57,567 nucleotides of DNA, taken from the NCBI GenBank assembly GCA_902799045.1, contig CADBZH010000026.1, positions 1 to 57,567 on the forward strand. Direction: 5' to 3'. This DNA comes from an uncultured Eubacteriales bacterium. GTDB taxonomy: Bacteria > Bacillota > Clostridia > Christensenellales > Aristaeellaceae. Both the position numbers and the translations under genes were made by a program. The notes beneath the pieces were generated by a model. It saw only the letters and a list, made by a program, of their open reading frames with translations, ran no database searches and had not been told where the DNA came from. Below, in pieces: positions 1 through 57,567 of this stretch; positions within the stretch are counted from its first letter, which is position 1; each line of letters begins with the position of its first letter.

Positions 1-1
1 T

Positions 2-1351
2 GAGCGCACGAAGTTCTCCGCCTATTGCGTCTACTCGGCAGCCATATCGCTGTTCATCTATCCCGTGTCCGGGCACTGGATCTGGGGCGGCGGCTGGCTG
101 AGCGACCTGGGCTTTCACGACTTTGCCGGGAGCACCTGCGTGCACATGGTCGGCGGCGTCTGCGCCCTGATCGGGGCGAAGATGCTGGGGCCGCGCATCG
201 GCAAGTACGGCGCGGACGGCAAACCCCGCGCTATCCTCGGCCATAACCTGTCCATCGCGGCGCTGGGCGTGTTCATCCTCTGGTTCTGCTGGTTCGGCTT
301 CAACGGCGCGAGCACCGTGGGCATGGACAGTGACGAACTGATCGTCTCCGCCGGCCTGGTGTTCTTCAACACCAACCTGGCCGCCGCCGTGGCCACGTTG
401 ACGACCATGATCTTCACCTGGCTGCGCTACGGCAAACCGGACGTATCTATGACCTTCAATGCTTCGCTGGCGGGTCTCGTGGGCATTACGGCGGGCTGCG
501 ACGCGGTCAACCCCTTCGGCGCGGCGATCATCGGCATGTGCTGCGGCCTGGCGGTGGTGCTGTCGGTGGAGTTCTTTGACAAGGTCGTAAAGATCGACGA
601 TCCCGTCGGCGCGATCTCCGTTCACGGCGTATGCGGCGCGCTGGGCACGATCCTCACCGGCCTGTTCGCCACAGGCATCTCCACGATGAAGGGCGTGTTC
701 TACGGCGGTGGCTTTAAATTCCTGGGCGTGCAGCTGCTGGGTGTCGGCGTGGTGATCGCCTGGACAGCGGTCATCATCACCATCGTGTTCTCCATCATCA
801 AAGCCACCATCGGCCTGCGGGCCAGCGCGGAGGACGAGGTCATGGGCCTGGATCGCTCGGAGCACGGCCTGCACACCGCCTATTCCGGATTCACTATCAT
901 GACAGACAGCGCCGTGGAGGACGCCGAGCCGGTGACCATTCCCGCTGGAGAGTACGAAACGCCTGTCAGGGTGGCGAAGGAAAAAGCCCCCGACGCGCCG
1001 GTCTACACCAATGTGCGCATCATCTGCCGTCCGGCCAGCCTGGAGCCTCTCAAGAAGAGCATGAACAAAATCGGCATCACCGGCATGACGGTGACGAACG
1101 TCATGGGCTACGGCACGCAGAAAGGCAAGCCGGAATACTATCGTGGCACGCCCGTGGAGGTGACATTGCTGCCTAAGGTACAGGTGGACATCGTGGTCAG
1201 CAAGGTCCCGGTCCGCATGGTCGTCGAAACCGCCAAGCGCGTGCTGCATACCGGTCACATCGGCGACGGCAAGATCTTCATCACCGATGTGGAAAACGTC
1301 GTGCGCGTCCGCACCGGGGAGGAGGGCTACGACGCGCTGCAGTCGGACTGA
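2..1351 (+). CDS. amt: Ammonium transporter (Amt) fused to a C-terminal P-II domain, 5' end cut off
   Basis: The reading frame is open from base 2, so the N-terminal part of the protein lies outside the window and 449 residues are visible. About the first 290 are Amt/Rh channel: the region around bases 110-160 encodes the family signature DFAGSTCVHMVGG, followed by repeated hydrophobic helices and the conserved NPFGAAIIG and HGVCGALGT segments. After a linker comes a complete GlnB/GlnK-type P-II domain from about base 1005 (GITGMTVTNVMGYG, then KGKPEYYRG, then GHIGDGKIF). P-II proteins normally plug Amt channels when nitrogen is plentiful, so the fusion ties sensor to channel. The T-loop position equal to GlnB Tyr51 is Val (RGTPV in place of RGAEY), so control by uridylylation at that site is unlikely; ATP/ADP/2-oxoglutarate control is inferred. 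A terminator follows. Confidence 0.95.
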   Translation, partial: ERTKFSAYCVYSAAISLFIYPVSGHWIWGGGWLSDLGFHDFAGSTCVHMVGGVCALIGAKMLGPRIGKYGADGKPRAILGHNLSIAALGVFILWFCWFGFNGASTVGMDSDELIVSAGLVFFNTNLAAAVATLTTMIFTWLRYGKPDVSMTFNASLAGLVGITAGCDAVNPFGAAIIGMCCGLAVVLSVEFFDKVVKIDDPVGAISVHGVCGALGTILTGLFATGISTMKGVFYGGGFKFLGVQLLGVGVVIAWTAVIITIVFSIIKATIGLRASAEDEVMGLDRSEHGLHTAYSGFTIMTDSAVEDAEPVTIPAGEYETPVRVAKEKAPDAPVYTNVRIICRPASLEPLKKSMNKIGITGMTVTNVMGYGTQKGKPEYYRGTPVEVTLLPKVQVDIVVSKVPVRMVVETAKRVLHTGHIGDGKIFITDVENVVRVRTGEEGYDALQSD

Positions 1352-1379
1352 CAGAACAGAGTTCCACAATCATGCCAAC

Positions 1380-1411
1380 AGCCGCAGGGGCGACGCCCCT
1401 GCGGCTGTTTT
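1380..1411 (+). terminator. Rho-independent terminator after amt
   Basis: A perfect 11-bp stem (AGCCGCAGGGG with CCCCTGCGGCT) around a 5-base loop is followed by GTTTT, 28 bases after the amt stop codon. Confidence 0.9.
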
Positions 1412-1445
1412 GCGCGGCGGTATGTTAACAATCATCGTCGACCTC

Positions 1446-1474
1446 TTGCCAACGCTGCTTCCATGGACTATAAT
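1446..1474 (+). promoter_or_regulatory. SigmaA-type promoter for the methyltransferase/membrane-protein run
   Basis: TTGCCA and TATAAT are separated by exactly 17 bases. The site lies after the amt terminator and about 85 bases before the start codon at 1560, so it probably drives the genes from 1560 to about 4027. Confidence 0.8.
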
Positions 1475-1559
1475 AGTAAGTAAAGGCAAACTAACTACAG
1501 CAGACCGCGCCTGAGCGCTGATGCTGAGTCGTCGCCAACCGGGATCGGGAGGGATCATC

Positions 1560-2066
1560 ATGCTGTTAACGGTGTTTCTGGCGATCGTGTTTTGCGCGGC
1601 GATCACACTTCTGCTGATATCGGCGGTGGCCTTTGTACAGGACAAGCGGCTGTTCTCATCCGCTCCGAAGGAGGTTCAGGCGCTGATCCGGCCGAGGGTC
1701 GGGGAATTGTTTCGCGGCGCCCGGGTCATGGGCGTGGCGCTGATGCTCTTCAGCGCGCTGATGATACTGGGCGTTGGTGCGGTCGCGATCTGGGACGGCT
1801 TCAGAAGCGGCTTTACCTTCTGGCAGTTCTTCCTGCGGTTCGTGTCGATCTTCACGATCTACAAGGCCTACGACATGATCTTCTTCGACTGGTTTCTCCT
1901 GTGCAGATTCGGATTCTTCCAGCATTACTTTCCGGAGACGGAGCCTGCGCTCCGCGGCAGGAGGTACGGGTATAACCTGAAGAGCCAGCTGGTGAAGCTG
2001 CTGGTGGTATTTCCGGCGGCGTCCGCGCTGGCCGCCTGGGCCTGCGCGAGCCTGCTTTCGCGCTGA
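1560..2066 (+). CDS. Small integral membrane protein, YDxIxxD-motif family, first copy
   Basis: This 168-residue protein has about four hydrophobic segments: residues 1-25, one around 60-80, one in the middle and one at the C-terminus. The start at 1560 has a GGGAGGG site six bases upstream, while a longer in-frame start at 1521 has none. A polar motif, YDMIFFDWFL, sits between the middle and last membrane segments. The same motif in altered form (YDGIVIDRLW, SDFIILDCWL) is found in the membrane proteins at 2815-3291 and 6581-7075, so the three form a divergent family. Each lies next to a SAM methyltransferase. I do not recognise a named function. Pairing with methyltransferases suggests a membrane partner or a small-molecule modification role, which is inference only. 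Confidence 0.75.
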   Translation: MLLTVFLAIVFCAAITLLLISAVAFVQDKRLFSSAPKEVQALIRPRVGELFRGARVMGVALMLFSALMILGVGAVAIWDGFRSGFTFWQFFLRFVSIFTIYKAYDMIFFDWFLLCRFGFFQHYFPETEPALRGRRYGYNLKSQLVKLLVVFPAASALAAWACASLLSR

Positions 2067-2125
2067 TTCCCGCTGCGCGGGTGGGATGCCCGGTGACCGT
2101 GATTCGTTGAAAGGGGGAAAGACCC

Positions 2126-2818
2126 ATGGCAGACAGACGTGCGGCAATCAAGAGCGCCTACCGGCAGGCCGGAGGCCATGCCAGCTTCTATGACGGCATG
2201 ATCACCTATTCGACCTTCCTGGGGAAGGCGATTTGCCGGATCGTGTGGAACATGGACGGCGAGAAGAACACAGCCTATCTGGAGCGCGCCCTCTCCGGCG
2301 TGCCGGAGGACTTTTCGGGCAAGCTGCTGGAGGTGCCGGTGGGCACCGGCGTGTTGACGATGCCGGTCTACCAGAGTTTGCCCGGCGCGGACATCACGTG
2401 CCTGGACTATTCGCCGGACATGATGTCGGCGGCAAAGGATCGGGCGGAGCGCATGGGGATTGAAAACGTGCGCTTTATGCAGGGGGACGTGGGCGCGCTG
2501 CCCTTTGGCGACGGGCAATTTGACGTCGTGCTGTCGCTGAACGGCTTTCACGCCTTCCCGGACAAGGAAGCCGCCTGGCGCGAGACCTTCCGGGTATTGA
2601 AGCCCGGCGGCACCTTCTGCGGCTGCTTCTACGTTCAGGGCGGCTGCGCCCGGACGGACTGGTTCATCCGGCACCTCTACCAGCCCAAGGGCTACTTCAC
2701 GCCGCCCTATGAGACCGAGGCGAGCCTGAGCACGCGGCTTTCGAAGATGTATGCCGAGGCGGACGTGACCGGCTTCGAGGGCATTGCCTGCTTCCGGTGC
2801 AGGAAGGCGGTGCTATGA
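2126..2818 (+). CDS. Class I SAM-dependent methyltransferase
   Basis: The protein has 230 residues, with an AAAGGGGG ribosome-binding site before the ATG at 2126. Motif I is LLEVPVGTGVLTMPV (a variant of the usual E/DxGxGxG), followed by an acidic motif II (ITCLDYSPDMM), motif III around FMQGDVGALPFGDGQFDVV and the motif FRVLKPGGTF. This is the Methyltransf_11 (UbiE/Coq5-like) pattern for a small-molecule methyltransferase; the substrate cannot be read from sequence. The stop codon overlaps the start of the next membrane-protein gene (ATGA), indicating translational coupling with it. Confidence 0.9.
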   Translation: MADRRAAIKSAYRQAGGHASFYDGMITYSTFLGKAICRIVWNMDGEKNTAYLERALSGVPEDFSGKLLEVPVGTGVLTMPVYQSLPGADITCLDYSPDMMSAAKDRAERMGIENVRFMQGDVGALPFGDGQFDVVLSLNGFHAFPDKEAAWRETFRVLKPGGTFCGCFYVQGGCARTDWFIRHLYQPKGYFTPPYETEASLSTRLSKMYAEADVTGFEGIACFRCRKAVL

Positions 2819-3291
2819 TCGTCGTCCAACTGGCGCTGTACTGTGCCCTGTTCACGCTGATGGTGAAGCTGGGCGTGGGGAATGACGCCCTGAACGGCCT
2901 GTTCTTCTTTCCAAAGCCGGTGCAGGAGCGGGTGTACGCGCTGGGATTGACGGACCGGGAGACGGTCGGCCGCCGGCGCAAGCGCTTCATGGTCGCCTTC
3001 TTCGCGGTCATGGCGGTGGCGCTCGTGCTGGTCGTCCGCATCTGGAACGGCGTCCACGCCTTTTGGAGCGCGTACCGGCAGGCGCTGCTCTTCCTGGAAG
3101 TGATGAACTGGTACGACGGCATCGTGATCGACCGACTTTGGGTTGGCCACAGCGCCTTCTGGGTCATTCCGGGAACGGAGGACATTCCCTTTGTCCAAAC
3201 CTGGCCGCAGGTACTGAAAAAGCGCGGAATCCTCACGGCGATCTGGGGAATCGGCGCGGCCATCGTCGCGGGAATCGCGGCGCTGCTCTGA
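2815..3291 (+). CDS. Small integral membrane protein, YDxIxxD-motif family, second copy
   Basis: The ATG at 2815 overlaps the stop of the upstream methyltransferase by four bases, which fixes the start and gives 158 residues. There are an N-terminal hydrophobic helix, a basic stretch (GRRRKRF), a second helix, and then the motif YDGIVIDRLW preceding a C-terminal helix. It is related to the proteins at 1560-2066 and 6581-7075. Coupling to the methyltransferase suggests that the two products act together. The function is unknown. Confidence 0.75.
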   Translation: MIVVQLALYCALFTLMVKLGVGNDALNGLFFFPKPVQERVYALGLTDRETVGRRRKRFMVAFFAVMAVALVLVVRIWNGVHAFWSAYRQALLFLEVMNWYDGIVIDRLWVGHSAFWVIPGTEDIPFVQTWPQVLKKRGILTAIWGIGAAIVAGIAALL

Positions 3292-3301
3292 ACGAAAGGA
3301 T

Positions 3302-4027
3302 ATGAACGGCATGAGAGAGAAGGATCTGCCCTTCGATCGCGCCAGGCACGCGATCTATTCAAAGAAGGCGAAGCAGTGCGTGCAAACGCTGCTGCGCCGG
3401 TATTACGATGAAAAGATGGCGTCGGCGCTGTGGGAGAAGGCGCAGCTGCAATACTGCGCTTTTTTGGAGGACGAGCCCGCCATGGGCGGCGTGAAGATGA
3501 AGGCCAGCATCTACGACCCGATACTGATCTTCGCGTGGTACGCCGTGATCCCGGACAAGCCGCCGCTCCAGGATGTCCAGCAGGATGTCTACCGCTGCTT
3601 CATGGGCGCGTTCGACGCGCTGGGAAAGCTGTTCGACCTGAACCGGAAACTGGACAACCGCATCGCCAACCTTGCGTTTAAAAGCGCCGCCGACCGGCGC
3701 GTGAAGGAGATCGAGGCGTTCCCGGCCTCCTTTCGGATGCAGGGCTACAGCTACGACCGGGAAAACGGCGTCGTCAGCTATGGCTTCACCCAGTGCCCGA
3801 ACGCGGAATTCGCCAAGCGCCACCACATGGAGGACGTGCTGCCGCTGATGTGCAACTGCGACCACATGGCCATGCAGAAGCTGCACGCGACGCTGATCCG
3901 GCAGGGGACGTGCGGTATCTCCGACCTGTGCGACTACCGCATCGTGGGGGACCGGAACCCCGTTGCCCGCGAATATGAACTCGTGACGCGGAAAGACGGC
4001 TTGTGGGTCAGCGTGAAGAGGCGATAG
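3302..4027 (+). CDS. ATC hydrolase-like protein (L-2-amino-thiazoline-4-carboxylate hydrolase family)
   Basis: The protein has 241 residues, with GAAAGG before the ATG at 3302. The C-terminal half has the family hallmark in which a Cys/His-rich region (YGFTQCPNAEFAKRHH) leads into MCNCDHMAM and ends in a Cys-containing GISDLCDYRI segment, as in the ATC_hydrolase (PF14196) family. That family is named after a cysteine-biosynthesis hydrolase acting on a thiazoline, but most members are uncharacterised and adjoin methyltransferases. The gene converges on the hydrolase at 4033 with only five bases between stop codons. A perfect palindrome (CGATAG-5-CTATCG, 4022-4038) spans both stops and may end transcription from both sides. 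Confidence 0.75.
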   Translation: MNGMREKDLPFDRARHAIYSKKAKQCVQTLLRRYYDEKMASALWEKAQLQYCAFLEDEPAMGGVKMKASIYDPILIFAWYAVIPDKPPLQDVQQDVYRCFMGAFDALGKLFDLNRKLDNRIANLAFKSAADRRVKEIEAFPASFRMQGYSYDRENGVVSYGFTQCPNAEFAKRHHMEDVLPLMCNCDHMAMQKLHATLIRQGTCGISDLCDYRIVGDRNPVAREYELVTRKDGLWVSVKRR

Positions 4028-4032
4028 GCCGG

Positions 4033-4938
4033 CTATCGGCGCATGATCTGAACCATCCTGTCCCAGCCCTCCCGGGCCTCCCGGCACACCGGAAACACGG
4101 GATAGCAGTGGAACATGCCCTCGCCGACGATCATCTCGTAATCCACGCCGTACCGCTTCATCGCCGCCTCGAAGGACGGCGCGCAGGCATAGAGCGTCTC
4201 GTGGCTGCCGTAAATGAAGGTTACCCTCGGGCAGTTTGTGAAATCGGCCTTTTGCAGCCGGAGCATGTAATCCGGCACGGTGTCGTCGCCGTGGCGCATG
4301 ATCTCCTCGGCCGTCTTCATGTATTGCGCGGGGATGGCCACGTCCAGCCTATCCAGCGCCAGCATCCGCTGCCACTCCTCCTCCGTGTCCACGCAGGTGC
4401 CGGGGGAGATGGCCATGATGTGCCCGGGCATCGGTGTGTCCGCGCGCCCGTCGTTGATGTAGGGCACCATGCCCAGCGCCAGGTTGCCGCCGGAGGACGT
4501 GCCGAGCACGGAGACGCGCTCCGGGGCGTAGTCCTTCAGCATCTCGCGGTAGGTGGCGTGAATCATCGCGTAGGCCCGCGTCAGCGGGTAATCCGTGCAC
4601 AGGGGATAGTAGGGAACGAACACGTCCAGCCGCGTCTCCCGGGCGAAGCGCAGCGCCTTCTTGACGGCGCCGGGACGCGGCGCGCTGATCATGCCCCCGC
4701 CGATGATGAACAGGTTCGCCCGGCGGGCGGGTCGCCGGTGGATCAGCCGGAGCACCGGACAGCCCATGATTTCTATTTGACTGATCTCAAAGGCTTCGTC
4801 GCGCAATTCCGGGATGCTGTTCCGGGCGTTCTGCCTGCGCCGGTTTGCCAGCAGCGCCTCCGTGCTCTTGCCGACCCACATCCTCTTGAGGCCGGACGCC
4901 TTCACCAGGCGCTTCAGGACTTCATATTTCAAGCTCAT
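4033..4938 (-). CDS. Alpha/beta hydrolase of the HSL/acetyl-esterase type
   Basis: A minus-strand protein of 301 residues with AAGGGAAGG before the start. The fold is indicated by an oxyanion loop (FIIGGGMIS, where the family usually has HGGG), the nucleophile elbow GTSSGGN with its serine, and a C-terminal GMFHCYP carrying the catalytic histidine. The acid position, normally DxL(x)D, reads GSHETL, so a Glu may serve. This fits the Abhydrolase_3 (hormone-sensitive lipase) group, cytoplasmic carboxylesterases or deacylases. The substrate is unknown. It is transcribed from its own divergent promoter, away from the methyltransferase at 5094. Confidence 0.85.
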   Translation of the reverse strand: MSLKYEVLKRLVKASGLKRMWVGKSTEALLANRRRQNARNSIPELRDEAFEISQIEIMGCPVLRLIHRRPARRANLFIIGGGMISAPRPGAVKKALRFARETRLDVFVPYYPLCTDYPLTRAYAMIHATYREMLKDYAPERVSVLGTSSGGNLALGMVPYINDGRADTPMPGHIMAISPGTCVDTEEEWQRMLALDRLDVAIPAQYMKTAEEIMRHGDDTVPDYMLRLQKADFTNCPRVTFIYGSHETLYACAPSFEAAMKRYGVDYEMIVGEGMFHCYPVFPVCREAREGWDRMVQIMRR

Positions 4939-4967
4939 CTTTTATCGACCTTCCCTTGGTTAGCCCT

Positions 4968-4996
4968 ATATTACCGCTGCGCCGCCAAAACTTCAA
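4968..4996 (-). promoter_or_regulatory. Promoter for the minus-strand alpha/beta hydrolase
   Basis: Read on the minus strand, TTGAAG is followed after 17 bases by TAATAT. It lies 30 bases upstream of the hydrolase start codon and back to back with the plus-strand promoter at 5027. Confidence 0.55.
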
Positions 4997-5026
4997 TACG
5001 CTGATGTTAGTTTTAACAAACATATC

Positions 5027-5054
5027 TTGCATTCTTTTCTTTGAGGGATATAAT
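5027..5054 (+). promoter_or_regulatory. SigmaA-type promoter for the second methyltransferase run
   Basis: TTGCAT and TATAAT are separated by 16 bases. The -10 box ends 39 bases before the start codon at 5094, so this promoter should drive genes 5094 to 7075. Confidence 0.75.
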
Positions 5055-5093
5055 GGAGTAAGGAATGACTAACTTATTGAGGAGATGACGACC

Positions 5094-5903
5094 ATGGGAA
5101 TGAACAATGAGAATGCGAGTCGGGCGCGGGCTGATTACAGGAACTGGATGCCGAAGGGCATGGTCTATACGTTCCTGGCCGGGGCGATCGGCTGCGGCGC
5201 GGCGGCGATCCTCCTTGGCCTGGTGCTGAACGGCACGCTGAAGACCGTGTTGACGGTCGCTTTTGCCGCATTGGCGGTGATCCTCTGCGGCATGACGGTC
5301 TGGGCGCTGCTGATGCGCCGCGCGTTCAGCTATGACGGCAGGCGGCAGATGTCCCGCCAGATCATCGAGGGCACGGCGGCGCATGTGAAGCTGCCCGCCG
5401 GCGGCAGGTGCCTGGACGTGGGCTGCGGCAGCGGCGCGCTGGCCATCGCCGTGGCGAAGCGCAACCCGAAGGCCGAGGTCGTGGGCATCGACCGCTGGGG
5501 CAAGGAGTACGCCTCCTTCAACAAGAGCCTCTGCGAGGACAACGCCCGGGCCGAGGGCGTGAAGCGCATCTCTTTCCAGCAGGGCGACGCCACGCACCTC
5601 GGCTTTTCCGACGAGACCTTCGACGCCGTGGTCAGCAACTACGTGTACCACAACATCCCCGGCGACCGGCAGCAGTACCTGCTGGAGACCCTGCGGACGC
5701 TGAAGAAGGGCGGAAGCTTTGCCCTGCACGACATCTTTTCCAAGTCGAAGTACGGCGACATGCAGGCGTTCGTCACGCATTTGAAGGACATGGGCTATCA
5801 GAAGGTGGAGCTGATCGACACCACCGACGGGAGGTTCATGACGAAGTTCGAGGCCGCCTGGATGGGGTTGAGCGGCTCGGCGCTTTTGACGGGGATCAAA
5901 TAG
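5094..5903 (+). CDS. Membrane-anchored class I SAM methyltransferase
   Basis: I chose the ATG at 5094 because GAGGAG lies nine bases upstream; the ATG at 5085 directly abuts that site. The product is 269 residues. Residues about 18-65 form two hydrophobic helices, and the rest is a methyltransferase domain: CLDVGCGSGALAIAV (motif I, SAM binding), VVGIDRWG, then FQQGDATHLGF and FDAVVSNYVYHNI, then LKKGGSF. The domain should face the cytoplasm. It resembles clostridial Methyltransf_11/31 proteins of unknown substrate. The next methyltransferase follows after 20 bases. Confidence 0.88.
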   Translation: MGMNNENASRARADYRNWMPKGMVYTFLAGAIGCGAAAILLGLVLNGTLKTVLTVAFAALAVILCGMTVWALLMRRAFSYDGRRQMSRQIIEGTAAHVKLPAGGRCLDVGCGSGALAIAVAKRNPKAEVVGIDRWGKEYASFNKSLCEDNARAEGVKRISFQQGDATHLGFSDETFDAVVSNYVYHNIPGDRQQYLLETLRTLKKGGSFALHDIFSKSKYGDMQAFVTHLKDMGYQKVELIDTTDGRFMTKFEAAWMGLSGSALLTGIK

Positions 5904-5923
5904 ACCGCACAGGGGGAAGACCG

Positions 5924-6541
5924 ATGTTCTGGGATAGCGTTGCCGGGGTCTATGACCTGTTTGTCAACATCGTCAACCGAAGGACGCACGTGGCGCTTCG
6001 GGCGATCGTCGCGGACCTCGTCCGGCCGGGCGACCGCGTGCTGGAGTGCGCCTGCGGGACGGGGCTGCTCACCGCGGTCATCGCGCAAAGGTGCGACCGG
6101 CTGACGGCCACGGATTTCGCGCCGAAGATGCTGGCAAGGGCGAAGAAGAACTGCGCCGCGTTCGACAACATCACCTTTGAACCGGCGGACATCACGACGC
6201 TGGATTACCCGGACGACAGCTTCGACGCCGTCGTGGCCGGGAACGTGATCCACCTGCTGGACGCGCCGATGCGGGCGCTCGGCGAGCTGGACCGCGTGTG
6301 CAGGCCCGGCGGCAGGCTGATCATCCCGACCTACATGAACCGGGACGGGAAGGGCAACACCAGCGGCTTTGCCATGGCGGTGGGGAAGGCTGGAGCGGAC
6401 TTCAAACGGCAGTTTACCGTGGAGAGCTACCGGCGATTCTTCTTGGACGCGGGCTATCGCGACGTGTCCGTCCGGCTGGCTGAGGGACGCATTCCCTGTG
6501 CCGTGGCGGTGATGCATAAAGCGGGAGGACCGGCGCTGTAG
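5924..6541 (+). CDS. Class I SAM-dependent methyltransferase (UbiE-like)
   Basis: The ATG at 5924 has AGGGGGAAG just upstream; earlier in-frame sequence overlaps the preceding gene and was left out. The product is 205 residues. It starts with FWDSVAGVYDLF, typical of UbiE-like enzymes, followed by VLECACGTGLLTAVIA (motif I), LTATDFAPKML (motif II), FDAVVAGNVIHLL (motif IV) and CRPGGRL. The first motif-I Gly is Ala, as in several clostridial relatives. The substrate is unknown. It is the third methyltransferase in this region and precedes a YDxIxxD-family membrane protein. Confidence 0.9.
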   Translation: MFWDSVAGVYDLFVNIVNRRTHVALRAIVADLVRPGDRVLECACGTGLLTAVIAQRCDRLTATDFAPKMLARAKKNCAAFDNITFEPADITTLDYPDDSFDAVVAGNVIHLLDAPMRALGELDRVCRPGGRLIIPTYMNRDGKGNTSGFAMAVGKAGADFKRQFTVESYRRFFLDAGYRDVSVRLAEGRIPCAVAVMHKAGGPAL

Positions 6542-6580
6542 GCGGCGCGGGTATTCGCATGGCTCGGAGGAGGGACGATC

Positions 6581-7075
6581 ATGAACTGGCCGAGGGTCAT
6601 ACTGGACGGCGTCTCGATGTCGCTGCTGTTCAACGCCGTGGTGGGGGTGGGCTTTTTGCTCTGGCCCCAGGCGTACAGCACCATGTTTCCGAAGGAGATC
6701 AGGCAGGCTGCCGCGCCCTATGTGGACAAGGGCGAGGTGCGGAAGATGAAGTGGCTGCTCTATCCGCTGTACCTGGCGCTGTTTGTCTACTGGGCCATCA
6801 GCGCCCGCTGCGCCGGGACGGCGGGCTTCTGGAACCTGTTCTGGACGGGCTACGCGGAGATGACGCTGGTCAGCATCAGCGACTTCATCATCCTGGACTG
6901 CTGGCTGCCGGGAAAGGTCCGGCACATGATCAAGGGCGCGGAGCGCTGCAAGGCCTGGGAGCGTTGGGAATGGCTCAAAACGCTGGCGATTCCGGAGCAC
7001 GGCCTGGGCTGGACGCTGCTGGTCTGCCCGATGGCCGGGCTGATCGTGGCGGGGCTGGGCGCGCTGCTCCCGTAG
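6581..7075 (+). CDS. Small integral membrane protein, YDxIxxD-motif family, third copy
   Basis: The protein has 164 residues and a strong GGAGGAGGG site before the ATG. There are four hydrophobic segments. The polar motif SDFIILDCWLP lies before a charged stretch rich in Lys, Arg and Trp (residues about 115-135), and a C-terminal helix follows. It is related to the proteins at 1560-2066 and 2815-3291 by motif position and overall layout. It closes the methyltransferase region. The function is unknown. Confidence 0.75.
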   Translation: MNWPRVILDGVSMSLLFNAVVGVGFLLWPQAYSTMFPKEIRQAAAPYVDKGEVRKMKWLLYPLYLALFVYWAISARCAGTAGFWNLFWTGYAEMTLVSISDFIILDCWLPGKVRHMIKGAERCKAWERWEWLKTLAIPEHGLGWTLLVCPMAGLIVAGLGALLP

Positions 7076-7192
7076 ACGCAAGAGATCACGTGCCAATCAG
7101 GTTTTGGCGGCCCCCAACGACCCAGGAGCGGGCTGCTAAAACGCCATACACATTCCGACGGCTGTGACTATACGATTAGCTGTTGCGCTGTA

Positions 7193-7270
7193 GCAGGGGC
7201 GGCGTTGCGCCGCCCGCCAGGATAAACGATGCCATTCGTGTCCTGGCGGGCGCCGCAACGCCGCCCCTGC
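7193..7270. repeat. Long palindromic intergenic repeat in the 430-base gap 7076-7506
   Basis: Two 30-base arms (7193-7222 and 7241-7270, one mismatch) surround an 18-base loop. The arms begin GCAGGGGCGGCG. The structure would form a very stable hairpin and could stop transcription from the methyltransferase run, but the size suggests a REP/MITE-like repeat. Nothing else in the gap looks coding; its right end holds the promoter for the next gene. Confidence 0.8.
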
Positions 7271-7421
7271 ATCTGCTTGATGTGCGCATATTCATTTTGA
7301 GACAATTCCGGCATTCTTGCCGGCCGGCATCATGAAGAGGGAAAGCCGGCCCATGGTTCCGCCTCAGGCATCGGCTCTCTGAGATGCCCGGATTTTATGT
7401 ACAAAAGAGGTCGGATCCGTG

Positions 7422-7430
7422 TGGTATAAT
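7422..7430 (+). promoter_or_regulatory. Extended -10 promoter for the Ser/Thr signalling cluster
   Basis: TGG directly precedes TATAAT, giving the TGnTATAAT extended -10 form, and there is no clear -35 box. It lies 76 bases upstream of the start codon at 7507. Confidence 0.6.
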
Positions 7431-7506
7431 ATGACAAACAGTGTTTTACAGGCATAAACCGTCATTTACATGATATACCGAGAGAGATCGAGAGGTGAGT
7501 TCGATC

Positions 7507-8574
7507 ATGAACCGACCCGGAAATCTGACCCGCGTTTCCATGGAGGATATGAACGCCGTCATCCGCCTCAGGCGAAACAGTGAATTTGCCCGGCAGTATC
7601 TGGAATCCGGCGTCCACACGCGCTCCTTTCCGGAGACCATGCTGCAATACTCGGGGCTGAGCGACCTGACGTCGCTGCGCGTGAGCCTGTTCCGGCTTCA
7701 GGATTTTGACGGCGAGTCCTCGGGCGACAGCCTTCGCCGGAAGATCGACAACTGGCTGAAGGGCAAGGCGATCCCGTCCAGCCGGGAGCAGCTGATCCGC
7801 ATCTGCTACGCGCTGGAGATGGACCTGGAGAGCGCCCAGAACTTCATCGCCACCGTGGGCGAGGGCGGCCTGCACTATCGCAACCCCGAGGAGTTGACCT
7901 GGCTGTACGGGCTTCGGGAGGGCTTGCCCTACAACCGGGTGGTGGAGCTGCAGCGGCTCATCGCCGGGGTGAGGATCGGCGGCGAGGGCACCACCATGGA
8001 TGTCGCCCAGGAGTTCTATCGCATCAAGACCGTGGACGAATACGTGCAATTCGTCTCCAAGAAGGCCGAGAGCCTGGGCCGCCTGCACAACACGGCCTAT
8101 CGCCACTTCAAGCGCTTCATGGCCATACTCACCGGCCCGGGCGACAGCCTGAACGGCGTGGTGGAGGAGACCTACACCGTGCGCGACGTGGTGCGCATGT
8201 ACCTGCGCATGCCCACGCAGTCCGGCAAGGCGGGCGGCGTGCTGGCTTCGATCCTGAACCGGCACTGGCCGGACGAGGTGCTGCTCAGCCGCATCATGAA
8301 CCGCCAGATCGACGTGCCCCGCAAGGTGCTGACGCTGCTGTTTCTCATCACCGACGGCGCGGACGACAACGCCTCGGACAGCGACGATCCCGCCGAGCTG
8401 TTCGCCGACCGCTATCGTCGGCTGAACCTGCTGCTGGACAAGTGCGGCTACTGCCAGCTGGACCCGCGCAACGCCTTTGACTGGCTGGCCCTGTATTGCA
8501 TGTATTGCGACGAGGATATGGAGGTCAGCGAGCGGATGCGCGAGGTGCTGACCGAGAACATGAACCTGAACTGA
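7507..8574 (+). CDS. HTH-like cytoplasmic protein at the head of the kinase cluster
   Basis: The start at 7507 is supported by GAGAGGTG about ten bases upstream, giving 355 residues. Residues about 70-115 (DNWLKGKAIPSSREQLIRIC, then a second helix with AL and LESAQNF) resemble an Xre-type helix-turn-helix seen in clostridial proteins encoded beside Ser/Thr kinases. The rest is helical with no motif I recognise and no membrane segment. It is the first gene of a co-oriented run and lies 20 bases before the kinase at 8595. It could be the cluster's transcription regulator or a kinase substrate; both are inference. Confidence 0.7.
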   Translation: MNRPGNLTRVSMEDMNAVIRLRRNSEFARQYLESGVHTRSFPETMLQYSGLSDLTSLRVSLFRLQDFDGESSGDSLRRKIDNWLKGKAIPSSREQLIRICYALEMDLESAQNFIATVGEGGLHYRNPEELTWLYGLREGLPYNRVVELQRLIAGVRIGGEGTTMDVAQEFYRIKTVDEYVQFVSKKAESLGRLHNTAYRHFKRFMAILTGPGDSLNGVVEETYTVRDVVRMYLRMPTQSGKAGGVLASILNRHWPDEVLLSRIMNRQIDVPRKVLTLLFLITDGADDNASDSDDPAELFADRYRRLNLLLDKCGYCQLDPRNAFDWLALYCMYCDEDMEVSERMREVLTENMNLN

Positions 8575-8594
8575 CCGGGAGGAGGGAGACGGCC

Positions 8595-9800
8595 TTGAGC
8601 GAACGGGGAATCGGACCGCGGCCCCTGCCGCCGGACACCATACTGAACGGCGGCTATCTGGTGGAAAAGTGCGTGGGCAGCGGCGGCTTCGGCGTCACCT
8701 ACCGGGCCCGGAACCTGCGCGTCAAGGGGGATTATGTCGCCATCAAGGAGTATTTCCCCCGGGCGGTGGCCGAGCGCGGAGAGCGCGGCGCCGTGATCAT
8801 CCGCGCGGACGCCGCCGGCGAGTTTCACCGCTGGCTGGAAAACTACGAGCGGGAGTACGGCCTGCTGATGAAGCTGCGGGGGAACCGGGCCATCATCAAC
8901 GTCCGGGAGACCTTCCGCGAAAACGACACCAGCTATCTGGTCATGGACTTTATTTCCGGCGAGACGCTGGAGGAGCGCGTGCGCCGGGAGGGCCCCATGG
9001 ACGGCGAGGCGCTGCTTGCGCTGATCAAGCCGTTCTTGCCGGAGCTGGCAAAGATGCACCACGCCGGCATCCTGCACCGCGACATCAACCCCTCCAACAT
9101 CATGCTCCCGACGGGAGACATGCCCAAGCTGATCGACTTCGGCAGTGCGCGCCCCGTGCCCCGGGAGGGCGGGCGGCTCACGGCGCTGCTGCGCCCGGGC
9201 TTCGCGCCGCCGGAGCAGTACAACGACCGCTCCAGGCAGGGCCCGGAGACGGACGTCTACGGCTTGTGCGCCAGCCTGTACTTCGCCCTGACCGCCGAGG
9301 CGCCGCAGGACGGGCGGCAGCGGATGCTCCGGGACGAGCTGAAGCCCCTGGACGGGCTGCCGGGCTGCCCCGAAAGGCTTGCCGCCGCGGTGATGAAGGG
9401 CCTTCAAATCGCCCAGGAGCAGCGCCAGCCCTCCTTTGAGGCGCTGTGGTACGAGCTGTTCGGCGGCGAAGCCGCCCCGCCCCGGGACGGGACGAAGCCG
9501 CCGGAAAAAGTGACGCCCCGAAAGCTCGAGACCGTCAAGCCCGTTCAGCAGATCCGGTCGCAGGCGGGCAGCCCGGCGGGGCTGTACATGCACCGGAGGC
9601 TGGCGGCGGCGGCGCGGGCGGCGCGGCTGCTCAGGCCCCTCAACCCGCCCAAGTACGACAAGCTTTCGGCGGTGATCGGGAACATGGCCCGCCGGGAGCA
9701 CCACACCGCCGTGGACCGCGTCACCCTGGAGGACGCCGTCGCCGGGGCGGGCCGGCTCTACCAGGCCGTGTGCGCCATGATGACCCGGAACGACGGTTAA
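8595..9800 (+). CDS. Soluble Ser/Thr protein kinase (Hanks type)
   Basis: Translation most likely begins at TTG 8595, which follows the stop of the previous gene and has a GGGAGGAGGGA site; this gives 401 residues. The kinase domain spans residues about 20-285: glycine loop GSGGFG (29-33), catalytic Lys51 in VAIKEYF, HRDINPSN with Asp163 and DFGSA with Asp181. The Lys of the usual HRDxKPxN is Asn. The activation segment has the FAPPEQY motif in place of APE. After it comes a Pro/Lys-rich tail with no membrane helix, so the enzyme is cytoplasmic. It should phosphorylate Ser/Thr on partners such as the FHA proteins encoded nearby. Confidence 0.93.
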   Translation: MSERGIGPRPLPPDTILNGGYLVEKCVGSGGFGVTYRARNLRVKGDYVAIKEYFPRAVAERGERGAVIIRADAAGEFHRWLENYEREYGLLMKLRGNRAIINVRETFRENDTSYLVMDFISGETLEERVRREGPMDGEALLALIKPFLPELAKMHHAGILHRDINPSNIMLPTGDMPKLIDFGSARPVPREGGRLTALLRPGFAPPEQYNDRSRQGPETDVYGLCASLYFALTAEAPQDGRQRMLRDELKPLDGLPGCPERLAAAVMKGLQIAQEQRQPSFEALWYELFGGEAAPPRDGTKPPEKVTPRKLETVKPVQQIRSQAGSPAGLYMHRRLAAAARAARLLRPLNPPKYDKLSAVIGNMARREHHTAVDRVTLEDAVAGAGRLYQAVCAMMTRNDG

Positions 9801-9818
9801 AAACGGCCTGAAGGCCTG

Positions 9819-9827
9819 TGCTATACT
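9819..9827 (+). promoter_or_regulatory. Extended -10 promoter for the FHA gene
   Basis: TGC precedes TATACT with no good -35 box, 52 bases before the start codon at 9880. A small GGCC-TGAA-GGCC hairpin lies immediately upstream (about 9806-9817). Confidence 0.45.
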
Positions 9828-9879
9828 GATGCCATCAAGGGGAATGCCCCCAACACGAACAGCAAAGGAGAGTTGAATC

Positions 9880-10440
9880 ATGGAGATGAAGCAGTGCGCC
9901 TTTGGACATTTCTATGACGCGTCCATCTATACCCAGTGCCCCTATTGCAGCGACAAGACCGGCAACGCCTCCGAGCCGAACGTCATCGACCGCGAGGAGA
10001 TCGGCCCCACCGCGCCGCTGGATGGCACCCGGCCCGAGGCCTTCGACAACGGCGTGACCGTGCCGCTGGATGCGGGCGTGGAGATCCGCCCCGTGGTGGG
10101 CTGGCTGGTGTGCGTGGAGGGCCCGGACAAGGGCCGCAGCTACGAGATCCACAACGAGAACAACTTCGTGGGCCGCAGCAGCACCATGGACATCAACATC
10201 CAGGGCGACCCGGGCATCAGCCGCGACAAGCCCGTCATCATCACCTATGACAGCCGCAGCCGCGCCTTCTTCTGCGGGTTCATGAACGGCCGGGGCGTGG
10301 TGCGCCTGAACGACAAGCCCCTGCTGAGCACCACCGAACTGAAGATGGGCGACAGGATCGAGATCAGCAAGACAACGCTGATGTTCATGCCCCTGTGCGG
10401 CGAGCAGTTCGACTGGGATTGGGACAGCCTGAACAAGTAA
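9880..10440 (+). CDS. Zinc-ribbon/FHA domain protein
   Basis: The protein has 186 residues with AAAGGAG before the ATG. The first 25 residues hold a Cys/His metal-binding pattern (C-x2-GH, then CPYC). Residues about 80-175 form an FHA domain: FVGRSSTMDI supplies the Arg/Ser phospho-binding loop and GISRDKPVI the SRxH-type region, with Asp-Lys in place of the His, followed by NGRGVVRLND. FHA domains bind phosphothreonine, so this is a likely reader of the adjacent kinases. No membrane segment is present. It sits between the soluble kinase and a membrane PP2C phosphatase. Confidence 0.88.
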   Translation: MEMKQCAFGHFYDASIYTQCPYCSDKTGNASEPNVIDREEIGPTAPLDGTRPEAFDNGVTVPLDAGVEIRPVVGWLVCVEGPDKGRSYEIHNENNFVGRSSTMDINIQGDPGISRDKPVIITYDSRSRAFFCGFMNGRGVVRLNDKPLLSTTELKMGDRIEISKTTLMFMPLCGEQFDWDWDSLNK

Positions 10441-10447
10441 TTGAGCT

Positions 10448-10456
10448 TGGTATAAT
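10448..10456 (+). promoter_or_regulatory. Extended -10 promoter upstream of the PP2C gene
   Basis: TGG precedes TATAAT just after the FHA stop codon. A terminator-like hairpin at 10488-10516 lies between this site and the PP2C start, so the transcript might be attenuated. Confidence 0.45.
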
Positions 10457-10487
10457 ACTCCTTCGCATATTCGCGTGCCGGAGTTTC

Positions 10488-10516
10488 GCCGGTCGCATTC
10501 AAGCGTCCGGCGTTTT
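10488..10516 (+). terminator. Terminator or attenuator before the PP2C gene
   Basis: GCCGGTCGC pairs with GCGTCCGGC (one T/T mismatch) around a six-base loop and is followed by GTTTT. It ends 29 bases before the PP2C start codon. Confidence 0.7.
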
Positions 10517-10545
10517 CTATTGCGTTTTACGGGAGCGGTGAGACT

Positions 10546-11523
10546 ATGCTGAATCAGAATATCAACCTCCTTCGCCTGGCGGAGGCGACGGAAGCCGCGG
10601 CGGAGACCGCCGCGAAGGGCGGCGTTCCCGCGTGGGTGTACATCGTTTGCGGCGTCGTGGCGGCCTGCGCCATCGCCGCGGTGCTGATCGTCCGGGCGAA
10701 CCGCAAGAAGGCCGCCCCGGCGCGCGCCGACGAGGCCGCCGCGCTCTCCCAGGCGCGGCCGGAGCCGCAGGTGGAGCGGGAGACCCTGCCCATCACCGCC
10801 GTGGGCAACGTCCACGGCATCGGCTCCCGCCCGGACCAGCAGGACGCCTTCGGCGTCTCCAGCATTGCCAACAACAAGCTGGTGAAGGAGAAGGGCATCC
10901 TGGCCATCGTGGCCGACGGCATGGGCGGACTGAAGAACAGCGGCGAGATCAGCCAAGCGATCGTGCGCTCGGCACTGAAGAAGTTTTCCGATTTTTCCGG
11001 CAACCAGCGGGAGACCCTGCTGATGCTGGGCGCGAACATCAACGGCGTGGCGAACGACAGCTTTGACGGCGGCACGGGCACCACCTTCATCGCCGCCAGC
11101 ATCAAGGACGACCTGCTGGACTTCATTTCCATCGGCGACAGCCGCATCGCGCTGTGCCGGGGCAGTTCGCTTCTGACCATGAACCGCGTGCACAACTACG
11201 CCGCCGACCTGGACAGCGCCGCCGCACGGGGACAGGTGAGCGTCGCCAGCGCCATGAACGACCCGAAGCGGGCGCGGCTGACCAGCTATGTGGGCATGGG
11301 CGAGCCGAAGGCCGTGGATATGCCCGCCGCCCCGATCCAGCTGAGCAAGGGGGATCGGGTGATTATCATGACCGACGGCGTGTTCGGAACCTTGTCCGAC
11401 GCCGAGATCGCCTCCGCCCTGGAGGCCAGCGCCCCGGAGGCCGCCCTGCGCCTGGAGGCCCTGATCAAGGACAAGAAGAAGGAAAACCAGGACAACTACA
11501 CCGCGATCATCATCGAAATCTGA
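10546..11523 (+). CDS. Membrane-anchored PP2C-type Ser/Thr phosphatase
   Basis: The protein has 325 residues. One hydrophobic helix (residues about 28-49) is followed by a basic stop-transfer stretch and an Ala/Pro linker, and a PP2C domain occupies residues about 85-325. The metal-binding aspartates are in RPDQQDAF, VADGMGG, MTDGVF and the C-terminal QDNYT; GTTFIAA and GDSRIAL are also typical. The domain should lie in the cytoplasm and reverse phosphorylation by the two kinases of the cluster. The receptor-like kinase gene follows after 24 bases. Its N-terminal membrane anchor distinguishes it from the soluble PP2C at 19924. Confidence 0.93.
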   Translation: MLNQNINLLRLAEATEAAAETAAKGGVPAWVYIVCGVVAACAIAAVLIVRANRKKAAPARADEAAALSQARPEPQVERETLPITAVGNVHGIGSRPDQQDAFGVSSIANNKLVKEKGILAIVADGMGGLKNSGEISQAIVRSALKKFSDFSGNQRETLLMLGANINGVANDSFDGGTGTTFIAASIKDDLLDFISIGDSRIALCRGSSLLTMNRVHNYAADLDSAAARGQVSVASAMNDPKRARLTSYVGMGEPKAVDMPAAPIQLSKGDRVIIMTDGVFGTLSDAEIASALEASAPEAALRLEALIKDKKKENQDNYTAIIIEI

Positions 11524-11547
11524 CGATGTACATTGGAGGCGAACACA

Positions 11548-14500
11548 GTGAAGGGAAATGAGAGCAACCAGGATATGTGCCCTCGCTGCATGACCCCGCT
11601 GCAGGGGCAGAAGATCTGCCCCAAGTGTCAATTTGACCCCAGCACCTATACTCCCGCCAAGCATCACCTGCCGCCGCGCACGATCCTGGACGGCAAGTAC
11701 CTGGTGGGCTGCGTGTTGGGAGAAGGCGGCTTTGGCATCACCTATGTGGGCTGGGATTTGCAGCTGCACACGATGGTGGCCATCAAGGAGTACTTTCCCA
11801 CCGGCATCGTCTTCCGCGACAACACCCAGTCCAATGTGGTCAGCGTGTTTTCCGGCTCCGGCGAGGAATACTTCCTGCACGACCGGGAGAAGTTCCTGGA
11901 GGAAGCCCGGATGCTGGCGAAGTTCGACGGCAATCCCGGCGTGGTCAACGTCAAGAACTACTTCAAGGAGAACGGCACCGCCTATATCGTCATGGAGTAC
12001 GTCCAGGGCATCAACCTGGCCGTGCTGATGGAGCAGAACAACGACAAGCTGCCCTATGACCGGGTGATGAGGCTGCTGGATCTGCCCATCCGGACCCTGG
12101 CGGAGATGCACCGTCAGAACACCTTCCACCGGGACATCAGCCCGGAGAACCTGATGGTGACCAACGACAACATGGTGAAGCTGATCGACTTCGGCTCCAC
12201 CAAGACCAACAAGAAGGACAAGTCGCGCTACCTGAAGGTGCGGCCCGGCTTCTCCCCGCTGGAGCTGTACACCACCGGCGGGCAGGAGGGCCCCTTCTCC
12301 GACATCTATTCCCTCAGCGCCACCATCTACAAGGCCGTCACCGGCATCACGCCGCCCCCGGCCACCGACCGCATCAATGACGACGCCCTGATCCCGCCCA
12401 TCAAGGCCGGGGCCAGGGGCATGAGCTCCGCCCAGGAGAAGGCGCTTTTGAAGGGCATGGCCGTGAAGGCCCAGGACCGCTACCAGCGCGTGGAGGACCT
12501 GTACGCCGGGCTGTCCGGCAAGAGTGCGGCGAAGAGCGGCAAGAGGAAGAAGCAGGGCCCGGTGAAGGCTGTCGCGGCGGCGGTCGTGGCGGCGCTGGCC
12601 ATCAGCGGCGGGCTTTTCGCGGCGAACCAGAACCACGTCTGGCCCTTCCCGACGCCCACGCCGACGCCCACCGTCGAGCCCACGCCCACGCCGGAGATCA
12701 CCGAGGCGCCGACGCCGGCGGTCACGGGCTACTTTGACGTCGATGCCTACCCGCTGGACGCGAAGATGTTCAAGGAGGCGCCGGAGGCCTTCGTCGCCTA
12801 CAGCAGCGGCGAGCAGAGCCCTTACGAGCTCTATGCCTGCCTGACCCCGGACGGCCTGCGCTTTACGCGTGCCGATCCGGCAAACATCCCCGTGGTGGAC
12901 GATTCCAACGGCCTGCCCGCGCGGACGGACATCACCGGGGAGCAGCTGGCCACGGCCATCAACGCGCTGTATCAGTCCTGGCTGCCGGTGCGGAACGTCT
13001 TCCTGCAAAACTGGCACTTTGAGACGCTGGAGCCCCTGGCGCGGCCGTGGCCAACGCCCATCGGGCTGGACTTTGACAACTGCGAAATGCCCTCCGACTG
13101 GAACGTGCTGGAGGGAATGGGCGACAGCCTGAATTCCCTGACGGTGATGGGCAAAGCCGACATGGGCGACCTGGCGTGGCTGGGCCGCATGCAGGGCATC
13201 GCCGCGCTGACGCTGGACTGGCGGGGCGAGGGAGACGCCCATATAGACGTCGCCCCCATCGGGCAGCTGGAACGCCTCTACAGTCTGGTGTTAGCGAACG
13301 CCGGCCTAGAGGATATCTCGCCTCTGGCGGATCTTGAAAACCTGTCGCAGCTGTATCTGCACAACAACCATATCTCCGACCTGTCGCCCCTTGCCGGGAA
13401 GGAGAAGATGGTGTATTTGCAGATCAGCATGAACCCGGTGACAGACCTGTCCGCCCTGGCAGGGATGCCGGAGCTGGAGTGGCTGGACATGGATCGCTGC
13501 GACGTGGAGGACATTTCGCCGCTGGCGGGCCTGGAGAAGCTGAGCTTCGTGGCGCTGGGCGGCAACCGCATCGCGGACTTTGCCGCCGTGGAGCACGTGG
13601 CGGAGGTGGTGGGCCGGGACGACCAGCGCGTGGAGGCGCCGGCACCCACGCCGACGTCCGAGCCGGAATCCACCGAAGCACCCGCCTGGTGGGAGAGCGT
13701 CGAGCCCTACGCCATCAGGGAGAGCGCGTTTTCGAATGTGCCCGGCCTGTGGGAGCAGTACAACGGCGACCGCCGGTACGACGCGAGCGTCTGCGCGGTG
13801 ATCTCGCCCAGGGGCCTGGAGCTGCGGACGGCCAACAACGCCGGCGGGCTGGATTACGAGCTGGGCGGCGAACACGCCGGGGCCGAGCGCGCCGACCTGA
13901 CGTCCGAGCAGCTGGCCAGCGTGCTGAACGCGGTGCACGACCTGCCCGTGGGCGAGCTGGTGCTTGAAAACTGGAACCTGCCCACCATGGAGCCCCTGGG
14001 CAGAAGCTGGGGCGACAACGTGACCGTCTACATCGAAAACTGCGCCCTGCCGGACGGCTGGGCGGCGTCGGTGGGGGCCGTCGGCCCCGGCCTGCGCGCC
14101 CTTTGGATCGAGGCGGATATGGACGCCTCGGACCTCAGCCCCCTGAACGGCCTGCCCGACCTCGCGGAGCTGTTCATGCGAGACCAGAGCTGGCAGGGCG
14201 ACTGCAACCTCGACGTCGGCGCCATCGCCCATCTGAACGGCCTCACCCATCTGGATTTGCAGGGCATGGCCCTCGAGGACATCGGCCCGTTCGCGAACCT
14301 GACCAGGCTTACCTTCTTCGGTGTCTCCGGCAGCCATGTTTCCGACTTGAAGCCGCTGGAAGGCCTCAAAAACCTGACATTTATCAACATCGACGCCAAC
14401 CGGGTTTCAGACCTTGCGCCGCTGGCGGGGCTTTCCGAGCTGGACAACCTGTACGCCAAGGGCAACTTCATCTCCGACCTCTCGCCGCTGGCCGGGCTGG

Positions 14501-16554
14501 AGAAGCTGTATCGCGCCGAGCTGGACAACAACCTGATCGGGGACTTCTCGCCCGTCTCCCACGTGGCGGAGGTCACCGGCCGGGAATACCAGCTCAGCGA
14601 GGAGGCGCTCGCCGCCGTTCCCGAGGTCTATCAGAGGCTGCTGAACGGCGAGGTCGACTACGAGTACCAGCTCACGGCGGTCATCCGCCCCGAGGGCATC
14701 CGCTTCTACGGTGCGGACATGGACGACGGCGTCGACCGGGAAAATCAGGGCAGTTGGACCTGGCTGACCGACGAGCAGTTCGATCAGCAGATGAGCTTCA
14801 TCCAGATGATCCGCTTGCCGGTGCGCCGCGTGGTGTACGTCGACTGGGACTGGGGCCCCGCCAACATGGATCGTTTCAACCGCGGCTGGGTGTGGCTGCA
14901 CGATATCGAGTTCGTCGATTGCGGCCTGCCCATGGGCCTGCCTGAACAGACGGTCTGGGGCGGCATCGCGGCCATGGGCGAGGGGCTGGAGCGCTTCTGC
15001 GTGTATACCTGCGACTTTGACGCGAGCCAGCTGAACTGGCTGGCCGACTGCCCGAATCTCACCGAGCTGCGCCTGAGCAGCGGCGGCGGGGATGGGCAGT
15101 ACCTGATGAATTTCCTGGGGAGCCTGAACGCCATCGAGGTTCTGACCCTGCAGGATATGAACCTGAGCGACATCTCCGCGCTCTCCAGCCTCGTCAACCT
15201 GCGTCGCCTGGGCCTGGCCGGGAACCGGATCTCTGACATTCATCCCCTGGCGAACCTGACGGGCCTCGAATACCTGGACCTGGGCGTCAACCGGATCGAG
15301 GACGCCTCCCCGCTGGCGAACCTCACGAGCCTGAACTACCTCGGCCTGCACGGCAATCGGATCGCCGACCTGTCGCCGCTTCAGAACCTGGCGAGCCTGC
15401 GTGGCCTGGAGCTGCAGGACAACCGGATCGAGGATCTGAATGCGCTGTCCGGCCTGGGCGAGTTGGATTGGCTGAACCTGGAGAACAACAGCATTGTGGA
15501 TGTTTCTCCCCTGAGCCGGGTGGTCATCCGGCAGAACCTGTGGCTGGCGGGAAACCGGATCGCCGACTTCTCGCCCCTGGACAGCCTGCCCGCCGAGTGC
15601 GTGGTGCACGGCAGGGACGAGCAGCGCGTCTGGGAGGAACCGGCCGAGGTTTCCGTTCGCGACGCCTTCGCCGCCTGCCCGGACGTGTACGAGGCGCTGA
15701 CCGCCGCTCTGGGCCTGAGCGCCGACGCGGACATCGATCCCGACGACTATCCCTTCAACGACTTCGACGCCGCCAGCGTCGTCATCTGGCCCGACCACGT
15801 CAGCTTTGTAAGGGACGCCGACCGGTCCGCCAATGAGGAGGACGAGGACGCCCGGGGAGCCCTCGGCGCCCAGCGGACGCGGGAGGTGCTGGACGCGCTC
15901 TACGCCTCCAGGATGCACTTTGGCTGCATTGCCTTCGTGAATTGCCGGATCGAATCCCTCGCGGCGCTGGGCCATCCCTGGAACGACGGCGTCCGGCTGG
16001 TCTTTTCCAACTGCGTGCTGCCGGAGGATGCCGCGCTGGCCATCAAGGACATGGGCGAATCGCTCAACGTGCTGGACGCCAGCGGGCGCCTGCCCTGGTG
16101 GGAGCTGAACTGGCTCGCTGCGAGCGGCGAGCTGCACGAGTTGTCCCTGAAATACTTTGACGAAGACGTGACTCTGGACGCGAGCGCCGTGGGCGGCCTC
16201 ACGAGGCTCGAATTCCTGTGGCTGATGAACTGCGGCCTGACGGACATCGGCTTCGTTTCCGACCTGACCGAGCTGCACTGGCTGGGCCTGCACGCGAACC
16301 GGATCGAGGATATCTCGCCGCTGGCGGGGCTGGAAAAGCTAACGACGCTGTACCTGTCGCACAACCGGATCTGCGACCTCGGCCCGCTGTCCGGCCTGAG
16401 CGAGCTGAACTACCTGGAGCTCAATGACAACCCCGTCGAGGATCTGACGCCGCTTTCCGGCCTCTCCGGTCTGGAATACCTGGACGTGACCGACTGCCCC
16501 GTCTCCGACTTCGGCCCCGTGGCCCACGTCGCCACGGTGGAGGGCAGGGGATGA
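11548..16554 (+). CDS. Receptor-like Ser/Thr kinase with leucine-rich-repeat ectodomain
   Basis: GTG 11548 is the likely start (GGAGG eight bases upstream; TTG 11533 overlaps that site), giving 1,668 residues. In order: a zinc ribbon (CPRC and CPKC, residues about 10-30); a kinase domain with GEGGFG (58-63), Lys80, HRDISPEN (Asp196) and DFGS (Asp214); a basic stretch; one transmembrane helix at about 341-362; a Thr/Pro linker; then about 1,280 residues outside the cell. The ectodomain contains four modules of about 300 residues, each with a front domain including an LTSEQLA-like helix and a run of 22-residue repeats of the SDS22/internalin type (NRISDLSPLAGL). The first two end in VxHVAEV and the last in VAHVATV. 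The layout parallels eukaryotic receptor-like kinases. Its ligand is unknown. Confidence 0.93.
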   Translation: MKGNESNQDMCPRCMTPLQGQKICPKCQFDPSTYTPAKHHLPPRTILDGKYLVGCVLGEGGFGITYVGWDLQLHTMVAIKEYFPTGIVFRDNTQSNVVSVFSGSGEEYFLHDREKFLEEARMLAKFDGNPGVVNVKNYFKENGTAYIVMEYVQGINLAVLMEQNNDKLPYDRVMRLLDLPIRTLAEMHRQNTFHRDISPENLMVTNDNMVKLIDFGSTKTNKKDKSRYLKVRPGFSPLELYTTGGQEGPFSDIYSLSATIYKAVTGITPPPATDRINDDALIPPIKAGARGMSSAQEKALLKGMAVKAQDRYQRVEDLYAGLSGKSAAKSGKRKKQGPVKAVAAAVVAALAISGGLFAANQNHVWPFPTPTPTPTVEPTPTPEITEAPTPAVTGYFDVDAYPLDAKMFKEAPEAFVAYSSGEQSPYELYACLTPDGLRFTRADPANIPVVDDSNGLPARTDITGEQLATAINALYQSWLPVRNVFLQNWHFETLEPLARPWPTPIGLDFDNCEMPSDWNVLEGMGDSLNSLTVMGKADMGDLAWLGRMQGIAALTLDWRGEGDAHIDVAPIGQLERLYSLVLANAGLEDISPLADLENLSQLYLHNNHISDLSPLAGKEKMVYLQISMNPVTDLSALAGMPELEWLDMDRCDVEDISPLAGLEKLSFVALGGNRIADFAAVEHVAEVVGRDDQRVEAPAPTPTSEPESTEAPAWWESVEPYAIRESAFSNVPGLWEQYNGDRRYDASVCAVISPRGLELRTANNAGGLDYELGGEHAGAERADLTSEQLASVLNAVHDLPVGELVLENWNLPTMEPLGRSWGDNVTVYIENCALPDGWAASVGAVGPGLRALWIEADMDASDLSPLNGLPDLAELFMRDQSWQGDCNLDVGAIAHLNGLTHLDLQGMALEDIGPFANLTRLTFFGVSGSHVSDLKPLEGLKNLTFINIDANRVSDLAPLAGLSELDNLYAKGNFISDLSPLAGLEKLYRAELDNNLIGDFSPVSHVAEVTGREYQLSEEALAAVPEVYQRLLNGEVDYEYQLTAVIRPEGIRFYGADMDDGVDRENQGSWTWLTDEQFDQQMSFIQMIRLPVRRVVYVDWDWGPANMDRFNRGWVWLHDIEFVDCGLPMGLPEQTVWGGIAAMGEGLERFCVYTCDFDASQLNWLADCPNLTELRLSSGGGDGQYLMNFLGSLNAIEVLTLQDMNLSDISALSSLVNLRRLGLAGNRISDIHPLANLTGLEYLDLGVNRIEDASPLANLTSLNYLGLHGNRIADLSPLQNLASLRGLELQDNRIEDLNALSGLGELDWLNLENNSIVDVSPLSRVVIRQNLWLAGNRIADFSPLDSLPAECVVHGRDEQRVWEEPAEVSVRDAFAACPDVYEALTAALGLSADADIDPDDYPFNDFDAASVVIWPDHVSFVRDADRSANEEDEDARGALGAQRTREVLDALYASRMHFGCIAFVNCRIESLAALGHPWNDGVRLVFSNCVLPEDAALAIKDMGESLNVLDASGRLPWWELNWLAASGELHELSLKYFDEDVTLDASAVGGLTRLEFLWLMNCGLTDIGFVSDLTELHWLGLHANRIEDISPLAGLEKLTTLYLSHNRICDLGPLSGLSELNYLELNDNPVEDLTPLSGLSGLEYLDVTDCPVSDFGPVAHVATVEGRG

Positions 16555-16570
16555 TCGAGCCTGACCCCCG

Positions 16571-16599
16571 GGCGGGGATGCTTCGGCATCCCCGCCTTT
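16571..16599 (+). terminator. Rho-independent terminator after the receptor-like kinase
   Basis: An 11-bp perfect stem (GGCGGGGATGC with GCATCCCCGCC) is closed by a TTCG tetraloop and followed by TTT. Confidence 0.9.
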
Positions 16600-16631
16600 G
16601 GAATTTTGGTTAAAATCGTCGGCGGGTCTGT

Positions 16632-16640
16632 TGCTATAAT
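16632..16640 (+). promoter_or_regulatory. Extended -10 promoter for the surface FHA gene
   Basis: TGC precedes TATAAT, 31 bases before the start codon at 16671 and after a terminator. No clear -35 box is present. Confidence 0.6.
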
Positions 16641-16670
16641 ATCGCCAGAAACACCCGAGGAGGGAACGAT

Positions 16671-18509
16671 ATGAAGTACAGAAGCGCACGACGGATCTTC
16701 GCCCTGCTGACGGCGATGGCCATGCTGGCGGCCATGCTGCTGACCGGCGCTGTGGCCGAGGGTGTCGCCATCGACAGCGAAGCCATCCTGAACTGGGCCA
16801 AGGGCTTCGGTGGAAAGCCGCAGTCGCTCAGCGTGCCGGATACCGCCGCCAGCCATCTCCAGATGAAGGCTCCGGAGCGGACCGGCGTCAAGGCCGGGGA
16901 CATCGCCGCGCTGAAGCCCAGCGCCGATGCCTTCCGCGCCGAGATGAGCGCGGACAGCGACGCGGCTGTGGAATTCGCCCGCAATTTCAACTGCGCCATC
17001 GCTCATGTCTACTTCTCCGAGGACGAGGGCATGGAGCAGATGGCGGCGCTGATCTGGATCTGCGGCTCCATCGTGCTCTATGCCACGGACAGCGCGATGT
17101 TTGAAGCGCTGGCCCAGCAGCTCTACGAGATGGGCGACCAGGACCCGCTGGCCACGATCGCCAGCTGCATGGACCTTATGCTGATGGTGGACGGGGAGTA
17201 CGTCGGCATCGCGCCGGCCGGCATGGCCCTCTCCGACCGGTATCCCGTGGCCTACTTCGTCATCGACCTGGGTGAAGAGATGGAGTTGGGCGAACTCGTG
17301 CCCTGCGAGCTCACCGGGAGCGAGCAGGAGGTCATTGGCTACAGCATGAGCGACGACGGCAGCCAGATCGGCCTCGCGAGCGACGCAATCGTTCCCTCGG
17401 GCGAGGGCCGGTTCGCGCTGAAATCCGGCATTCCCTATCTGTACGGCTCGCCGATCTACGCCGCCGACCTGAACGAGGGCAGCTATGACTTCCGGCCCAT
17501 GGCCATCCAGGGCTCCGACGGCTATGTGTATTCCGCGATGGACGCGCTGCTGGCGCTGCTGGAGCAGATCGGCGCGACTGAGGGCGAAGGAGCGACGGAG
17601 CCGACGCCTGAACCGACGCCCGAGCTCACACCGGAACCGACGCCTGAACCCACGCCCGAGCCGACGCCCGAACCCACGTCCGAACCGATGCCGGAGCCGA
17701 CGCCCGAACCCACGTCCGAACCGACGCCGGAGCCGACGCCGGAGCCGACGCCCGAGCCGACGCCGGAACCGACGCTTGAGCCCGTGGTCGTGGTGGCGGA
17801 GGAGACGACCCCCGAGCCCACCCCCACGCCGGAAGTGACCGAAGCGCCCACGGAAGCACCGACAGAGACTCCCACCGAAGCGCCCACTGCCGAACCCACC
17901 GCCGAGCCGGTGGTCGAGCCCGAGGGCGACGGCGGCGATCGCGGCGGCGTCGGCGGCCTGCTCGAGAAGAACGAGGTGATGTACGGCCTGCTGGGGCTGG
18001 CCGTGGTCATCGCGGTGCTGCTCGTCTTCCGATCCCGGAAAAAGAGCATCGAGGCGACCCGGGAGAAGCAGAAGCAAGCCGAAACCATCGCCGCGCCTCG
18101 TCTGCATGATGTGGATCAGACGGATAAGACCGTCGTCACCGGGGCGACGAAGCCCGCGCAAAAGACCCAGCCCAAGCCCGAGGAGAAGCAGCCCGCCGTG
18201 TCCATCCGCTGCCTGTCCGGCGCGCTGGCCGGGGCCAGCTTCCCGCTGACGGGAAAGGTAATCATTGGGCGCGACCGTCGCGCCTGCGGCATCATCTACC
18301 CGGCCGATACGCCCGGCGTCAGCGCCGTGCACTGCTCCGTGCGCCCCGCGCCGGACGGAAGCGCGCTGATCCTCACCGACGAGGGCAGCAGCCACGGCAC
18401 CTTCGTGGGCGGGAACCGACTGGCCGTGGGCAGGCCGGTGAGCCTCAAAAACGGCGCCACCTTCTGCCTGGGCAGCCAGAAGCATACCTTCCAGGTCGTC
18501 ATCGAGTGA
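16671..18509 (+). CDS. Secreted-domain / PTPE linker / transmembrane / cytoplasmic FHA protein
   Basis: A 612-residue protein with GAGGAGGG before the ATG. A signal peptide (residues 1-29, AVAEG end) leads into an extracellular domain of about 270 residues that I do not recognise. A Pro-Thr-Pro-Glu tandem linker (about 305-420) and a transmembrane helix (about 436-456) follow, with basic residues after it. The C-terminal FHA domain (about 510-612) has GRDRRA, SAVHC and SSHGTFVG motifs that are intact for phosphothreonine binding. The inside/outside layout mirrors the receptor-like kinase upstream, suggesting that an outside signal is coupled to phospho-dependent binding inside. It may be a co-receptor or docking protein. 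Confidence 0.88.
17598..17783 (+). repeat. Tandem 12-base coding repeat (Pro-Thr-Pro-Glu)
   Basis: About 15 imperfect copies of a 12-base unit (near CCGACGCCCGAA) encode the linker of the FHA protein. Such runs change length readily by slippage in multiples that preserve the frame. Confidence 0.9.
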
Positions 18510-18544
18510 CCGACCCGAACCAATGACAAAAAGGAGCGATTGCC

Positions 18545-19927
18545 ATGAAGTGTCCCCATTGCGGCAAGGAAATCCAGTTCGCGGAAGTCTGCCCCCATTG
18601 CGGGAATAAGATCAGCTACGGCGGCAACACCGTGCTGTACAAGGCCACCCGAAGCGGCAAGCTGACCTATAAGCAGATCTTCTCCAACGTGTTCAAGCGG
18701 CACACCCCGGAAGACACCCGGCGCAGCCTGGTCTCCATGCCGAAGCCCGGCACGGACATGCTGGCCGTCTGGGAAAAGCCCTGGCTGTTTTCCCGGCTGT
18801 TCGTGATGCTGCTGGTGATGAGCGTGGTGCTGCTGTTGCAGAGCAACGCCTACACCACCAAGACCGACGTGGGCGTGACCTTCCTGATCGAATTCAGCTT
18901 CGTCACCACGCTGATCGGCCCGCTGACCATCGCGCTTTTGATCTGGGAGATGGACATTCACAAGCGGGTGAGCCTCGTCAACTTCCTGGGGCTGGTCTTC
19001 TTCGGCGGCGTCGTGACCATCGCGCTGGCGCTGCCGCTGAACAGCAGCCTGAACTGGCCGGCGTGGACGGCGGGCCTGACCGAGGAGGCCGTGAAGCTGC
19101 TGGTGGCGCTGGCGTTCATACTGCTCTTCCGCCGCAAGGGCCTGCACTGCCTGGACGGCCTGGCCATCGGCGCGGCGGTGGGCGCGGGCTTTGCGTTCTG
19201 GGAGAATATCTTCTATGCCTTCGTCAACTCCGGCGACGCCGGCATCCAGGCCATGTCCATGTGGCGCTCGTTCTGGGAGCTGTTCAGCTCGCACATGCTG
19301 TATACCGCGCCCTATGTCGGCGCCCTGTGCTACGCCGTTAACGGCGGCAAGCTGAAGCTGGAACACTTCAAGAACCGCTTCTTCCTGATCGCGCTGGCCT
19401 TCGGCATGGGCGCGCACGCGCTGAACAACGCCGAGGACAGCTTCGGCTACGCGATCCTGCTGCGCTTCAGCGACAGCCTGGTGTTCCCGGTCTACTGGAT
19501 CCAGATCGCGCTGGCGTTTGCCTCCTGGGGCATGCTGCTGTTCATGCTGCGCAAGGGCATCAATCAGGCGCTGGAGACCAACGACATCAACAAGGCCATC
19601 GACCAGGCCTGCACCCAGGCGCACACCTCCGTGGCGCTGGTGTGCCGCGAGGGCACCTATGCCGGCGAGGCCTTTGCCGTGAAGGAACAGCCCATCGTGA
19701 TCGGCCGCAAGTCGGACATGTGCAACCTGGTGCTGCCCGGCGATCCCGTCAGCCGCAGGCACGGCGCGCTGCGCCTGGAGAAGGGCAGGGCCGTCTATCG
19801 CGACCTGGGCTCCAGCAACGGCAGCTTCATCAACGGCAAAAGGGTGGCTCCGAACACGGATATCCCGCTGAACCCCGGCGACGTGCTGGAGATCGGCTCC
19901 GACGCCGAAAGGTTTGAGGTGGTATGA
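18545..19927 (+). CDS. Zinc-ribbon / PrsW-type membrane protease / FHA fusion
   Basis: The protein has 460 residues with AAAAGGAG before the ATG. It starts with a double-CxxC zinc ribbon (CPHCGKEI and CPHCGNKI). Residues about 75-340 form a multi-helix membrane domain of the PrsW family: the glutamate pair in LTEEAVK (about 178-184), FAFWEN (about 216-221) and histidines in SSHML and GAHALNN. PrsW is a membrane protease that cuts anti-sigma factors in Bacillus. The C-terminal 100 residues are an FHA domain with GRKSDM, SRRHG and SSNGSFINGKRV. The FHA part could bring the protease to phosphorylated targets, for example the kinase or its partners; that is inference. The next gene overlaps by four bases. 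Confidence 0.9.
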   Translation: MKCPHCGKEIQFAEVCPHCGNKISYGGNTVLYKATRSGKLTYKQIFSNVFKRHTPEDTRRSLVSMPKPGTDMLAVWEKPWLFSRLFVMLLVMSVVLLLQSNAYTTKTDVGVTFLIEFSFVTTLIGPLTIALLIWEMDIHKRVSLVNFLGLVFFGGVVTIALALPLNSSLNWPAWTAGLTEEAVKLLVALAFILLFRRKGLHCLDGLAIGAAVGAGFAFWENIFYAFVNSGDAGIQAMSMWRSFWELFSSHMLYTAPYVGALCYAVNGGKLKLEHFKNRFFLIALAFGMGAHALNNAEDSFGYAILLRFSDSLVFPVYWIQIALAFASWGMLLFMLRKGINQALETNDINKAIDQACTQAHTSVALVCREGTYAGEAFAVKEQPIVIGRKSDMCNLVLPGDPVSRRHGALRLEKGRAVYRDLGSSNGSFINGKRVAPNTDIPLNPGDVLEIGSDAERFEVV

Positions 19928-20634
19928 AGAATCTGACCATTCGCTCCTTCTCCCTGGCCGGGGGGCGGGAGGTGAACGAGGACGCGGTGCGCCAGGGTGA
20001 GCGCGGTCGGCGCGTCGTGGGCGTGGCTGCGGACGGCCTGGGCGGCGAGGGCGGCGGCGACGTGGCCTCGCGCCTGGCTGCCGACGAGGCGCTCCGGATC
20101 CTCCTGGAGGCGAATCGGCTGTCCCCGGCGCTGATGCGGAATATCATGGAGCGGGTCAACTCCACCGTGCTGGCCCAGCAATTCAGCACCGGCATCAGGA
20201 TGATGACCACGCTGGCTGTCGCCGCCGTGGAGGGAAGGCGGGTGCTGCTGGCCCATCTGGGAGACACCCGCGTCTACCGCTTCAGAAACGGCAGGCTGAT
20301 CTACTGCTCCAGCGATCACAGCGTCACCCAGAAGCTGGTCGACAGCGGCGAGATCACCCGGGAGCAGATGCGCACCCACGAGACCCGCAACCTGCTACTG
20401 AAGTGCCTGGGACAGATGGAGACACCCAGCCCCGGGATCCGCCAAGGGTGGATGCTGGGCAACGAGCGGCTGCTGCTCTGCACCGACGGCTTCTGGGAGA
20501 AGTTCTCCGACGGGGAGCTGTGCCGGGCCATGGCGGGCGGCAGCGTCGAAGAGATCCTGTCCGGCCTTGAAAAGACGGCCCTTCAGCGCACGGACGCCGA
20601 ATCGGACAACATTTCGGCGCTGCTGATCGGATAA
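19924..20634 (+). CDS. Soluble PP2C-type Ser/Thr phosphatase
   Basis: The ATG overlaps the stop of the PrsW/FHA gene (ATGA), so the two are translationally coupled. The product is 236 residues with no membrane helix. PP2C motifs are NEDAVR (about 19-24), AADGLGGEGGG, GDTRVYRF, SDHSVTQKLV, CTDGFWEKF and the terminal SDNISALL, all with their metal-binding Asp residues. It closes the kinase cluster and gives it a second phosphatase, cytoplasmic this time. A strong hairpin follows the stop. Confidence 0.94.
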   Translation: MKNLTIRSFSLAGGREVNEDAVRQGERGRRVVGVAADGLGGEGGGDVASRLAADEALRILLEANRLSPALMRNIMERVNSTVLAQQFSTGIRMMTTLAVAAVEGRRVLLAHLGDTRVYRFRNGRLIYCSSDHSVTQKLVDSGEITREQMRTHETRNLLLKCLGQMETPSPGIRQGWMLGNERLLLCTDGFWEKFSDGELCRAMAGGSVEEILSGLEKTALQRTDAESDNISALLIG

Positions 20635-20635
20635 T

Positions 20636-20689
20636 CAAAGGCACGGGAACGGCGCGTTCGATGGCGAACGCGCCGTTTCTGTGCCTTTG
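20636..20689 (+). terminator. Large hairpin terminator ending the signalling cluster
   Basis: An inner perfect 13-bp stem (AACGGCGCGTTCG with its complement, 20648-20677) lies within an outer 9-bp stem (CAAAGGCAC with GTGCCTTTG). It starts directly after the PP2C stop codon. There is no long T-run. Confidence 0.75.
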
Positions 20690-20693
20690 GTTC

Positions 20694-20830
20694 TGCACGG
20701 AAAGCCGGGAGGGGAGTGTGTGGAATCCGCTGCCGCTTCACTCGGGATGACAGGGATTTCGAGCCGGTGTCATCCTGAGCGCAGCGAAGGATCTGTGCGT
20801 TCCGTTGGCACACCGCGTTGAAAGAGAAAA
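20694..20830. repeat. Degenerate copy of a palindromic intergenic element (family B)
   Basis: It contains GCACGGAAAGCCGGGAGGG near the left side and GTCATCCTGAGCGCAGCGAA near the right, both shared with the clearer copies at 35527-35700 and 51772-51964. The boundaries are approximate. The gap 20635-21372 otherwise holds short G+C-rich repeats (a CTTCCCC/GGGGAAG hairpin near 20970-20990), a MITE copy and the GH42 promoter, with no gene I can support. Confidence 0.5.
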
Positions 20831-21074
20831 CCGGCCAGTCGCCTTGTATCATTCCGCAACCTTCCCCGATGAGCGAAATGGCGTCGCTCTATTGCGCAGG
20901 GGCGCCATCTCGTGCGCGGTGCGGGAAGCGGTGTGCGCTCGATTCCGGTATGCGCCGCCCGCCCTTGCCTTCCCCTTTGGGGAAGGCAGCACGGCGAAGC
21001 CGTGACGGATGAGGTCGTTCCCTCCATGCGATGCGCTTGCGTACTGGGACGAGCGGCGAAACGCCCCTACAGGG

Positions 21075-21230
21075 GAGCTCTAAAAACTAACGCGTCGCCC
21101 GACGAGATGAATTTTGGCCAGATTTGGCTTGCAAAAGGCGTAGGCTGCCTGGCGGGCAGTCAAGGTTTTTGCAAGACGAAGATGGCTAAAATTCAGCCGT
21201 CCGGCGGCGATGAGAGTTTTTAGAGATGCC
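21075..21230 (+). mobile_element. MITE-like element, full copy (156 bp) with 8-bp target duplication
   Basis: The element starts GAGCTCTAAAAACT and ends AGTTTTTAGAGATGCC, so its ends are inverted repeats (CTCTAAAAACT). The interior is also largely self-complementary (ATTTTGGC and GCAAAA near the left pair with TTTTTGC and GCTAAAAT near the right). It is flanked by CTACAGGG (21067-21074) and CTACATGG (21231-21238), an 8-bp duplication with one mismatch. An inverted second copy lies at 23349-23480. It has no coding capacity and would need a transposase supplied in trans. Confidence 0.85.
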
Positions 21231-21307
21231 CTACATGGGGTATATGCGATACGGTTGACAGAGGACCGTAACGCATGCGTTTGCCCGGATGAACCGCTCA
21301 ATCGCCG

Positions 21308-21336
21308 TTGCCAGAATGCCCCGCACCATGTATAAT
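21308..21336 (+). promoter_or_regulatory. SigmaA-type promoter for the GH42 gene
   Basis: TTGCCA and TATAAT are separated by 17 bases, ending 36 bases before the start codon at 21373. Confidence 0.85.
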
Positions 21337-21372
21337 AATGGATATAGAAATATCGGGCAGGGGGAAGGACGC

Positions 21373-23322
21373 ATGAGGATCGGCGTGGATTACTATCCGG
21401 AACATTGGGACAGGGCCCTGTGGGAGCAGGACGCGGATCTGATGCAGAAGACCGGCGTGAAGCTGGTGCGGCTGGCGGAGTTTGCCTGGTGCCGTCTGGA
21501 GCCTCGGGAGGGCGAATTTGACTTCGCCTGGCTGGATGAGGCGATCGACCTGTTCGCAAAGCGGGACATCGGCGTGGTGCTCTGTACGCCCACCAGCTGC
21601 CCGCCCCTCTGGCTGTATGAGAAGTACCCGGACGCCGTGATGGTGGAGAAGGACGGCCAGCCCACCCGCACGGGCATCCGCGGCCATCGCTGCATCAACC
21701 ACCCGGCAGTGATCGAGAATTCCCGGCGCATCATCGAGGCGATGACGAAGCGCTACGGACAGTGCGACGCCGTAAAGGCCTGGCAGATCGACAACGAGCT
21801 GGAGGCCTATTTCTGCTTCTGCGAGCGCTGCAACGGCAAATTCCGGAAGTGGCTGAAGAACAAGCACGGCAGTCTGGAGGCCATCAACCGGGCCCACGGC
21901 AACGTGGTGTGGAGCAACGAGTATTCCTCCTGGGAGCAGATCCAGCCGCCCTATGGCCATTATGCAGACGCCTGGATGAACCCGGCCTACATGCTGGATT
22001 ACAGCCGCTTCGCCTCCGACAACGTGATCGAATTCAGCAACTGGCAGGCGGCGCTGATCCGCGAGAACAGCCCCGGCAAGCCGGTGACCACAAACGTGTG
22101 GTACAGTGGCCACATGCCGGACTTTTACAGGGAGTTTGCGACCCTGGACTTCATGGCCTACGACAACTATCCTGTCACGCGTCTCCCGGACGATCCGGAG
22201 GAGTGCTTTTCCCACGCCTTCCACCTGGACATGATGCGGGGCGTCAAGCGCAAGCCCTTCTGGGTGATGGAGCAGCTCAGCGGCGGCATGGGCTGCTGGG
22301 CGCCCATGAGCCGCACCACCTCGCCGGGGATGGTCAAGGGCTACGCCCTGCAGGCCTTTGCCCACGGGGCGGACACGGTGCTTCACTTCCGCTGGCGCAC
22401 GGCCAACATCGGCGCGGAGATGCACTGGCATGGGCTCATCGACGCCAGCAACGTGCCCGGCCGGCGCTTTGAGGAGTTCGCCGACCTGTGCAGGACCGCC
22501 CGGGCGCTGGAGGACGTGCGCGGCGCGGAGATCAGGGCGGACGTGGCGATCCTCATCTCCTTTGACAGCGAATACGCCTTCAAGATTCAGCCCCAAACCG
22601 AGGGGTACTATTACTTCGAGCAGCCCCAGCGGCTGCACCGGGCCTTCACGGCCCTCGGACTGAACGTGGACGTGATCGGCCAGCACGAGGACCTGTCCGG
22701 CTATCGCGTCGTCTGCGCGCCGGAGCTGTACGTGACCGACCCGGCGGTTTCCGAGCGCCTGCACGCTTTTGCCGAGCAGGGCGGCACGGTGATACTCACT
22801 ACCCGCAGCGGCGTGAAGGACATGAACAACAACATCATCATGGACCAGCTGCCCACCGTCTACCGGGACATGGTGGGCGCGGTGGTGGCCGAGTACAATC
22901 CCATCGGCGCGGACACGGTGCCGGTTCGCTTTGAGGACGGCGCAGTTATCAACGGCAGGCAATGGTGTGACATCCTGGAGCCGGAGGGCGCGGAGGTGGT
23001 CGCCCGCTACGATGCCGATTTCTACCGCGGCAAGGCGGCGGTCACGCGAAATGCATTCGGAAAGGGTGTCGTCTGGTATGTCGGCACCGTCGGCCGGCAG
23101 GCGCTCTATGACAAGATTGCCCTCGCGACGGTCCGGGAGGCGGGCCTCGATTATGTGCCGGACCTGCCGCCACAGGTGGAGGTGACGACTCGCGTGGCCG
23201 ACAGCAAGACCTTCCGCTTCGTCTTCAACCACGCCGACGCGCCGCAGCGCTTCCGCTTCGAGGGCAGGGAACTGACCCTGGCGCCCTTTGAGATGAAGGT
23301 GCTCAAGCCGACCGACCGGTGA
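21373..23322 (+). CDS. GH42 family beta-galactosidase
   Basis: I chose the ATG at 21373: it has AGGGGGAAGG upstream, and the longer frame from 21289 starts ahead of the promoter. The product is 649 residues, close to the usual 650-690 of the family. The N-terminus MRIGVDYYPEHWD is a GH42 hallmark. The acid/base Glu is in WQIDNELEAYFC and the nucleophile Glu in FWVMEQLSGG. A Cys-rich loop (CFCERCNGKF) fits the GH42 metal site. A trimerisation domain and a C-terminal beta domain follow. No signal peptide is present, so it should act on imported beta-galactosides in the cytoplasm. The gene stands alone, flanked by inverted MITE copies, with no sugar transporter nearby. Confidence 0.93.
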   Translation: MRIGVDYYPEHWDRALWEQDADLMQKTGVKLVRLAEFAWCRLEPREGEFDFAWLDEAIDLFAKRDIGVVLCTPTSCPPLWLYEKYPDAVMVEKDGQPTRTGIRGHRCINHPAVIENSRRIIEAMTKRYGQCDAVKAWQIDNELEAYFCFCERCNGKFRKWLKNKHGSLEAINRAHGNVVWSNEYSSWEQIQPPYGHYADAWMNPAYMLDYSRFASDNVIEFSNWQAALIRENSPGKPVTTNVWYSGHMPDFYREFATLDFMAYDNYPVTRLPDDPEECFSHAFHLDMMRGVKRKPFWVMEQLSGGMGCWAPMSRTTSPGMVKGYALQAFAHGADTVLHFRWRTANIGAEMHWHGLIDASNVPGRRFEEFADLCRTARALEDVRGAEIRADVAILISFDSEYAFKIQPQTEGYYYFEQPQRLHRAFTALGLNVDVIGQHEDLSGYRVVCAPELYVTDPAVSERLHAFAEQGGTVILTTRSGVKDMNNNIIMDQLPTVYRDMVGAVVAEYNPIGADTVPVRFEDGAVINGRQWCDILEPEGAEVVARYDADFYRGKAAVTRNAFGKGVVWYVGTVGRQALYDKIALATVREAGLDYVPDLPPQVEVTTRVADSKTFRFVFNHADAPQRFRFEGRELTLAPFEMKVLKPTDR

Positions 23323-23348
23323 GGCTTCAGCTGCCGGTTTCCCCAAAG

Positions 23349-23480
23349 GGCATCTCTAAAAACTCTCATCGCCGCCGGACGGCTGAATTTCAGCCATCTT
23401 CGTCTTGCAAAAACCTTGACTGCCCGCCAGGCAGCCTACGCCTTTCATCTCGTCGGGCGACGCGTTAGTTTTTAGAGCTC
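23349..23480 (-). mobile_element. MITE-like element, inverted shorter copy (132 bp) with perfect 8-bp target duplication
   Basis: This is the reverse complement of the copy at 21075-21230 with the same ends, lacking one internal 24-base block (TTTTGGCC...GCAAA). It is flanked by perfect CCCCAAAG repeats (23341-23348 and 23481-23488). It starts 26 bases after the GH42 stop, and its hairpin could also act as a terminator. The remainder of the gap 23323-23622 holds only the next promoter. Confidence 0.88.
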
Positions 23481-23553
23481 CCCCAAAGCGGGTCGGAGGG
23501 CGTGCGTAATCGGATCATCGCCCCGAACGGGCGCGCATTAACAGAATCATGGT

Positions 23554-23582
23554 TTGCATTTTCCCTATGCATATGATAGAAT
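23554..23582 (+). promoter_or_regulatory. Promoter for the Na/phosphate symporter gene
   Basis: TTGCAT and TAGAAT are separated by 17 bases, ending 40 bases before the start codon at 23623. Confidence 0.6.
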
Positions 23583-23622
23583 TCAACCGGATAAGCCATA
23601 CCATCGATACGGGAGGAATCGT

Positions 23623-25440
23623 ATGCAGATTCTCAGCATGATCCTTTCTCTGCTTTGCGGGGTCGCGTTGTTTATGTTCGGCATGTCGCTGATGGGGGAT
23701 GGGTTGAAGAGCGTCGCCGGAAACAAGCTGGAAACGTTTCTCTACCGGATGACCAACACCCCCTTGAAGGGCATCCTGCTGGGGACGGGCGTCACCTCGG
23801 TGATCCAGTCCTCTTCCGCCACCACGGTCATGGTCATCGGCTTTGTCAATTCAGGGCTGATGAAGCTCCATCAGGCCATCGCCATCACGCTGGGCGCCAA
23901 CATCGGCACCAGCGTCACGGGCTGGGTGCTGTGCCTGTCCTACATTGAGGGCTCGGCCGGCATCGCCAGCCTCCTCTCCTCGTCGACCATCAGCGCCGTC
24001 GCCGCCATCTCAGGCATACTGTGCCGGATGCTCTCCAAGCGCAGCGTCTACAGAAACCTCGGCAACATCCTGATGGGTTTCGCCGTGCTGATGGTGGGCA
24101 TGCAGACGATGAGCGCGGCGGTCTCTCCGCTTAAGGAGAGCGACGCCTTCATCCAGGCCGTGACGATGTTCTCCAATCCGTTCCTGGGCATCCTGCTGGG
24201 CGTCGTGATGACCGCCATCCTGCAGAGCGCCTCGGCCTCCATCGGTATCGTGCAGGCGCTGTCCGTGACTGGGGCGCTGACCTTCGCCACCGCCTTCCCG
24301 GTCATCCTGGGCATCGGCGTGGGCGCGGCCTGCCCGGTCATGCTCTCGGCCTTCGGGGCCAACAAGAACGGCAAGCGCACCGCGTTTGCCTACCTGCTCG
24401 AAAACGTGTTTGGCATGGTGCTGTGGGCAGCCGGGTTCTATGCCCTGAACGCGGTATTCTCCTTCCCGTTCATGAACCGCGCCGTCAGCCCGGTGATGAT
24501 CGCGCTGATCAACTCCGTCGTCCGCATCGTGAACGCCGTCATGCTGTTCCCCTTCATCAAGGCGATGGAAAAGCTGCTCATGCTGCTTGTGAAGGATTCG
24601 GCGGAGGACCTGGAGGACATCGCCGACAGCGCGGACTTTGACCTGCTGGAGGAACGCCTGCTGAACCTGCCGGCCCTCGCCCTCGGACAGGCCGAGCGCG
24701 TGGTGGACGGCATGTCCCGGAAGGTGCGCAAGAACGTCGGACGATCGCTCAACCTGATCCACGAATTCTCCCAAAGCAAATATGAAAAGGTCCAGCGCAA
24801 GGAAGACCTGATCGACAAGTACGAATCCAAGACGGGGGAATACCTGATCCAGCTCAGCAAGCAGCCGATGGATTCGCGGCAGACCCGCCGGGTGACCATG
24901 CTGCTGCGCGTCGTGGGCGACCTGGAGCGGATCGGCGATTACGCATCCAACATCGCCCGCGTCACCAACGGGATCCACGATGACAACATCTCCTTTTCGG
25001 ATGACGCCAGGAAGGATCTGAACGTGGTCATCGAGGCTGAGAGGGATCTGGTCAACAGCACCGTGCAATCCTATCAGGAGCACGACCTGACCACCGCCAT
25101 GCGCATCAAGCCCTGCGCCGCCGCGCTCTCGTATCTCTGTGAGATCCTGAAGGCGCGCCACATCGGCCGGCTTTCCCGGGGCGAGTGCAGCCTCACCCAG
25201 GGCACCGCCTATACCGAGCTTCTGAACAGCTTTGAGCGGATCGCGTCCCACTGTGTGGCCGTCTCCGGCGTGGTGCGGCGGGAGCATCAGTCCAACCCGG
25301 ATTTCCACGTGCATTCGCTGAAGGCGCGCGAGCTCAGCGAACAGCAGTATCAGCAGATCTATGATGCGTTTCTGGCGAAATACGACGTGCTCAGCAGCGA
25401 AGAGCGCCCCCTCAGCGTGGAGGACGAGGCGGTTCAATGA
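23623..25440 (+). CDS. Na+/phosphate symporter with C-terminal PhoU-like domain
   Basis: The start at 23623 has GGGAGG seven bases upstream; the frame is open earlier but crosses the promoter. The product is 605 residues. The membrane domain has the two inverted repeats of the NptA/NPT2 family with their Gln-Ser motifs, QSSSATTVMV (first) and QSASASIG (second), plus LGANIGTSVTGW. Residues about 340-560 are a helical PhoU-like regulatory domain (RVTMLLRVVGDLERIGDYA is the PhoU signature). It should take up phosphate with sodium, with the PhoU part sensing phosphate status. The Ca-type ATPase follows after 55 bases. Confidence 0.92.
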   Translation: MQILSMILSLLCGVALFMFGMSLMGDGLKSVAGNKLETFLYRMTNTPLKGILLGTGVTSVIQSSSATTVMVIGFVNSGLMKLHQAIAITLGANIGTSVTGWVLCLSYIEGSAGIASLLSSSTISAVAAISGILCRMLSKRSVYRNLGNILMGFAVLMVGMQTMSAAVSPLKESDAFIQAVTMFSNPFLGILLGVVMTAILQSASASIGIVQALSVTGALTFATAFPVILGIGVGAACPVMLSAFGANKNGKRTAFAYLLENVFGMVLWAAGFYALNAVFSFPFMNRAVSPVMIALINSVVRIVNAVMLFPFIKAMEKLLMLLVKDSAEDLEDIADSADFDLLEERLLNLPALALGQAERVVDGMSRKVRKNVGRSLNLIHEFSQSKYEKVQRKEDLIDKYESKTGEYLIQLSKQPMDSRQTRRVTMLLRVVGDLERIGDYASNIARVTNGIHDDNISFSDDARKDLNVVIEAERDLVNSTVQSYQEHDLTTAMRIKPCAAALSYLCEILKARHIGRLSRGECSLTQGTAYTELLNSFERIASHCVAVSGVVRREHQSNPDFHVHSLKARELSEQQYQQIYDAFLAKYDVLSSEERPLSVEDEAVQ

Positions 25441-25495
25441 CAATTTCGAACTGTATCCTTCGCGGACAGGAATGGCATAAAGGAGGCCGCAGGCA

Positions 25496-28150
25496 ATGAA
25501 GCCCTATCTTGAGGAAAAAGAAGCAGTTCTTTCCCAAACTGGTTCGTCGATGACGGGCCTGAGCGACGCGGAAGCGTCCGAACGGTTGAGACAAAACGGC
25601 CCCAACAAGCTGAAGGAAGGCAAGAAGGACAGCCTTCTGGTCAAGTTCCTCGGAGAATTGAAGGACCCGATGACCATCGTGCTGATCGTGGCCGCGGTGG
25701 TCAGCGCCATCACCGCGCTGTACGCCGGCGAGAGCCTGACGGACACGATGATCATCCTGGCGGTGGTGCTGATCAACGCCTGCCTGGGCGTCTACCAGGA
25801 GAGCAAGGCCGAGGCGGCCATCGAGGCGCTGCAGCAGATCGCCGCCGCCACGGCGAAGGTGGTCCGCGGCGGCCACCAGAAGACCGTCCGGGCCGACGAG
25901 GTTGTCGTGGGCGACGTGCTGATTCTGGAGGCCGGCGATGCCGTGCCCGCGGATGCCCGCGTCGTGGAGTGCGCCTCCATGAAGACCCAGGAGGCCGCCC
26001 TGACCGGCGAGTCCACCGACGTGGAGAAGCAGAGCGAGGCCCTGACCGCCGCGGAGAACGGGGATGTCTCCCTGGGCGACAGGAAGAACATGGTCTACAT
26101 GGGCTCCATCGTCACCTATGGCCGCGGTCACGCCGTGGTCACCGGAACCGGCATGAACACGGAGATGGGCGCCATCGCCGATCAGCTGGCCAGCGCGAAG
26201 GACGAGGAGACGCCCCTTCAGGTCAAACTGAACGAGCTGTCGCGCAAGCTCTCGTTCATGATCCTGGTGATCTGCGCCTTCGTGTTCATCGTCAACCTGG
26301 TCAGAAGCGGCGGCAAGGCGGTGCTGGACACGTTCATGGTGGCCGTCTCGCTGGCCGTCGCGGCGATTCCCGAGGGCTTGAGCGCGGTCGTGACGATCCT
26401 GCTGTCCATCGGCGTGACCAAGATGAGCAAAAACCACGCCATCATTCGCAAGCTCACGGCGGTGGAAACGCTGGGCTGCACGCAGATCATCTGCTCGGAC
26501 AAGACCGGCACGCTGACGCAGAACAGGATGACAGTGGTCAGGAAGGTCGCCGGGGACGAGACCTTGCTCCTGACCGCCATGGCGCTGTGCTCCGACGCGG
26601 AGCTGGAGAACGGCGAGGCGGTGGGCGAGGCCACGGAATGCGCGCTGGTCAACTGCGCGAACCAGAATGGGATGCCCAAGAACCGCCTCAGCGAGGATCT
26701 GCCCCGCGTGGACGAGGCGCCCTTCGACTCCCTGCGCAAGATGATGTCCACGCTGCACCGGGCCAAAGCCGGACAGGGCTTCATACAGTTCACCAAGGGC
26801 GCCCCGGACGAGGTGCTGCGCCGCTGCACCCATATCTGGCAGGACGGCAGGGCCGTTCCCCTGACCGAGACGCAGCGAGCGCAGATCCTCGCCGAAAACA
26901 AGACCATGGCCGACCAGGCGCTTCGCGTGCTGGCGGCGGGGCAGCGCATCTATGACGAACGGCCGGGCTCCAACGCGCCCGAGGCCTGGGAGCAGGGCCT
27001 GACCTGGATCGGCATGTGCGGCATGATCGACCCCATCCGCCCCGAGGTGAAGGACGCCATCGAAAAGTGCCGCAGCGCCGGCATCCGCCCGATCATGATC
27101 ACCGGCGACCACAAGGACACGGCCACGGCCATCGCCCGGGATCTGGGCATCCTGGAGCCGGGCCAGATGGCCATCACGGGCGCGGAGCTGGACGCCATCC
27201 CCGACGACGTGTTCGCCAGGGACGTGCAGCGCTATTCCGTCTATGCCCGCGTCCAGCCGGAGAACAAGGTGCGCATCGTCAACGCCTGGAAGGCCCTGGG
27301 CAAGGTCACCGCAATGACCGGCGACGGCGTCAACGACGCGCCCTCCATAAAGAGCGCGGACATCGGCGTGGGCATGGGCATCACGGGCACCGACGTGACC
27401 AAGTCCGTGGCGGACATGATCCTGACCGATGACAATTTCGCCACCATCGTCTCGGCGGTGGGCGAAGGCCGGCGCATCTACGACAACATCCGAAAGGCGA
27501 TCCAGTTCCTGCTGTCGGCGAACCTTGCCGAGGTGCTGGCAGTGTTCGCCGCCACGCTGATGGGCTTCTCGATCCTCAAGCCCGTGCACATCCTCTGGAT
27601 CAACCTGATCACCGACACCTTCCCGGCCATCGCGCTGGGCATGGAGGACGCGGAGAAGGAGGTCATGCGGCGGCCTCCCCGCGACAGGAGCGAGAGCATT
27701 TTCAGCGGCGCGATGGGCTTTGACATCGTGTTCCAGGGGTTCGTCATCGCCGCCGTGACCGTGTTCAGCTTCTTTGTGGGCTGCAGGATGGAATCCGGCC
27801 TGTGGATGATCGGGGAATCCAGGGTGGGCATGACCATGGCGTTTCTCACGCTCAGCATGATCGAAATCTTCCACTCGTTCAACATGCGCTCACGCGTCGC
27901 CTCGCTGTTCTCCATGAAAAAGCAGAACGGCATGCTGTGGCTCACGCTGGCATTTTCGCTGCTGATCACGGCTGCGGTGGTGTTCATCCCGTTCCTGAAC
28001 AGCACCTTCTCCTTCCGGCCCATCACCTTCGTCCAGTACCTGATCGCCTTGGCGATGGCCCTGACCGTGATTCCGATCGTGGAAATCGAGAAGGCGGTCC
28101 GCCGCCGGACGCTGCGCCTGAAAACGCGCCCTGACGGCTCGAGGATGTGA
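25496..28150 (+). CDS. P-type Ca2+-transporting ATPase (SERCA/PMCA type, P2)
   Basis: The protein has 884 residues, the normal size for bacterial P2-type calcium pumps, with AAAGGAGG before the ATG. It has the N-terminal cation-ATPase segment (GLSDAEASERLRQNGPN), TGES (170-173), the M4 motif AAIPEGLSAVV that contributes to the Ca site, the phosphorylation motif DKTGTLT (Asp335), KGAPDEVL (nucleotide binding) and TGDGVNDAPS. M5 and M6 contain ANLAEVLAVF and NLITDTFPA, which fit a Ca2+ or Mn2+ specificity. It exports the ion at the cost of ATP in the cell membrane. The next gene starts five bases later. Confidence 0.95.
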   Translation: MKPYLEEKEAVLSQTGSSMTGLSDAEASERLRQNGPNKLKEGKKDSLLVKFLGELKDPMTIVLIVAAVVSAITALYAGESLTDTMIILAVVLINACLGVYQESKAEAAIEALQQIAAATAKVVRGGHQKTVRADEVVVGDVLILEAGDAVPADARVVECASMKTQEAALTGESTDVEKQSEALTAAENGDVSLGDRKNMVYMGSIVTYGRGHAVVTGTGMNTEMGAIADQLASAKDEETPLQVKLNELSRKLSFMILVICAFVFIVNLVRSGGKAVLDTFMVAVSLAVAAIPEGLSAVVTILLSIGVTKMSKNHAIIRKLTAVETLGCTQIICSDKTGTLTQNRMTVVRKVAGDETLLLTAMALCSDAELENGEAVGEATECALVNCANQNGMPKNRLSEDLPRVDEAPFDSLRKMMSTLHRAKAGQGFIQFTKGAPDEVLRRCTHIWQDGRAVPLTETQRAQILAENKTMADQALRVLAAGQRIYDERPGSNAPEAWEQGLTWIGMCGMIDPIRPEVKDAIEKCRSAGIRPIMITGDHKDTATAIARDLGILEPGQMAITGAELDAIPDDVFARDVQRYSVYARVQPENKVRIVNAWKALGKVTAMTGDGVNDAPSIKSADIGVGMGITGTDVTKSVADMILTDDNFATIVSAVGEGRRIYDNIRKAIQFLLSANLAEVLAVFAATLMGFSILKPVHILWINLITDTFPAIALGMEDAEKEVMRRPPRDRSESIFSGAMGFDIVFQGFVIAAVTVFSFFVGCRMESGLWMIGESRVGMTMAFLTLSMIEIFHSFNMRSRVASLFSMKKQNGMLWLTLAFSLLITAAVVFIPFLNSTFSFRPITFVQYLIALAMALTVIPIVEIEKAVRRRTLRLKTRPDGSRM

Positions 28151-28154
28151 TTCA

Positions 28155-28742
28155 ATGAAAACGGCTTCCATTGTCATCAACGCGGTCATCGCCGCCGCCA
28201 CGCTCGTCATACTCGTGCGGTTTTTCCGCAAGGACGGCGAATGGCAGCTTCGGGGAGGGCTAAAGGCGTTTCGCTATTTCACGGTCCTCTCCAACGCCTT
28301 TTGCGCCGTCGCGGCGCTGATGATGGCGGTCGGGCAGCTCGGCGGCGCCCCGTCGCGGCTTGTTCTGCTGATGAAATACCTGGGAACGGTTTCGGTCACG
28401 GTGACGCTTTTGACGGTGTTTCTGTTCCTGGGGCCCACCCAGGGCGGCTACGGCGAGCTGCTGCGAGGCGAAAACCTCTACATGCACCTGATCGGGCCGG
28501 TGCTCGCGATCGTGTCGTACCGCTTTCTGGAGAGACAGGATATGACCTTCGCGACGGCGCTGACGGGGCTTGTGCCGGTGCTGCTCTACGGGGCGCTGTA
28601 CCTCTATAGGGTCGTGCTCTCGCCCGGGGACAGCCGATGGGAGGATTTCTACGGCTTCAACAAGAGCGGCAGGTGGCCGATCTCCTGCGCGATGATGATC
28701 GCCGGGACATTCGTCGTCTGCCTGCTGCTGTGGATCGGGTGA
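28155..28742 (+). CDS. Six-helix integral membrane protein, function unknown
   Basis: A 195-residue protein with about six hydrophobic helices, encoded five bases after the calcium pump and probably cotranscribed with it. Polar features include YFTVLSN in the second helix, the NLYMHLIGPVLAIVSYRF segment with a His inside a helix, and FYGFNKSGRWP before the last helix. The pattern is reminiscent of Pr6Pr-type membrane proteins, but I would not name it on this alone. Confidence 0.7.
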   Translation: MKTASIVINAVIAAATLVILVRFFRKDGEWQLRGGLKAFRYFTVLSNAFCAVAALMMAVGQLGGAPSRLVLLMKYLGTVSVTVTLLTVFLFLGPTQGGYGELLRGENLYMHLIGPVLAIVSYRFLERQDMTFATALTGLVPVLLYGALYLYRVVLSPGDSRWEDFYGFNKSGRWPISCAMMIAGTFVVCLLLWIG

Positions 28743-28773
28743 AGTCTCCCGCGCCGTCGCGCATGTGATATAA

Positions 28774-29007
28774 ATGACCGGCGCCACCGCCGATCGCTAC
28801 ATGATTCCGGAGCGCGGCTATCTCAGGGCCGGCTATTACGCCGACCTGACGGTGTTTGACGAGGAGGCCCTGCACGGCGGCACGCCGGATCAGGAAAAAC
28901 CCTTCGGCATCGAAAAGGTGTTCATCAACGGCAGGCTGGTCCTGGATGAAGGAAAGCTGGACCGGGAGGCCCTCAGAACGTCCGGAAGAGCCATCCGGAT
29001 CTCCTGA
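28774..29007 (+). pseudogene. C-terminal remnant of a D-aminoacylase/amidohydrolase
   Basis: The 77 codons read like the tail of an N-acyl-D-amino-acid deacylase: MTGATADRYMIPERG, then the metallo-hydrolase C-terminal strand GYYADLTVFDEEAL and VFINGRLVLDEG. Those enzymes have about 500 residues, and the catalytic barrel is absent. An in-frame TAA lies directly before the ATG, and upstream is an unrelated membrane-protein gene. It is a decayed fragment, although a short peptide could still be made. Confidence 0.75.
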
Positions 29008-29064
29008 TCCGGAGGAGACGGAAGGCGCGAGGGCGGGCATCCATCGGACCGGGGCACGCGGCGC

Positions 29065-29093
29065 TTGCAGAACGGCGGAAAATATGATACTAT
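29065..29093 (+). promoter_or_regulatory. Promoter for the ABC transporter operon
   Basis: TTGCAG and TACTAT are separated by 17 bases, about 65 bases before the permease start codon. Confidence 0.55.
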
Positions 29094-29159
29094 AACTGTA
29101 TTGTGTTACATATTTGGAAGAGGGATCAGTCAATTATCTCAGAGGAAGGATGATCGCAT

Positions 29160-29837
29160 ATGTCTTTGAGCGACAAGCTCTATAAGATCCTCATCCAGGG
29201 CGGCTCCTGGAAGACCATTCTGGGTGGCCTGTGGGTCACGATCCAAATCTCCGCGCTGGCCCTGGTGCTGGGCACGGTGCTGGGCGCGGTGATCTGCCTG
29301 CTGCGCACGCGGAAGAACCCCGTCGCCCGGGGCATCGCCTCGGTGTATATCGCCATACTGCGGGGCACGCCGGTGCTGATGCTGCTGCTTCTGCTGTACT
29401 ATGGCGTGTTCGCCCGGGCGAATCTGAACCCGGTGACGGTGGCGGTGTTCACGTTCGCGCTGAACGTGTCCGCCCATGTGGCGGAGCTGCTGCGCTCGGC
29501 GCTGGAAGCCGCCGACCACGGGCAGGCCGAGGCCGCGCGGACGCTGGGCTTCTCCGCCTGGGATACCTTCCGGATCATCACGCTGCCGCAGGTGCTGCGC
29601 ATCGCCAAGCCGGTCTACCAGTCCACCATTGTGAACCTGATCCAGTGGACCAGCGTGGTTGGCTACGTGACCATCACTGACCTGACCCGCGTCATCAACA
29701 ACACGGCCTCGCGCACCATGCAGCCGCTGCTGACCATCTGCATCGGCATGTTGATCTACCTGGCGTTGTCCTATATCGTGTTCGGCCTGTTTGCGCTGAC
29801 GGATAAGATGAAGAAGAGGGGAGGCGAAACGGCATGA
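29160..29837 (+). CDS. Polar amino acid ABC transporter permease
   Basis: The protein has 225 residues, with AGGAAGGA upstream of the ATG. It is a HisM/GlnP-type permease with about five helices. Signature regions are LYKILIQGGSWKTILGGLWV at the N-terminus, RGTPVLMLLLLLYYG, and the EAA loop AARTLGFSAWDTFRIITLP that contacts the ATPase. Only one permease gene is present, so it would act as a homodimer. The stop overlaps the start of the ATPase gene by four bases. Confidence 0.93.
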   Translation: MSLSDKLYKILIQGGSWKTILGGLWVTIQISALALVLGTVLGAVICLLRTRKNPVARGIASVYIAILRGTPVLMLLLLLYYGVFARANLNPVTVAVFTFALNVSAHVAELLRSALEAADHGQAEAARTLGFSAWDTFRIITLPQVLRIAKPVYQSTIVNLIQWTSVVGYVTITDLTRVINNTASRTMQPLLTICIGMLIYLALSYIVFGLFALTDKMKKRGGETA

Positions 29838-30931
29838 GCCTGATCGAAGTGAAGGGCCTGAGGAAATCCTTCGGCAGCCTGGAGGTATTGAAGGGCGTCG
29901 ACCTGAGCGTGGAGCAGGGCGAGCGGATCGCCATCATCGGCGGCTCCGGCTGCGGCAAGAGCGTGTTCCTGCGCTCGCTGTGCCTGCTGGAGAAGCCGAC
30001 CGCCGGGCAGGTGTTCATCGATGGCAAGGAGATCACCGCCGCCAAGGGCGGCCAGGTGGACGAAATCCGCCGCAGCATGGGCATGGTCTTCCAGAAGTTC
30101 CACCTGTTCAGCGAGATGGACGTGATGGACAACCTGTGCCTGGCCCCGACGCGGATACTGAAAATGCCCCGCGAGGAGGCGGAAAAAAAGGCCATGGAGC
30201 TGCTGGGGCAGGTCGGCCTCGCCAGCCGCGCCCACGCCTGGCCCACGGTGCTCTCCGGCGGTCAGCAGCAGCGCATCGCCATCTGCCGCTGCCTGATGAT
30301 GGAGCCGAAGGTGCTGCTGTTCGACGAGCCGACCTCCGCACTCGACCCCACGATGGTGGGCGAGGTGCTGGCCGTGATCCGCATGCTGGCCAAGCGGGAT
30401 CTGAGCATGCTGATCGTGACGCACGAGATGAACTTCGCCCGCGAGGTGGCCAGCCGCGTGCTGTACTTTGCCGACGGCGGCATCTATGAGCAGGGCACGC
30501 CCGATGAGATCTTCGACGCGCCGAAGCGCGAGAAGACCATCGCCTTCATCAACAAGATCAAGTATTTTACCTACGAGATCGACCGCCAGGACTTCGACCT
30601 GATGCAGCTCCAGGGCGGCATCCAGAATTTCGGCGAGAAGTACGGCCTGAATCAGAAGCGCACCTACCGGCTGCAGATCTGCTGTGAGGAGCTGATCTAT
30701 GAGCTGCTGAGCCACTGCTATCCCAACCGGAATGACGTGGATCTGAAGCTGACGGTCTCCCACGCGGAAGCCGACGGCGCGACGCGCATCGCCATCAACT
30801 GCGGCGGCGCGGCCTACAACCCCTTCGAGCAGGACGAGGATGGCCTGGGCGTGACGATCCTGAAGAAAATGGCCACGCAGCTGGATTACCGGCTGGAGGG
30901 CGGACGGAACGTCATCGACATCTCCCTGTAG
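29834..30931 (+). CDS. Amino acid ABC transporter ATPase with C-terminal RsbW-like (degenerate GHKL) domain
   Basis: The protein has 365 residues, against about 240-250 for a normal GlnQ/HisP ATPase. Residues 1-245 are the ATPase: Walker A GGSGCGKSVF (36-45), signature LSGGQQQR (about 141), Walker B LLFDEPTSALDP and the VTHEM histidine. Residues about 250-365 resemble the anti-sigma/GHKL ATPase fold. CCEELIYELLSHCY matches the RsbW helix usually reading SEAvtNAvkHaY, but the N-box Asn is Glu; NCGGAAYNPFE stands where D-x-G is expected, and DGLGVTIL keeps the GLG turn. ATP binding by this second domain is doubtful. It may bind a regulator or gate transport. A copy of its last 41 residues lies at 32163-32288. 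Confidence 0.9.
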   Translation: MSLIEVKGLRKSFGSLEVLKGVDLSVEQGERIAIIGGSGCGKSVFLRSLCLLEKPTAGQVFIDGKEITAAKGGQVDEIRRSMGMVFQKFHLFSEMDVMDNLCLAPTRILKMPREEAEKKAMELLGQVGLASRAHAWPTVLSGGQQQRIAICRCLMMEPKVLLFDEPTSALDPTMVGEVLAVIRMLAKRDLSMLIVTHEMNFAREVASRVLYFADGGIYEQGTPDEIFDAPKREKTIAFINKIKYFTYEIDRQDFDLMQLQGGIQNFGEKYGLNQKRTYRLQICCEELIYELLSHCYPNRNDVDLKLTVSHAEADGATRIAINCGGAAYNPFEQDEDGLGVTILKKMATQLDYRLEGGRNVIDISL

Positions 30932-30993
30932 ACCCCCAAACAAAGGAATGCGCCGCAAGGCATTTTCCAATACATTTCAAGGAGGACAACTCT

Positions 30994-32013
30994 ATGAAGA
31001 GACTCGTTTCCCTGACCCTGGCCCTGATGCTGGCGCTGTGCGCGCTGGCCGTTCCCACAATGGCGGAGGAAGTCGTCGTAAAGGAAGGCGTCCTTACGCA
31101 GCTGAACTGGACGGACGAAGAACTGGAATCGGCAAGTAACATCGTGGTCCCGATGCTGATTCTCGATGCGCCCCAAGATGGCGGAGAGAGTGAAGCCGAA
31201 GCCCAGCCCGCGATCAAATACGATGAGGTGTATTATGATACGCTGGATGCCATGCTGATGGCGCTGAATGTCGGGGACATCGACGAAATCAGCATCAACT
31301 ACGCCACGGCGAGATATCTGGAGGCCACAAACGATAATTACGCCATCATGTATCGTCCCGATGAACTGGCAAATGACACCGCGATCGAACAGTTCATCAT
31401 TAGCATGCTCACCTACAATTACGCCTTCCTGCTGATGGAGGATCATGCCGACCTGCGGGACGCGCTGAACGGCGCCATCGCCGAAATGAAGGCGGACGGC
31501 ACGCTGGATGAGCTGGTTCAGACCCAGATCGAGGCCGCGATCAACGGCGAAGAAATCGCGCCGGTTGAGATGCCCAGCATCGAAGGCGCGGAGACAATCC
31601 GCGTGGCCGTGACCGGCTCCATGCCGCCCCTGGACTACGTGGCCGCCGATGGCACGCCCGCGGGCTTCAGCACCGCCGTGATGGCGGAGATCAGCCGCCG
31701 CCTTGGCAAGAACGTGGAGTTCGAGGTGGTGGACAGCGTGGGTCGCGCCACCGCCCTGGCCTCCGGCACCGTGGATGCGGTGTTCTGGACGATCACGAAC
31801 GACATTGCGCAGAAGGCCGCCGACATGAGCCGTGAGGAGCGGCAGGAACTGAGCAGAAGCTTCAATCCCACGGATGAGGAGAAGCAATACATGAAGCAGT
31901 TCGACGCTGCCTTTGATGTTTCCACCCTGAGCAGCCAGGATAAGCCGGAAGGCACGATCGTCACCGATCCGTATTTCAGCGATTATACCACTGTGGTGAT
32001 CAAGAATTCATAG
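30994..32013 (+). CDS. Secreted substrate-binding protein with swapped lobe order, copy 1
   Basis: The protein has 339 residues, with AAGGAGG before the ATG. The signal peptide (MKRLVSLTLALMLALCALAV) probably ends at TMA-EE; no lipobox is obvious. The first half holds a segment usually found late in family-3 binding proteins (YYDTLDAMLMALNVGDID, then ADLRDALNGAIAEMKADGTL). The second half holds the usual N-terminal lobe (IRVAVTGSMPPLDYVAADG, GFSTAVMAEISRRLG, then ALASGTVDAVFW) and ends at TDPYFSDYTTVVI. The lobes are therefore in reversed order relative to HisJ/GlnH. It is the likely ligand receptor for the permease and ATPase just upstream. An insert near residues 270-300 is not shared with copies 2 and 4. 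Confidence 0.85.
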   Translation: MKRLVSLTLALMLALCALAVPTMAEEVVVKEGVLTQLNWTDEELESASNIVVPMLILDAPQDGGESEAEAQPAIKYDEVYYDTLDAMLMALNVGDIDEISINYATARYLEATNDNYAIMYRPDELANDTAIEQFIISMLTYNYAFLLMEDHADLRDALNGAIAEMKADGTLDELVQTQIEAAINGEEIAPVEMPSIEGAETIRVAVTGSMPPLDYVAADGTPAGFSTAVMAEISRRLGKNVEFEVVDSVGRATALASGTVDAVFWTITNDIAQKAADMSREERQELSRSFNPTDEEKQYMKQFDAAFDVSTLSSQDKPEGTIVTDPYFSDYTTVVIKNS

Positions 32014-32162
32014 GAAGCCATGCAGTAACAGAATCGGAACCCATGGGACGGCTTGTTCTCCCTGACCACCGGCAATGGGTGTCAGGGAGAACATCCATGC
32101 CACATGCCGGCGGGGACGCTTCTCCCAAGCACAGGGGACGTCCCCTTTGGGATCTACCGGCC

Positions 32163-32288
32163 GGAGCGGCCTACAACCCCTTCGAGCAGGACGAGGAAGG
32201 CCTGGGCGTGACGATCCTGAAGAGCATGGCCACGCAGCTGGACTGGCGGCTGGAGCCTGGCCGGAACCTCATCGACATATCGCTGTAG
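32163..32288 (+). pseudogene. Duplicated fragment of the ABC-ATPase/RsbW-like C-terminus
   Basis: The 41 codons before TAG match the last residues of the ATPase at 29834-30931 at 36 of 41 positions (GAAYNPFEQDEEGLGVTILK, then the GRNLIDISL end). No start or upstream domain remains. The fragment sits 74 bases before binding-protein copy 2, just as the complete ATPase gene sits before copy 1. This shows that the ATPase-binding protein unit was once duplicated in tandem and the second ATPase was lost. A short palindrome, AGGGGACGTCCCCT, lies just upstream at 32133-32146. Confidence 0.88.
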
Positions 32289-32362
32289 GCGACGCGCGGC
32301 GGAAGCTGACGCTGCGCGCGTTTCCAGAATACCATCTTCTCAAGCAGAATGGAGGCATTACT

Positions 32363-33202
32363 ATGAAGAGGTTTTTTGCGATACTCACTGTGCTGGTGCT
32401 CTCGCTTACCCCGATGAACGGCTGTCTGGCGGAGGGAGAGAGCGCGCTGGGCCTGCTGTCGCCCCAGGGGGTTTCCGAGGACGAGCTGAACGATAACCTG
32501 AAGGATATCCTGTTCAACGTCCTGCCCTTCTCCGGCTACAGGTTTTTTGATACCTTCAACAGCATGATTACGGCGCTGAACAGCGGTACCATTGCGGGCA
32601 TTGAGACCGATGAATACGTGGCCGGCTACATTTTCTCGCACCTGGACGGCTTTGCATCGTACACGACGGACGCGCTCCCCGAGTACCACGTGGGCTATTC
32701 CATGCTGCTGCGCGAGGAGGACACGGAACTCCGGGATCGCATCTCAGGCGCTATTGCGGATATGAAGGCGGACGGAACGCTGGATCGCCTGAAGGCGCTT
32801 TACATCGATGACTGCATTGCCGGTAAGGAACCTGAAGCGATGGTTCCGGAGCAGATTGACGGCGCGGAGACGCTCGTGGTCGCCGTGACAGGGGATCGGC
32901 CGCCGATGGACTATTTCTCCGCCGACGGCACGCCGATTGGCTTCAATACCGCGCTTGCGGTCGAAGTTGCAGACCGGCTCGGCATGAACGTTCAGTTCGT
33001 TTCGGTGGATTCCGGAGCGCGGGCCGTCGCGCTGGCCTCGGAGAGCGCGGACGTGGTTTTCTGGTCGGTCCTGGGCGACTTTAACAACTGGGAGAAGGCC
33101 AGCGAGGAGGATCAGCCCGAAAACACCATCCTGACGGAGCCCTATCTCACGGGCATCGAGTGCTATGTGGTCCGGGAAGACTCGTCGATAGCCGCAGATT
33201 GA
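32363..33202 (+). CDS. Secreted substrate-binding protein with swapped lobe order, copy 2
   Basis: The ATG at 32363 has GGAGG seven bases upstream, giving 279 residues; the longer frame runs through the ATPase fragment and was rejected. The signal peptide ends near CLA-EG. The order of segments is as in copy 1: FFDTFNSMITALNSGTIAG and TELRDRISGAIADMKADGTL first, then LVVAVTGDRPPMDYFSADG, GFNTALAVEVADRLGMNV and ALASESADVVFW. It closes with ILTEPYLTGIECYVV. Copies 2 and 4 share a short GDF-NWE segment near the C-terminus. A hairpin follows at 33211-33264. Confidence 0.85.
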   Translation: MKRFFAILTVLVLSLTPMNGCLAEGESALGLLSPQGVSEDELNDNLKDILFNVLPFSGYRFFDTFNSMITALNSGTIAGIETDEYVAGYIFSHLDGFASYTTDALPEYHVGYSMLLREEDTELRDRISGAIADMKADGTLDRLKALYIDDCIAGKEPEAMVPEQIDGAETLVVAVTGDRPPMDYFSADGTPIGFNTALAVEVADRLGMNVQFVSVDSGARAVALASESADVVFWSVLGDFNNWEKASEEDQPENTILTEPYLTGIECYVVREDSSIAAD

Positions 33203-33210
33203 GGTCGCGC

Positions 33211-33264
33211 ACAGGGGACGGTTCTCTGCGCTGAAGAGGCAGAGACAGGGAACCGTCCCTTTTG
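33211..33264 (+). terminator. Hairpin with T-run between binding-protein genes
   Basis: AGGGGACGGTT and CTCTGC on the left pair with GCAGAG and AACCGTCCCT on the right, followed by TTTT. Related pieces with CACAGGG and GTCCC lie at 32131-32150 and 34403-34420, so this hairpin belongs to a local repeat family placed between the binding-protein genes. Confidence 0.6.
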
Positions 33265-33373
33265 GGCACAACAGGCTAAGGCAGCCGCTGAATCATTCCC
33301 ACACCGATTCTGCGGCGCCTTTTCCGGCATCTGTTTCTTGCAGATTTCTCGATTTACCTAAGGAGGAAGACCA

Positions 33374-34390
33374 ATGAAAAAACTGATTTTGCTGACGCTG
33401 GCCATGATGTTGGCGCTGTGTGTGCTGATGCCTGCGCTGGCCGAGGGTACCATCAAGCGCATCGGCACGCTGCAAATGCTGAACATGACCGAGACGGAAT
33501 ACGCCGCCGTGCAGAAGCTGCGCGCCAGGATCGGCAAGATGATGAACGAGGAAGGCGTTCCCGCCGAGCATCCCTACTACGACGGCATGCTGGATGAAGA
33601 GCCGGAGATCGTTTTCTTCGACAGCCTGGACAGCATGCTTATGGCGCTGGACGCCGATCAGATCGACGCCATCGATCTGAACCGAAGCACCGCGAAATAC
33701 CTGTGTGCCAACAATGACAGGCTGGCGATCCTGATGGATTACAGCGACCCTGATGAAAACATGCTGTCAGAATTCGCGTTAAACGGCCCCATGGGCTTCG
33801 ATTTTTCGATGATGCTCCAGGAGGAAAACCAGTCCCTGGCGGACGAGCTGTCCGAGGCGATCGATTCCATCGACGAGGACGAGCTTGAGGCGCTCACGGA
33901 GAAATACATCACCGGCGCGATCAACGGCGAGATTCCTTCCGTTGAGCTGCCTGTTATCGAAGGGGCGGAGACGATCCGCGTGGCCGTGACCGGCGATCTG
34001 CCGCCCATGGACTATGTGAGCGCCGACGGCCAGCCCGCGGGCTTTAACGTTGCCATCCTGGCGGAGATCAGTGCGCGCATCGGCAGGAATATCGAACTTG
34101 TGCCCATCAATGCCGCTGCTCGCCCCGTGGCCCTTTCCTCCGGCACGGTGGACGTGGTGTTCTGGAGCCGCAGCTGCATGGGGGTGAACGAAGCCAGGGA
34201 CAATGATTTCCAGCTGGATACGGTGCTCGTTCCCGAGGACGAGGCTGATCAGGAGATGCTGGAGAAGATCGAAACCGAAATCTTGCCTGATTTCGATTAT
34301 GCTGTCTACGCAGACAAGGATATCCCGGATGGGCTGATCGTCACCGCATGCTACTATACCGACAGCACCGTGCTGGTGTCCAAGCAGTAA
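33374..34390 (+). CDS. Secreted substrate-binding protein with swapped lobe order, copy 3
   Basis: The protein has 338 residues, with AAGGAGGAAG before the ATG. The signal peptide ends at ALA-EG. The early segment is FFDSLDSMLMALDADQIDA, followed by a helix corresponding to the late helix of normal binding proteins (LADELSEAIDSIDEDELEAL). The second half is IRVAVTGDLPPMDYVSADG, GFNVAILAEISARIGRNI and ALSSGTVDVVFW, with a C-terminal strand VTACYYTDSTVLVS. Like copy 1 it has an extra stretch before that strand. It is distinct enough from the others to suggest a different ligand. Confidence 0.85.
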   Translation: MKKLILLTLAMMLALCVLMPALAEGTIKRIGTLQMLNMTETEYAAVQKLRARIGKMMNEEGVPAEHPYYDGMLDEEPEIVFFDSLDSMLMALDADQIDAIDLNRSTAKYLCANNDRLAILMDYSDPDENMLSEFALNGPMGFDFSMMLQEENQSLADELSEAIDSIDEDELEALTEKYITGAINGEIPSVELPVIEGAETIRVAVTGDLPPMDYVSADGQPAGFNVAILAEISARIGRNIELVPINAAARPVALSSGTVDVVFWSRSCMGVNEARDNDFQLDTVLVPEDEADQEMLEKIETEILPDFDYAVYADKDIPDGLIVTACYYTDSTVLVSKQ

Positions 34391-34539
34391 TCGTAGAGCG
34401 CGCACAGGGAACCGTCCCTTCTGGGCCTGCTGGATTATCGCTGCCCATACCACAGAAACCGGATCAGCATTGCGCTTTGATGGCGCTTGCCAGTGAGCGG
34501 GATGCCGATTTGGATAAATAAACACGGAGGTATACCACA

Positions 34540-35415
34540 GTGAAAAAAACCGTAACCTTGATTCTGGCGCTCTTGATTGCCCTCTCCGTTTGCCTGTCCG
34601 TGGGCATGGCCGAGGACGCCGGGAACACCGGCGCGGTCCAGAAGTATGGCGACATTGGCCGGCTGTCCAAGCTGAATATCACTGAGGACGAATTGAATGA
34701 AGTGCTCAAGGACATCATGGTCAACAGTATCTGCAACAAATACGTGTTCTATGACACGATGAACGATATGATCATGGCGCTGAACCGAGGCGATATCGTG
34801 GTGCTCGAAACCGATCAGAATACTGTGCGTTACATCGCCTCCAGAAACGACAATATCGTGGATCGCCCGCCGTACATGAATCCCAATATGCTGATCTTCT
34901 GCATGCTCCTGCGGGAAGAGGACACGGAGCTGCGCGATCAGATTTCCGCGTGCATCGCCGAAATGGAGGAAGACGGCTCCATCGAGGCGATGAAGCAGAC
35001 CTATATCGAGGATGTCATCGCGGGCGAAGACCCCGTCGCCATCGAGTCTCAGGTCTTTCCGGACGCCAAGACGATCAAAGTGGCCGTGACGGGCGACCGT
35101 CCTCCCATGGACTACGTCTCCGCCGGCGGCGATCCTCTGGGCTTTAACACGGCCCTGATCGCGGAAGTGGCGAAGCGGCTCAAGATGAACATCGAAATGG
35201 TCAACGTGACCTGCGCGGCCAGGGGCATAGCGCTTGCCACCGGCGTCTGCGATATCGTGTTCTGGATGGAAGTCGGCGATTTTGAAAACTGGGAAGGTGC
35301 CGATTTCGAGGACCAGCCTGAAAACACCGTTGTGACGGAGCCCTACATGTCCGTTCCCCTGTGGTGGGCCGTCCTCAAGGATTCCCCCGTGGTGGACGTG
35401 TATCGGGAGGACTGA
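34540..35415 (+). CDS. Secreted substrate-binding protein with swapped lobe order, copy 4
   Basis: The start codon is GTG 34540, with CGGAGG nine bases upstream, giving 291 residues. The signal peptide ends at GMA-ED. The segment order is as in the other three: FYDTMNDMIMALNRGDIVV and TELRDQISACIAEMEEDGSI, then IKVAVTGDRPPMDYVSAGG, GFNTALIAEVAKRLKMNI and LATGVCDIVFW. It ends with TEPYMSVPLWWAVL. The overall layout is closest to copy 2. It is the last gene of the ABC region. Confidence 0.85.
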   Translation: MKKTVTLILALLIALSVCLSVGMAEDAGNTGAVQKYGDIGRLSKLNITEDELNEVLKDIMVNSICNKYVFYDTMNDMIMALNRGDIVVLETDQNTVRYIASRNDNIVDRPPYMNPNMLIFCMLLREEDTELRDQISACIAEMEEDGSIEAMKQTYIEDVIAGEDPVAIESQVFPDAKTIKVAVTGDRPPMDYVSAGGDPLGFNTALIAEVAKRLKMNIEMVNVTCAARGIALATGVCDIVFWMEVGDFENWEGADFEDQPENTVVTEPYMSVPLWWAVLKDSPVVDVYRED

Positions 35416-35526
35416 TCGCGTCGGCACGCACTGTGATCCCTTCGGTTCTCTCATCCATTTGGGCGAGGGAACAGGGGAGGGATTCAGTGCCCAGCGGGTC
35501 CGGGAAGGATTGACAGAATGTAGGTG

Positions 35527-35700
35527 CTTCACGGAAGGTTGAGGGATTTGCAAAATGCAATCTCCTGGCGTTGCCTACAGATCCTTCGCTGCGCTCAGGA
35601 TGACAGGGATAGTGATTCGTTGTCATCCTGAGCGCAGCGAAGGATCTGTACGTTTGGTCAAGAGGGATGCGTTTGGCAAATCCCCCAACACTCCGTGAAG
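35527..35700. repeat. Palindromic intergenic element, family B, clearest copy (174 bp)
   Basis: The outer ends CTTCACGGAAGGTTGAGGG and CCCCCAACACTCCGTGAAG are imperfect inverted repeats of about 25 bases. Inside is a perfect 30-base inverted repeat (35576-35605 and 35621-35650) containing ATCCTTCGCTGCGCTCAGGA around a 15-base loop. Other copies are at 51772-51964 and, degenerate, at 20694-20830. It fills most of the gap 35416-35728 and has no coding potential. Confidence 0.85.
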
Positions 35701-35728
35701 AACCGGATTAATGGCGTGGAACGATCGG

Positions 35729-36115
35729 TCATTCCCCGTCCTTGCGGATGTGATAGGCCAGGTTGATGGCGAAGCCGGAGGGGGAGACCATCAGGGTCGC
35801 GCGGGAAGAGCCCGTATCGGTGACCTTGTCCCCCTGGGCATTCCGGAAGCCGTGGGCGACCAGGAAATCGTAGGCCTCGTCAAAGTCGCGCACGTTCATG
35901 CGGATGGCGGTCAGGTCGCGCGGCATGTGGCCCGGCTCCACCTGCGCCACGTCCACGTGGAAGCCGTTGGCATCCTTCATGGAAACGCTGGTGATGTCCT
36001 TGTCGTTGATGCCGGTCTTCTTATGCTGCCGCTCAAAGCCAAGCGCTTCAAACAGTGCGATGACCTCGTCGGCCTTCTCGGTGAGCACCATGGGGTGGAA
36101 TGAAGTGATCTGCAT
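35729..36115 (-). CDS. VOC (glyoxalase-fold) protein, copy a
   Basis: A minus-strand protein of 128 residues with the two beta-alpha-beta-beta-beta halves of the vicinal-oxygen-chelate fold. It opens with MQITSFHPMVLTEKADEVI and LFEALGFER, has the central FHVDVAQV strand, the NVRDFDEAYDFLVAHGF helix and the closing SPSGFAINLAYHI strand. It is one of eight such copies between 35.7 and 41.3 kb. VOC proteins include glyoxalases, fosfomycin-resistance enzymes and bleomycin-binding proteins. The metal ligands of those enzymes are not clearly conserved here, so a ligand-binding or stress role is as likely as catalysis. Confidence 0.85.
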   Translation of the reverse strand: MQITSFHPMVLTEKADEVIALFEALGFERQHKKTGINDKDITSVSMKDANGFHVDVAQVEPGHMPRDLTAIRMNVRDFDEAYDFLVAHGFRNAQGDKVTDTGSSRATLMVSPSGFAINLAYHIRKDGE

Positions 36116-36156
36116 GGGGGTTATCCTCCTCGCTCAATAATATCTGTAATCTGTCG

Positions 36157-36744
36157 TCAATTCCTGCCGCGTGCGTGCTTGTCTTCGTATTTTCCCTTGA
36201 TGGCAAGGCCGATCGTGCCATCCGCGATCAGCGCGGTTACGTAGCCCATGAAGCTGAAATCAAATCCGATACCGGCCATATTGACGCATGCCAGGATCAG
36301 CTTGACGATGTCCAACGCCAGGAGCATGTAGAAGAGATTCCATGTTCTGCGCTTTCCGAGATCCTTCCCAAAGGCGAGAATCAGAAGGATCACAGCTTTA
36401 CAGGCGTTCACGATGCTGATGGCAATCATCATCGCGTTGACCTTATAGAAGGAGAGGTCAATGTATATCGTCAATGCGCACACGGCGATATGCAGGATCA
36501 GGAACGCCTTGTAATAGCCTGCCGCCTGCTTTGTGTAGCCCTTCAACAGATACAGCGCGCCGGCAACGAGCATCGCCAGAATGATCGCCATCAGGAATAC
36601 GTTCGTCAGATTGGACAGGCGCTCCGCATCGGCGGTGGCGTTGTGACAGCCAACGATAAAATTGACCGCGGCGCCGACGGTACCGCAGGCCATTGCAATC
36701 ATCAAAACCAAATGAGAGATCATAAGAGGACTTGACTTTTTCAT
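36157..36744 (-). CDS. Six-helix membrane protein within the VOC array (paralogue of 41592-42176)
   Basis: A 195-residue protein with about six hydrophobic helices. Two regions match the protein at 41592-42176 on the opposite strand: LLKGYTKQAAGYYKAFLIL near the third helix, and the end DGTIGLAIKGKYEDKHARG. I do not recognise a named family. The gene lies between VOC copies a and b in the same orientation, with AAAGGA upstream of the start, and is probably part of the same long transcript. Confidence 0.75.
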   Translation of the reverse strand: MKKSSPLMISHLVLMIAMACGTVGAAVNFIVGCHNATADAERLSNLTNVFLMAIILAMLVAGALYLLKGYTKQAAGYYKAFLILHIAVCALTIYIDLSFYKVNAMMIAISIVNACKAVILLILAFGKDLGKRRTWNLFYMLLALDIVKLILACVNMAGIGFDFSFMGYVTALIADGTIGLAIKGKYEDKHARGRN

Positions 36745-36879
36745 AGCTTCTTGTTCCTTTATATTGCTGATTGTGAGTTGTTGTCCGGGTGATATTCTTT
36801 TCGCTTGCCTGCGATGATTCTTCCGCTTCCCGGAACGTGCCCGCGGCTCATTGCCTGAACCGCAGGCAGCGGGGAGGGA

Positions 36880-37176
36880 TTACCTGTCCTCTTTCCGGAT
36901 GTGCTCGGCAATGCTGATGGTAAAGCCGGACGGGGAAACCATCATCGTAGACTTGGAGGAGCCGGTATCGGTAACATGTCCGCCCTGCGCGTTCTTGAAG
37001 CCCTTTTCCTCCAGCAGCCTGTAAGCCTCGTCAAAATCGCGGACGTTCATGCGGATGGTTACAATGTCCTGCGGGACGGGCGCGGACGCAACGTCCACGT
37101 GGAACACCTTGCCGTCCTCTCCGGTGTAGCGCATGCGCACGCTGGTGATGTCCTTGTCGTTGATGCCGGTCTTCAT
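36880..37176 (-). pseudogene. VOC protein, copy b, 5'-truncated
   Basis: The frame begins at MKTGINDKDITSV, which corresponds to about residue 33 of a complete copy, and ends normally (SPSGFTISIAEHI). Upstream codons still read ERRH, the conserved residues that precede this point, but a TGA stop sits just before them and the first beta-alpha unit is missing. DNA and protein are nearly identical to copy d (37680-38015), so this is a recent duplicate that lost its start. If the internal ATG is used it would make 98 residues, too short for a full VOC fold. There is no good ribosome-binding site. Confidence 0.75.
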
Positions 37177-37208
37177 GTGGCGGCGCTCTCAAGGCGTTCT
37201 ATCCCCTG

Positions 37209-37589
37209 TCAATCGTGGTTTCGGATGTGCTGCGTGAGCTGGATCGAGAAGCCGGAGGGGGCGAACATCAGGCAGGAGCGGGCGGATTTGGACTCGACGG
37301 TATGATCCTCGTCCCGGGCGTTTTTGAAGCCGTGCGCCTTCAGAAACGCATAGGCCTCGTCAAAGTCGCGGACGTTCATCCGCATGGTGCTCATGTCCTT
37401 TTCCATGGATTCCACCCGGGCCACGTCCACATGGAAGCCGTTGGCGTCCGTCATGCGAACGCTGGAGATGTCCTTGTCGTCAATGTTGTCCACCTTGTGG
37501 CGGCGCTCAAAGCCCAGCTCTTCAAACAGCTTGATGATCTCATCTGCGTTTTTGGAAAGGATCATGGGGTTAAAGGTCGTGATCTGCAT
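37209..37589 (-). CDS. VOC (glyoxalase-fold) protein, copy c
   Basis: I place the start at 37589 (MQITTFNPMILSKNADEII), matching the other copies and following AAAGGAG; the upstream in-frame extension is intergenic. The product is 126 residues with LFEELGFERRH, ANGFHVDVARV, NVRDFDEAYAFLKAHGF and APSGFSIQLTQHI. It is complete. It has KVDNIDDKDIS where copies a, b and d have KTGINDKDIT. Confidence 0.85.
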   Translation of the reverse strand: MQITTFNPMILSKNADEIIKLFEELGFERRHKVDNIDDKDISSVRMTDANGFHVDVARVESMEKDMSTMRMNVRDFDEAYAFLKAHGFKNARDEDHTVESKSARSCLMFAPSGFSIQLTQHIRNHD

Positions 37590-37679
37590 GGCGTTTTCTC
37601 CTTTACTTGTGGTGGTCGATCCGCGCAGCGGAATGCGCCCGCGGCTCATCGTCAGAGCCCGCGGGCGGTGTCGGAGGGG

Positions 37680-38015
37680 TTATTGGTCTTCTTTCCGGAT
37701 GTGCTCGGCAATGCTGATGGTAAAGCCCGACGGGGAAACCATCATCGTGGACTTGGAGGAGCCGGTATTGGTGATGTGCCCGCCCTGCGCGTTCCTGAAG
37801 CCCTTCTCCTCAAGCATTTTGTAGGCCTCGTCGAAGTCGCGGACGTTCATGCGGATGGTTACAATGTCCTGCGGGACGGGCGCGGACGTAACGTCCACGT
37901 GGAACACCTTGCCGTCCTCTCCGGTGTAGCGCATGCGCACGCTGGTGATGTCCTTGTCGTTGATGCCGGTCTTCATGTGGCGGCGCTCCAGGGGGTTGAA
38001 GCTGGTGATGGTCAT
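37680..38015 (-). CDS. VOC protein, copy d, with internal N-terminal deletion
   Basis: A 111-residue protein with a good start (AGGAGAACAACCC before the ATG). It begins MTITSFNPLERRHMKTG: the first strand is joined directly to ERRH, removing about 20 residues (the first helix, IVTQDAESAVKLFEELGF in copy e). The deletion is in frame, and the rest is intact and nearly identical to copy b. Loss of the first helix of a VOC module should disturb folding unless it pairs with another copy. It may be a pseudogene in the making. Confidence 0.75.
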   Translation of the reverse strand: MTITSFNPLERRHMKTGINDKDITSVRMRYTGEDGKVFHVDVTSAPVPQDIVTIRMNVRDFDEAYKMLEEKGFRNAQGGHITNTGSSKSTMMVSPSGFTISIAEHIRKEDQ

Positions 38016-38090
38016 GGGGTTGTTCTCCTCCTTCGGGGTCTGATTGCCAGGTCGAGTGGCAAGTCGGGTTGGAAGTCGGGATGCTGCCTG

Positions 38091-38468
38091 TCAGTCGCGA
38101 TCCTTGGTGTGCTGAGAAACCGCGAGAATGAAACCGCTCGCGGACACCATGATGTTGAACCTGGAGGAACCCGTATCGATCGTCTTATTGGCGACCGCAT
38201 GCCGGGCCTTGTGGAATCCCCGCGCTTCAAGGAACGCGATCGCCTCCTCCAGGTTGTCCACGTTCATGCGGATCATCGTCCACTCGCCGGTTCCCTGGGA
38301 AACGTCCACATGGAAGCCGTTGGCGTCCTTCATCCGGATATCGGTCGCGTTGTCCTCGCCGATGCCCTGCTTGGTGTGGCGGCGCTCAAAGCCCAGCTCC
38401 TCAAACAGCTTGACGGCGGATTCCGCGTCCTGGGTAACGATCAGGGGGTTGAAGCTCGTGATGGTCAT
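38091..38468 (-). CDS. VOC (glyoxalase-fold) protein, copy e
   Basis: A complete 125-residue copy with AAGGAGG before the start. Features are MTITSFNPLIVTQDAESAV, LFEELGFERRHTKQGI, ANGFHVDVSQG, NVDNLEEAIAFLEARGF and ASGFILAVSQHT. It is more diverged in the C-terminal half than a to d. It lies 33 bases downstream of the HD/APH fusion gene, in the same direction. Confidence 0.85.
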   Translation of the reverse strand: MTITSFNPLIVTQDAESAVKLFEELGFERRHTKQGIGEDNATDIRMKDANGFHVDVSQGTGEWTMIRMNVDNLEEAIAFLEARGFHKARHAVANKTIDTGSSRFNIMVSASGFILAVSQHTKDRD

Positions 38469-38501
38469 GTCGGGTTCCTCCTTGCTAATAGTCGTCAGTT
38501 C

Positions 38502-39998
38502 TCAAAATACAAGGGTATCCAGCTTTTCCGTCAGTTCGGCGATCCTCTCCACGCAATGCTGCACCAGCCGGTGGTCCGCCTCGGAGGGCTTTCTCTGCTT
38601 GCGAACCTTGCGGATCAGGCGGCTGTAGCCGATGAGCGAGGCCTTCTCGGAGACCTCCCGCATCCGCGCCTCATCCTCCGTTCCCAGATAGTGCTTCAGG
38701 AAGCCACGGAAGAAGGCCTTCGCGGTGTCATAGGAGAAGCCCATGAAGCGCTCGACCACGTCGTGGTTATCCTCGCCCAGCAGCACGTAGAAGTAGTACA
38801 GGTCGCTGAGCTCCAGGATGGGATGCCCGGTGGCCAGGCGGTCCATGTCGATCAGCAGGGCCTCGCCGCGCTGGAGAAACACGTTGCCCGTGTGGAAATC
38901 GCCGTGGAGCAGTGTGTTGGTCTCGGGCAGCGCGTTCAGAAGCGCCATGCACTTGTCCGCGAGGGCCCTGTCCTCCCGGCCGATGCCGCCTTCGATGTAG
39001 TCGCCGATGCGCTCCATGGCGCCGTGGAAGCCGTCATCGGGCGTGACCTCCGTGGAGTGGATCGTGTGGGCCAGATCGGCCATCAGCTTGGCGTAGGTCT
39101 CCACCTGCCCGGGGTCCCGCGCGACGCAGGCGGAGAGCGTGTCGGCGTCCACCAGCTCGTACATGGCCCCGTAATTGTCTCCCTCGTCGCCCGTCGCCTT
39201 GACGGATACGATGCCAAAGGAAATGGCCGTGGGGATGCCCAGTATGAAGGCCTTGCGGGCCATGGCGATTTCCTGCTCCACGTCGCGATAGGTGTTGTTC
39301 TGGTTGTAGACCTTGATGATCAGCTCGTCGTCATAGCGGTACACGTCGCCCTTGGCCCCGCGCCCGATGCGCTTGCAGCCCTCCACGGACACCTCGCGAT
39401 ACTTCCGATAGCGCGCCTTGTCGGAATCAAAGGAGCCGGGCCAGATGAAGTTGATGTGCTTGATGAACTCCTTGAACGCGCCGGTCTTGTTCAGCGACAG
39501 CTCCAGCTGCTCCGCGATGGTCTGGTAGTACCAGTGGTGCATCTCGGGGTCGCGCTGATGGAAGTTCTCCCAGGTCTTTTCGCCGTACTCGGAATAATTG
39601 CCCGCCAGCGAGCGGATGTTGGCCAGCTTGTCCGCCAGCCACAGCATCCGAACGCCCTGGTCTTCGGCGCTCTTGAGCACCTTCAGCGATTCCTCCTTGC
39701 GGCGCTTCCAGCTCTCGCTGCGGCTCTCGCCCGCGTACTCGTTTTCCGATTCTGAGGACACCAGGAAGGCTACGCGCTCGCCGAAGCGCTTTTCGATCTC
39801 AGCCAGCGTGCCGTCGGTGTCCTCCACGATGTCGTGCAGGATGCCGGCGGTGATGACGTCCTGGTCGTCCGTCATCGTGGCCAGGATCTGCGCCACCTCC
39901 AGCGGGTGCAGTATGTAGGGGATGCTCCCCAGCTTGCGCACCTTGCCCTGGTGCATGACGGTGGCGTAGACGATGGCTTCCTCAATTTTGTTCATCAT
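38502..39998 (-). CDS. HD-phosphohydrolase (SpoT/MESH1-like) fused to an APH-type kinase
   Basis: A 498-residue minus-strand protein. Residues 1-180 form an HD domain of the RelA/SpoT hydrolase type: PYILHPLEVA (His31), LHDIVEDT (His55-Asp56, Glu59-Asp60) and ADKLANIRSL. There is no synthetase domain, as in small (p)ppGpp hydrolases. Residues about 205-480 are an aminoglycoside-phosphotransferase/choline-kinase fold: GRGAKGDVYRYDDELIIKVY (P-loop and Lys), LLHGDFHTGNVFL (catalytic Asp) and LIDMDRLATGHP (DFG-like). Both halves look catalytically intact. The kinase may act on a small molecule and the HD part on a nucleotide; substrates are unknown. It is embedded in the VOC array, between copies e and f. 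Confidence 0.88.
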   Translation of the reverse strand: MMNKIEEAIVYATVMHQGKVRKLGSIPYILHPLEVAQILATMTDDQDVITAGILHDIVEDTDGTLAEIEKRFGERVAFLVSSESENEYAGESRSESWKRRKEESLKVLKSAEDQGVRMLWLADKLANIRSLAGNYSEYGEKTWENFHQRDPEMHHWYYQTIAEQLELSLNKTGAFKEFIKHINFIWPGSFDSDKARYRKYREVSVEGCKRIGRGAKGDVYRYDDELIIKVYNQNNTYRDVEQEIAMARKAFILGIPTAISFGIVSVKATGDEGDNYGAMYELVDADTLSACVARDPGQVETYAKLMADLAHTIHSTEVTPDDGFHGAMERIGDYIEGGIGREDRALADKCMALLNALPETNTLLHGDFHTGNVFLQRGEALLIDMDRLATGHPILELSDLYYFYVLLGEDNHDVVERFMGFSYDTAKAFFRGFLKHYLGTEDEARMREVSEKASLIGYSRLIRKVRKQRKPSEADHRLVQHCVERIAELTEKLDTLVF

Positions 39999-40069
39999 GG
40001 CGATGGTCCCTGCCTTGATTGATGATCCATGGGCGGATCGCGCAAAGCATCGACCCGCCTATGCCGGGG

Positions 40070-40459
40070 TTATCGGTCTTCCTTCCTGATGTGCTTGACA
40101 AGGGTGATGCCGAAGCCGGAGGGAGACACCATCAGCAGGCCCTTGGCGGAATCCGATTCGGTGGCCGGCGTTCCGTTGGAGGGCTTGAAGCCGTGATCGG
40201 TCAGCAGTTGGTACGCCGCGTCAAAGTCGTCCACATTCATGCGAATGCTGGCGATGTCCCGCGGAATCGCGGCGCTGGTGACGGCCACGTCCACGTAGAA
40301 GCCGTTTGCGTCCTTCATGCGGCAATCGGTGTACGCGTTCCCGGAGGTCGAAGTTCCGCTGGGCGCGTGGCGCTTTTCAAAGCCCAGGGCCTCAAACAGA
40401 GCGGTGACTTCCTCGAAATGGTTCGTAACAATCATCGGGTTAAAGGTTGTGATCTTCAT
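40070..40459 (-). CDS. VOC (glyoxalase-fold) protein, copy f
   Basis: A complete 129-residue copy with GAGAGGAGA before the start. Features are MKITTFNPMIVTNHFEEVT, LFEALGFEKRHAPSGTS, ANGFYVDVAVT, NVDDFDAAYQLLTDHGF and SPSGFGITLVKHI. It is closest to copy g, with which it shares the SGTSTSGN/TGTSALGN loop. Confidence 0.85.
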   Translation of the reverse strand: MKITTFNPMIVTNHFEEVTALFEALGFEKRHAPSGTSTSGNAYTDCRMKDANGFYVDVAVTSAAIPRDIASIRMNVDDFDAAYQLLTDHGFKPSNGTPATESDSAKGLLMVSPSGFGITLVKHIRKEDR

Positions 40460-40485
40460 GGGGCGTCTCCTCTCTTCAGGATCGG

Positions 40486-40872
40486 TCAGTCGTGATTCTT
40501 GATGTGCTGGATCAGGTTGATGCCAAAGCCGGACGGGGAGTAGAGGATGCAGGCCTTGGCCGAGCCGGTATCCGTCACGGCTTTGCTCTGCGGATTCGTA
40601 AAGCCGCGGGCGGTGAGGAACTCATAGGCTTCGTCGAAATCGTCCACATTCATGCGAATGGTGGTCAGGTCCTGCTCCCGCGGCGCGCTGCTTCTGCTCA
40701 CGTCCACATGAAACCCGTTCGCGTCGGTCATCCGATAGCTGACGTATTCGTTCCCGAGGGCGGACGTGCCGGTGGGATTGTGCTTCTTTTCAAAGCCCAG
40801 CGCTTCAAACACGCTGACGACCGATTCCAGGTCCTTGGTGATGATCGAGGGATTAAAGCTGGTGATCTTCAT
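40486..40872 (-). CDS. VOC (glyoxalase-fold) protein, copy g
   Basis: A complete 128-residue copy with AAAGGAG before the start. Features are MKITSFNPSIITKDLESVV, FEALGFEKKHNPTGTS, ANGFHVDVSRS, NVDDFDEAYEFLTARGF and SPSGFGINLIQHI. It lies 26 bases from both neighbouring copies, so h, g and f form a tight operon. Confidence 0.85.
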   Translation of the reverse strand: MKITSFNPSIITKDLESVVSVFEALGFEKKHNPTGTSALGNEYVSYRMTDANGFHVDVSRSSAPREQDLTTIRMNVDDFDEAYEFLTARGFTNPQSKAVTDTGSAKACILYSPSGFGINLIQHIKNHD

Positions 40873-40898
40873 GTCATGTTCTCCTTTACATGCGTCGA

Positions 40899-41282
40899 TT
40901 AATCGTGGTCCTTGATGTGCTTGACGATGGCGATGCGGGAGCCGGAGGGGCCTTCCATCGTTGCGGCCTTCGCGCTCTTGACGTCGATGGTCTGATCCCC
41001 GCGCACGTTCCTGTAGCCGTGGGCCGTCAGGGTGCCATAGGCCTCCTCAAAGTCGTCCACGTTCATGCGCATGAGCATGCGATCCCGTTCGCCCGCGGTC
41101 TGGGTCGACACCACGTCCACGTGATAGCCGTCGGGGTGCTTCATGCGAACGCTGGTCACCTCGATGTCGCCGATCCGGTTGGAGGGGGCGTGCTTCTTCT
41201 CGAAGCCGAGCGCCTCAAACAGCTTGATGACAGAATCGGCGTCAGGCGTTACGATGATGGGGTCAAAGGTTGTGATTTTCAC
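40899..41282 (-). CDS. VOC (glyoxalase-fold) protein, copy h, first in the array
   Basis: A 127-residue copy starting at GTG 41282, with AAAGGAG about 11 bases upstream. Features are MKITTFDPIIVTPDADSVI, LFEALGFEKKHAPSNRI, YHVDVVSTQ, NVDDFEEAYGTLTAHGY and GPSGSRIAIVKHI. It is the most diverged copy and the first to be transcribed from the minus-strand promoter at 41341-41369. Confidence 0.85.
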   Translation of the reverse strand: MKITTFDPIIVTPDADSVIKLFEALGFEKKHAPSNRIGDIEVTSVRMKHPDGYHVDVVSTQTAGERDRMLMRMNVDDFEEAYGTLTAHGYRNVRGDQTIDVKSAKAATMEGPSGSRIAIVKHIKDHD

Positions 41283-41340
41283 GGAATGAAACTCCTTTAA
41301 AAGTCTGATATGAAGGAACAGTGTCCTGCCTGTCGTAGAG

Positions 41341-41369
41341 ATAATAGCACATTTGTGATATTCTGTCTA
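41341..41369 (-). promoter_or_regulatory. Promoter for the VOC array
   Basis: On the minus strand TAGACA is followed after 17 bases by TATTAT, about 60 bases upstream of copy h. It lies in an A+T-rich block (about 41340-41480) that contrasts with the rest of the window. The gap 41283-41591 holds only this and the opposing promoter at 41482. Confidence 0.65.
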
Positions 41370-41390
41370 TATGAATTTGAATAAATTGTA

Positions 41391-41404
41391 CAGAATATTT
41401 TCTG
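41391..41404. promoter_or_regulatory. Possible operator palindrome between divergent promoters
   Basis: CAGAATATTTTCTG is an inverted repeat of CAGAA and TTCTG around four bases, upstream of the VOC promoter and between it and the divergent promoter at 41482. No regulator gene is adjacent. Confidence 0.35.
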
Positions 41405-41481
41405 AATGGTTACAAAATCAACTCACTCTGGAAAAACGATGAGAGTTAAGAATCTATTAATATATGACAATACAACTGTTA

Positions 41482-41510
41482 TTGACACCGGCACTGGATT
41501 GTGTTAAGCT
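41482..41510 (+). promoter_or_regulatory. Promoter for the membrane protein at 41592
   Basis: A consensus -35 TTGACA is followed after 17 bases by TAAGCT, which is preceded by TGT (extended -10 form). Confidence 0.6.
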
Positions 41511-41591
41511 ACACAGGAGTTTGTGGTTGGAGAGCCAATTTGCCGAAACAGACGCTTCTGCGGAACGTTACAATTCTGGGAGGTATTCAAG

Positions 41592-42176
41592 ATGGATAAG
41601 GGAAAGTTCAATAGTCTGAAAAGGGTCCACATGTGTTTGATGGTGCTGCTGTGCCTTGTGAGCATTGCCAGCGCGATCATCATCTTTACCGGCAATATTC
41701 CGACTGGCTATGAGACGAGCGGGGCGGAATACAGGACGACTCACATCCTCTACGGCATCGCGCATGTCGTCAACGCGCTGGCCCTGGCCTGCGGCATGAC
41801 CTATCTCTTGAAGGGCGGCAACAAGCAGTCCGCCAAGTGGTACAAGACCTTCGTCGTGCTGGTGCTGCTGGGCGTCATACTCCGCCTGATCGGCACGCTC
41901 ATCCGTCCCGGCTTCGGCCTGCCCGCCTGCCTGATGATCGGCATCGTCATCGCCCTGCTGGTGCTCAGCTTCGTGAAGAACCTCGGCAGGCAGAAGAGCG
42001 CGCTCGTCTGCTACCTCCTGCTCGCGCTGGAGCTGGTTCTGGCCATCGTCACCTTTGACAAGGGCGAGCCGCTTTCCAGCATCGCCGGCAGCCTGATCCG
42101 CATGGTCCTGGACGGCTCCATCGGCCTCGCCATTCAGGAGAAGTACCTGGACAAGGCTGCCAGGCACACGAAGTAA
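41592..42176 (+). CDS. Six-helix membrane protein (paralogue of 36157-36744)
   Basis: The start at 41592 has GGGAGGT upstream; the earlier in-frame start lies too near the promoter. The product is 194 residues with about six hydrophobic helices. LLKGGNKQSAKWYKTFVVL and the end DGSIGLAIQEKYLDKAARH match the protein within the VOC array. Having relatives near both ends of the array, on opposite strands, suggests a shared role or a duplication that opened around the VOC genes. The function is unknown. A good terminator follows. Confidence 0.75.
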   Translation: MDKGKFNSLKRVHMCLMVLLCLVSIASAIIIFTGNIPTGYETSGAEYRTTHILYGIAHVVNALALACGMTYLLKGGNKQSAKWYKTFVVLVLLGVILRLIGTLIRPGFGLPACLMIGIVIALLVLSFVKNLGRQKSALVCYLLLALELVLAIVTFDKGEPLSSIAGSLIRMVLDGSIGLAIQEKYLDKAARHTK

Positions 42177-42196
42177 GGCTTTGGAACACGCCCCCG

Positions 42197-42238
42197 GAAC
42201 CGAACGCCAGCCGGACAGGCACGGGCGTTCGGTTCTTT
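42197..42238 (+). terminator. Rho-independent terminator
   Basis: A perfect 12-bp stem (GAACCGAACGCC with GGCGTTCGGTTC) with a 15-base loop is followed by TTT. Confidence 0.85.
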
Positions 42239-42296
42239 ACAATCGGAGGTTTGAACACAGCCGCTCCGCAGCAGGGGAATCAATCGACCGCGCGGC

Positions 42297-42325
42297 TTGA
42301 CAACCCCGGAACGGTTGTTTATAAT
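42297..42325 (+). promoter_or_regulatory. Consensus sigmaA promoter
   Basis: TTGACA and TATAAT are perfect matches to the consensus and are separated by 17 bases. It is the strongest promoter in the window by match and lies 62 bases before the start codon at 42388. Confidence 0.93.
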
Positions 42326-42387
42326 GAATGTGTTTATAAGGTCAAATGATCTTTATTAGGACGGAAAAAAGAATTGGAGAATGCGCT

Positions 42388-43179
42388 ATGAGTTATTGGG
42401 TTTTTCTGCTGGTGAGCCTGGTGGCTTGCTCCGTGGGCTTCCACGCATACATGTGGTTCTTTTCTGTCGGCTACGGCCTGGCCATCGCGGCCATCGGCGC
42501 GGCGCTGGCCATCGCCTATCACGGCGGCATGGGCCTGCCGGAGTGGCTGGCCTGCATATTGCTGTTTGTCTACGGCTGCAGGTTGTCCGGCTACCTGCTG
42601 ATCCGCGAGCGCAAGAGCGCGGCCTATCGCAAGGTGTTGAACCCTGAGCTGGACCGCAGCAAGCGGATGCCCATCTACGCCAAGTTCGCGCTGTGGGTGA
42701 CCTGCGCCCTGCTGTACACGCTGATGACGATCCCGCTCTACTTCCGCCTGCAAAACGGCGTACCCGCGGACGCGATGCTTTGGATCGGCCTCATTGTGAT
42801 GGCCTGCGGCATCGCGCTGGAGGCGCTTGCCGACCTGCAAAAGAGCGCGGCCAAGCGCAAGAACAGCCGCCGGTTCGTGGATACCGGCCTGTATCGCTTT
42901 GTGCGCTGCCCGAACTACCTGGGCGAGTTGACGATCTGGGTGGGCATGCTGCTGACCGGCACCACGGCGCTGAAGGGCGTGTGGCAGTGGGTGCTGGCCA
43001 TCCTGGGCTTCGTGCTGATCGCCTGGGTGATGTTCAGCGGCGCGCGGCGACTGGAGCTGCGCCAGGACAAGAACTACGGCGCGGACCCGGAGTACCAGAA
43101 GTACGTGCGCACCGTGCCGATCCTGATCCCGTTTGTTCCGCTGTACAGCGTCAAGAAGTATAAGTTCCTGGTGGCGTAA
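42388..43179 (+). CDS. DUF1295 / steroid 5-alpha-reductase-like membrane protein
   Basis: The start at 42388 has GGAGA seven bases upstream, giving 263 residues with about seven helices. The C-terminal part carries the family signature: FVDTGLYRFVRCPNYLGEL, the motif shared by DUF1295, isoprenylcysteine methyltransferases and steroid reductases, followed by a helix pair and KYVRTVPILIPFVP. NAD(P)H-dependent reduction or methylation of a lipid is what the wider superfamily does; the substrate is not known here. It has its own strong promoter and is followed after 13 bases by 43193. Confidence 0.88.
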   Translation: MSYWVFLLVSLVACSVGFHAYMWFFSVGYGLAIAAIGAALAIAYHGGMGLPEWLACILLFVYGCRLSGYLLIRERKSAAYRKVLNPELDRSKRMPIYAKFALWVTCALLYTLMTIPLYFRLQNGVPADAMLWIGLIVMACGIALEALADLQKSAAKRKNSRRFVDTGLYRFVRCPNYLGELTIWVGMLLTGTTALKGVWQWVLAILGFVLIAWVMFSGARRLELRQDKNYGADPEYQKYVRTVPILIPFVPLYSVKKYKFLVA

Positions 43180-43192
43180 GGAGGCAAACGCA

Positions 43193-43825
43193 ATGCTTGA
43201 AAACCTGCTGAAGATGATCCGAAATGACTTTCCCCTGACTGAAAAGGACGGCTCGGCGCGCCAGTTCCAGGCAGCGGGCATGGCCTTCGAGGCGCGGGCC
43301 TATGTCGCGGAGGGACTGGGCCACGTCGGCGTGATGACCGCCCAGGGTCCCATGCGGATGGAGACGCTTCTGATCAGCCCGTTTGAGCTGGACGCGCCGA
43401 TCCTCTCCTATGACCGGATCCACGCGATGGGGCAGGAGATCATGGTGGCGGAGATGTACGATTCGCTGCTGGGCGATTCGTTCTGCGCAGACGGCATGGC
43501 CCGGGCCCTCGGCGAGGCGGCGGTGTACCCCGACAAGAGCCAGGATATCTGGTACGCGCCGATGATCGTTTCGCCGTGGCTGAACCAGAAGGGCGCCGCT
43601 GACGACGCGGCGCGCTTCGACGGCATCGCCGCCGATTATGTCGCGGCATACCTGGCCGCGGCGAAGGCGGCGGAGCCCTGCGACGCGGCGCAGAAGCGCG
43701 AAAAGGCGGCGGTCTACAGCGAAGGGCTGCTCAAGCACGGCGGGCCCGCCACCGATCCGGTGAAGGCCGCCATGGGCGAGGAATTCACCGCCGATCTGTT
43801 CCGCAACACGCTCTTTGGCGCGTAA
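43193..43825 (+). CDS. Conserved-looking soluble protein, function unknown
   Basis: The start at 43193 has AAGGAGG upstream, giving 210 residues with no signal peptide or membrane helix. Notable stretches are MRMETLLISPFELDAPILSY, IHAMGQEIMVAEMYDSLL and KSQDIWYAPMIVSPWLNQKG, with an Ala-rich helical C-terminal third. I do not recognise the family. It is probably cotranscribed with the DUF1295 protein (13-base gap) and ended by the terminator at 43845. Confidence 0.65.
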   Translation: MLENLLKMIRNDFPLTEKDGSARQFQAAGMAFEARAYVAEGLGHVGVMTAQGPMRMETLLISPFELDAPILSYDRIHAMGQEIMVAEMYDSLLGDSFCADGMARALGEAAVYPDKSQDIWYAPMIVSPWLNQKGAADDAARFDGIAADYVAAYLAAAKAAEPCDAAQKREKAAVYSEGLLKHGGPATDPVKAAMGEEFTADLFRNTLFGA

Positions 43826-43844
43826 ACCCTCCATCAAACCTCCT

Positions 43845-43879
43845 CACCGCCATTCGAACGAATCGGCGGTGGGGATTTT
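43845..43879 (+). terminator. Rho-independent terminator
   Basis: CACCGCC-ATTCG pairs with CGAAT-C-GGCGGTG around two bases (12 pairs, one bulged C), then GGGATTTT. Confidence 0.85.
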
Positions 43880-43910
43880 GCTGCAAACACCGCAATAGAG
43901 GGTAATACAT

Positions 43911-44534
43911 ATGATTTCTGTCTCGATCGCACTTCTGGATTTCATCCCGGTGCTGCTCTTCGGCGCGGCTGCGGCGCTGCTGCAGCACGACCTGTATGGC
44001 AGGATGACCAGGGGAGCCTACGCCCTCTTCGCGGCGGGCACGATCGACGCGACCCTGGCGGGGCTGCTCAAGGCGCTGCATAAGCTGCTGTACGCGATGG
44101 GCGTCTGCGATTTCCAGCCGCTGAAGCAGATGTTCTTCCCCGTTCAAGCCATCGGATTTCTGCTGGCCGGCTGCGGCGCGCTGTATATCGGCGCGCGAAA
44201 GCCGAAGGGAGGCAAGGCGCTGGCCGTCGCGGCCCCGCCGGTGTACTCGGGAACGTTCATCTTCGTGGGCGTCATGCTGGCCGGGCTGGGCATGCTCTAC
44301 GCCGGTCTGGGCCGGGTGGCCGCGAAGCTGAAGAAGCCCGCGGTCGTCGCCCTGCTCGCTGTGTCCTTTGTGTTCAGCCTGGGCATGGGCTATCTGGCCT
44401 CCAGGGATTTCACCCAGCCCGTCATGAATTGGGTGGCGGAGCTGGTGAACGTTGTCGCACAGGGCAGCCTGTTCGCCGCGGCGCTGATCCTGCACCGCTC
44501 CGGCCTGGGGGAAACGGAGCGCTTCAATGCGTGA
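43911..44534 (+). CDS. Six-helix membrane protein, function unknown
   Basis: A 207-residue protein with about six hydrophobic helices. The sequence AGTIDATLAGLLKALHKLLY lies near the second helix, and the C-terminal half has RDFTQPVMNWVAELVNVVAQ. The start at 43911 is the only one that includes the first helix, although its upstream site (GAGGGTAA) is modest. It lies upstream of the MATE gene after 64 bases and may be part of that transcript. No family recognised. Confidence 0.65.
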   Translation: MISVSIALLDFIPVLLFGAAAALLQHDLYGRMTRGAYALFAAGTIDATLAGLLKALHKLLYAMGVCDFQPLKQMFFPVQAIGFLLAGCGALYIGARKPKGGKALAVAAPPVYSGTFIFVGVMLAGLGMLYAGLGRVAAKLKKPAVVALLAVSFVFSLGMGYLASRDFTQPVMNWVAELVNVVAQGSLFAAALILHRSGLGETERFNA

Positions 44535-44598
44535 CGGCCACGGCGTCGCACCATGACGGTTATCAATCAACGGCATTCCACGCACGGGGGGAAAGAAG

Positions 44599-46311
44599 AT
44601 GAAAGGGTTTTGCGAGCGCAAGTTCAGCTCCATGTTTTTATCAGGCACGTTTACAAAGGCGGTCATGTACATCATGCTCCTCTGCGACAGCATTGTCGCG
44701 GGCTATTACATCGGTGAATCCGGCGTCGCGGCCATCAACGCCATCACGCCCGTGACGGGCATCGTGACGTTCTTCGGAGACCTCGTCTCGACGGGCGTCG
44801 GCATCGTCTTCACCCGGGAAGTCGGGGCGATGCGAAAAAAGCGGGCCGACGAGATCTACGGCCAGGGGCTCATCATCAGTATCGGTATCGGCCTGATCTC
44901 CGCCGCCGTCATCTTCCTGATCACCGACGTCTACTTCAGGGCCAACGGCATCACGGGCGAGATCCTCGAGAACGCCCTCCAGTATTACCGCCTGGTTCCG
45001 ATCAACGCCTTTTTGACCATCGTCATATTCTATCTCGAGCAGATGGTGTACAGCGACGGCGACGAGCTGTGCAACAACATCTGCTACGGGTTCCAGATCG
45101 GCGGCAACATCATCCTCTCCGTGGTGCTGACCAAGTTCCTCGGCATGACCGGCATCATCCTCGGCTCCGTGATCGGAAACGCCCTGGGCATTCTCGTCTG
45201 CTGCTGGCACTACTTCCGCAAGGGCAACACGCTGCACTTCGTGTGGCACCTCTCCATCAAGGATTTCCTGCTCACCTCGCGCTACAGCATCGTGGATTCG
45301 TCGGTTTACCTGTGCTGGGCCCTGATGGACTACGTGATGATCGGCTTTGTCTCCAGCCGCTTCGGCGAGACGGGCCTCATCGCCCTCGCCGTGGTGGTCA
45401 GCCTGATCGAGTTCAGTGTCGTCATGGACGGCGTGGGCATGGCCATGCAGCCGCTCATCGGCACGTATTTTGGCGAGAAGAACCCCCTGCTCATCAAGCG
45501 CGTCATGAAGTCCGCCATCAAGGCGGCGCTCATCGAGGGCGTGATCGCGACGGCGCTGATCTGGGTTTTCGCGAAGCAGTTCTGCGGCCTGTTCGGCATC
45601 ACCGGCGGGGCGACGCTGGCGCCCTCGATGCTGGCCATTCGCATCGTTTCCCTCGGGTTCACGTTCTGCAGCGCCGTTTCGCTGATGACCTCCTACTACA
45701 TGCTGATCGACCGCATCGGCATGGCGACCTGCTTCGCCTGCCTGCAAAACGGCCTTTTGTACATGCTGCTGCCGATTTTGTGCGCGACGCTCTTTGGCAT
45801 GGGCGGCATGTGGGCGGGCTTTGCCGTGGCGCCGGTTCTGACGCTGGCCTGCTCGCTGGCGTTCGTCTATCTGCGCTTTGGCAGGGCGGATTTCCCGTAC
45901 CTTCTCAAGAGCATGGATTCTCAGATCGAGGTGATGGACGACACGCTTTCGCCCGAATCTGCGGTGCACCTGTCGGATCGCGTCAGGAGCAGCCTGCTGG
46001 CGCATCAGTATGAGAAGAAGACGGCCAACAACGCGGCGCTGTTTGTCGAGGAGATCGGCCTGACCATCCTCGAGAGGAACAGGCAGGCGAAGAAGCCGGT
46101 CCTGGTCGAGCTCTCGCTCTTCTATGAGCAGGACTCGGTCCTCGTCATCGAACGCGATTCCGGAACGCTGTTTGACCTGACGGAATCCGATGCTCAGATC
46201 GGGGAATTGAGCAGCTTCATTCTGAGCGGCATGATGGAGGCGCACAAGGAAAAGGCCTATCTCGTCACCACCGGCTACAATCGGAACATGATCCGCTTTT
46301 CGCGGGCGTGA
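44599..46311 (+). CDS. MATE-family transporter with C-terminal RsbW-like (degenerate GHKL) domain
   Basis: A 570-residue protein, against about 450 for a normal MATE transporter, with GGGGGGAAAG before the ATG. Residues about 1-445 hold twelve helices with MATE features (GESGVAAINAITPV, GANG-like turn in YFRANGITG, GVGMAMQPLIGTYFG). Residues about 455-570 resemble an anti-sigma-type GHKL domain: FVEEIGLTILERN stands for the N-box helix (the Asn is Thr), and IERDSGTLFDLTE for the D-x-G box; the GLG turn is missing. ATP binding is therefore doubtful. Similar tails occur on the ABC ATPase (29834) and the ligase (52091). It is encoded with a HAD phosphatase and an FGGY kinase. Confidence 0.88.
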   Translation: MKGFCERKFSSMFLSGTFTKAVMYIMLLCDSIVAGYYIGESGVAAINAITPVTGIVTFFGDLVSTGVGIVFTREVGAMRKKRADEIYGQGLIISIGIGLISAAVIFLITDVYFRANGITGEILENALQYYRLVPINAFLTIVIFYLEQMVYSDGDELCNNICYGFQIGGNIILSVVLTKFLGMTGIILGSVIGNALGILVCCWHYFRKGNTLHFVWHLSIKDFLLTSRYSIVDSSVYLCWALMDYVMIGFVSSRFGETGLIALAVVVSLIEFSVVMDGVGMAMQPLIGTYFGEKNPLLIKRVMKSAIKAALIEGVIATALIWVFAKQFCGLFGITGGATLAPSMLAIRIVSLGFTFCSAVSLMTSYYMLIDRIGMATCFACLQNGLLYMLLPILCATLFGMGGMWAGFAVAPVLTLACSLAFVYLRFGRADFPYLLKSMDSQIEVMDDTLSPESAVHLSDRVRSSLLAHQYEKKTANNAALFVEEIGLTILERNRQAKKPVLVELSLFYEQDSVLVIERDSGTLFDLTESDAQIGELSSFILSGMMEAHKEKAYLVTTGYNRNMIRFSRA

Positions 46312-46337
46312 ACCAGGGACCAAGCGGAGGAAATCAC

Positions 46338-46973
46338 ATGAACATATACGATTTTGACGGCACGATCTATCCGACGGATTGCTCAATAGATTTCTGCCTG
46401 TGGTGCATGAAACGCCAGCCCAAGCTGTGGTTCACCTTCCTCCCGAAGGCGCTCAAAAACCTCATTCTGAGGAAGATGGGGAAGATGACGGAAGCGACGA
46501 TGCAGCGGGAGTTCTTCGGCTATCTGACGCTGGTGAAGGACTTCGACGAGCAGATCGAACGGTATTGGGATAAAAACGAAAAGAGGATCGCCTCCTGGTA
46601 CATGGCCCAGAAGCGGCCGGACGACCTGATCATCAGCGCTTCGCCGAACTGCATCATCGAACCGATCGCAAACAGGCTCGGCGTGCGCTTCATGGCCACG
46701 GATTTCGACCGGGAATTCGGGGTTTTCCTCAACAAGATGAAGTACGCGAAGGAAAAGGCGCGGTACATCATCGACCAGGGCTTCCCGATGATCGAGAATT
46801 TCTATTCCGATTCCCTCGCGGATACGCCTCTGGCGCTGTTGGCGGAAAAGGCCCATCTGGTCACCAACAAGGCCAGCACCGTGGTCGATTGGCCGGACCT
46901 GGACGAGAAGACCTTGGCCAAGGTCAAGGAGAAAATCGACACGGGCTGGAACAGCTATGTGAAAGAGGATTAG
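46338..46973 (+). CDS. HAD-superfamily phosphatase (SerB-like, subfamily IB type)
   Basis: The ATG at 46338 has GCGGAGG eight bases upstream, giving 211 residues. Motif I is YDFDGTIYPTD with the nucleophile Asp at residue 5; motif II is ISASPN; motif III/IV is FYSDSLADTPL. The helical cap is between motifs I and II. It should remove phosphate from a small molecule, perhaps a sugar or alcohol phosphate given the kinase encoded next. The gene lies 26 bases after the MATE gene and four bases before the kinase. Confidence 0.88.
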   Translation: MNIYDFDGTIYPTDCSIDFCLWCMKRQPKLWFTFLPKALKNLILRKMGKMTEATMQREFFGYLTLVKDFDEQIERYWDKNEKRIASWYMAQKRPDDLIISASPNCIIEPIANRLGVRFMATDFDREFGVFLNKMKYAKEKARYIIDQGFPMIENFYSDSLADTPLALLAEKAHLVTNKASTVVDWPDLDEKTLAKVKEKIDTGWNSYVKED

Positions 46974-46977
46974 TCCA

Positions 46978-48567
46978 TTGTATATCATCATCTACGACTT
47001 TGGCACCAGCAGCTTAAAGACCTGCCTGTTTGAGATCGACGAGAAAATCAGGCTGCTGGCAAACGCCAACGCCGCCTACGGCCTCCATGTCTCCGCCAAT
47101 GGCGGCGTGGAGCAGGACACGGAGGAGTGGTGGGCGGCGATCTGCTCCACCACAAGGGCGCTGTTTACGCAGACGGATGTCAAACCCGGGGATATTGAGG
47201 GCATGGCCTTCTGCTCGCAGATGCAGGGCACGGTCCTGGTCGATGAGAACGGAAATGCCCTCAGGCCTCCGATGAACTACCTGGATCAAAAGGGCGTGAA
47301 GGAGTACAGGGAGTGCATGGGCCGCGGGATCATCAAGGTCTCCGGCTGCAGCCTGTACAAGCTGGCGCGGAACCTGCTCGTCAATTACGCCGGCTCCGTC
47401 AGCGCCAAGGACCCGGTATGGAAGTACAAGTGGGTGGAAAACAACGAGCCTGACGTCTTTTGGAAGATGTACAAGTGGCTGGATATCGGCGATTACCTCG
47501 TGGCGCGCTGCACGGGCAGGATCGTCCGCACCGCCGATTCCGCGTTCGCGACCTTCCTCTATGACACGCGCAAGGGCAGGGAAGGCTGGAACAGGGGCCT
47601 TCTGAAGATGTACGGCGTGCACCCAGAGCATATGCCCGAGATCATCGACAGCACGGATCGGGTCGGCGGCCTGACGGAAAGGGCGGCGGCGGAGCTCGGC
47701 CTCGTGCCGGGCATCCCGGTCTTCGGCGGCGGCGGCGACACGACCTTTGTGAACATCGGCGCCGGCTGCACCCGGCCGGGCGACACCCACATCTACGTCG
47801 GAACCTCCGGCTGGGTATCGACCTGCATGGACCGTCAGACGGTCGACCTCAACGCGATGATCACCGGCGTTCTCTCGGCTATCCACGGCTATTACAATTA
47901 CTACGCCGAATTGGAAACGGCGGGGAAGTGCCTGGAGTGGGTCTCTGAACACCTGGTCCTCGACGAGATCGGCGTCTATCTGTCCCACGACAAGGTGACC
48001 GACGTGGAGAGACGGTATCTGAGCCTCTATGACTATCTCTCCGCAAAAATGAGCCAGGTGCTCCCGGGGTCGAACGGCGTGATCTTTACCCCGTGGCTCC
48101 ACGGCAATCGGTGCCCGTTCGAGGATTCCAAAGCCGGCGGCATGTTCTTCAATATCCGCGTTGAAAACAACAAAGCAGACATGATTCGCGCCGTCATGGA
48201 GGGCATCTGCTATCACCTGCGCTGGCTGCTGGAATGCGTCATGAGGAAGGTCAAAACCTCCGATGTGATCCGCTTCGTCGGCGGAGGCTCCCTCTCGCCG
48301 GTGACCTGCCAGACGCTGGCCGACATCACAGGTCGGACGATCGAGACCATTGACAACCCCCAGTCGGTGGGTGCGATGGGGGCCGCGATCGTGGTCGCGG
48401 CGGGCATCCGCGGGGTGGACGCGTCGGAGCTTTCGCGGCGGCTGGTCAGGGCCAACCATTCCTATGCGCCCAACCCGGCCAACCGGGATGTCTATGAGCG
48501 CAACTATCAGGTGTTCAAGAAGCTCTACAAAGCCAATGCCGCGCTTTTCAGAAAGCTGAACGGCTGA
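46978..48567 (+). CDS. FGGY-family carbohydrate kinase (xylulokinase-like)
   Basis: Translation probably starts at TTG 46978 with AAAGAGGA upstream, giving 529 residues. The actin-like ATPase fold shows in YIIIYDFGTSSLKTCLFEID (phosphate 1), CSQMQGTVLVDENG, GGGGDTTFVNIGAGC and FVGGGSLSPVTCQTLADITG (adenosine). This is the xylulokinase/gluconokinase family. The sugar cannot be told from sequence. Together with the HAD phosphatase and MATE transporter it forms an operon, which suggests uptake, export or signalling around a polyol or sugar. Confidence 0.9.
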   Translation: MYIIIYDFGTSSLKTCLFEIDEKIRLLANANAAYGLHVSANGGVEQDTEEWWAAICSTTRALFTQTDVKPGDIEGMAFCSQMQGTVLVDENGNALRPPMNYLDQKGVKEYRECMGRGIIKVSGCSLYKLARNLLVNYAGSVSAKDPVWKYKWVENNEPDVFWKMYKWLDIGDYLVARCTGRIVRTADSAFATFLYDTRKGREGWNRGLLKMYGVHPEHMPEIIDSTDRVGGLTERAAAELGLVPGIPVFGGGGDTTFVNIGAGCTRPGDTHIYVGTSGWVSTCMDRQTVDLNAMITGVLSAIHGYYNYYAELETAGKCLEWVSEHLVLDEIGVYLSHDKVTDVERRYLSLYDYLSAKMSQVLPGSNGVIFTPWLHGNRCPFEDSKAGGMFFNIRVENNKADMIRAVMEGICYHLRWLLECVMRKVKTSDVIRFVGGGSLSPVTCQTLADITGRTIETIDNPQSVGAMGAAIVVAAGIRGVDASELSRRLVRANHSYAPNPANRDVYERNYQVFKKLYKANAALFRKLNG

Positions 48568-48613
48568 AGAACGTTAATTGTAGTTTAAAAAGATGCCGCC
48601 GAGGGCAAAAGGG

Positions 48614-48622
48614 TGTTATACT
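48614..48622 (+). promoter_or_regulatory. Extended -10 promoter for the MprF-like gene
   Basis: TGT precedes TATACT, 35 bases before the start codon at 48657; no clear -35 box. Confidence 0.45.
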
Positions 48623-48656
48623 GGAACGGATAGCGCTCTGATGTGAGGTGAGTTGT

Positions 48657-49724
48657 TTGAAACCGGTCGCTCGAAAGCTGCTCTACGCCGCGTTCATCGT
48701 GGGGACGCTGGCGGTCGTCCTTTTGCTGGCTGTGCGCAGCGGGGACCTGCCTTCCTCCATTGAAGCGATCAAAAGCATGCCCATGCGGTATGTCTTTACC
48801 GGCGTTGCGCTGACCTTCGGCGCGATCTTCTGCCAGACGCTCAGCGCCCTGTCGGCCATGCGGGCAATGGGCCATCACATTGGCCTTTTCGACATGTTCA
48901 GGATATCGGTCCTGGGCGAATTCTATTGCTATGTCACGCCCGGCGCCACCGGTGGACAGCCCATGGTGATCTATCAGATGTACCGTCGCGGCGTGCCCGT
49001 GGGGGACGCCACGTCGATCCAGCTGGTGCACCACCTGTTTTTCCAGCTGGCGGTGAATATCGTCGCCACCGCGCTGGCCGCCACCCATTGGGACTTCATC
49101 GTGGAGCAGGTGGGCGGCAGCATGGCGATCCTGGTGTTCGGCTACTGCTTCAATTTTATAGTGCTGCTGCTGTTGCTGCTGCTGTGCCTGACGCGCAGGC
49201 CCGTGCGCTGGTCGCTGGAGAAGCTGACGCTGCTGGCGGAAAAGCTGCGGCTGAAAAAGCTGGCGGCGCTGCGGGAGACGATCCTGAAGACCGCCGACCA
49301 GTTCTATACCGCTACCCAGAGGATCAAGAAGAATCCCGCGGAGATCGTTCGCCAGCTGGCGATCGGTCTGCTTCGCGTGCTGTCGCTGAACAGCGTGATG
49401 TACTGCGTCTATCGCGGCCTGGGGCTGTCCGGCCATGGCTACGCCCAGCTGCTGGCCATGAGCGTGATGCTCTACATCTCCGCCGCCTACACGCCCCTGC
49501 CCGGCGCGTCCGGGGCCCAGGAGGGCTTCTTCGCGCTGTACTTTGCCGGGATGTTCCCCAACGGACAGATCTTTTCGGGTATGCTGGCCTGGCGGTTCAT
49601 CACCTATTACCTGGTGCTGATCGTCGGCGCCGTTGTCACGCTCGGCATGGGCGCGCACCGGCAGGAGAAGGAAGTGGCCGCGCTGGAGGAGGGCGAGCTG
49701 CCCGGGGAGATCGACGAACCATGA
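48657..49724 (+). CDS. Lysylphosphatidylglycerol-synthase-type membrane protein (UPF0104)
   Basis: I prefer TTG 48657 (GAGGTG six bases upstream) over GTG 48648, giving 355 residues with about eight helices. Family marks are VTPGATGGQPMVIYQM in the first half and YTPLPGASGAQEGFFALY in the second. It matches the membrane (flippase) part of MprF but lacks the aminoacyl-transferase domain, so it is not a complete lysyl-PG synthase. A lipid or glycolipid transport role is likely. A long Leu run lies near the middle. The sirtuin gene follows after 31 bases. Confidence 0.88.
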   Translation: MKPVARKLLYAAFIVGTLAVVLLLAVRSGDLPSSIEAIKSMPMRYVFTGVALTFGAIFCQTLSALSAMRAMGHHIGLFDMFRISVLGEFYCYVTPGATGGQPMVIYQMYRRGVPVGDATSIQLVHHLFFQLAVNIVATALAATHWDFIVEQVGGSMAILVFGYCFNFIVLLLLLLLCLTRRPVRWSLEKLTLLAEKLRLKKLAALRETILKTADQFYTATQRIKKNPAEIVRQLAIGLLRVLSLNSVMYCVYRGLGLSGHGYAQLLAMSVMLYISAAYTPLPGASGAQEGFFALYFAGMFPNGQIFSGMLAWRFITYYLVLIVGAVVTLGMGAHRQEKEVAALEEGELPGEIDEP

Positions 49725-49755
49725 CGGTTACGGAAGGCGAAAGGCGGTGAGCGGC

Positions 49756-50679
49756 ATGTTCAGCGGAAAGCTGGTTTTTGGAAGCGCGGAGGGCGGCGTC
49801 GACCGGCTGCGCGACGCGCTCAGGAGCGCGGAGGCGGTCGTGATCGGCGCAGGCGCGGGGCTTTCCACGTCGGCGGGCTATGTCTACAGCGGCGAGCGGT
49901 TTGAGCGCTATTTCGGCGACTTCCGCAGAAAGTATCGCTATGGCGATATGTATTCCGGCGGCTTCTATCCCTACGCGACGCTGGAGGAGCAGTGGGCATA
50001 CTGGAGCCGGTATATCCATATCAACCGCTATATGGACCCGCCGAAGCCGGTGTACGAGAATCTGCTGGCGCTGGTGAAGGACAGGGATTATTTCGTCATC
50101 ACCACCAACGTGGATCACTGCTTCCAGCGCGCCGGCTTTGACAAGCGCCGCCTGTTCTACACCCAGGGCGACTACGGCCTCTGGCAGTGCTCCAAACCCT
50201 GCCACCGGGCGACCTATGACAATCGGGAGACCGTGCGCAGGATGGTTGAGGCCCAGGGCTTCTTAATCGCGGAAAACGGCGATCTGACCCTGCCCGAGGG
50301 CGTGACGCCGGCGATGGCCGTGCCGACGGAGCTGGTGCCGCGCTGCCCGCGCTGTGGCAGGCCCATGTCCATGAACCTCCGCGCGGACGATACCTTCGTG
50401 GAGGACGAGGGCTGGCGGGCGCACGCCATGCTCTACCACAATTACCTGGAGGAACACAGGACACGCAAAACGCTGTTTATGGAGCTGGGCGTCGGGGCCA
50501 ATACGCCGACCATCGTGAAGGTGCCCTTCCTGCGCATGACGCACGAGTGGCCGGACGCCGTCTACGCCTGCGTCAATTACGGAGAGGCGTTCGCGCCGAT
50601 GGAGCTTGAGGAGAAGTCGATCTGCATCGACGGAGACATTGGGTGCGTTCTGGACCAACTGGCGCGGCAGGCGCCGTGA
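49756..50679 (+). CDS. Sir2-family protein, class M (SirTM)-like
   Basis: The ATG at 49756 is chosen for spacing to AAAGGCGG; GTG 49747 is possible. The product is 307 residues. The NAD site reads GAGAGLSTSAGYVYSG, followed by TTNVDHCFQRAGF, YTQGDYGLWQCSKPCH and ELGVGANTP. Zinc ligands are the CSKPC pair and CPRCG. RYGDMYSGGFYPYATLEEQW and the RF-x-RYF segment are typical of class M sirtuins, which ADP-ribosylate a lipoyl carrier protein in some Firmicutes and are usually encoded with a macrodomain and lipoate ligase. None of those partners is nearby. Confidence 0.82.
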   Translation: MFSGKLVFGSAEGGVDRLRDALRSAEAVVIGAGAGLSTSAGYVYSGERFERYFGDFRRKYRYGDMYSGGFYPYATLEEQWAYWSRYIHINRYMDPPKPVYENLLALVKDRDYFVITTNVDHCFQRAGFDKRRLFYTQGDYGLWQCSKPCHRATYDNRETVRRMVEAQGFLIAENGDLTLPEGVTPAMAVPTELVPRCPRCGRPMSMNLRADDTFVEDEGWRAHAMLYHNYLEEHRTRKTLFMELGVGANTPTIVKVPFLRMTHEWPDAVYACVNYGEAFAPMELEEKSICIDGDIGCVLDQLARQAP

Positions 50680-50735
50680 ATTCGCGACAAGCGCGCAGAA
50701 ACACACTCTGGAATGTGAAGAAAGAAGGGTAATCA

Positions 50736-51665
50736 ATGGCGGCAACCGGCAACACATTTTTCTTCCCCTGGGAAGTCAGCCTGATGGAGTGGCTGCAGGG
50801 GCACATCAGCGCGACGGGGATATCGATCATTTCATTCTTCTCCATGTTCGGAGAGGAAATCCTGCTGGTCCTTTTCCTGGGCTTCATCTATTGGTGCTAT
50901 GACAAGAAGCTGGGCCGGACGATGGGGCTGAGCGCCATCATGGGCCTGACCTGGAATGCCATGGCCAAGAACGTCGCCCTGCGCCGCAGACCGTACTTTG
51001 ACCATGAGGGCATCAGGATCCTGCGCGTCGTGGAGCCGGAGGCGGACATCTACAACATTGCGGCCCAGGGCTATTCCTTTCCCAGCGGACATTCCACCAA
51101 CGCGGTGACAGCCTTCGGCTCGCTGGCGGTCAACCTGCGCAAGCGGTGGATGATCGCGATTGCCATCGCCATACCGATGCTCACGGGGTTTTCCCGCTTC
51201 GTGGTCGGCGCGCACTATCCCACAGACGTGCTGGGAGGATGGCTGCTGGGCCTGATCATCGTGCTGATCGTTCCGATGCTGCAAAAGCGGGTGAAGAACA
51301 CGCTCGCGCTCTACGGGATCCTGCTGCTCGTCAACGTGCCCGGCTTCTTTTACTGCAAGAGCGCGGATTACTACACCGGGGCGGGACTGCTGATCGGCTT
51401 CATGGGCGCGACGCTGCTGGACGATCACTGCGTGCACTTTGAGAACACGCGCAAGCCCCTGTGGATGGTCGTCCGCCTGCTGGGCGGGCTGGCGATCTAC
51501 CTGGCGCTGAGCACCGTGCTCAAGCTGCCCTTCTCCAAGGAATTCCTCTCCGGCGGCAGCACCGCCGCGCTGCTGGTGCGCTGCGCGCGATATGCCATCA
51601 TCGCCTTTGTGGACTTCGGCCTCTATCCCATGCTGTTCAGGCTTGAAAAGAGGGCGAACGGCTGA
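50736..51665 (+). CDS. PAP2-family membrane phosphatase
   Basis: A 309-residue protein with about seven helices. The three phosphatase motifs are KNVALRRRPYF (KxxxxxxRP), YSFPSGHSTNA (PSGH) and SRFVVGAHYPTDVLGG (SRxxxxxHxxxD). This is the phosphatidic-acid/undecaprenyl-pyrophosphate phosphatase group; it acts at the outer face of the membrane on a lipid phosphate. The upstream site is AAGAAGGG. It follows the sirtuin gene by 56 bases and ends the run that begins with the MprF-like gene. Confidence 0.92.
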   Translation: MAATGNTFFFPWEVSLMEWLQGHISATGISIISFFSMFGEEILLVLFLGFIYWCYDKKLGRTMGLSAIMGLTWNAMAKNVALRRRPYFDHEGIRILRVVEPEADIYNIAAQGYSFPSGHSTNAVTAFGSLAVNLRKRWMIAIAIAIPMLTGFSRFVVGAHYPTDVLGGWLLGLIIVLIVPMLQKRVKNTLALYGILLLVNVPGFFYCKSADYYTGAGLLIGFMGATLLDDHCVHFENTRKPLWMVVRLLGGLAIYLALSTVLKLPFSKEFLSGGSTAALLVRCARYAIIAFVDFGLYPMLFRLEKRANG

Positions 51666-51771
51666 GGCAGGACCACGGGACCTGATGCAGCCCTGTGTCA
51701 ATACAGTATTGCGAATACCCCGGCGGGGCCGCCCTGCGGCGATGCCCGTTCGCGAGCTGAAAAAACAGGCT

Positions 51772-51964
51772 CTTCACAGAAGACTGCGGGATTTGCAAAA
51801 CGCAGCCCCATGTCGCTTCGTACAGATCCTTCGCTCCGATCTGGATGACAAACGGCACAATGCTGTCATCCTGAGCGGAGCGAAGGATCTGTACGTTGCG
51901 CTCTCCTGCGGCATCGAGGGCTGTGTTCTGCCGACTGCACAAGCACCCCCGGCTTTCCGTGAAG
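51772..51964. repeat. Palindromic intergenic element, family B (193 bp)
   Basis: The ends CTTCACAGAAGACTGCGGGA and CCCCCGGCTTTCCGTGAAG are imperfect inverted repeats. The interior has TACAGATCCTTCGCTC facing GAGCGAAGGATCTGTA. It is related to 35527-35700. It fills most of the gap between the PAP2 gene and the ligase promoter; no gene is seen in 51666-52048. Confidence 0.8.
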
Positions 51965-51987
51965 GACCTTCAAATATGACCAATGTC

Positions 51988-52016
51988 TTGTAAACATCGC
52001 GAAACTGTGTTAAAAT
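51988..52016 (+). promoter_or_regulatory. Promoter for the ligase-acyltransferase operon
   Basis: TTGTAA and TAAAAT are separated by 17 bases, and TGT precedes the -10 box (extended form). Confidence 0.7.
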
Positions 52017-52090
52017 CACAGACAGACGCAAACCGCAATCAACGACGCATGGACCCTGGAGAGGGTCACAAAACCAGTACTCAAAAACAT

Positions 52091-54097
52091 ATGGAAAAGC
52101 AAACGAAACCCGCGCTGCTGTCGAAGCGGCTCTGCCGAGACTTTCCGGGCCGACCGGCCGTCGTCGGAAGCGGCGGCAGCTGTACCTACGAGGCCATGGA
52201 GACGGGCATTCTGGGCCTGAGCCGGGTGCTCCGGGAGATGGGCGTGCAGAAGGGAAGCAAGGTGGCCCTGTGGGGCTACAATTCTGTCAACTGGCTGATC
52301 GCCTTTTTTGCCATCGTTCGCGCCGGCGGCATCGCTGTGCTGCTCAACTACAGCATGTCGTGCGCCGACGCCGCGGAGCTCTTGACCATGACGGAGACCG
52401 CCTTCCTGCTCTGCGGCGACAACGGCGCAACGAAGAAGGATGCGAACGCCATGCGAACCCTGGCGGCCCTGGCGGATATCCCGCAGGAGCATTGCCTGGA
52501 TATCCGCCCCGCCGCGCTGGACCTGAGCCGGCATTTCCGGGAGGAGGCCGAGCAGCCGGACGCGCGCGATGAATCCGAGGCGAATGAAACCGCGTTCATC
52601 ATATTCACCTCGGGCACCACGTCCCGGCCCAAGGCGGTGAAGATTTCCCAGAGTGCGCTCTCCATCGACGCGGAGGCGTTCAACGGCAATAGCGGCGAAT
52701 ACGCGGGCCGCAGCGTCTGCGTGGCGGTGCCACTGTTCCACATCCTCGGCCTGTTGATGAGCTACGCCTATCTCTGCCGGGGGGCCACGGTGTGCCTGCC
52801 CGCGAACTACAAGCCGGACACCCTGGTGCGGGAGATCGACGCCAACCGCGTCTCCGACATGGCCGCGGTGGGCGCGGTGTACCTGGCGCTGGCCGAGGCG
52901 GAGGGCTTTGAGGAACGGGTGGTGCCCAACCTGCATCTGTGCATGATCGCGGGCGGCATGTCCACCCCGGTGCAGATGATGCGCCTGGAGCTGCAATACG
53001 CCAACGCCACCTTCATCAATATGTACGGCCAGAGCGAAGCCGCGCCGCTGACCATGGTGAGCCCCTGCGACTTGGTGGAAAAGCGGGCGCAGACCGTGGG
53101 CCGGGCCGTCGAGGGGTTGGACATCCGCATCTCGGACGGCAAGGGCGGCTTCCTGCCCCAGGGCGGCATCGGCGAGGTGGTGGCCCGGGGCGACAACCTG
53201 ATGAACGGATATCATGGCCTGCCCCGGGAAAAGCAGCCCATCGACGACGCGGGCTGGCTGCATACCGGCGACCTGGGCTATTTCGACGAGGACGGCTACC
53301 TGCACCTGTCCGGCCGGATCAAGGACGTGATCATTCGGGGCGGCGAGAATATCTCTCCCTCCGAGATCGAGAGCGCCCTGAACCGGATGGACAACATCCG
53401 CGAGGCCAAGGTGATGGGCGCGCCGCACCCCATCTACGGCGAGAGCGTGGAGGCGTGCGTCACCATGACCGACGGCGGCGCTTCGTTCGACCAAGAGGCG
53501 ATCAAGGCCGCCCTGCGCTCGATGGTCGCGCGCTTCAAGGTGCCCTCCCACATCTTCCTGTACGACCGCTTCCCGCTGAACGTGAACGGCAAGCTGGACC
53601 AGCGCTCGCTGCACGCCGATATGCTCACGCGGCTGAAGCGCCTGGCGGTGGACGAGGAGCTGGCCGGCGGCGTGACGGTGTTCGACCTGGTGGTGAAGAA
53701 CAGCGGCTATGCCATCGTGCCGGTCACCAGCCTGGTCGAGGAGCTGGCGTCCAGCGTGGGCTTTGGCCGCCGCAGGGCGCTGCAGATCCGGCTGGCCGTG
53801 GAGGAGATGCTCACCGAGCGCATCATGGACGCCTACTCCGCTGCGGGCAACATCCGCGTGAAGATCACGCTGATGCCCGAATGGATGCGTGTGGCGTTCA
53901 GCGACGATGGCGCGGAATACTTCATCGACAAGTGCCGGGACACCTCCATGAGCGCCCAAATCATCCTAAAGGCCGTCAGCGATTTCCACACCGACTACGC
54001 CGGCGGCAAGCCCGTCTACTGCATGGATTTCCTGTACGAGGGTGAATTCAGCGTCCAGGAATTCCTGATGAAGAGCAAGGAGGAGACTGAAGCATGA
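52091..54097 (+). CDS. AMP-forming acyl ligase with C-terminal RsbW-like (degenerate GHKL) domain
   Basis: The start is uncertain: ATG 52091 (668 residues) or ATG 52049; neither has a good ribosome-binding site, and earlier frame lies in the promoter. Residues about 1-530 are an acyl-CoA synthetase/adenylate-forming enzyme with FTSGTTSRPKAVKIS (phosphate loop), YGQSEAAPLT, WLHTGDLGYFDEDGYL, SGRIKDVIIRGGENISPSE and NVNGKLDQ with the catalytic Lys. Residues about 535-668 resemble a GHKL/anti-sigma domain: RLAVEEMLTERIMDAY aligns with the RsbW helix (N-box Asn is Glu), and FSDDGAEYFID with the D-x-G box; the GLG turn is missing. It activates a carboxylic acid, probably for the two acyltransferases that follow. 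The next start overlaps its stop (ATGA). Confidence 0.88.
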   Translation: MEKQTKPALLSKRLCRDFPGRPAVVGSGGSCTYEAMETGILGLSRVLREMGVQKGSKVALWGYNSVNWLIAFFAIVRAGGIAVLLNYSMSCADAAELLTMTETAFLLCGDNGATKKDANAMRTLAALADIPQEHCLDIRPAALDLSRHFREEAEQPDARDESEANETAFIIFTSGTTSRPKAVKISQSALSIDAEAFNGNSGEYAGRSVCVAVPLFHILGLLMSYAYLCRGATVCLPANYKPDTLVREIDANRVSDMAAVGAVYLALAEAEGFEERVVPNLHLCMIAGGMSTPVQMMRLELQYANATFINMYGQSEAAPLTMVSPCDLVEKRAQTVGRAVEGLDIRISDGKGGFLPQGGIGEVVARGDNLMNGYHGLPREKQPIDDAGWLHTGDLGYFDEDGYLHLSGRIKDVIIRGGENISPSEIESALNRMDNIREAKVMGAPHPIYGESVEACVTMTDGGASFDQEAIKAALRSMVARFKVPSHIFLYDRFPLNVNGKLDQRSLHADMLTRLKRLAVDEELAGGVTVFDLVVKNSGYAIVPVTSLVEELASSVGFGRRRALQIRLAVEEMLTERIMDAYSAAGNIRVKITLMPEWMRVAFSDDGAEYFIDKCRDTSMSAQIILKAVSDFHTDYAGGKPVYCMDFLYEGEFSVQEFLMKSKEETEA

Positions 54098-55398
54098 GCA
54101 ATGTGCGCCCTGAATTTGAGAAGAGGGAGATGGCCTGTTCCGCCAGCCCCTATGTGTATCTGCCGGTGGACATTCCCGTCTACACCGTGGAGGTGAGCCA
54201 CCGGGAGATGATCGACGGCGACCTGCTGCAGAAGGCCCTGGACCGCACGATCCGGCGCATGCCGTATCTGGCTGACACGCTGGTCATCGACCATGGCGCG
54301 GTGTACTACGCGAAGGACCCGCTGCCCATGGAGGCGGCCCACACGGCGGGCATTCGCCGCGTCGGCGGCAGCGAGACCAATTACCACATGCTGGACCTCA
54401 CCTGGGACGGCAACGTGACCTGGTTTTCCATGTTCCACGGCTTCTGCGACGGCCAGGGCATCTACACCTTCCTGGAATCCGTGCTGTATCACTATTACTG
54501 CATGAAGGACGGTGTGGAGTACGACCCGAACGGCATCCGCACCGACAGCACGCTTCCGACGGAGGCGGAGACGGTCGATCCCTACGCGAGGCAGTATGAG
54601 GTCTCTCCGGACTTCACCATGCCCCAGCGGCGAGAGCAGCCCGCACCCTATCACCTGCCGGAGATTGTTCGCAATGGCTCCCGCGAGGTGCTGGAGTACG
54701 GCTTCCGCCTGCCCTCGGAGGCGTTCATGAAGTTCGTGAAGGCCAACGGCACGTCTCCCTCGGTCATGCTGTCCATGCTGGTGGGCGAGGCTATCCGGCG
54801 GCTGCATCCCGACGCCGACGCGCCCGTCATGACCCTTATTCCCGTGTCTATTCGCAGGCAGCTGGGCTGTGAGGAGACCTTCAAGAACTGCTCCAGCCGC
54901 GTTTTATTGCCCGTCAGCGGCACGCCCATGGACGCGCTGCCCTTTGACCAGCGGGCCGCACAGCTTCGCGCCATGCTGAAGCAACAGATGGCCCCGGATA
55001 TGTTCCGCGCCACCTACAATGTGCTGGGCCCGATGTATCGCAAGCGCATGGATGAGGCCACCGATTACCGGGAAGAGCTGAGCAAGCCCGCCGGCTTCAT
55101 GACCTTCATCCATGATACCTTCTATCTGGATTACATCGGCTCCATGCACAAGACCGGCTACTCCGAACAGATCACGGACGTGCGCTTCCTCTGCAAGCCC
55201 GCGGCGGGAAACACGCTGCACCTGAACGTGATCGAGCACAACGGGGAATTCCGCGTCACCTGCCTGGCCGTGAGCGACGTATCCGCCATCGCCGAGGCGC
55301 TGGAGCAAGCGATGAAGGACCACGGTCTGCCCGTCCGGTGCGTCCCCGTGCGGCGCTTCACCCTGCCAATCAGCGCCTGGCGGGAAGGAGTCCAATAA
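54094..55398 (+). CDS. HxxxDG acyltransferase (condensation/alcohol-acetyltransferase superfamily), copy 1
   Basis: A 434-residue protein, translationally coupled to the ligase. The active-site motif is FHGFCDG with His115 and Asp119, the HxxxDG of CAT-fold enzymes such as NRPS condensation domains, alcohol acetyltransferases and polyketide-associated acyltransferases. An early helix holds LQKALDRTIRRMPYLAD, and the C-terminal half has NCSSRVLLPV and YLDYIGSMHKTGYSEQI. No carrier-protein domain or gene is nearby, so the acyl donor is probably a CoA thioester or free acyl-adenylate from the ligase. It shares its layout with the next gene. Confidence 0.85.
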   Translation: MSNVRPEFEKREMACSASPYVYLPVDIPVYTVEVSHREMIDGDLLQKALDRTIRRMPYLADTLVIDHGAVYYAKDPLPMEAAHTAGIRRVGGSETNYHMLDLTWDGNVTWFSMFHGFCDGQGIYTFLESVLYHYYCMKDGVEYDPNGIRTDSTLPTEAETVDPYARQYEVSPDFTMPQRREQPAPYHLPEIVRNGSREVLEYGFRLPSEAFMKFVKANGTSPSVMLSMLVGEAIRRLHPDADAPVMTLIPVSIRRQLGCEETFKNCSSRVLLPVSGTPMDALPFDQRAAQLRAMLKQQMAPDMFRATYNVLGPMYRKRMDEATDYREELSKPAGFMTFIHDTFYLDYIGSMHKTGYSEQITDVRFLCKPAAGNTLHLNVIEHNGEFRVTCLAVSDVSAIAEALEQAMKDHGLPVRCVPVRRFTLPISAWREGVQ

Positions 55399-55416
55399 AC
55401 AGAAAAGGGGCTTACC

Positions 55417-56721
55417 ATGAATCAGCCGGATTTCAAGCTCAAGGAAAAGAACTATGGCGGCGTTGCCAACTTCTATTGCAGCAAGCCCTCCCGCGCCTAT
55501 GTGGTGGAGGTGGGCCTGAGTCACGACATCAAGGGCGACATCCTTCAGGAGGCGGTGAACGCCACGCTGCGCCGGATGCCGTATTGCGCCGACGCGCTGG
55601 TGGAGAAGAACGGGGATTTCTATTACGCGGAGAATCCGCTGCCCTTCGAGGTGGCGGAAACGGAGCAGCTGCGGCGCGTGGGCGGCGCTGAAACGAACTG
55701 GCACTGCCTGGACGTGACCTATTGGAACGACACGGCGTGGTTTTCCATGTTCCACGGCTTCTGCGACGGGCTGGGCCTGAACCTGTTCATCGAGGCTACG
55801 CTCTACAACTATTTCTGCATCCGCGACGGAAAGAAGTATGCGGCGGAGGGAATCCGCACCCCGGACAGCCCCGTCCTGCCCGGCGAGGAGCTCGACCCCT
55901 TCGCGAAGGAATACGAGCTTCCCGAGGGCTACAAAATAGATTTCTTCGGCGAGAAATACCTCCACCTTCCCGAGATCGACGAAAGGCCTCTGGACTATAT
56001 GTACGGAGTGCCGGTCCAGGTGAAGGAAGACGCATTCATGCGCTTCGTGAAGGAGAACAAATCCACGCCGGTCGCCATGCTGCATGTGCTGCTGGCAAAC
56101 GCCGTGCAGTCCGTCCACCCCGACAACGCGCAGACCGTCGGCGCGCTGGTGCCCGCCTCCTACCGCCGGCACCTGAACGCCGAAAACACGTTCAAGAACT
56201 GCTCGGGGGCCCTGCGGCTGCCCTATCGGATCGCGGAAATGAGCGGACTGCCCTTTGAGGAGCAGGCCCAGCGCTCCCGCGCCCTGCTCAAGCAGGCCAA
56301 CGACGAGAACCTTGCCAGATTCTTCACCAACGCCATGGGCGGCGCGCTGCGCAAGGTCAGCTCGGCCATCCCCAACTACGCGGGGCGGCTGCCGTATCTG
56401 GACTTCAAGAAGAATTCCAACAATGAAACCTACATGATCGACTATGTGGGCAGCCTGAAGGCGGGCGAGTATGGCCGTGAGATCGTGCGGACCAAGTACA
56501 TGGCGACGAACACTGAGAATCATTTCAGCACGGTCACGCTGTACATTTCGGCCACGGGCGGCTTCTTCCACTTCGAGATCGTCCGCGCCTTCGAGAGCAG
56601 CGCGTATGTGGACGCCTTCCTGGAGCAGCTTTCCCGCCACGGCATCGCCTATGCCTGTGAGCCGGAATCCCGCTACGTCACGCCGCAAAACGGCCTGATC
56701 ACCGATCTGGGACTGCTGTGA
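55417..56721 (+). CDS. HxxxDG acyltransferase (condensation/alcohol-acetyltransferase superfamily), copy 2
   Basis: Also 434 residues, starting 18 bases after copy 1, with AAAAGGGG upstream. The active-site motif FHGFCDG has His113 and Asp117. LQEAVNATLRRMPYCAD, RRVGGAETNWHCLDVTYW, NCSGALRLPY and YMIDYVGSLKAGEYGREI line up with copy 1, so the two are tandem paralogues that have diverged. Both active sites are intact, which suggests two successive acylations or two different acceptors. Confidence 0.85.
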   Translation: MNQPDFKLKEKNYGGVANFYCSKPSRAYVVEVGLSHDIKGDILQEAVNATLRRMPYCADALVEKNGDFYYAENPLPFEVAETEQLRRVGGAETNWHCLDVTYWNDTAWFSMFHGFCDGLGLNLFIEATLYNYFCIRDGKKYAAEGIRTPDSPVLPGEELDPFAKEYELPEGYKIDFFGEKYLHLPEIDERPLDYMYGVPVQVKEDAFMRFVKENKSTPVAMLHVLLANAVQSVHPDNAQTVGALVPASYRRHLNAENTFKNCSGALRLPYRIAEMSGLPFEEQAQRSRALLKQANDENLARFFTNAMGGALRKVSSAIPNYAGRLPYLDFKKNSNNETYMIDYVGSLKAGEYGREIVRTKYMATNTENHFSTVTLYISATGGFFHFEIVRAFESSAYVDAFLEQLSRHGIAYACEPESRYVTPQNGLITDLGLL

Positions 56722-56758
56722 CCCGATGGATGACGCCGCGAAAGGACGGCAGAACGAG

Positions 56759-57334
56759 ATGAAACTCAGGAAAATCAACGCGGCGCTGGGCCTTCTTTCG
56801 ATCGTGGCGATGCTTTTGCACATCGGCTACACCGTGTTCGCGTATCTGACATTCTACTACAACCCGGACTTGAAGGTACTGACGGCGGTGCCCTTCATGG
56901 TGCTCGCCTGCCTGCACGCGGTCTGCGGCATGCTGGCGGTGTTCCTCCAGTCCGACGGCACGCGACTGGACATGTACCCGCGGCAGAATGTGCGCACGAT
57001 CCTTCAGAGGGCCTCCGCGGCGCTGATGCTGCCCCTTCTGATCCTGCACATCAACACCCTCGGCCTGCTCCAGTCCACCGCCGGGGCGGGGCAGTGGCTG
57101 TGGTTTGGCCTGCTGATGCTCAGCCAGCCGCTGGTCTATGCCACGGCGCTGACGCACATCGCCACCTCGGTGACGCGGGCCTTCATCACGCTGGGCTGGC
57201 TGTCCTCCGCGCAGAAGCAGCGGGCGATCGACCGGGTGGTCTATGTTCTCTGCGCCCTGGCGTTCGCGGTTTCGACCTTCGTGGTGCTTCGGACGGAGCT
57301 TGCCATGTTCCTGCCCGGAGGTGGCGCGGCATGA
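56759..57334 (+). CDS. Cytochrome-b-like membrane protein, probable anchor for the flavoprotein encoded next
   Basis: I prefer ATG 56759 (AAAGGACGG about nine bases upstream) to 56726, giving 191 residues with five helices. Histidines lie inside helices in LHIGYT, CLHAVCGML, LHINTLG and THIATSV, a layout expected for haem b ligands as in succinate dehydrogenase/fumarate reductase membrane subunits. The stop overlaps the start of a fumarate-reductase-type flavoprotein gene. It should tie that enzyme to the membrane quinone pool; this is inferred. Confidence 0.72.
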   Translation: MKLRKINAALGLLSIVAMLLHIGYTVFAYLTFYYNPDLKVLTAVPFMVLACLHAVCGMLAVFLQSDGTRLDMYPRQNVRTILQRASAALMLPLLILHINTLGLLQSTAGAGQWLWFGLLMLSQPLVYATALTHIATSVTRAFITLGWLSSAQKQRAIDRVVYVLCALAFAVSTFVVLRTELAMFLPGGGAA

Positions 57335-57567
57335 AGCATGTGCTGATCATCGGCAGCGGCATCTCCGGCATGGCCTGCGCCGTGCGCTGCGCGGAGCGGG
57401 GCGTTCATGTGGCGCTGGCGTCGCCGTTTCCCTCGGAGCGCTCCCAGTCCGTGATGGCGGCGGGCGGCATCAACGCCGTGCTGCCTGATAATGATGCGGG
57501 CGATTCGGTGGCCAGCCACGTCGGGGACACGCTGAAGGGCGGCTGCGGCCTGGGCGGCGAGCGGGCC
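57331..57567 (+). CDS. Fumarate reductase/succinate dehydrogenase-type flavoprotein, N-terminal part
   Basis: Only 79 residues lie in the window. The start overlaps the upstream stop by four bases. HVLIIGSGISGMACAVRCAE is the dinucleotide-binding GxGxxG fold, and SQSVMAAGGINAVL is the FAD-contacting motif of the FrdA/SdhA/L-aspartate-oxidase family. The continuation, and any iron-sulphur subunit, lie beyond the window edge. Confidence 0.85.
   Translation, partial: MKHVLIIGSGISGMACAVRCAERGVHVALASPFPSERSQSVMAAGGINAVLPDNDAGDSVASHVGDTLKGGCGLGGERA

Follow-up and report, generated by a model that had tools for sequence, protein, structure and literature searches.

GHKL domains at the end of a MATE transporter, an ABC ATPase and an acyl ligase as candidate STAS receivers in a sigma-free partner switch

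Three unrelated proteins encoded in the window (the whole stretch of 57,567 nucleotides analysed here), an amino-acid ABC ATPase, a MATE transporter and an AMP-forming acyl ligase, end in a degenerate RsbW-like GHKL domain without the asparagine of the N-box. Domains of this kind normally serve sigma-factor control. In relatives, tailed transporters often adjoin the rest of such a control circuit, suggesting that this circuit may act directly on transporters. We consider it probable that the tails serve as STAS receivers in a partner switch that dispenses with a sigma factor and acts directly on transporters and on an enzyme. The fold of the tails, their loss of residues, purifying selection and gene linkage in relatives are the established part of this model.

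The three tailed proteins and the fold of their tails

The tailed proteins and their neighbour genes are the following.

29160..29837, + strand: ABC permease in the operon of the tailed ABC ATPase (TIGR01726, 78.3 bits, cut-off 42.2)
29834..30931, + strand: GlnQ-like polar amino-acid ABC ATPase with C-terminal GHKL tail, 365 aa (Pfam ABC_tran 3e-36, HATPase_c_2 3.2e-6)
30554..30928, + strand: GHKL tail of the ABC ATPase (HATPase_c_2 27.6 bits, cut-off 27.4; MATE-tail profile 46.7 bits)
30994..32013, + strand: substrate-binding protein (TIGR01096 5.4e-17, below its cut-off)
32075-33202, 33374-34390 and 34540-35415: three similar substrate-binding proteins, by reading only
32160..32285, + strand: incomplete repeat of the ABC tail, covering its last 42 residues, 86% identity
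44599..46311, + strand: MATE transporter with C-terminal GHKL tail, 570 aa (Pfam MatE 2.2e-24)
45904..46308, + strand: GHKL tail of the MATE protein
46308-46973, + strand: HAD-like protein behind the MATE gene, by reading
46978-48567, + strand: FGGY sugar kinase behind the MATE gene (TIGR01312 1.3e-84, below its cut-off)
52091..54097, + strand: AMP-forming acyl ligase with C-terminal GHKL tail, 668 aa (Pfam AMP-binding 7.7e-66; HATPase_c_2 8.5e-5, below cut-off)
53624..54094, + strand: GHKL tail of the ligase, ending in an additional helix
54094..56721, + strand: two proteins of 434 aa each behind the ligase, read as condensation/acetyltransferase-like

Re-reading of the sequence gave the three open reading frames and their motif strings exactly as the earlier note had quoted them: the helix string EELIYELLSHCY followed by the box NCGGAAYNP in the ABC ATPase, EEIGLTILERNR followed by RDSGTLFD in the MATE protein, and EEMLTERIMDAY followed by SDDGAEYF in the ligase, whose frame has an alternative start at 51983. 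NCBIfam GlnQ-type models cover the ABC ATPase up to about residue 242 with scores below their cut-offs, and its tail has relatives at 61% and 48% identity. Orthologues of the window MATE (73-77% identity over about 568 residues) are found at loci L140, L149 and L306 of relatives; the HAD-like and FGGY kinase genes are present also at L140 and L149, and were not found at L306. The assignment of the two proteins behind the ligase is based on an HGFCDG-type motif, which we take to be characteristic of such enzymes. Neither had a Pfam or NCBIfam match at the thresholds used, and a PDB search with the first (54094) returned only a meaningless match (E 1.6); this first protein is kept beside the ligase at L147 (81%) and L148.

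With the Pfam model HATPase_c_2 the tails gave a mixed result: the ABC tail came just over the cut-off, the ligase tail stayed below it at 23.0 bits and the MATE tail was unlisted at E<=10 in the Pfam scan, reaching 14.3 bits (E 0.07) in a scan of its own genome. A profile of 21 MATE tails taken from other loci, including one in the window's own genome, gave the MATE tail 33.6 bits and the ligase tail 18.3 bits, in addition to the score of the ABC tail listed above; out of 3,000 shuffled tails (1,000 shuffles of each window tail), none scored more than 9.8 bits. AlphaFold2 models were computed for the MATE tail (pLDDT 88.0, pTM 0.82) and the ligase tail (pLDDT 79.9, pTM 0.75) from input alignments that contained intact homologues, for which reason the models call for some caution. 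Both models present the element order E-H-H-E-E-H-E-E, and in the structural comparison RsbW and SpoIIAB ranked as the best matches for both. The likeness of the tails to GHKL domains goes beyond chance, because the window scores exceed the best shuffled score and the fold predicted for the MATE and ligase tails agrees; a chance resemblance is thereby ruled out. Likewise, the structure ranking rules out a histidine-kinase ATPase domain for the MATE and ligase tails, whose fold, as modelled, is of the RsbW/SpoIIAB type and not of the histidine-kinase type. These results uphold the observation of an RsbW-like domain on the three proteins.

Gene neighbourhoods of tailed proteins in relatives

Several loci of relatives place tailed proteins beside genes for STAS proteins, SpoIIE-type phosphatases or RsbW. 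At L306, a SpoIIE-type phosphatase gene comes immediately after that of the 73% orthologue of the window MATE, and at L146, the nearest ABC relative for which the neighbourhood was available, a STAS gene follows 1.8 kb on. At L139, one cluster comprises a SpoIIE-type phosphatase, RsbW, three STAS genes and four tailed transporters, of which the ABC one is in split frames, and L264 carries MATE-GHKL, PP2C-RsbW and ABC-GHKL in a row. At L187, a 39% homologue of the tailed window ligase lies directly upstream of a MATE-GHKL gene.

The linkage was counted with STAS, RsbW and PP2C profiles built from 9, 6 and 3 sequences, Pfam confirmation applying to individually named matches. Among the best 80 of at least 533 MATE-GHKL loci, chosen by patterns requiring the N-box asparagine, 21 have a STAS, PP2C or RsbW gene within 3 kb and 59 have none of them within this distance, and the density of these genes around the 80 loci drops from 11.4 per 100 kb at a distance of 0-1 kb to 0.5 per 100 kb at 5-7 kb. 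Ten further MATE-GHKL loci, nine from other families and L311 of the window's own genome, include seven with a PP2C, STAS or RsbW gene no more than about 1 kb away; L311, the second MATE-GHKL of this genome, has none of the three in the surrounding 9 kb.

Tailed and untailed MATEs were compared in the 14 family genomes with a listed tailed MATE, which provided 20 tailed MATEs, five tailed ABC ATPases and one unclear frame (weaker tail rows and the ligase of genome G016 are omitted). As controls served 118 MATE frames without a tail and no longer than 520 aa, among the matches listed; 13 listed MATE frames of 540-823 aa were dropped, none of which lies on a contig with a standalone STAS match among the matches listed. 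A STAS gene was found within 2 kb of 5/20 tailed and 0/118 untailed MATEs (Fisher 4e-5; controls among the matches listed), an RsbW gene within 2 kb of 3/20 and 0/118, respectively (the RsbW list may be incomplete), and either of the two near 7/20 and 0/118, as read off one listing, the other 13 tailed MATEs of these genomes having neither within 2 kb. At 5 kb, one of the 118 controls had a STAS gene and one an RsbW gene. Regarding the tailed ABC ATPases of the same genomes, 0/5 had a STAS or RsbW neighbour; most ABC-tail loci examined likewise had no STAS, phosphatase or RsbW neighbour, and some do have one. It should be noted that the linkage signal is partly carried by intact MATE tails, unlike the degenerate kind of the window.

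The regulatory or docking role first suggested for the tails is thus supported by the STAS, phosphatase and RsbW genes to which they are tied in relatives. For a common signal to the three window proteins there was no such support, as no STAS match was obtained on the window's contig (C26). In the same genome, STAS proteins are encoded on contigs C2, C5, C6, C20, C22 and C39, two RsbW/STAS sets have no adjoining sigma gene, and the SigBFG model (E<=1e-5) matched on contigs C2, C3, C5, C10 and C43 and not on C26 or C11. With this model and threshold, no cognate sigma gene of the kind that would accompany an anti-sigma factor was found near the window tails.

We infer STAS binding, its control by phosphorylation and an effect on transport or ligation as follows. 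Two enzymes, a phosphatase of the SpoIIE type and a kinase of the RsbW type, would set the phosphorylation of the serine of an RsbV/SpoIIAA-like STAS protein. In its unphosphorylated form this protein would bind the GHKL tail of the transporter or ligase and change the activity, location or partners of the latter, until phosphorylation released it from the tail. The output of such an Rsb/SpoIIA-style switch would be a transporter or an enzyme, replacing the sigma factor. Degenerate tails of the window type would read the state of the STAS protein without being kinases, and intact MATE tails may also be kinases.

A rather unlikely alternative is that degenerate GHKL sockets and STAS plugs, free or fused to enzymes, hold an enzyme on a transporter, coupling uptake to phosphorylation and synthesis to export, whether or not serine phosphorylation regulates the contact. 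STAS-APH kinase frames indeed lie upstream of single-chain ABC-GHKL frames at L265 (87 bp between the frames) and L150 (a single small called gene intervening), at L302 and L309 P0002-like MATE-GHKL genes begin within the frame of a STAS-Condensation protein, a sugar kinase gene follows the window MATE, and a STAS-APH-like protein was recognised by reading on contig C39 of the window's own genome (L025). However, most linked STAS genes are standalone. The linked genes also include those for phosphatase and RsbW, for which a static dock has no need. Besides the sigma-free switch that we favour, it may tentatively be proposed that STAS domains make up, with degenerate GHKL domains, a portable plug-and-socket pair, releasable by phosphorylation and found mainly in Clostridia, in which GHKL tags on MATE, ABC, NCS2, SDF and ligase proteins dock free STAS proteins or STAS-tagged enzymes (APH-type kinases, condensation enzymes), such that partner switching would directly build or gate membrane-bound pathways.

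Residues, kinship and selection of the tails

In the GHKL fold, the N-box asparagine holds Mg-ATP. As the earlier note had it, this residue is gone from all three window tails, its position being occupied by Glu in the ABC tail, Thr in the MATE tail and Glu in the ligase tail. The D-x-G box described for each tail was borne out in part: the MATE and ligase tails retain the aspartate, whereas the ABC tail has Cys in its place and retains instead a glycine of the second glycine box. Judging from these residues, the window tails probably do not bind ATP. Asparagine and aspartate occur together in 0/26 ABC, 0/4 ligase, 0/2 SDF and 0/1 NCS2 domains, compared to 46/48 standalone RsbW-like proteins. 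Both are kept in 24/47 MATE tails, a count from which the 80 pattern-selected loci were excluded because their selection patterns demand the asparagine. It is improbable that the tails are still nucleotide-binding domains or kinases, which would phosphorylate STAS proteins or sense ATP/ADP via an altered site, the partner being a substrate and not a switch; the retained aspartates, the second-box glycine and the intact MATE tails are compatible with such an activity, but the missing N-box asparagine of the window tails and the counts for the ABC, ligase, SDF and NCS2 domains argue against it.

Five partner types of the GHKL tail were found in relatives: MATE, amino-acid ABC ATPase, AMP ligase, NCS2 permease and SDF symporter, the NCS2 and SDF domains, like the tail at L302, being recognised by profiles built during this work, without a Pfam match. 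In the phylum sample of 299 genomes, own genome counted, the ABC-tail profile had matches in 6 and the general tail profile, which also matched standalone RsbW, in 10. In a tree of 111 domains, whose deep support is weak and whose branches are long, the partner labels need 6 changes compared to 46.5 when shuffled. The MATE tails form a single group (69/78), the ABC tails need 3 changes, the sole NCS2 row, from a partial frame, sits on a long branch, and the three window tails are not sisters. A single portable module passed among the three proteins, or one recently shared, is therefore unsupported, as the tails cluster by partner protein.

Estimates of dN/dS, some with unsure dS values above 1, were 0.17-0.38 for the MATE and ABC tails and 0.10-0.20 for their own transporter parts, and 0.17 for both the tail and the body of the ligase. 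The tails are under purifying selection, the MATE and ABC tails being less constrained than their bodies. With these tail values of 0.17-0.38, a decaying relic is unsupported. RsbW and SpoIIAB domains dimerise, and this, together with the lost ATP residues and the many tailed loci without linkage, would suit dimerisation or stability domains unconnected with STAS signalling, a reading made improbable by the linkage of MATE tails to STAS, PP2C and RsbW genes, which exceeds that of untailed controls and falls with distance.

Comparison with known systems

Partner switching has mostly been described for the control of sigma factors. A receiver domain carried as a tail by proteins whose genes, in relatives, adjoin those for STAS and phosphatase marks these proteins as concrete candidates for STAS targets, testable with small soluble domains; if the model is true, uptake, export and acyl activation would come under the direct control of partner switching as well. 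Searches of a collection of open-access papers, some of them swamped by unrelated words, turned up no study of a MATE, ABC or ligase protein with a GHKL tail.

The RsbW-RsbV-RsbU and SpoIIAB-SpoIIAA-SpoIIE systems share with the present one the GHKL fold and, in relatives, the gene kit of STAS, SpoIIE-type phosphatase and RsbW. They differ in that here the GHKL domain is the tail of a transporter or ligase, the window tails lack the ATP residues and the window's contig has no SigBFG match (E<=1e-5). In ABC importers, the ATPase subunits MetN, MalK and OpuA likewise bear an extra C-terminal regulatory domain, of other folds than GHKL. The response regulator LvrC, whose structure 9qih was among the structural matches of the MATE-tail and ligase-tail models, likewise has an RsbW-like domain fused to another protein, its partner being a receiver domain whereas here it is a transporter or ligase. 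Finally, Vibrio SypA, Rhodobacter RbaV and Nostoc HmpV belong, according to PMC8256260, to non-canonical STAS systems with unknown output targets. Like the present system, these comprise STAS, kinase and phosphatase and lack a proven sigma output; they differ from it in that here the candidate targets themselves carry the receiver domain.

Residues and selection in the three tails

The motifs compared below are those that we take to be the N-box, the D-box and the second glycine box of GHKL domains. The N-box Asn position is occupied by Glu in the tail of the ABC ATPase, Thr in that of the MATE transporter and Glu in that of the AMP-forming ligase, and both N-box Glu residues are present in 23/23 rows of each of the MATE and ligase tail alignments, in agreement with the earlier note that the Asn was lost and the Glu kept in all three. 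The D-x-G-like box that it had assigned to each tail held for two of them: MATE and ligase tails retain the D-box Asp, whereas the ABC tail has Cys there and is the only one of the three to retain the second-box Gly. Of 48 standalone RsbW-like proteins, 46 retain both Asn and Asp; the corresponding counts are 24/47 for MATE tails (leaving out loci selected by patterns demanding the N-box Asn), 0/26 for ABC tails, 0/4 for ligase tails, 0/2 for SDF domains and 0/1 for the NCS2 domain.

The dN/dS ratio was ~0.17 for the ligase tail compared to 0.17-0.18 for its body, 0.17-0.22 compared to ~0.11 for MATE, and 0.34-0.38 compared to 0.10-0.20 for ABC. The tails, with values from 0.17 to 0.38, are under purifying selection, the MATE and ABC tails more weakly than their own bodies. 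A copy of the 42 C-terminal residues of the ABC tail, 86% identical, also lies in the window at 32160-32285 (+), between binding-protein genes, a trace of partial tandem duplication.

Distribution and fusion partners

Searching for the same tail on other proteins, as the earlier note had suggested, yielded further MATE, ABC and ligase fusions together with an NCS2 xanthine/uracil permease (locus L139) and an SDF symporter whose GHKL domain is N-terminal (L301, L230), the GHKL part of both being detected by our own profiles only. MATE-GHKL fusions are common within the window's taxonomic family, and its own genome encodes a second one (L004) with intact motifs. ABC ATPase-GHKL proteins are either ~370 aa or longer single chains of ~1,140-1,180 aa, or 921 aa in one case, in which binding-protein and permease parts could be read as well. 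Ligase-GHKL was found in 3/100 family genomes, own genome included (a fourth, weak match was not counted, as a ligase would not fit into its 173-aa frame), and in one Bacillota MAG outside these (L187). In the domain tree, GHKL domains cluster by partner protein; separate old fusions are therefore more likely, on these sequences, than one recent module.

Other observations on these domains were:
L213, L230 (two Spirochaetes MAG contigs): MATE-GHKL genes, with an SDF-GHKL gene also on L230
L299 5890-7422 (-): intact-looking HATPase_c_2 domain (Pfam), N-terminal on a GNAT acetyltransferase-like protein
L300 6405-7907 (+): same arrangement, with an intact-looking HATPase_c_2-like domain
L257 7840-8268 (+): 143-aa frame with an ABC-type tail, starting within sequence that resembles an ATPase; possibly a split ATPase frame lies upstream

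Gene neighbourhoods in relatives

The best 80 of at least 533 MATE-GHKL loci in the public genome collection were surveyed; their titles are nearly all Clostridia, Clostridiales, Lachnospiraceae or Bacillota, with 2 Spirochaetes, 1 Christensenella and 2 Parasporobacterium. Within this sample, an ORF for a STAS protein, SpoIIE-type phosphatase (PP2C) or RsbW lay at most 3 kb away in 21/80 loci, and such ORFs became sparser with distance, with a density of 11.4 per 100 kb at 0-1 kb and of 0.5 per 100 kb at 5-7 kb. Across 14 genomes of the family, 5/20 tailed MATEs had a standalone STAS within 2 kb, compared to 0/118 untailed MATEs among the matches listed; the corresponding values were 3/20 and 0/118 for RsbW, and 7/20 and 0/118 for either. 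In three of these tailed MATEs, STAS lies directly 3' of the tail, 67-87 bp separating the matches. None of the five ABC tails of these genomes has a STAS or RsbW neighbour, and most ABC-tail loci examined lack a STAS, PP2C or RsbW neighbour. In a set of ten MATE-GHKL loci, seven (L302, L303, L304, L306, L307, L308, L309) have PP2C, STAS or RsbW within ~1 kb, L305 has the nearest 3.8 kb off, and L310 and L311 (own genome) have none.

The following clusters were found:
L139: two MATE-GHKL, NCS2-GHKL, ABC-GHKL (split frames), three STAS, SpoIIE-type phosphatase, RsbW
L264: MATE-GHKL, PP2C-RsbW, ABC-GHKL
L255: STAS, MATE-GHKL, PP2C, RsbW

Regarding relatives of the window proteins, L306 encodes a 73% orthologue of the MATE transporter (568 residues) less than 50 bp upstream of a same-strand SpoIIE-type phosphatase. 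The L187 ligase-GHKL, a 39% homologue, is followed after ~10 bp by a MATE-GHKL, and the tail of this MATE protein clears Pfam's cut-off. In L146, an ABC relative (ATPase part 88% identical, tail 60%), a STAS gene lies 1.8 kb beyond ABC-GHKL, with an opposite-strand gene between.

Proteins of ~200 aa with an LLxEE(T/M) helix also occur near STAS genes and are possibly a further divergent STAS partner; two of the three, run against Pfam, gave no match at E<=0.01:
L156 3122-3745 (-)
L019 902-1552 (-)
L146 7658-8245 (+)

Candidate partners in the genome and proposed mechanism

STAS proteins, the possible partners that the earlier note proposed to seek, are encoded in the genome, on contigs C2, C22 and C6 among others, and the STAS search gave no match on the window's contig. 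The second MATE-GHKL likewise has no STAS, PP2C or RsbW within 9 kb of sequence examined. By reading, C2 carries a SpoIIAA-SpoIIAB-SigF set, C22 a PP2C-STAS-STAS-RsbW set and C6 an RsbW-STAS set, the last two with no adjoining sigma gene. With the SigBFG model (cut-off 234.35 bits), one own-genome match exceeded the cut-off (252.8 bits, read as SigG), SigF fell just under it (233.4), a third scored 130.6 and others were weaker. The sigma-free C22 and C6 sets are natural candidates for acting on the tails in trans.

Also observed in this genome were:
C39 (L025 1453-2664): by reading, a fusion of STAS with an APH-type kinase, resembling the STAS-APH proteins encoded ahead of ABC-GHKL in related genomes
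window 38502-39998 (-): APH-type kinase carrying an HD_4 domain, the kinase being, by reading, of the kind in STAS-APH of L150 and L265
window 35729-41282 (-): tandem array of ~6-7 similar proteins of ~100-146 aa, glyoxalase/VOC-like by reading
window 8496-20634 (+): by reading, a cluster resembling Ser/Thr kinases, FHA proteins and PP2C phosphatases

We regard sigma-free partner switching, directed at transporters and an enzyme via putative STAS binding, as the best reading, somewhat more likely than not. The degenerate tails would read the phosphorylation state of STAS and would not be kinases themselves. Three results weigh against it: the window's contig without a STAS match, the ABC tails in relatives that lack such neighbours, and the lack of them around the genome's second MATE-GHKL. 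A bolder variant, in which STAS and GHKL domains form a putative docking pair, is suggested by STAS-fusion genes that adjoin or overlap tailed-transporter genes: STAS-APH just upstream of single-chain ABC-GHKL (L150, L265), and STAS-Condensation overlapping MATE-GHKL gene starts (L302, L309).

STAS outputs with unknown targets are described in a review (PMC8256260). A search of the open-access literature found no paper on GHKL-tailed transporters. The component families of partner switching are already known, and their arrangement here is a new form of it.
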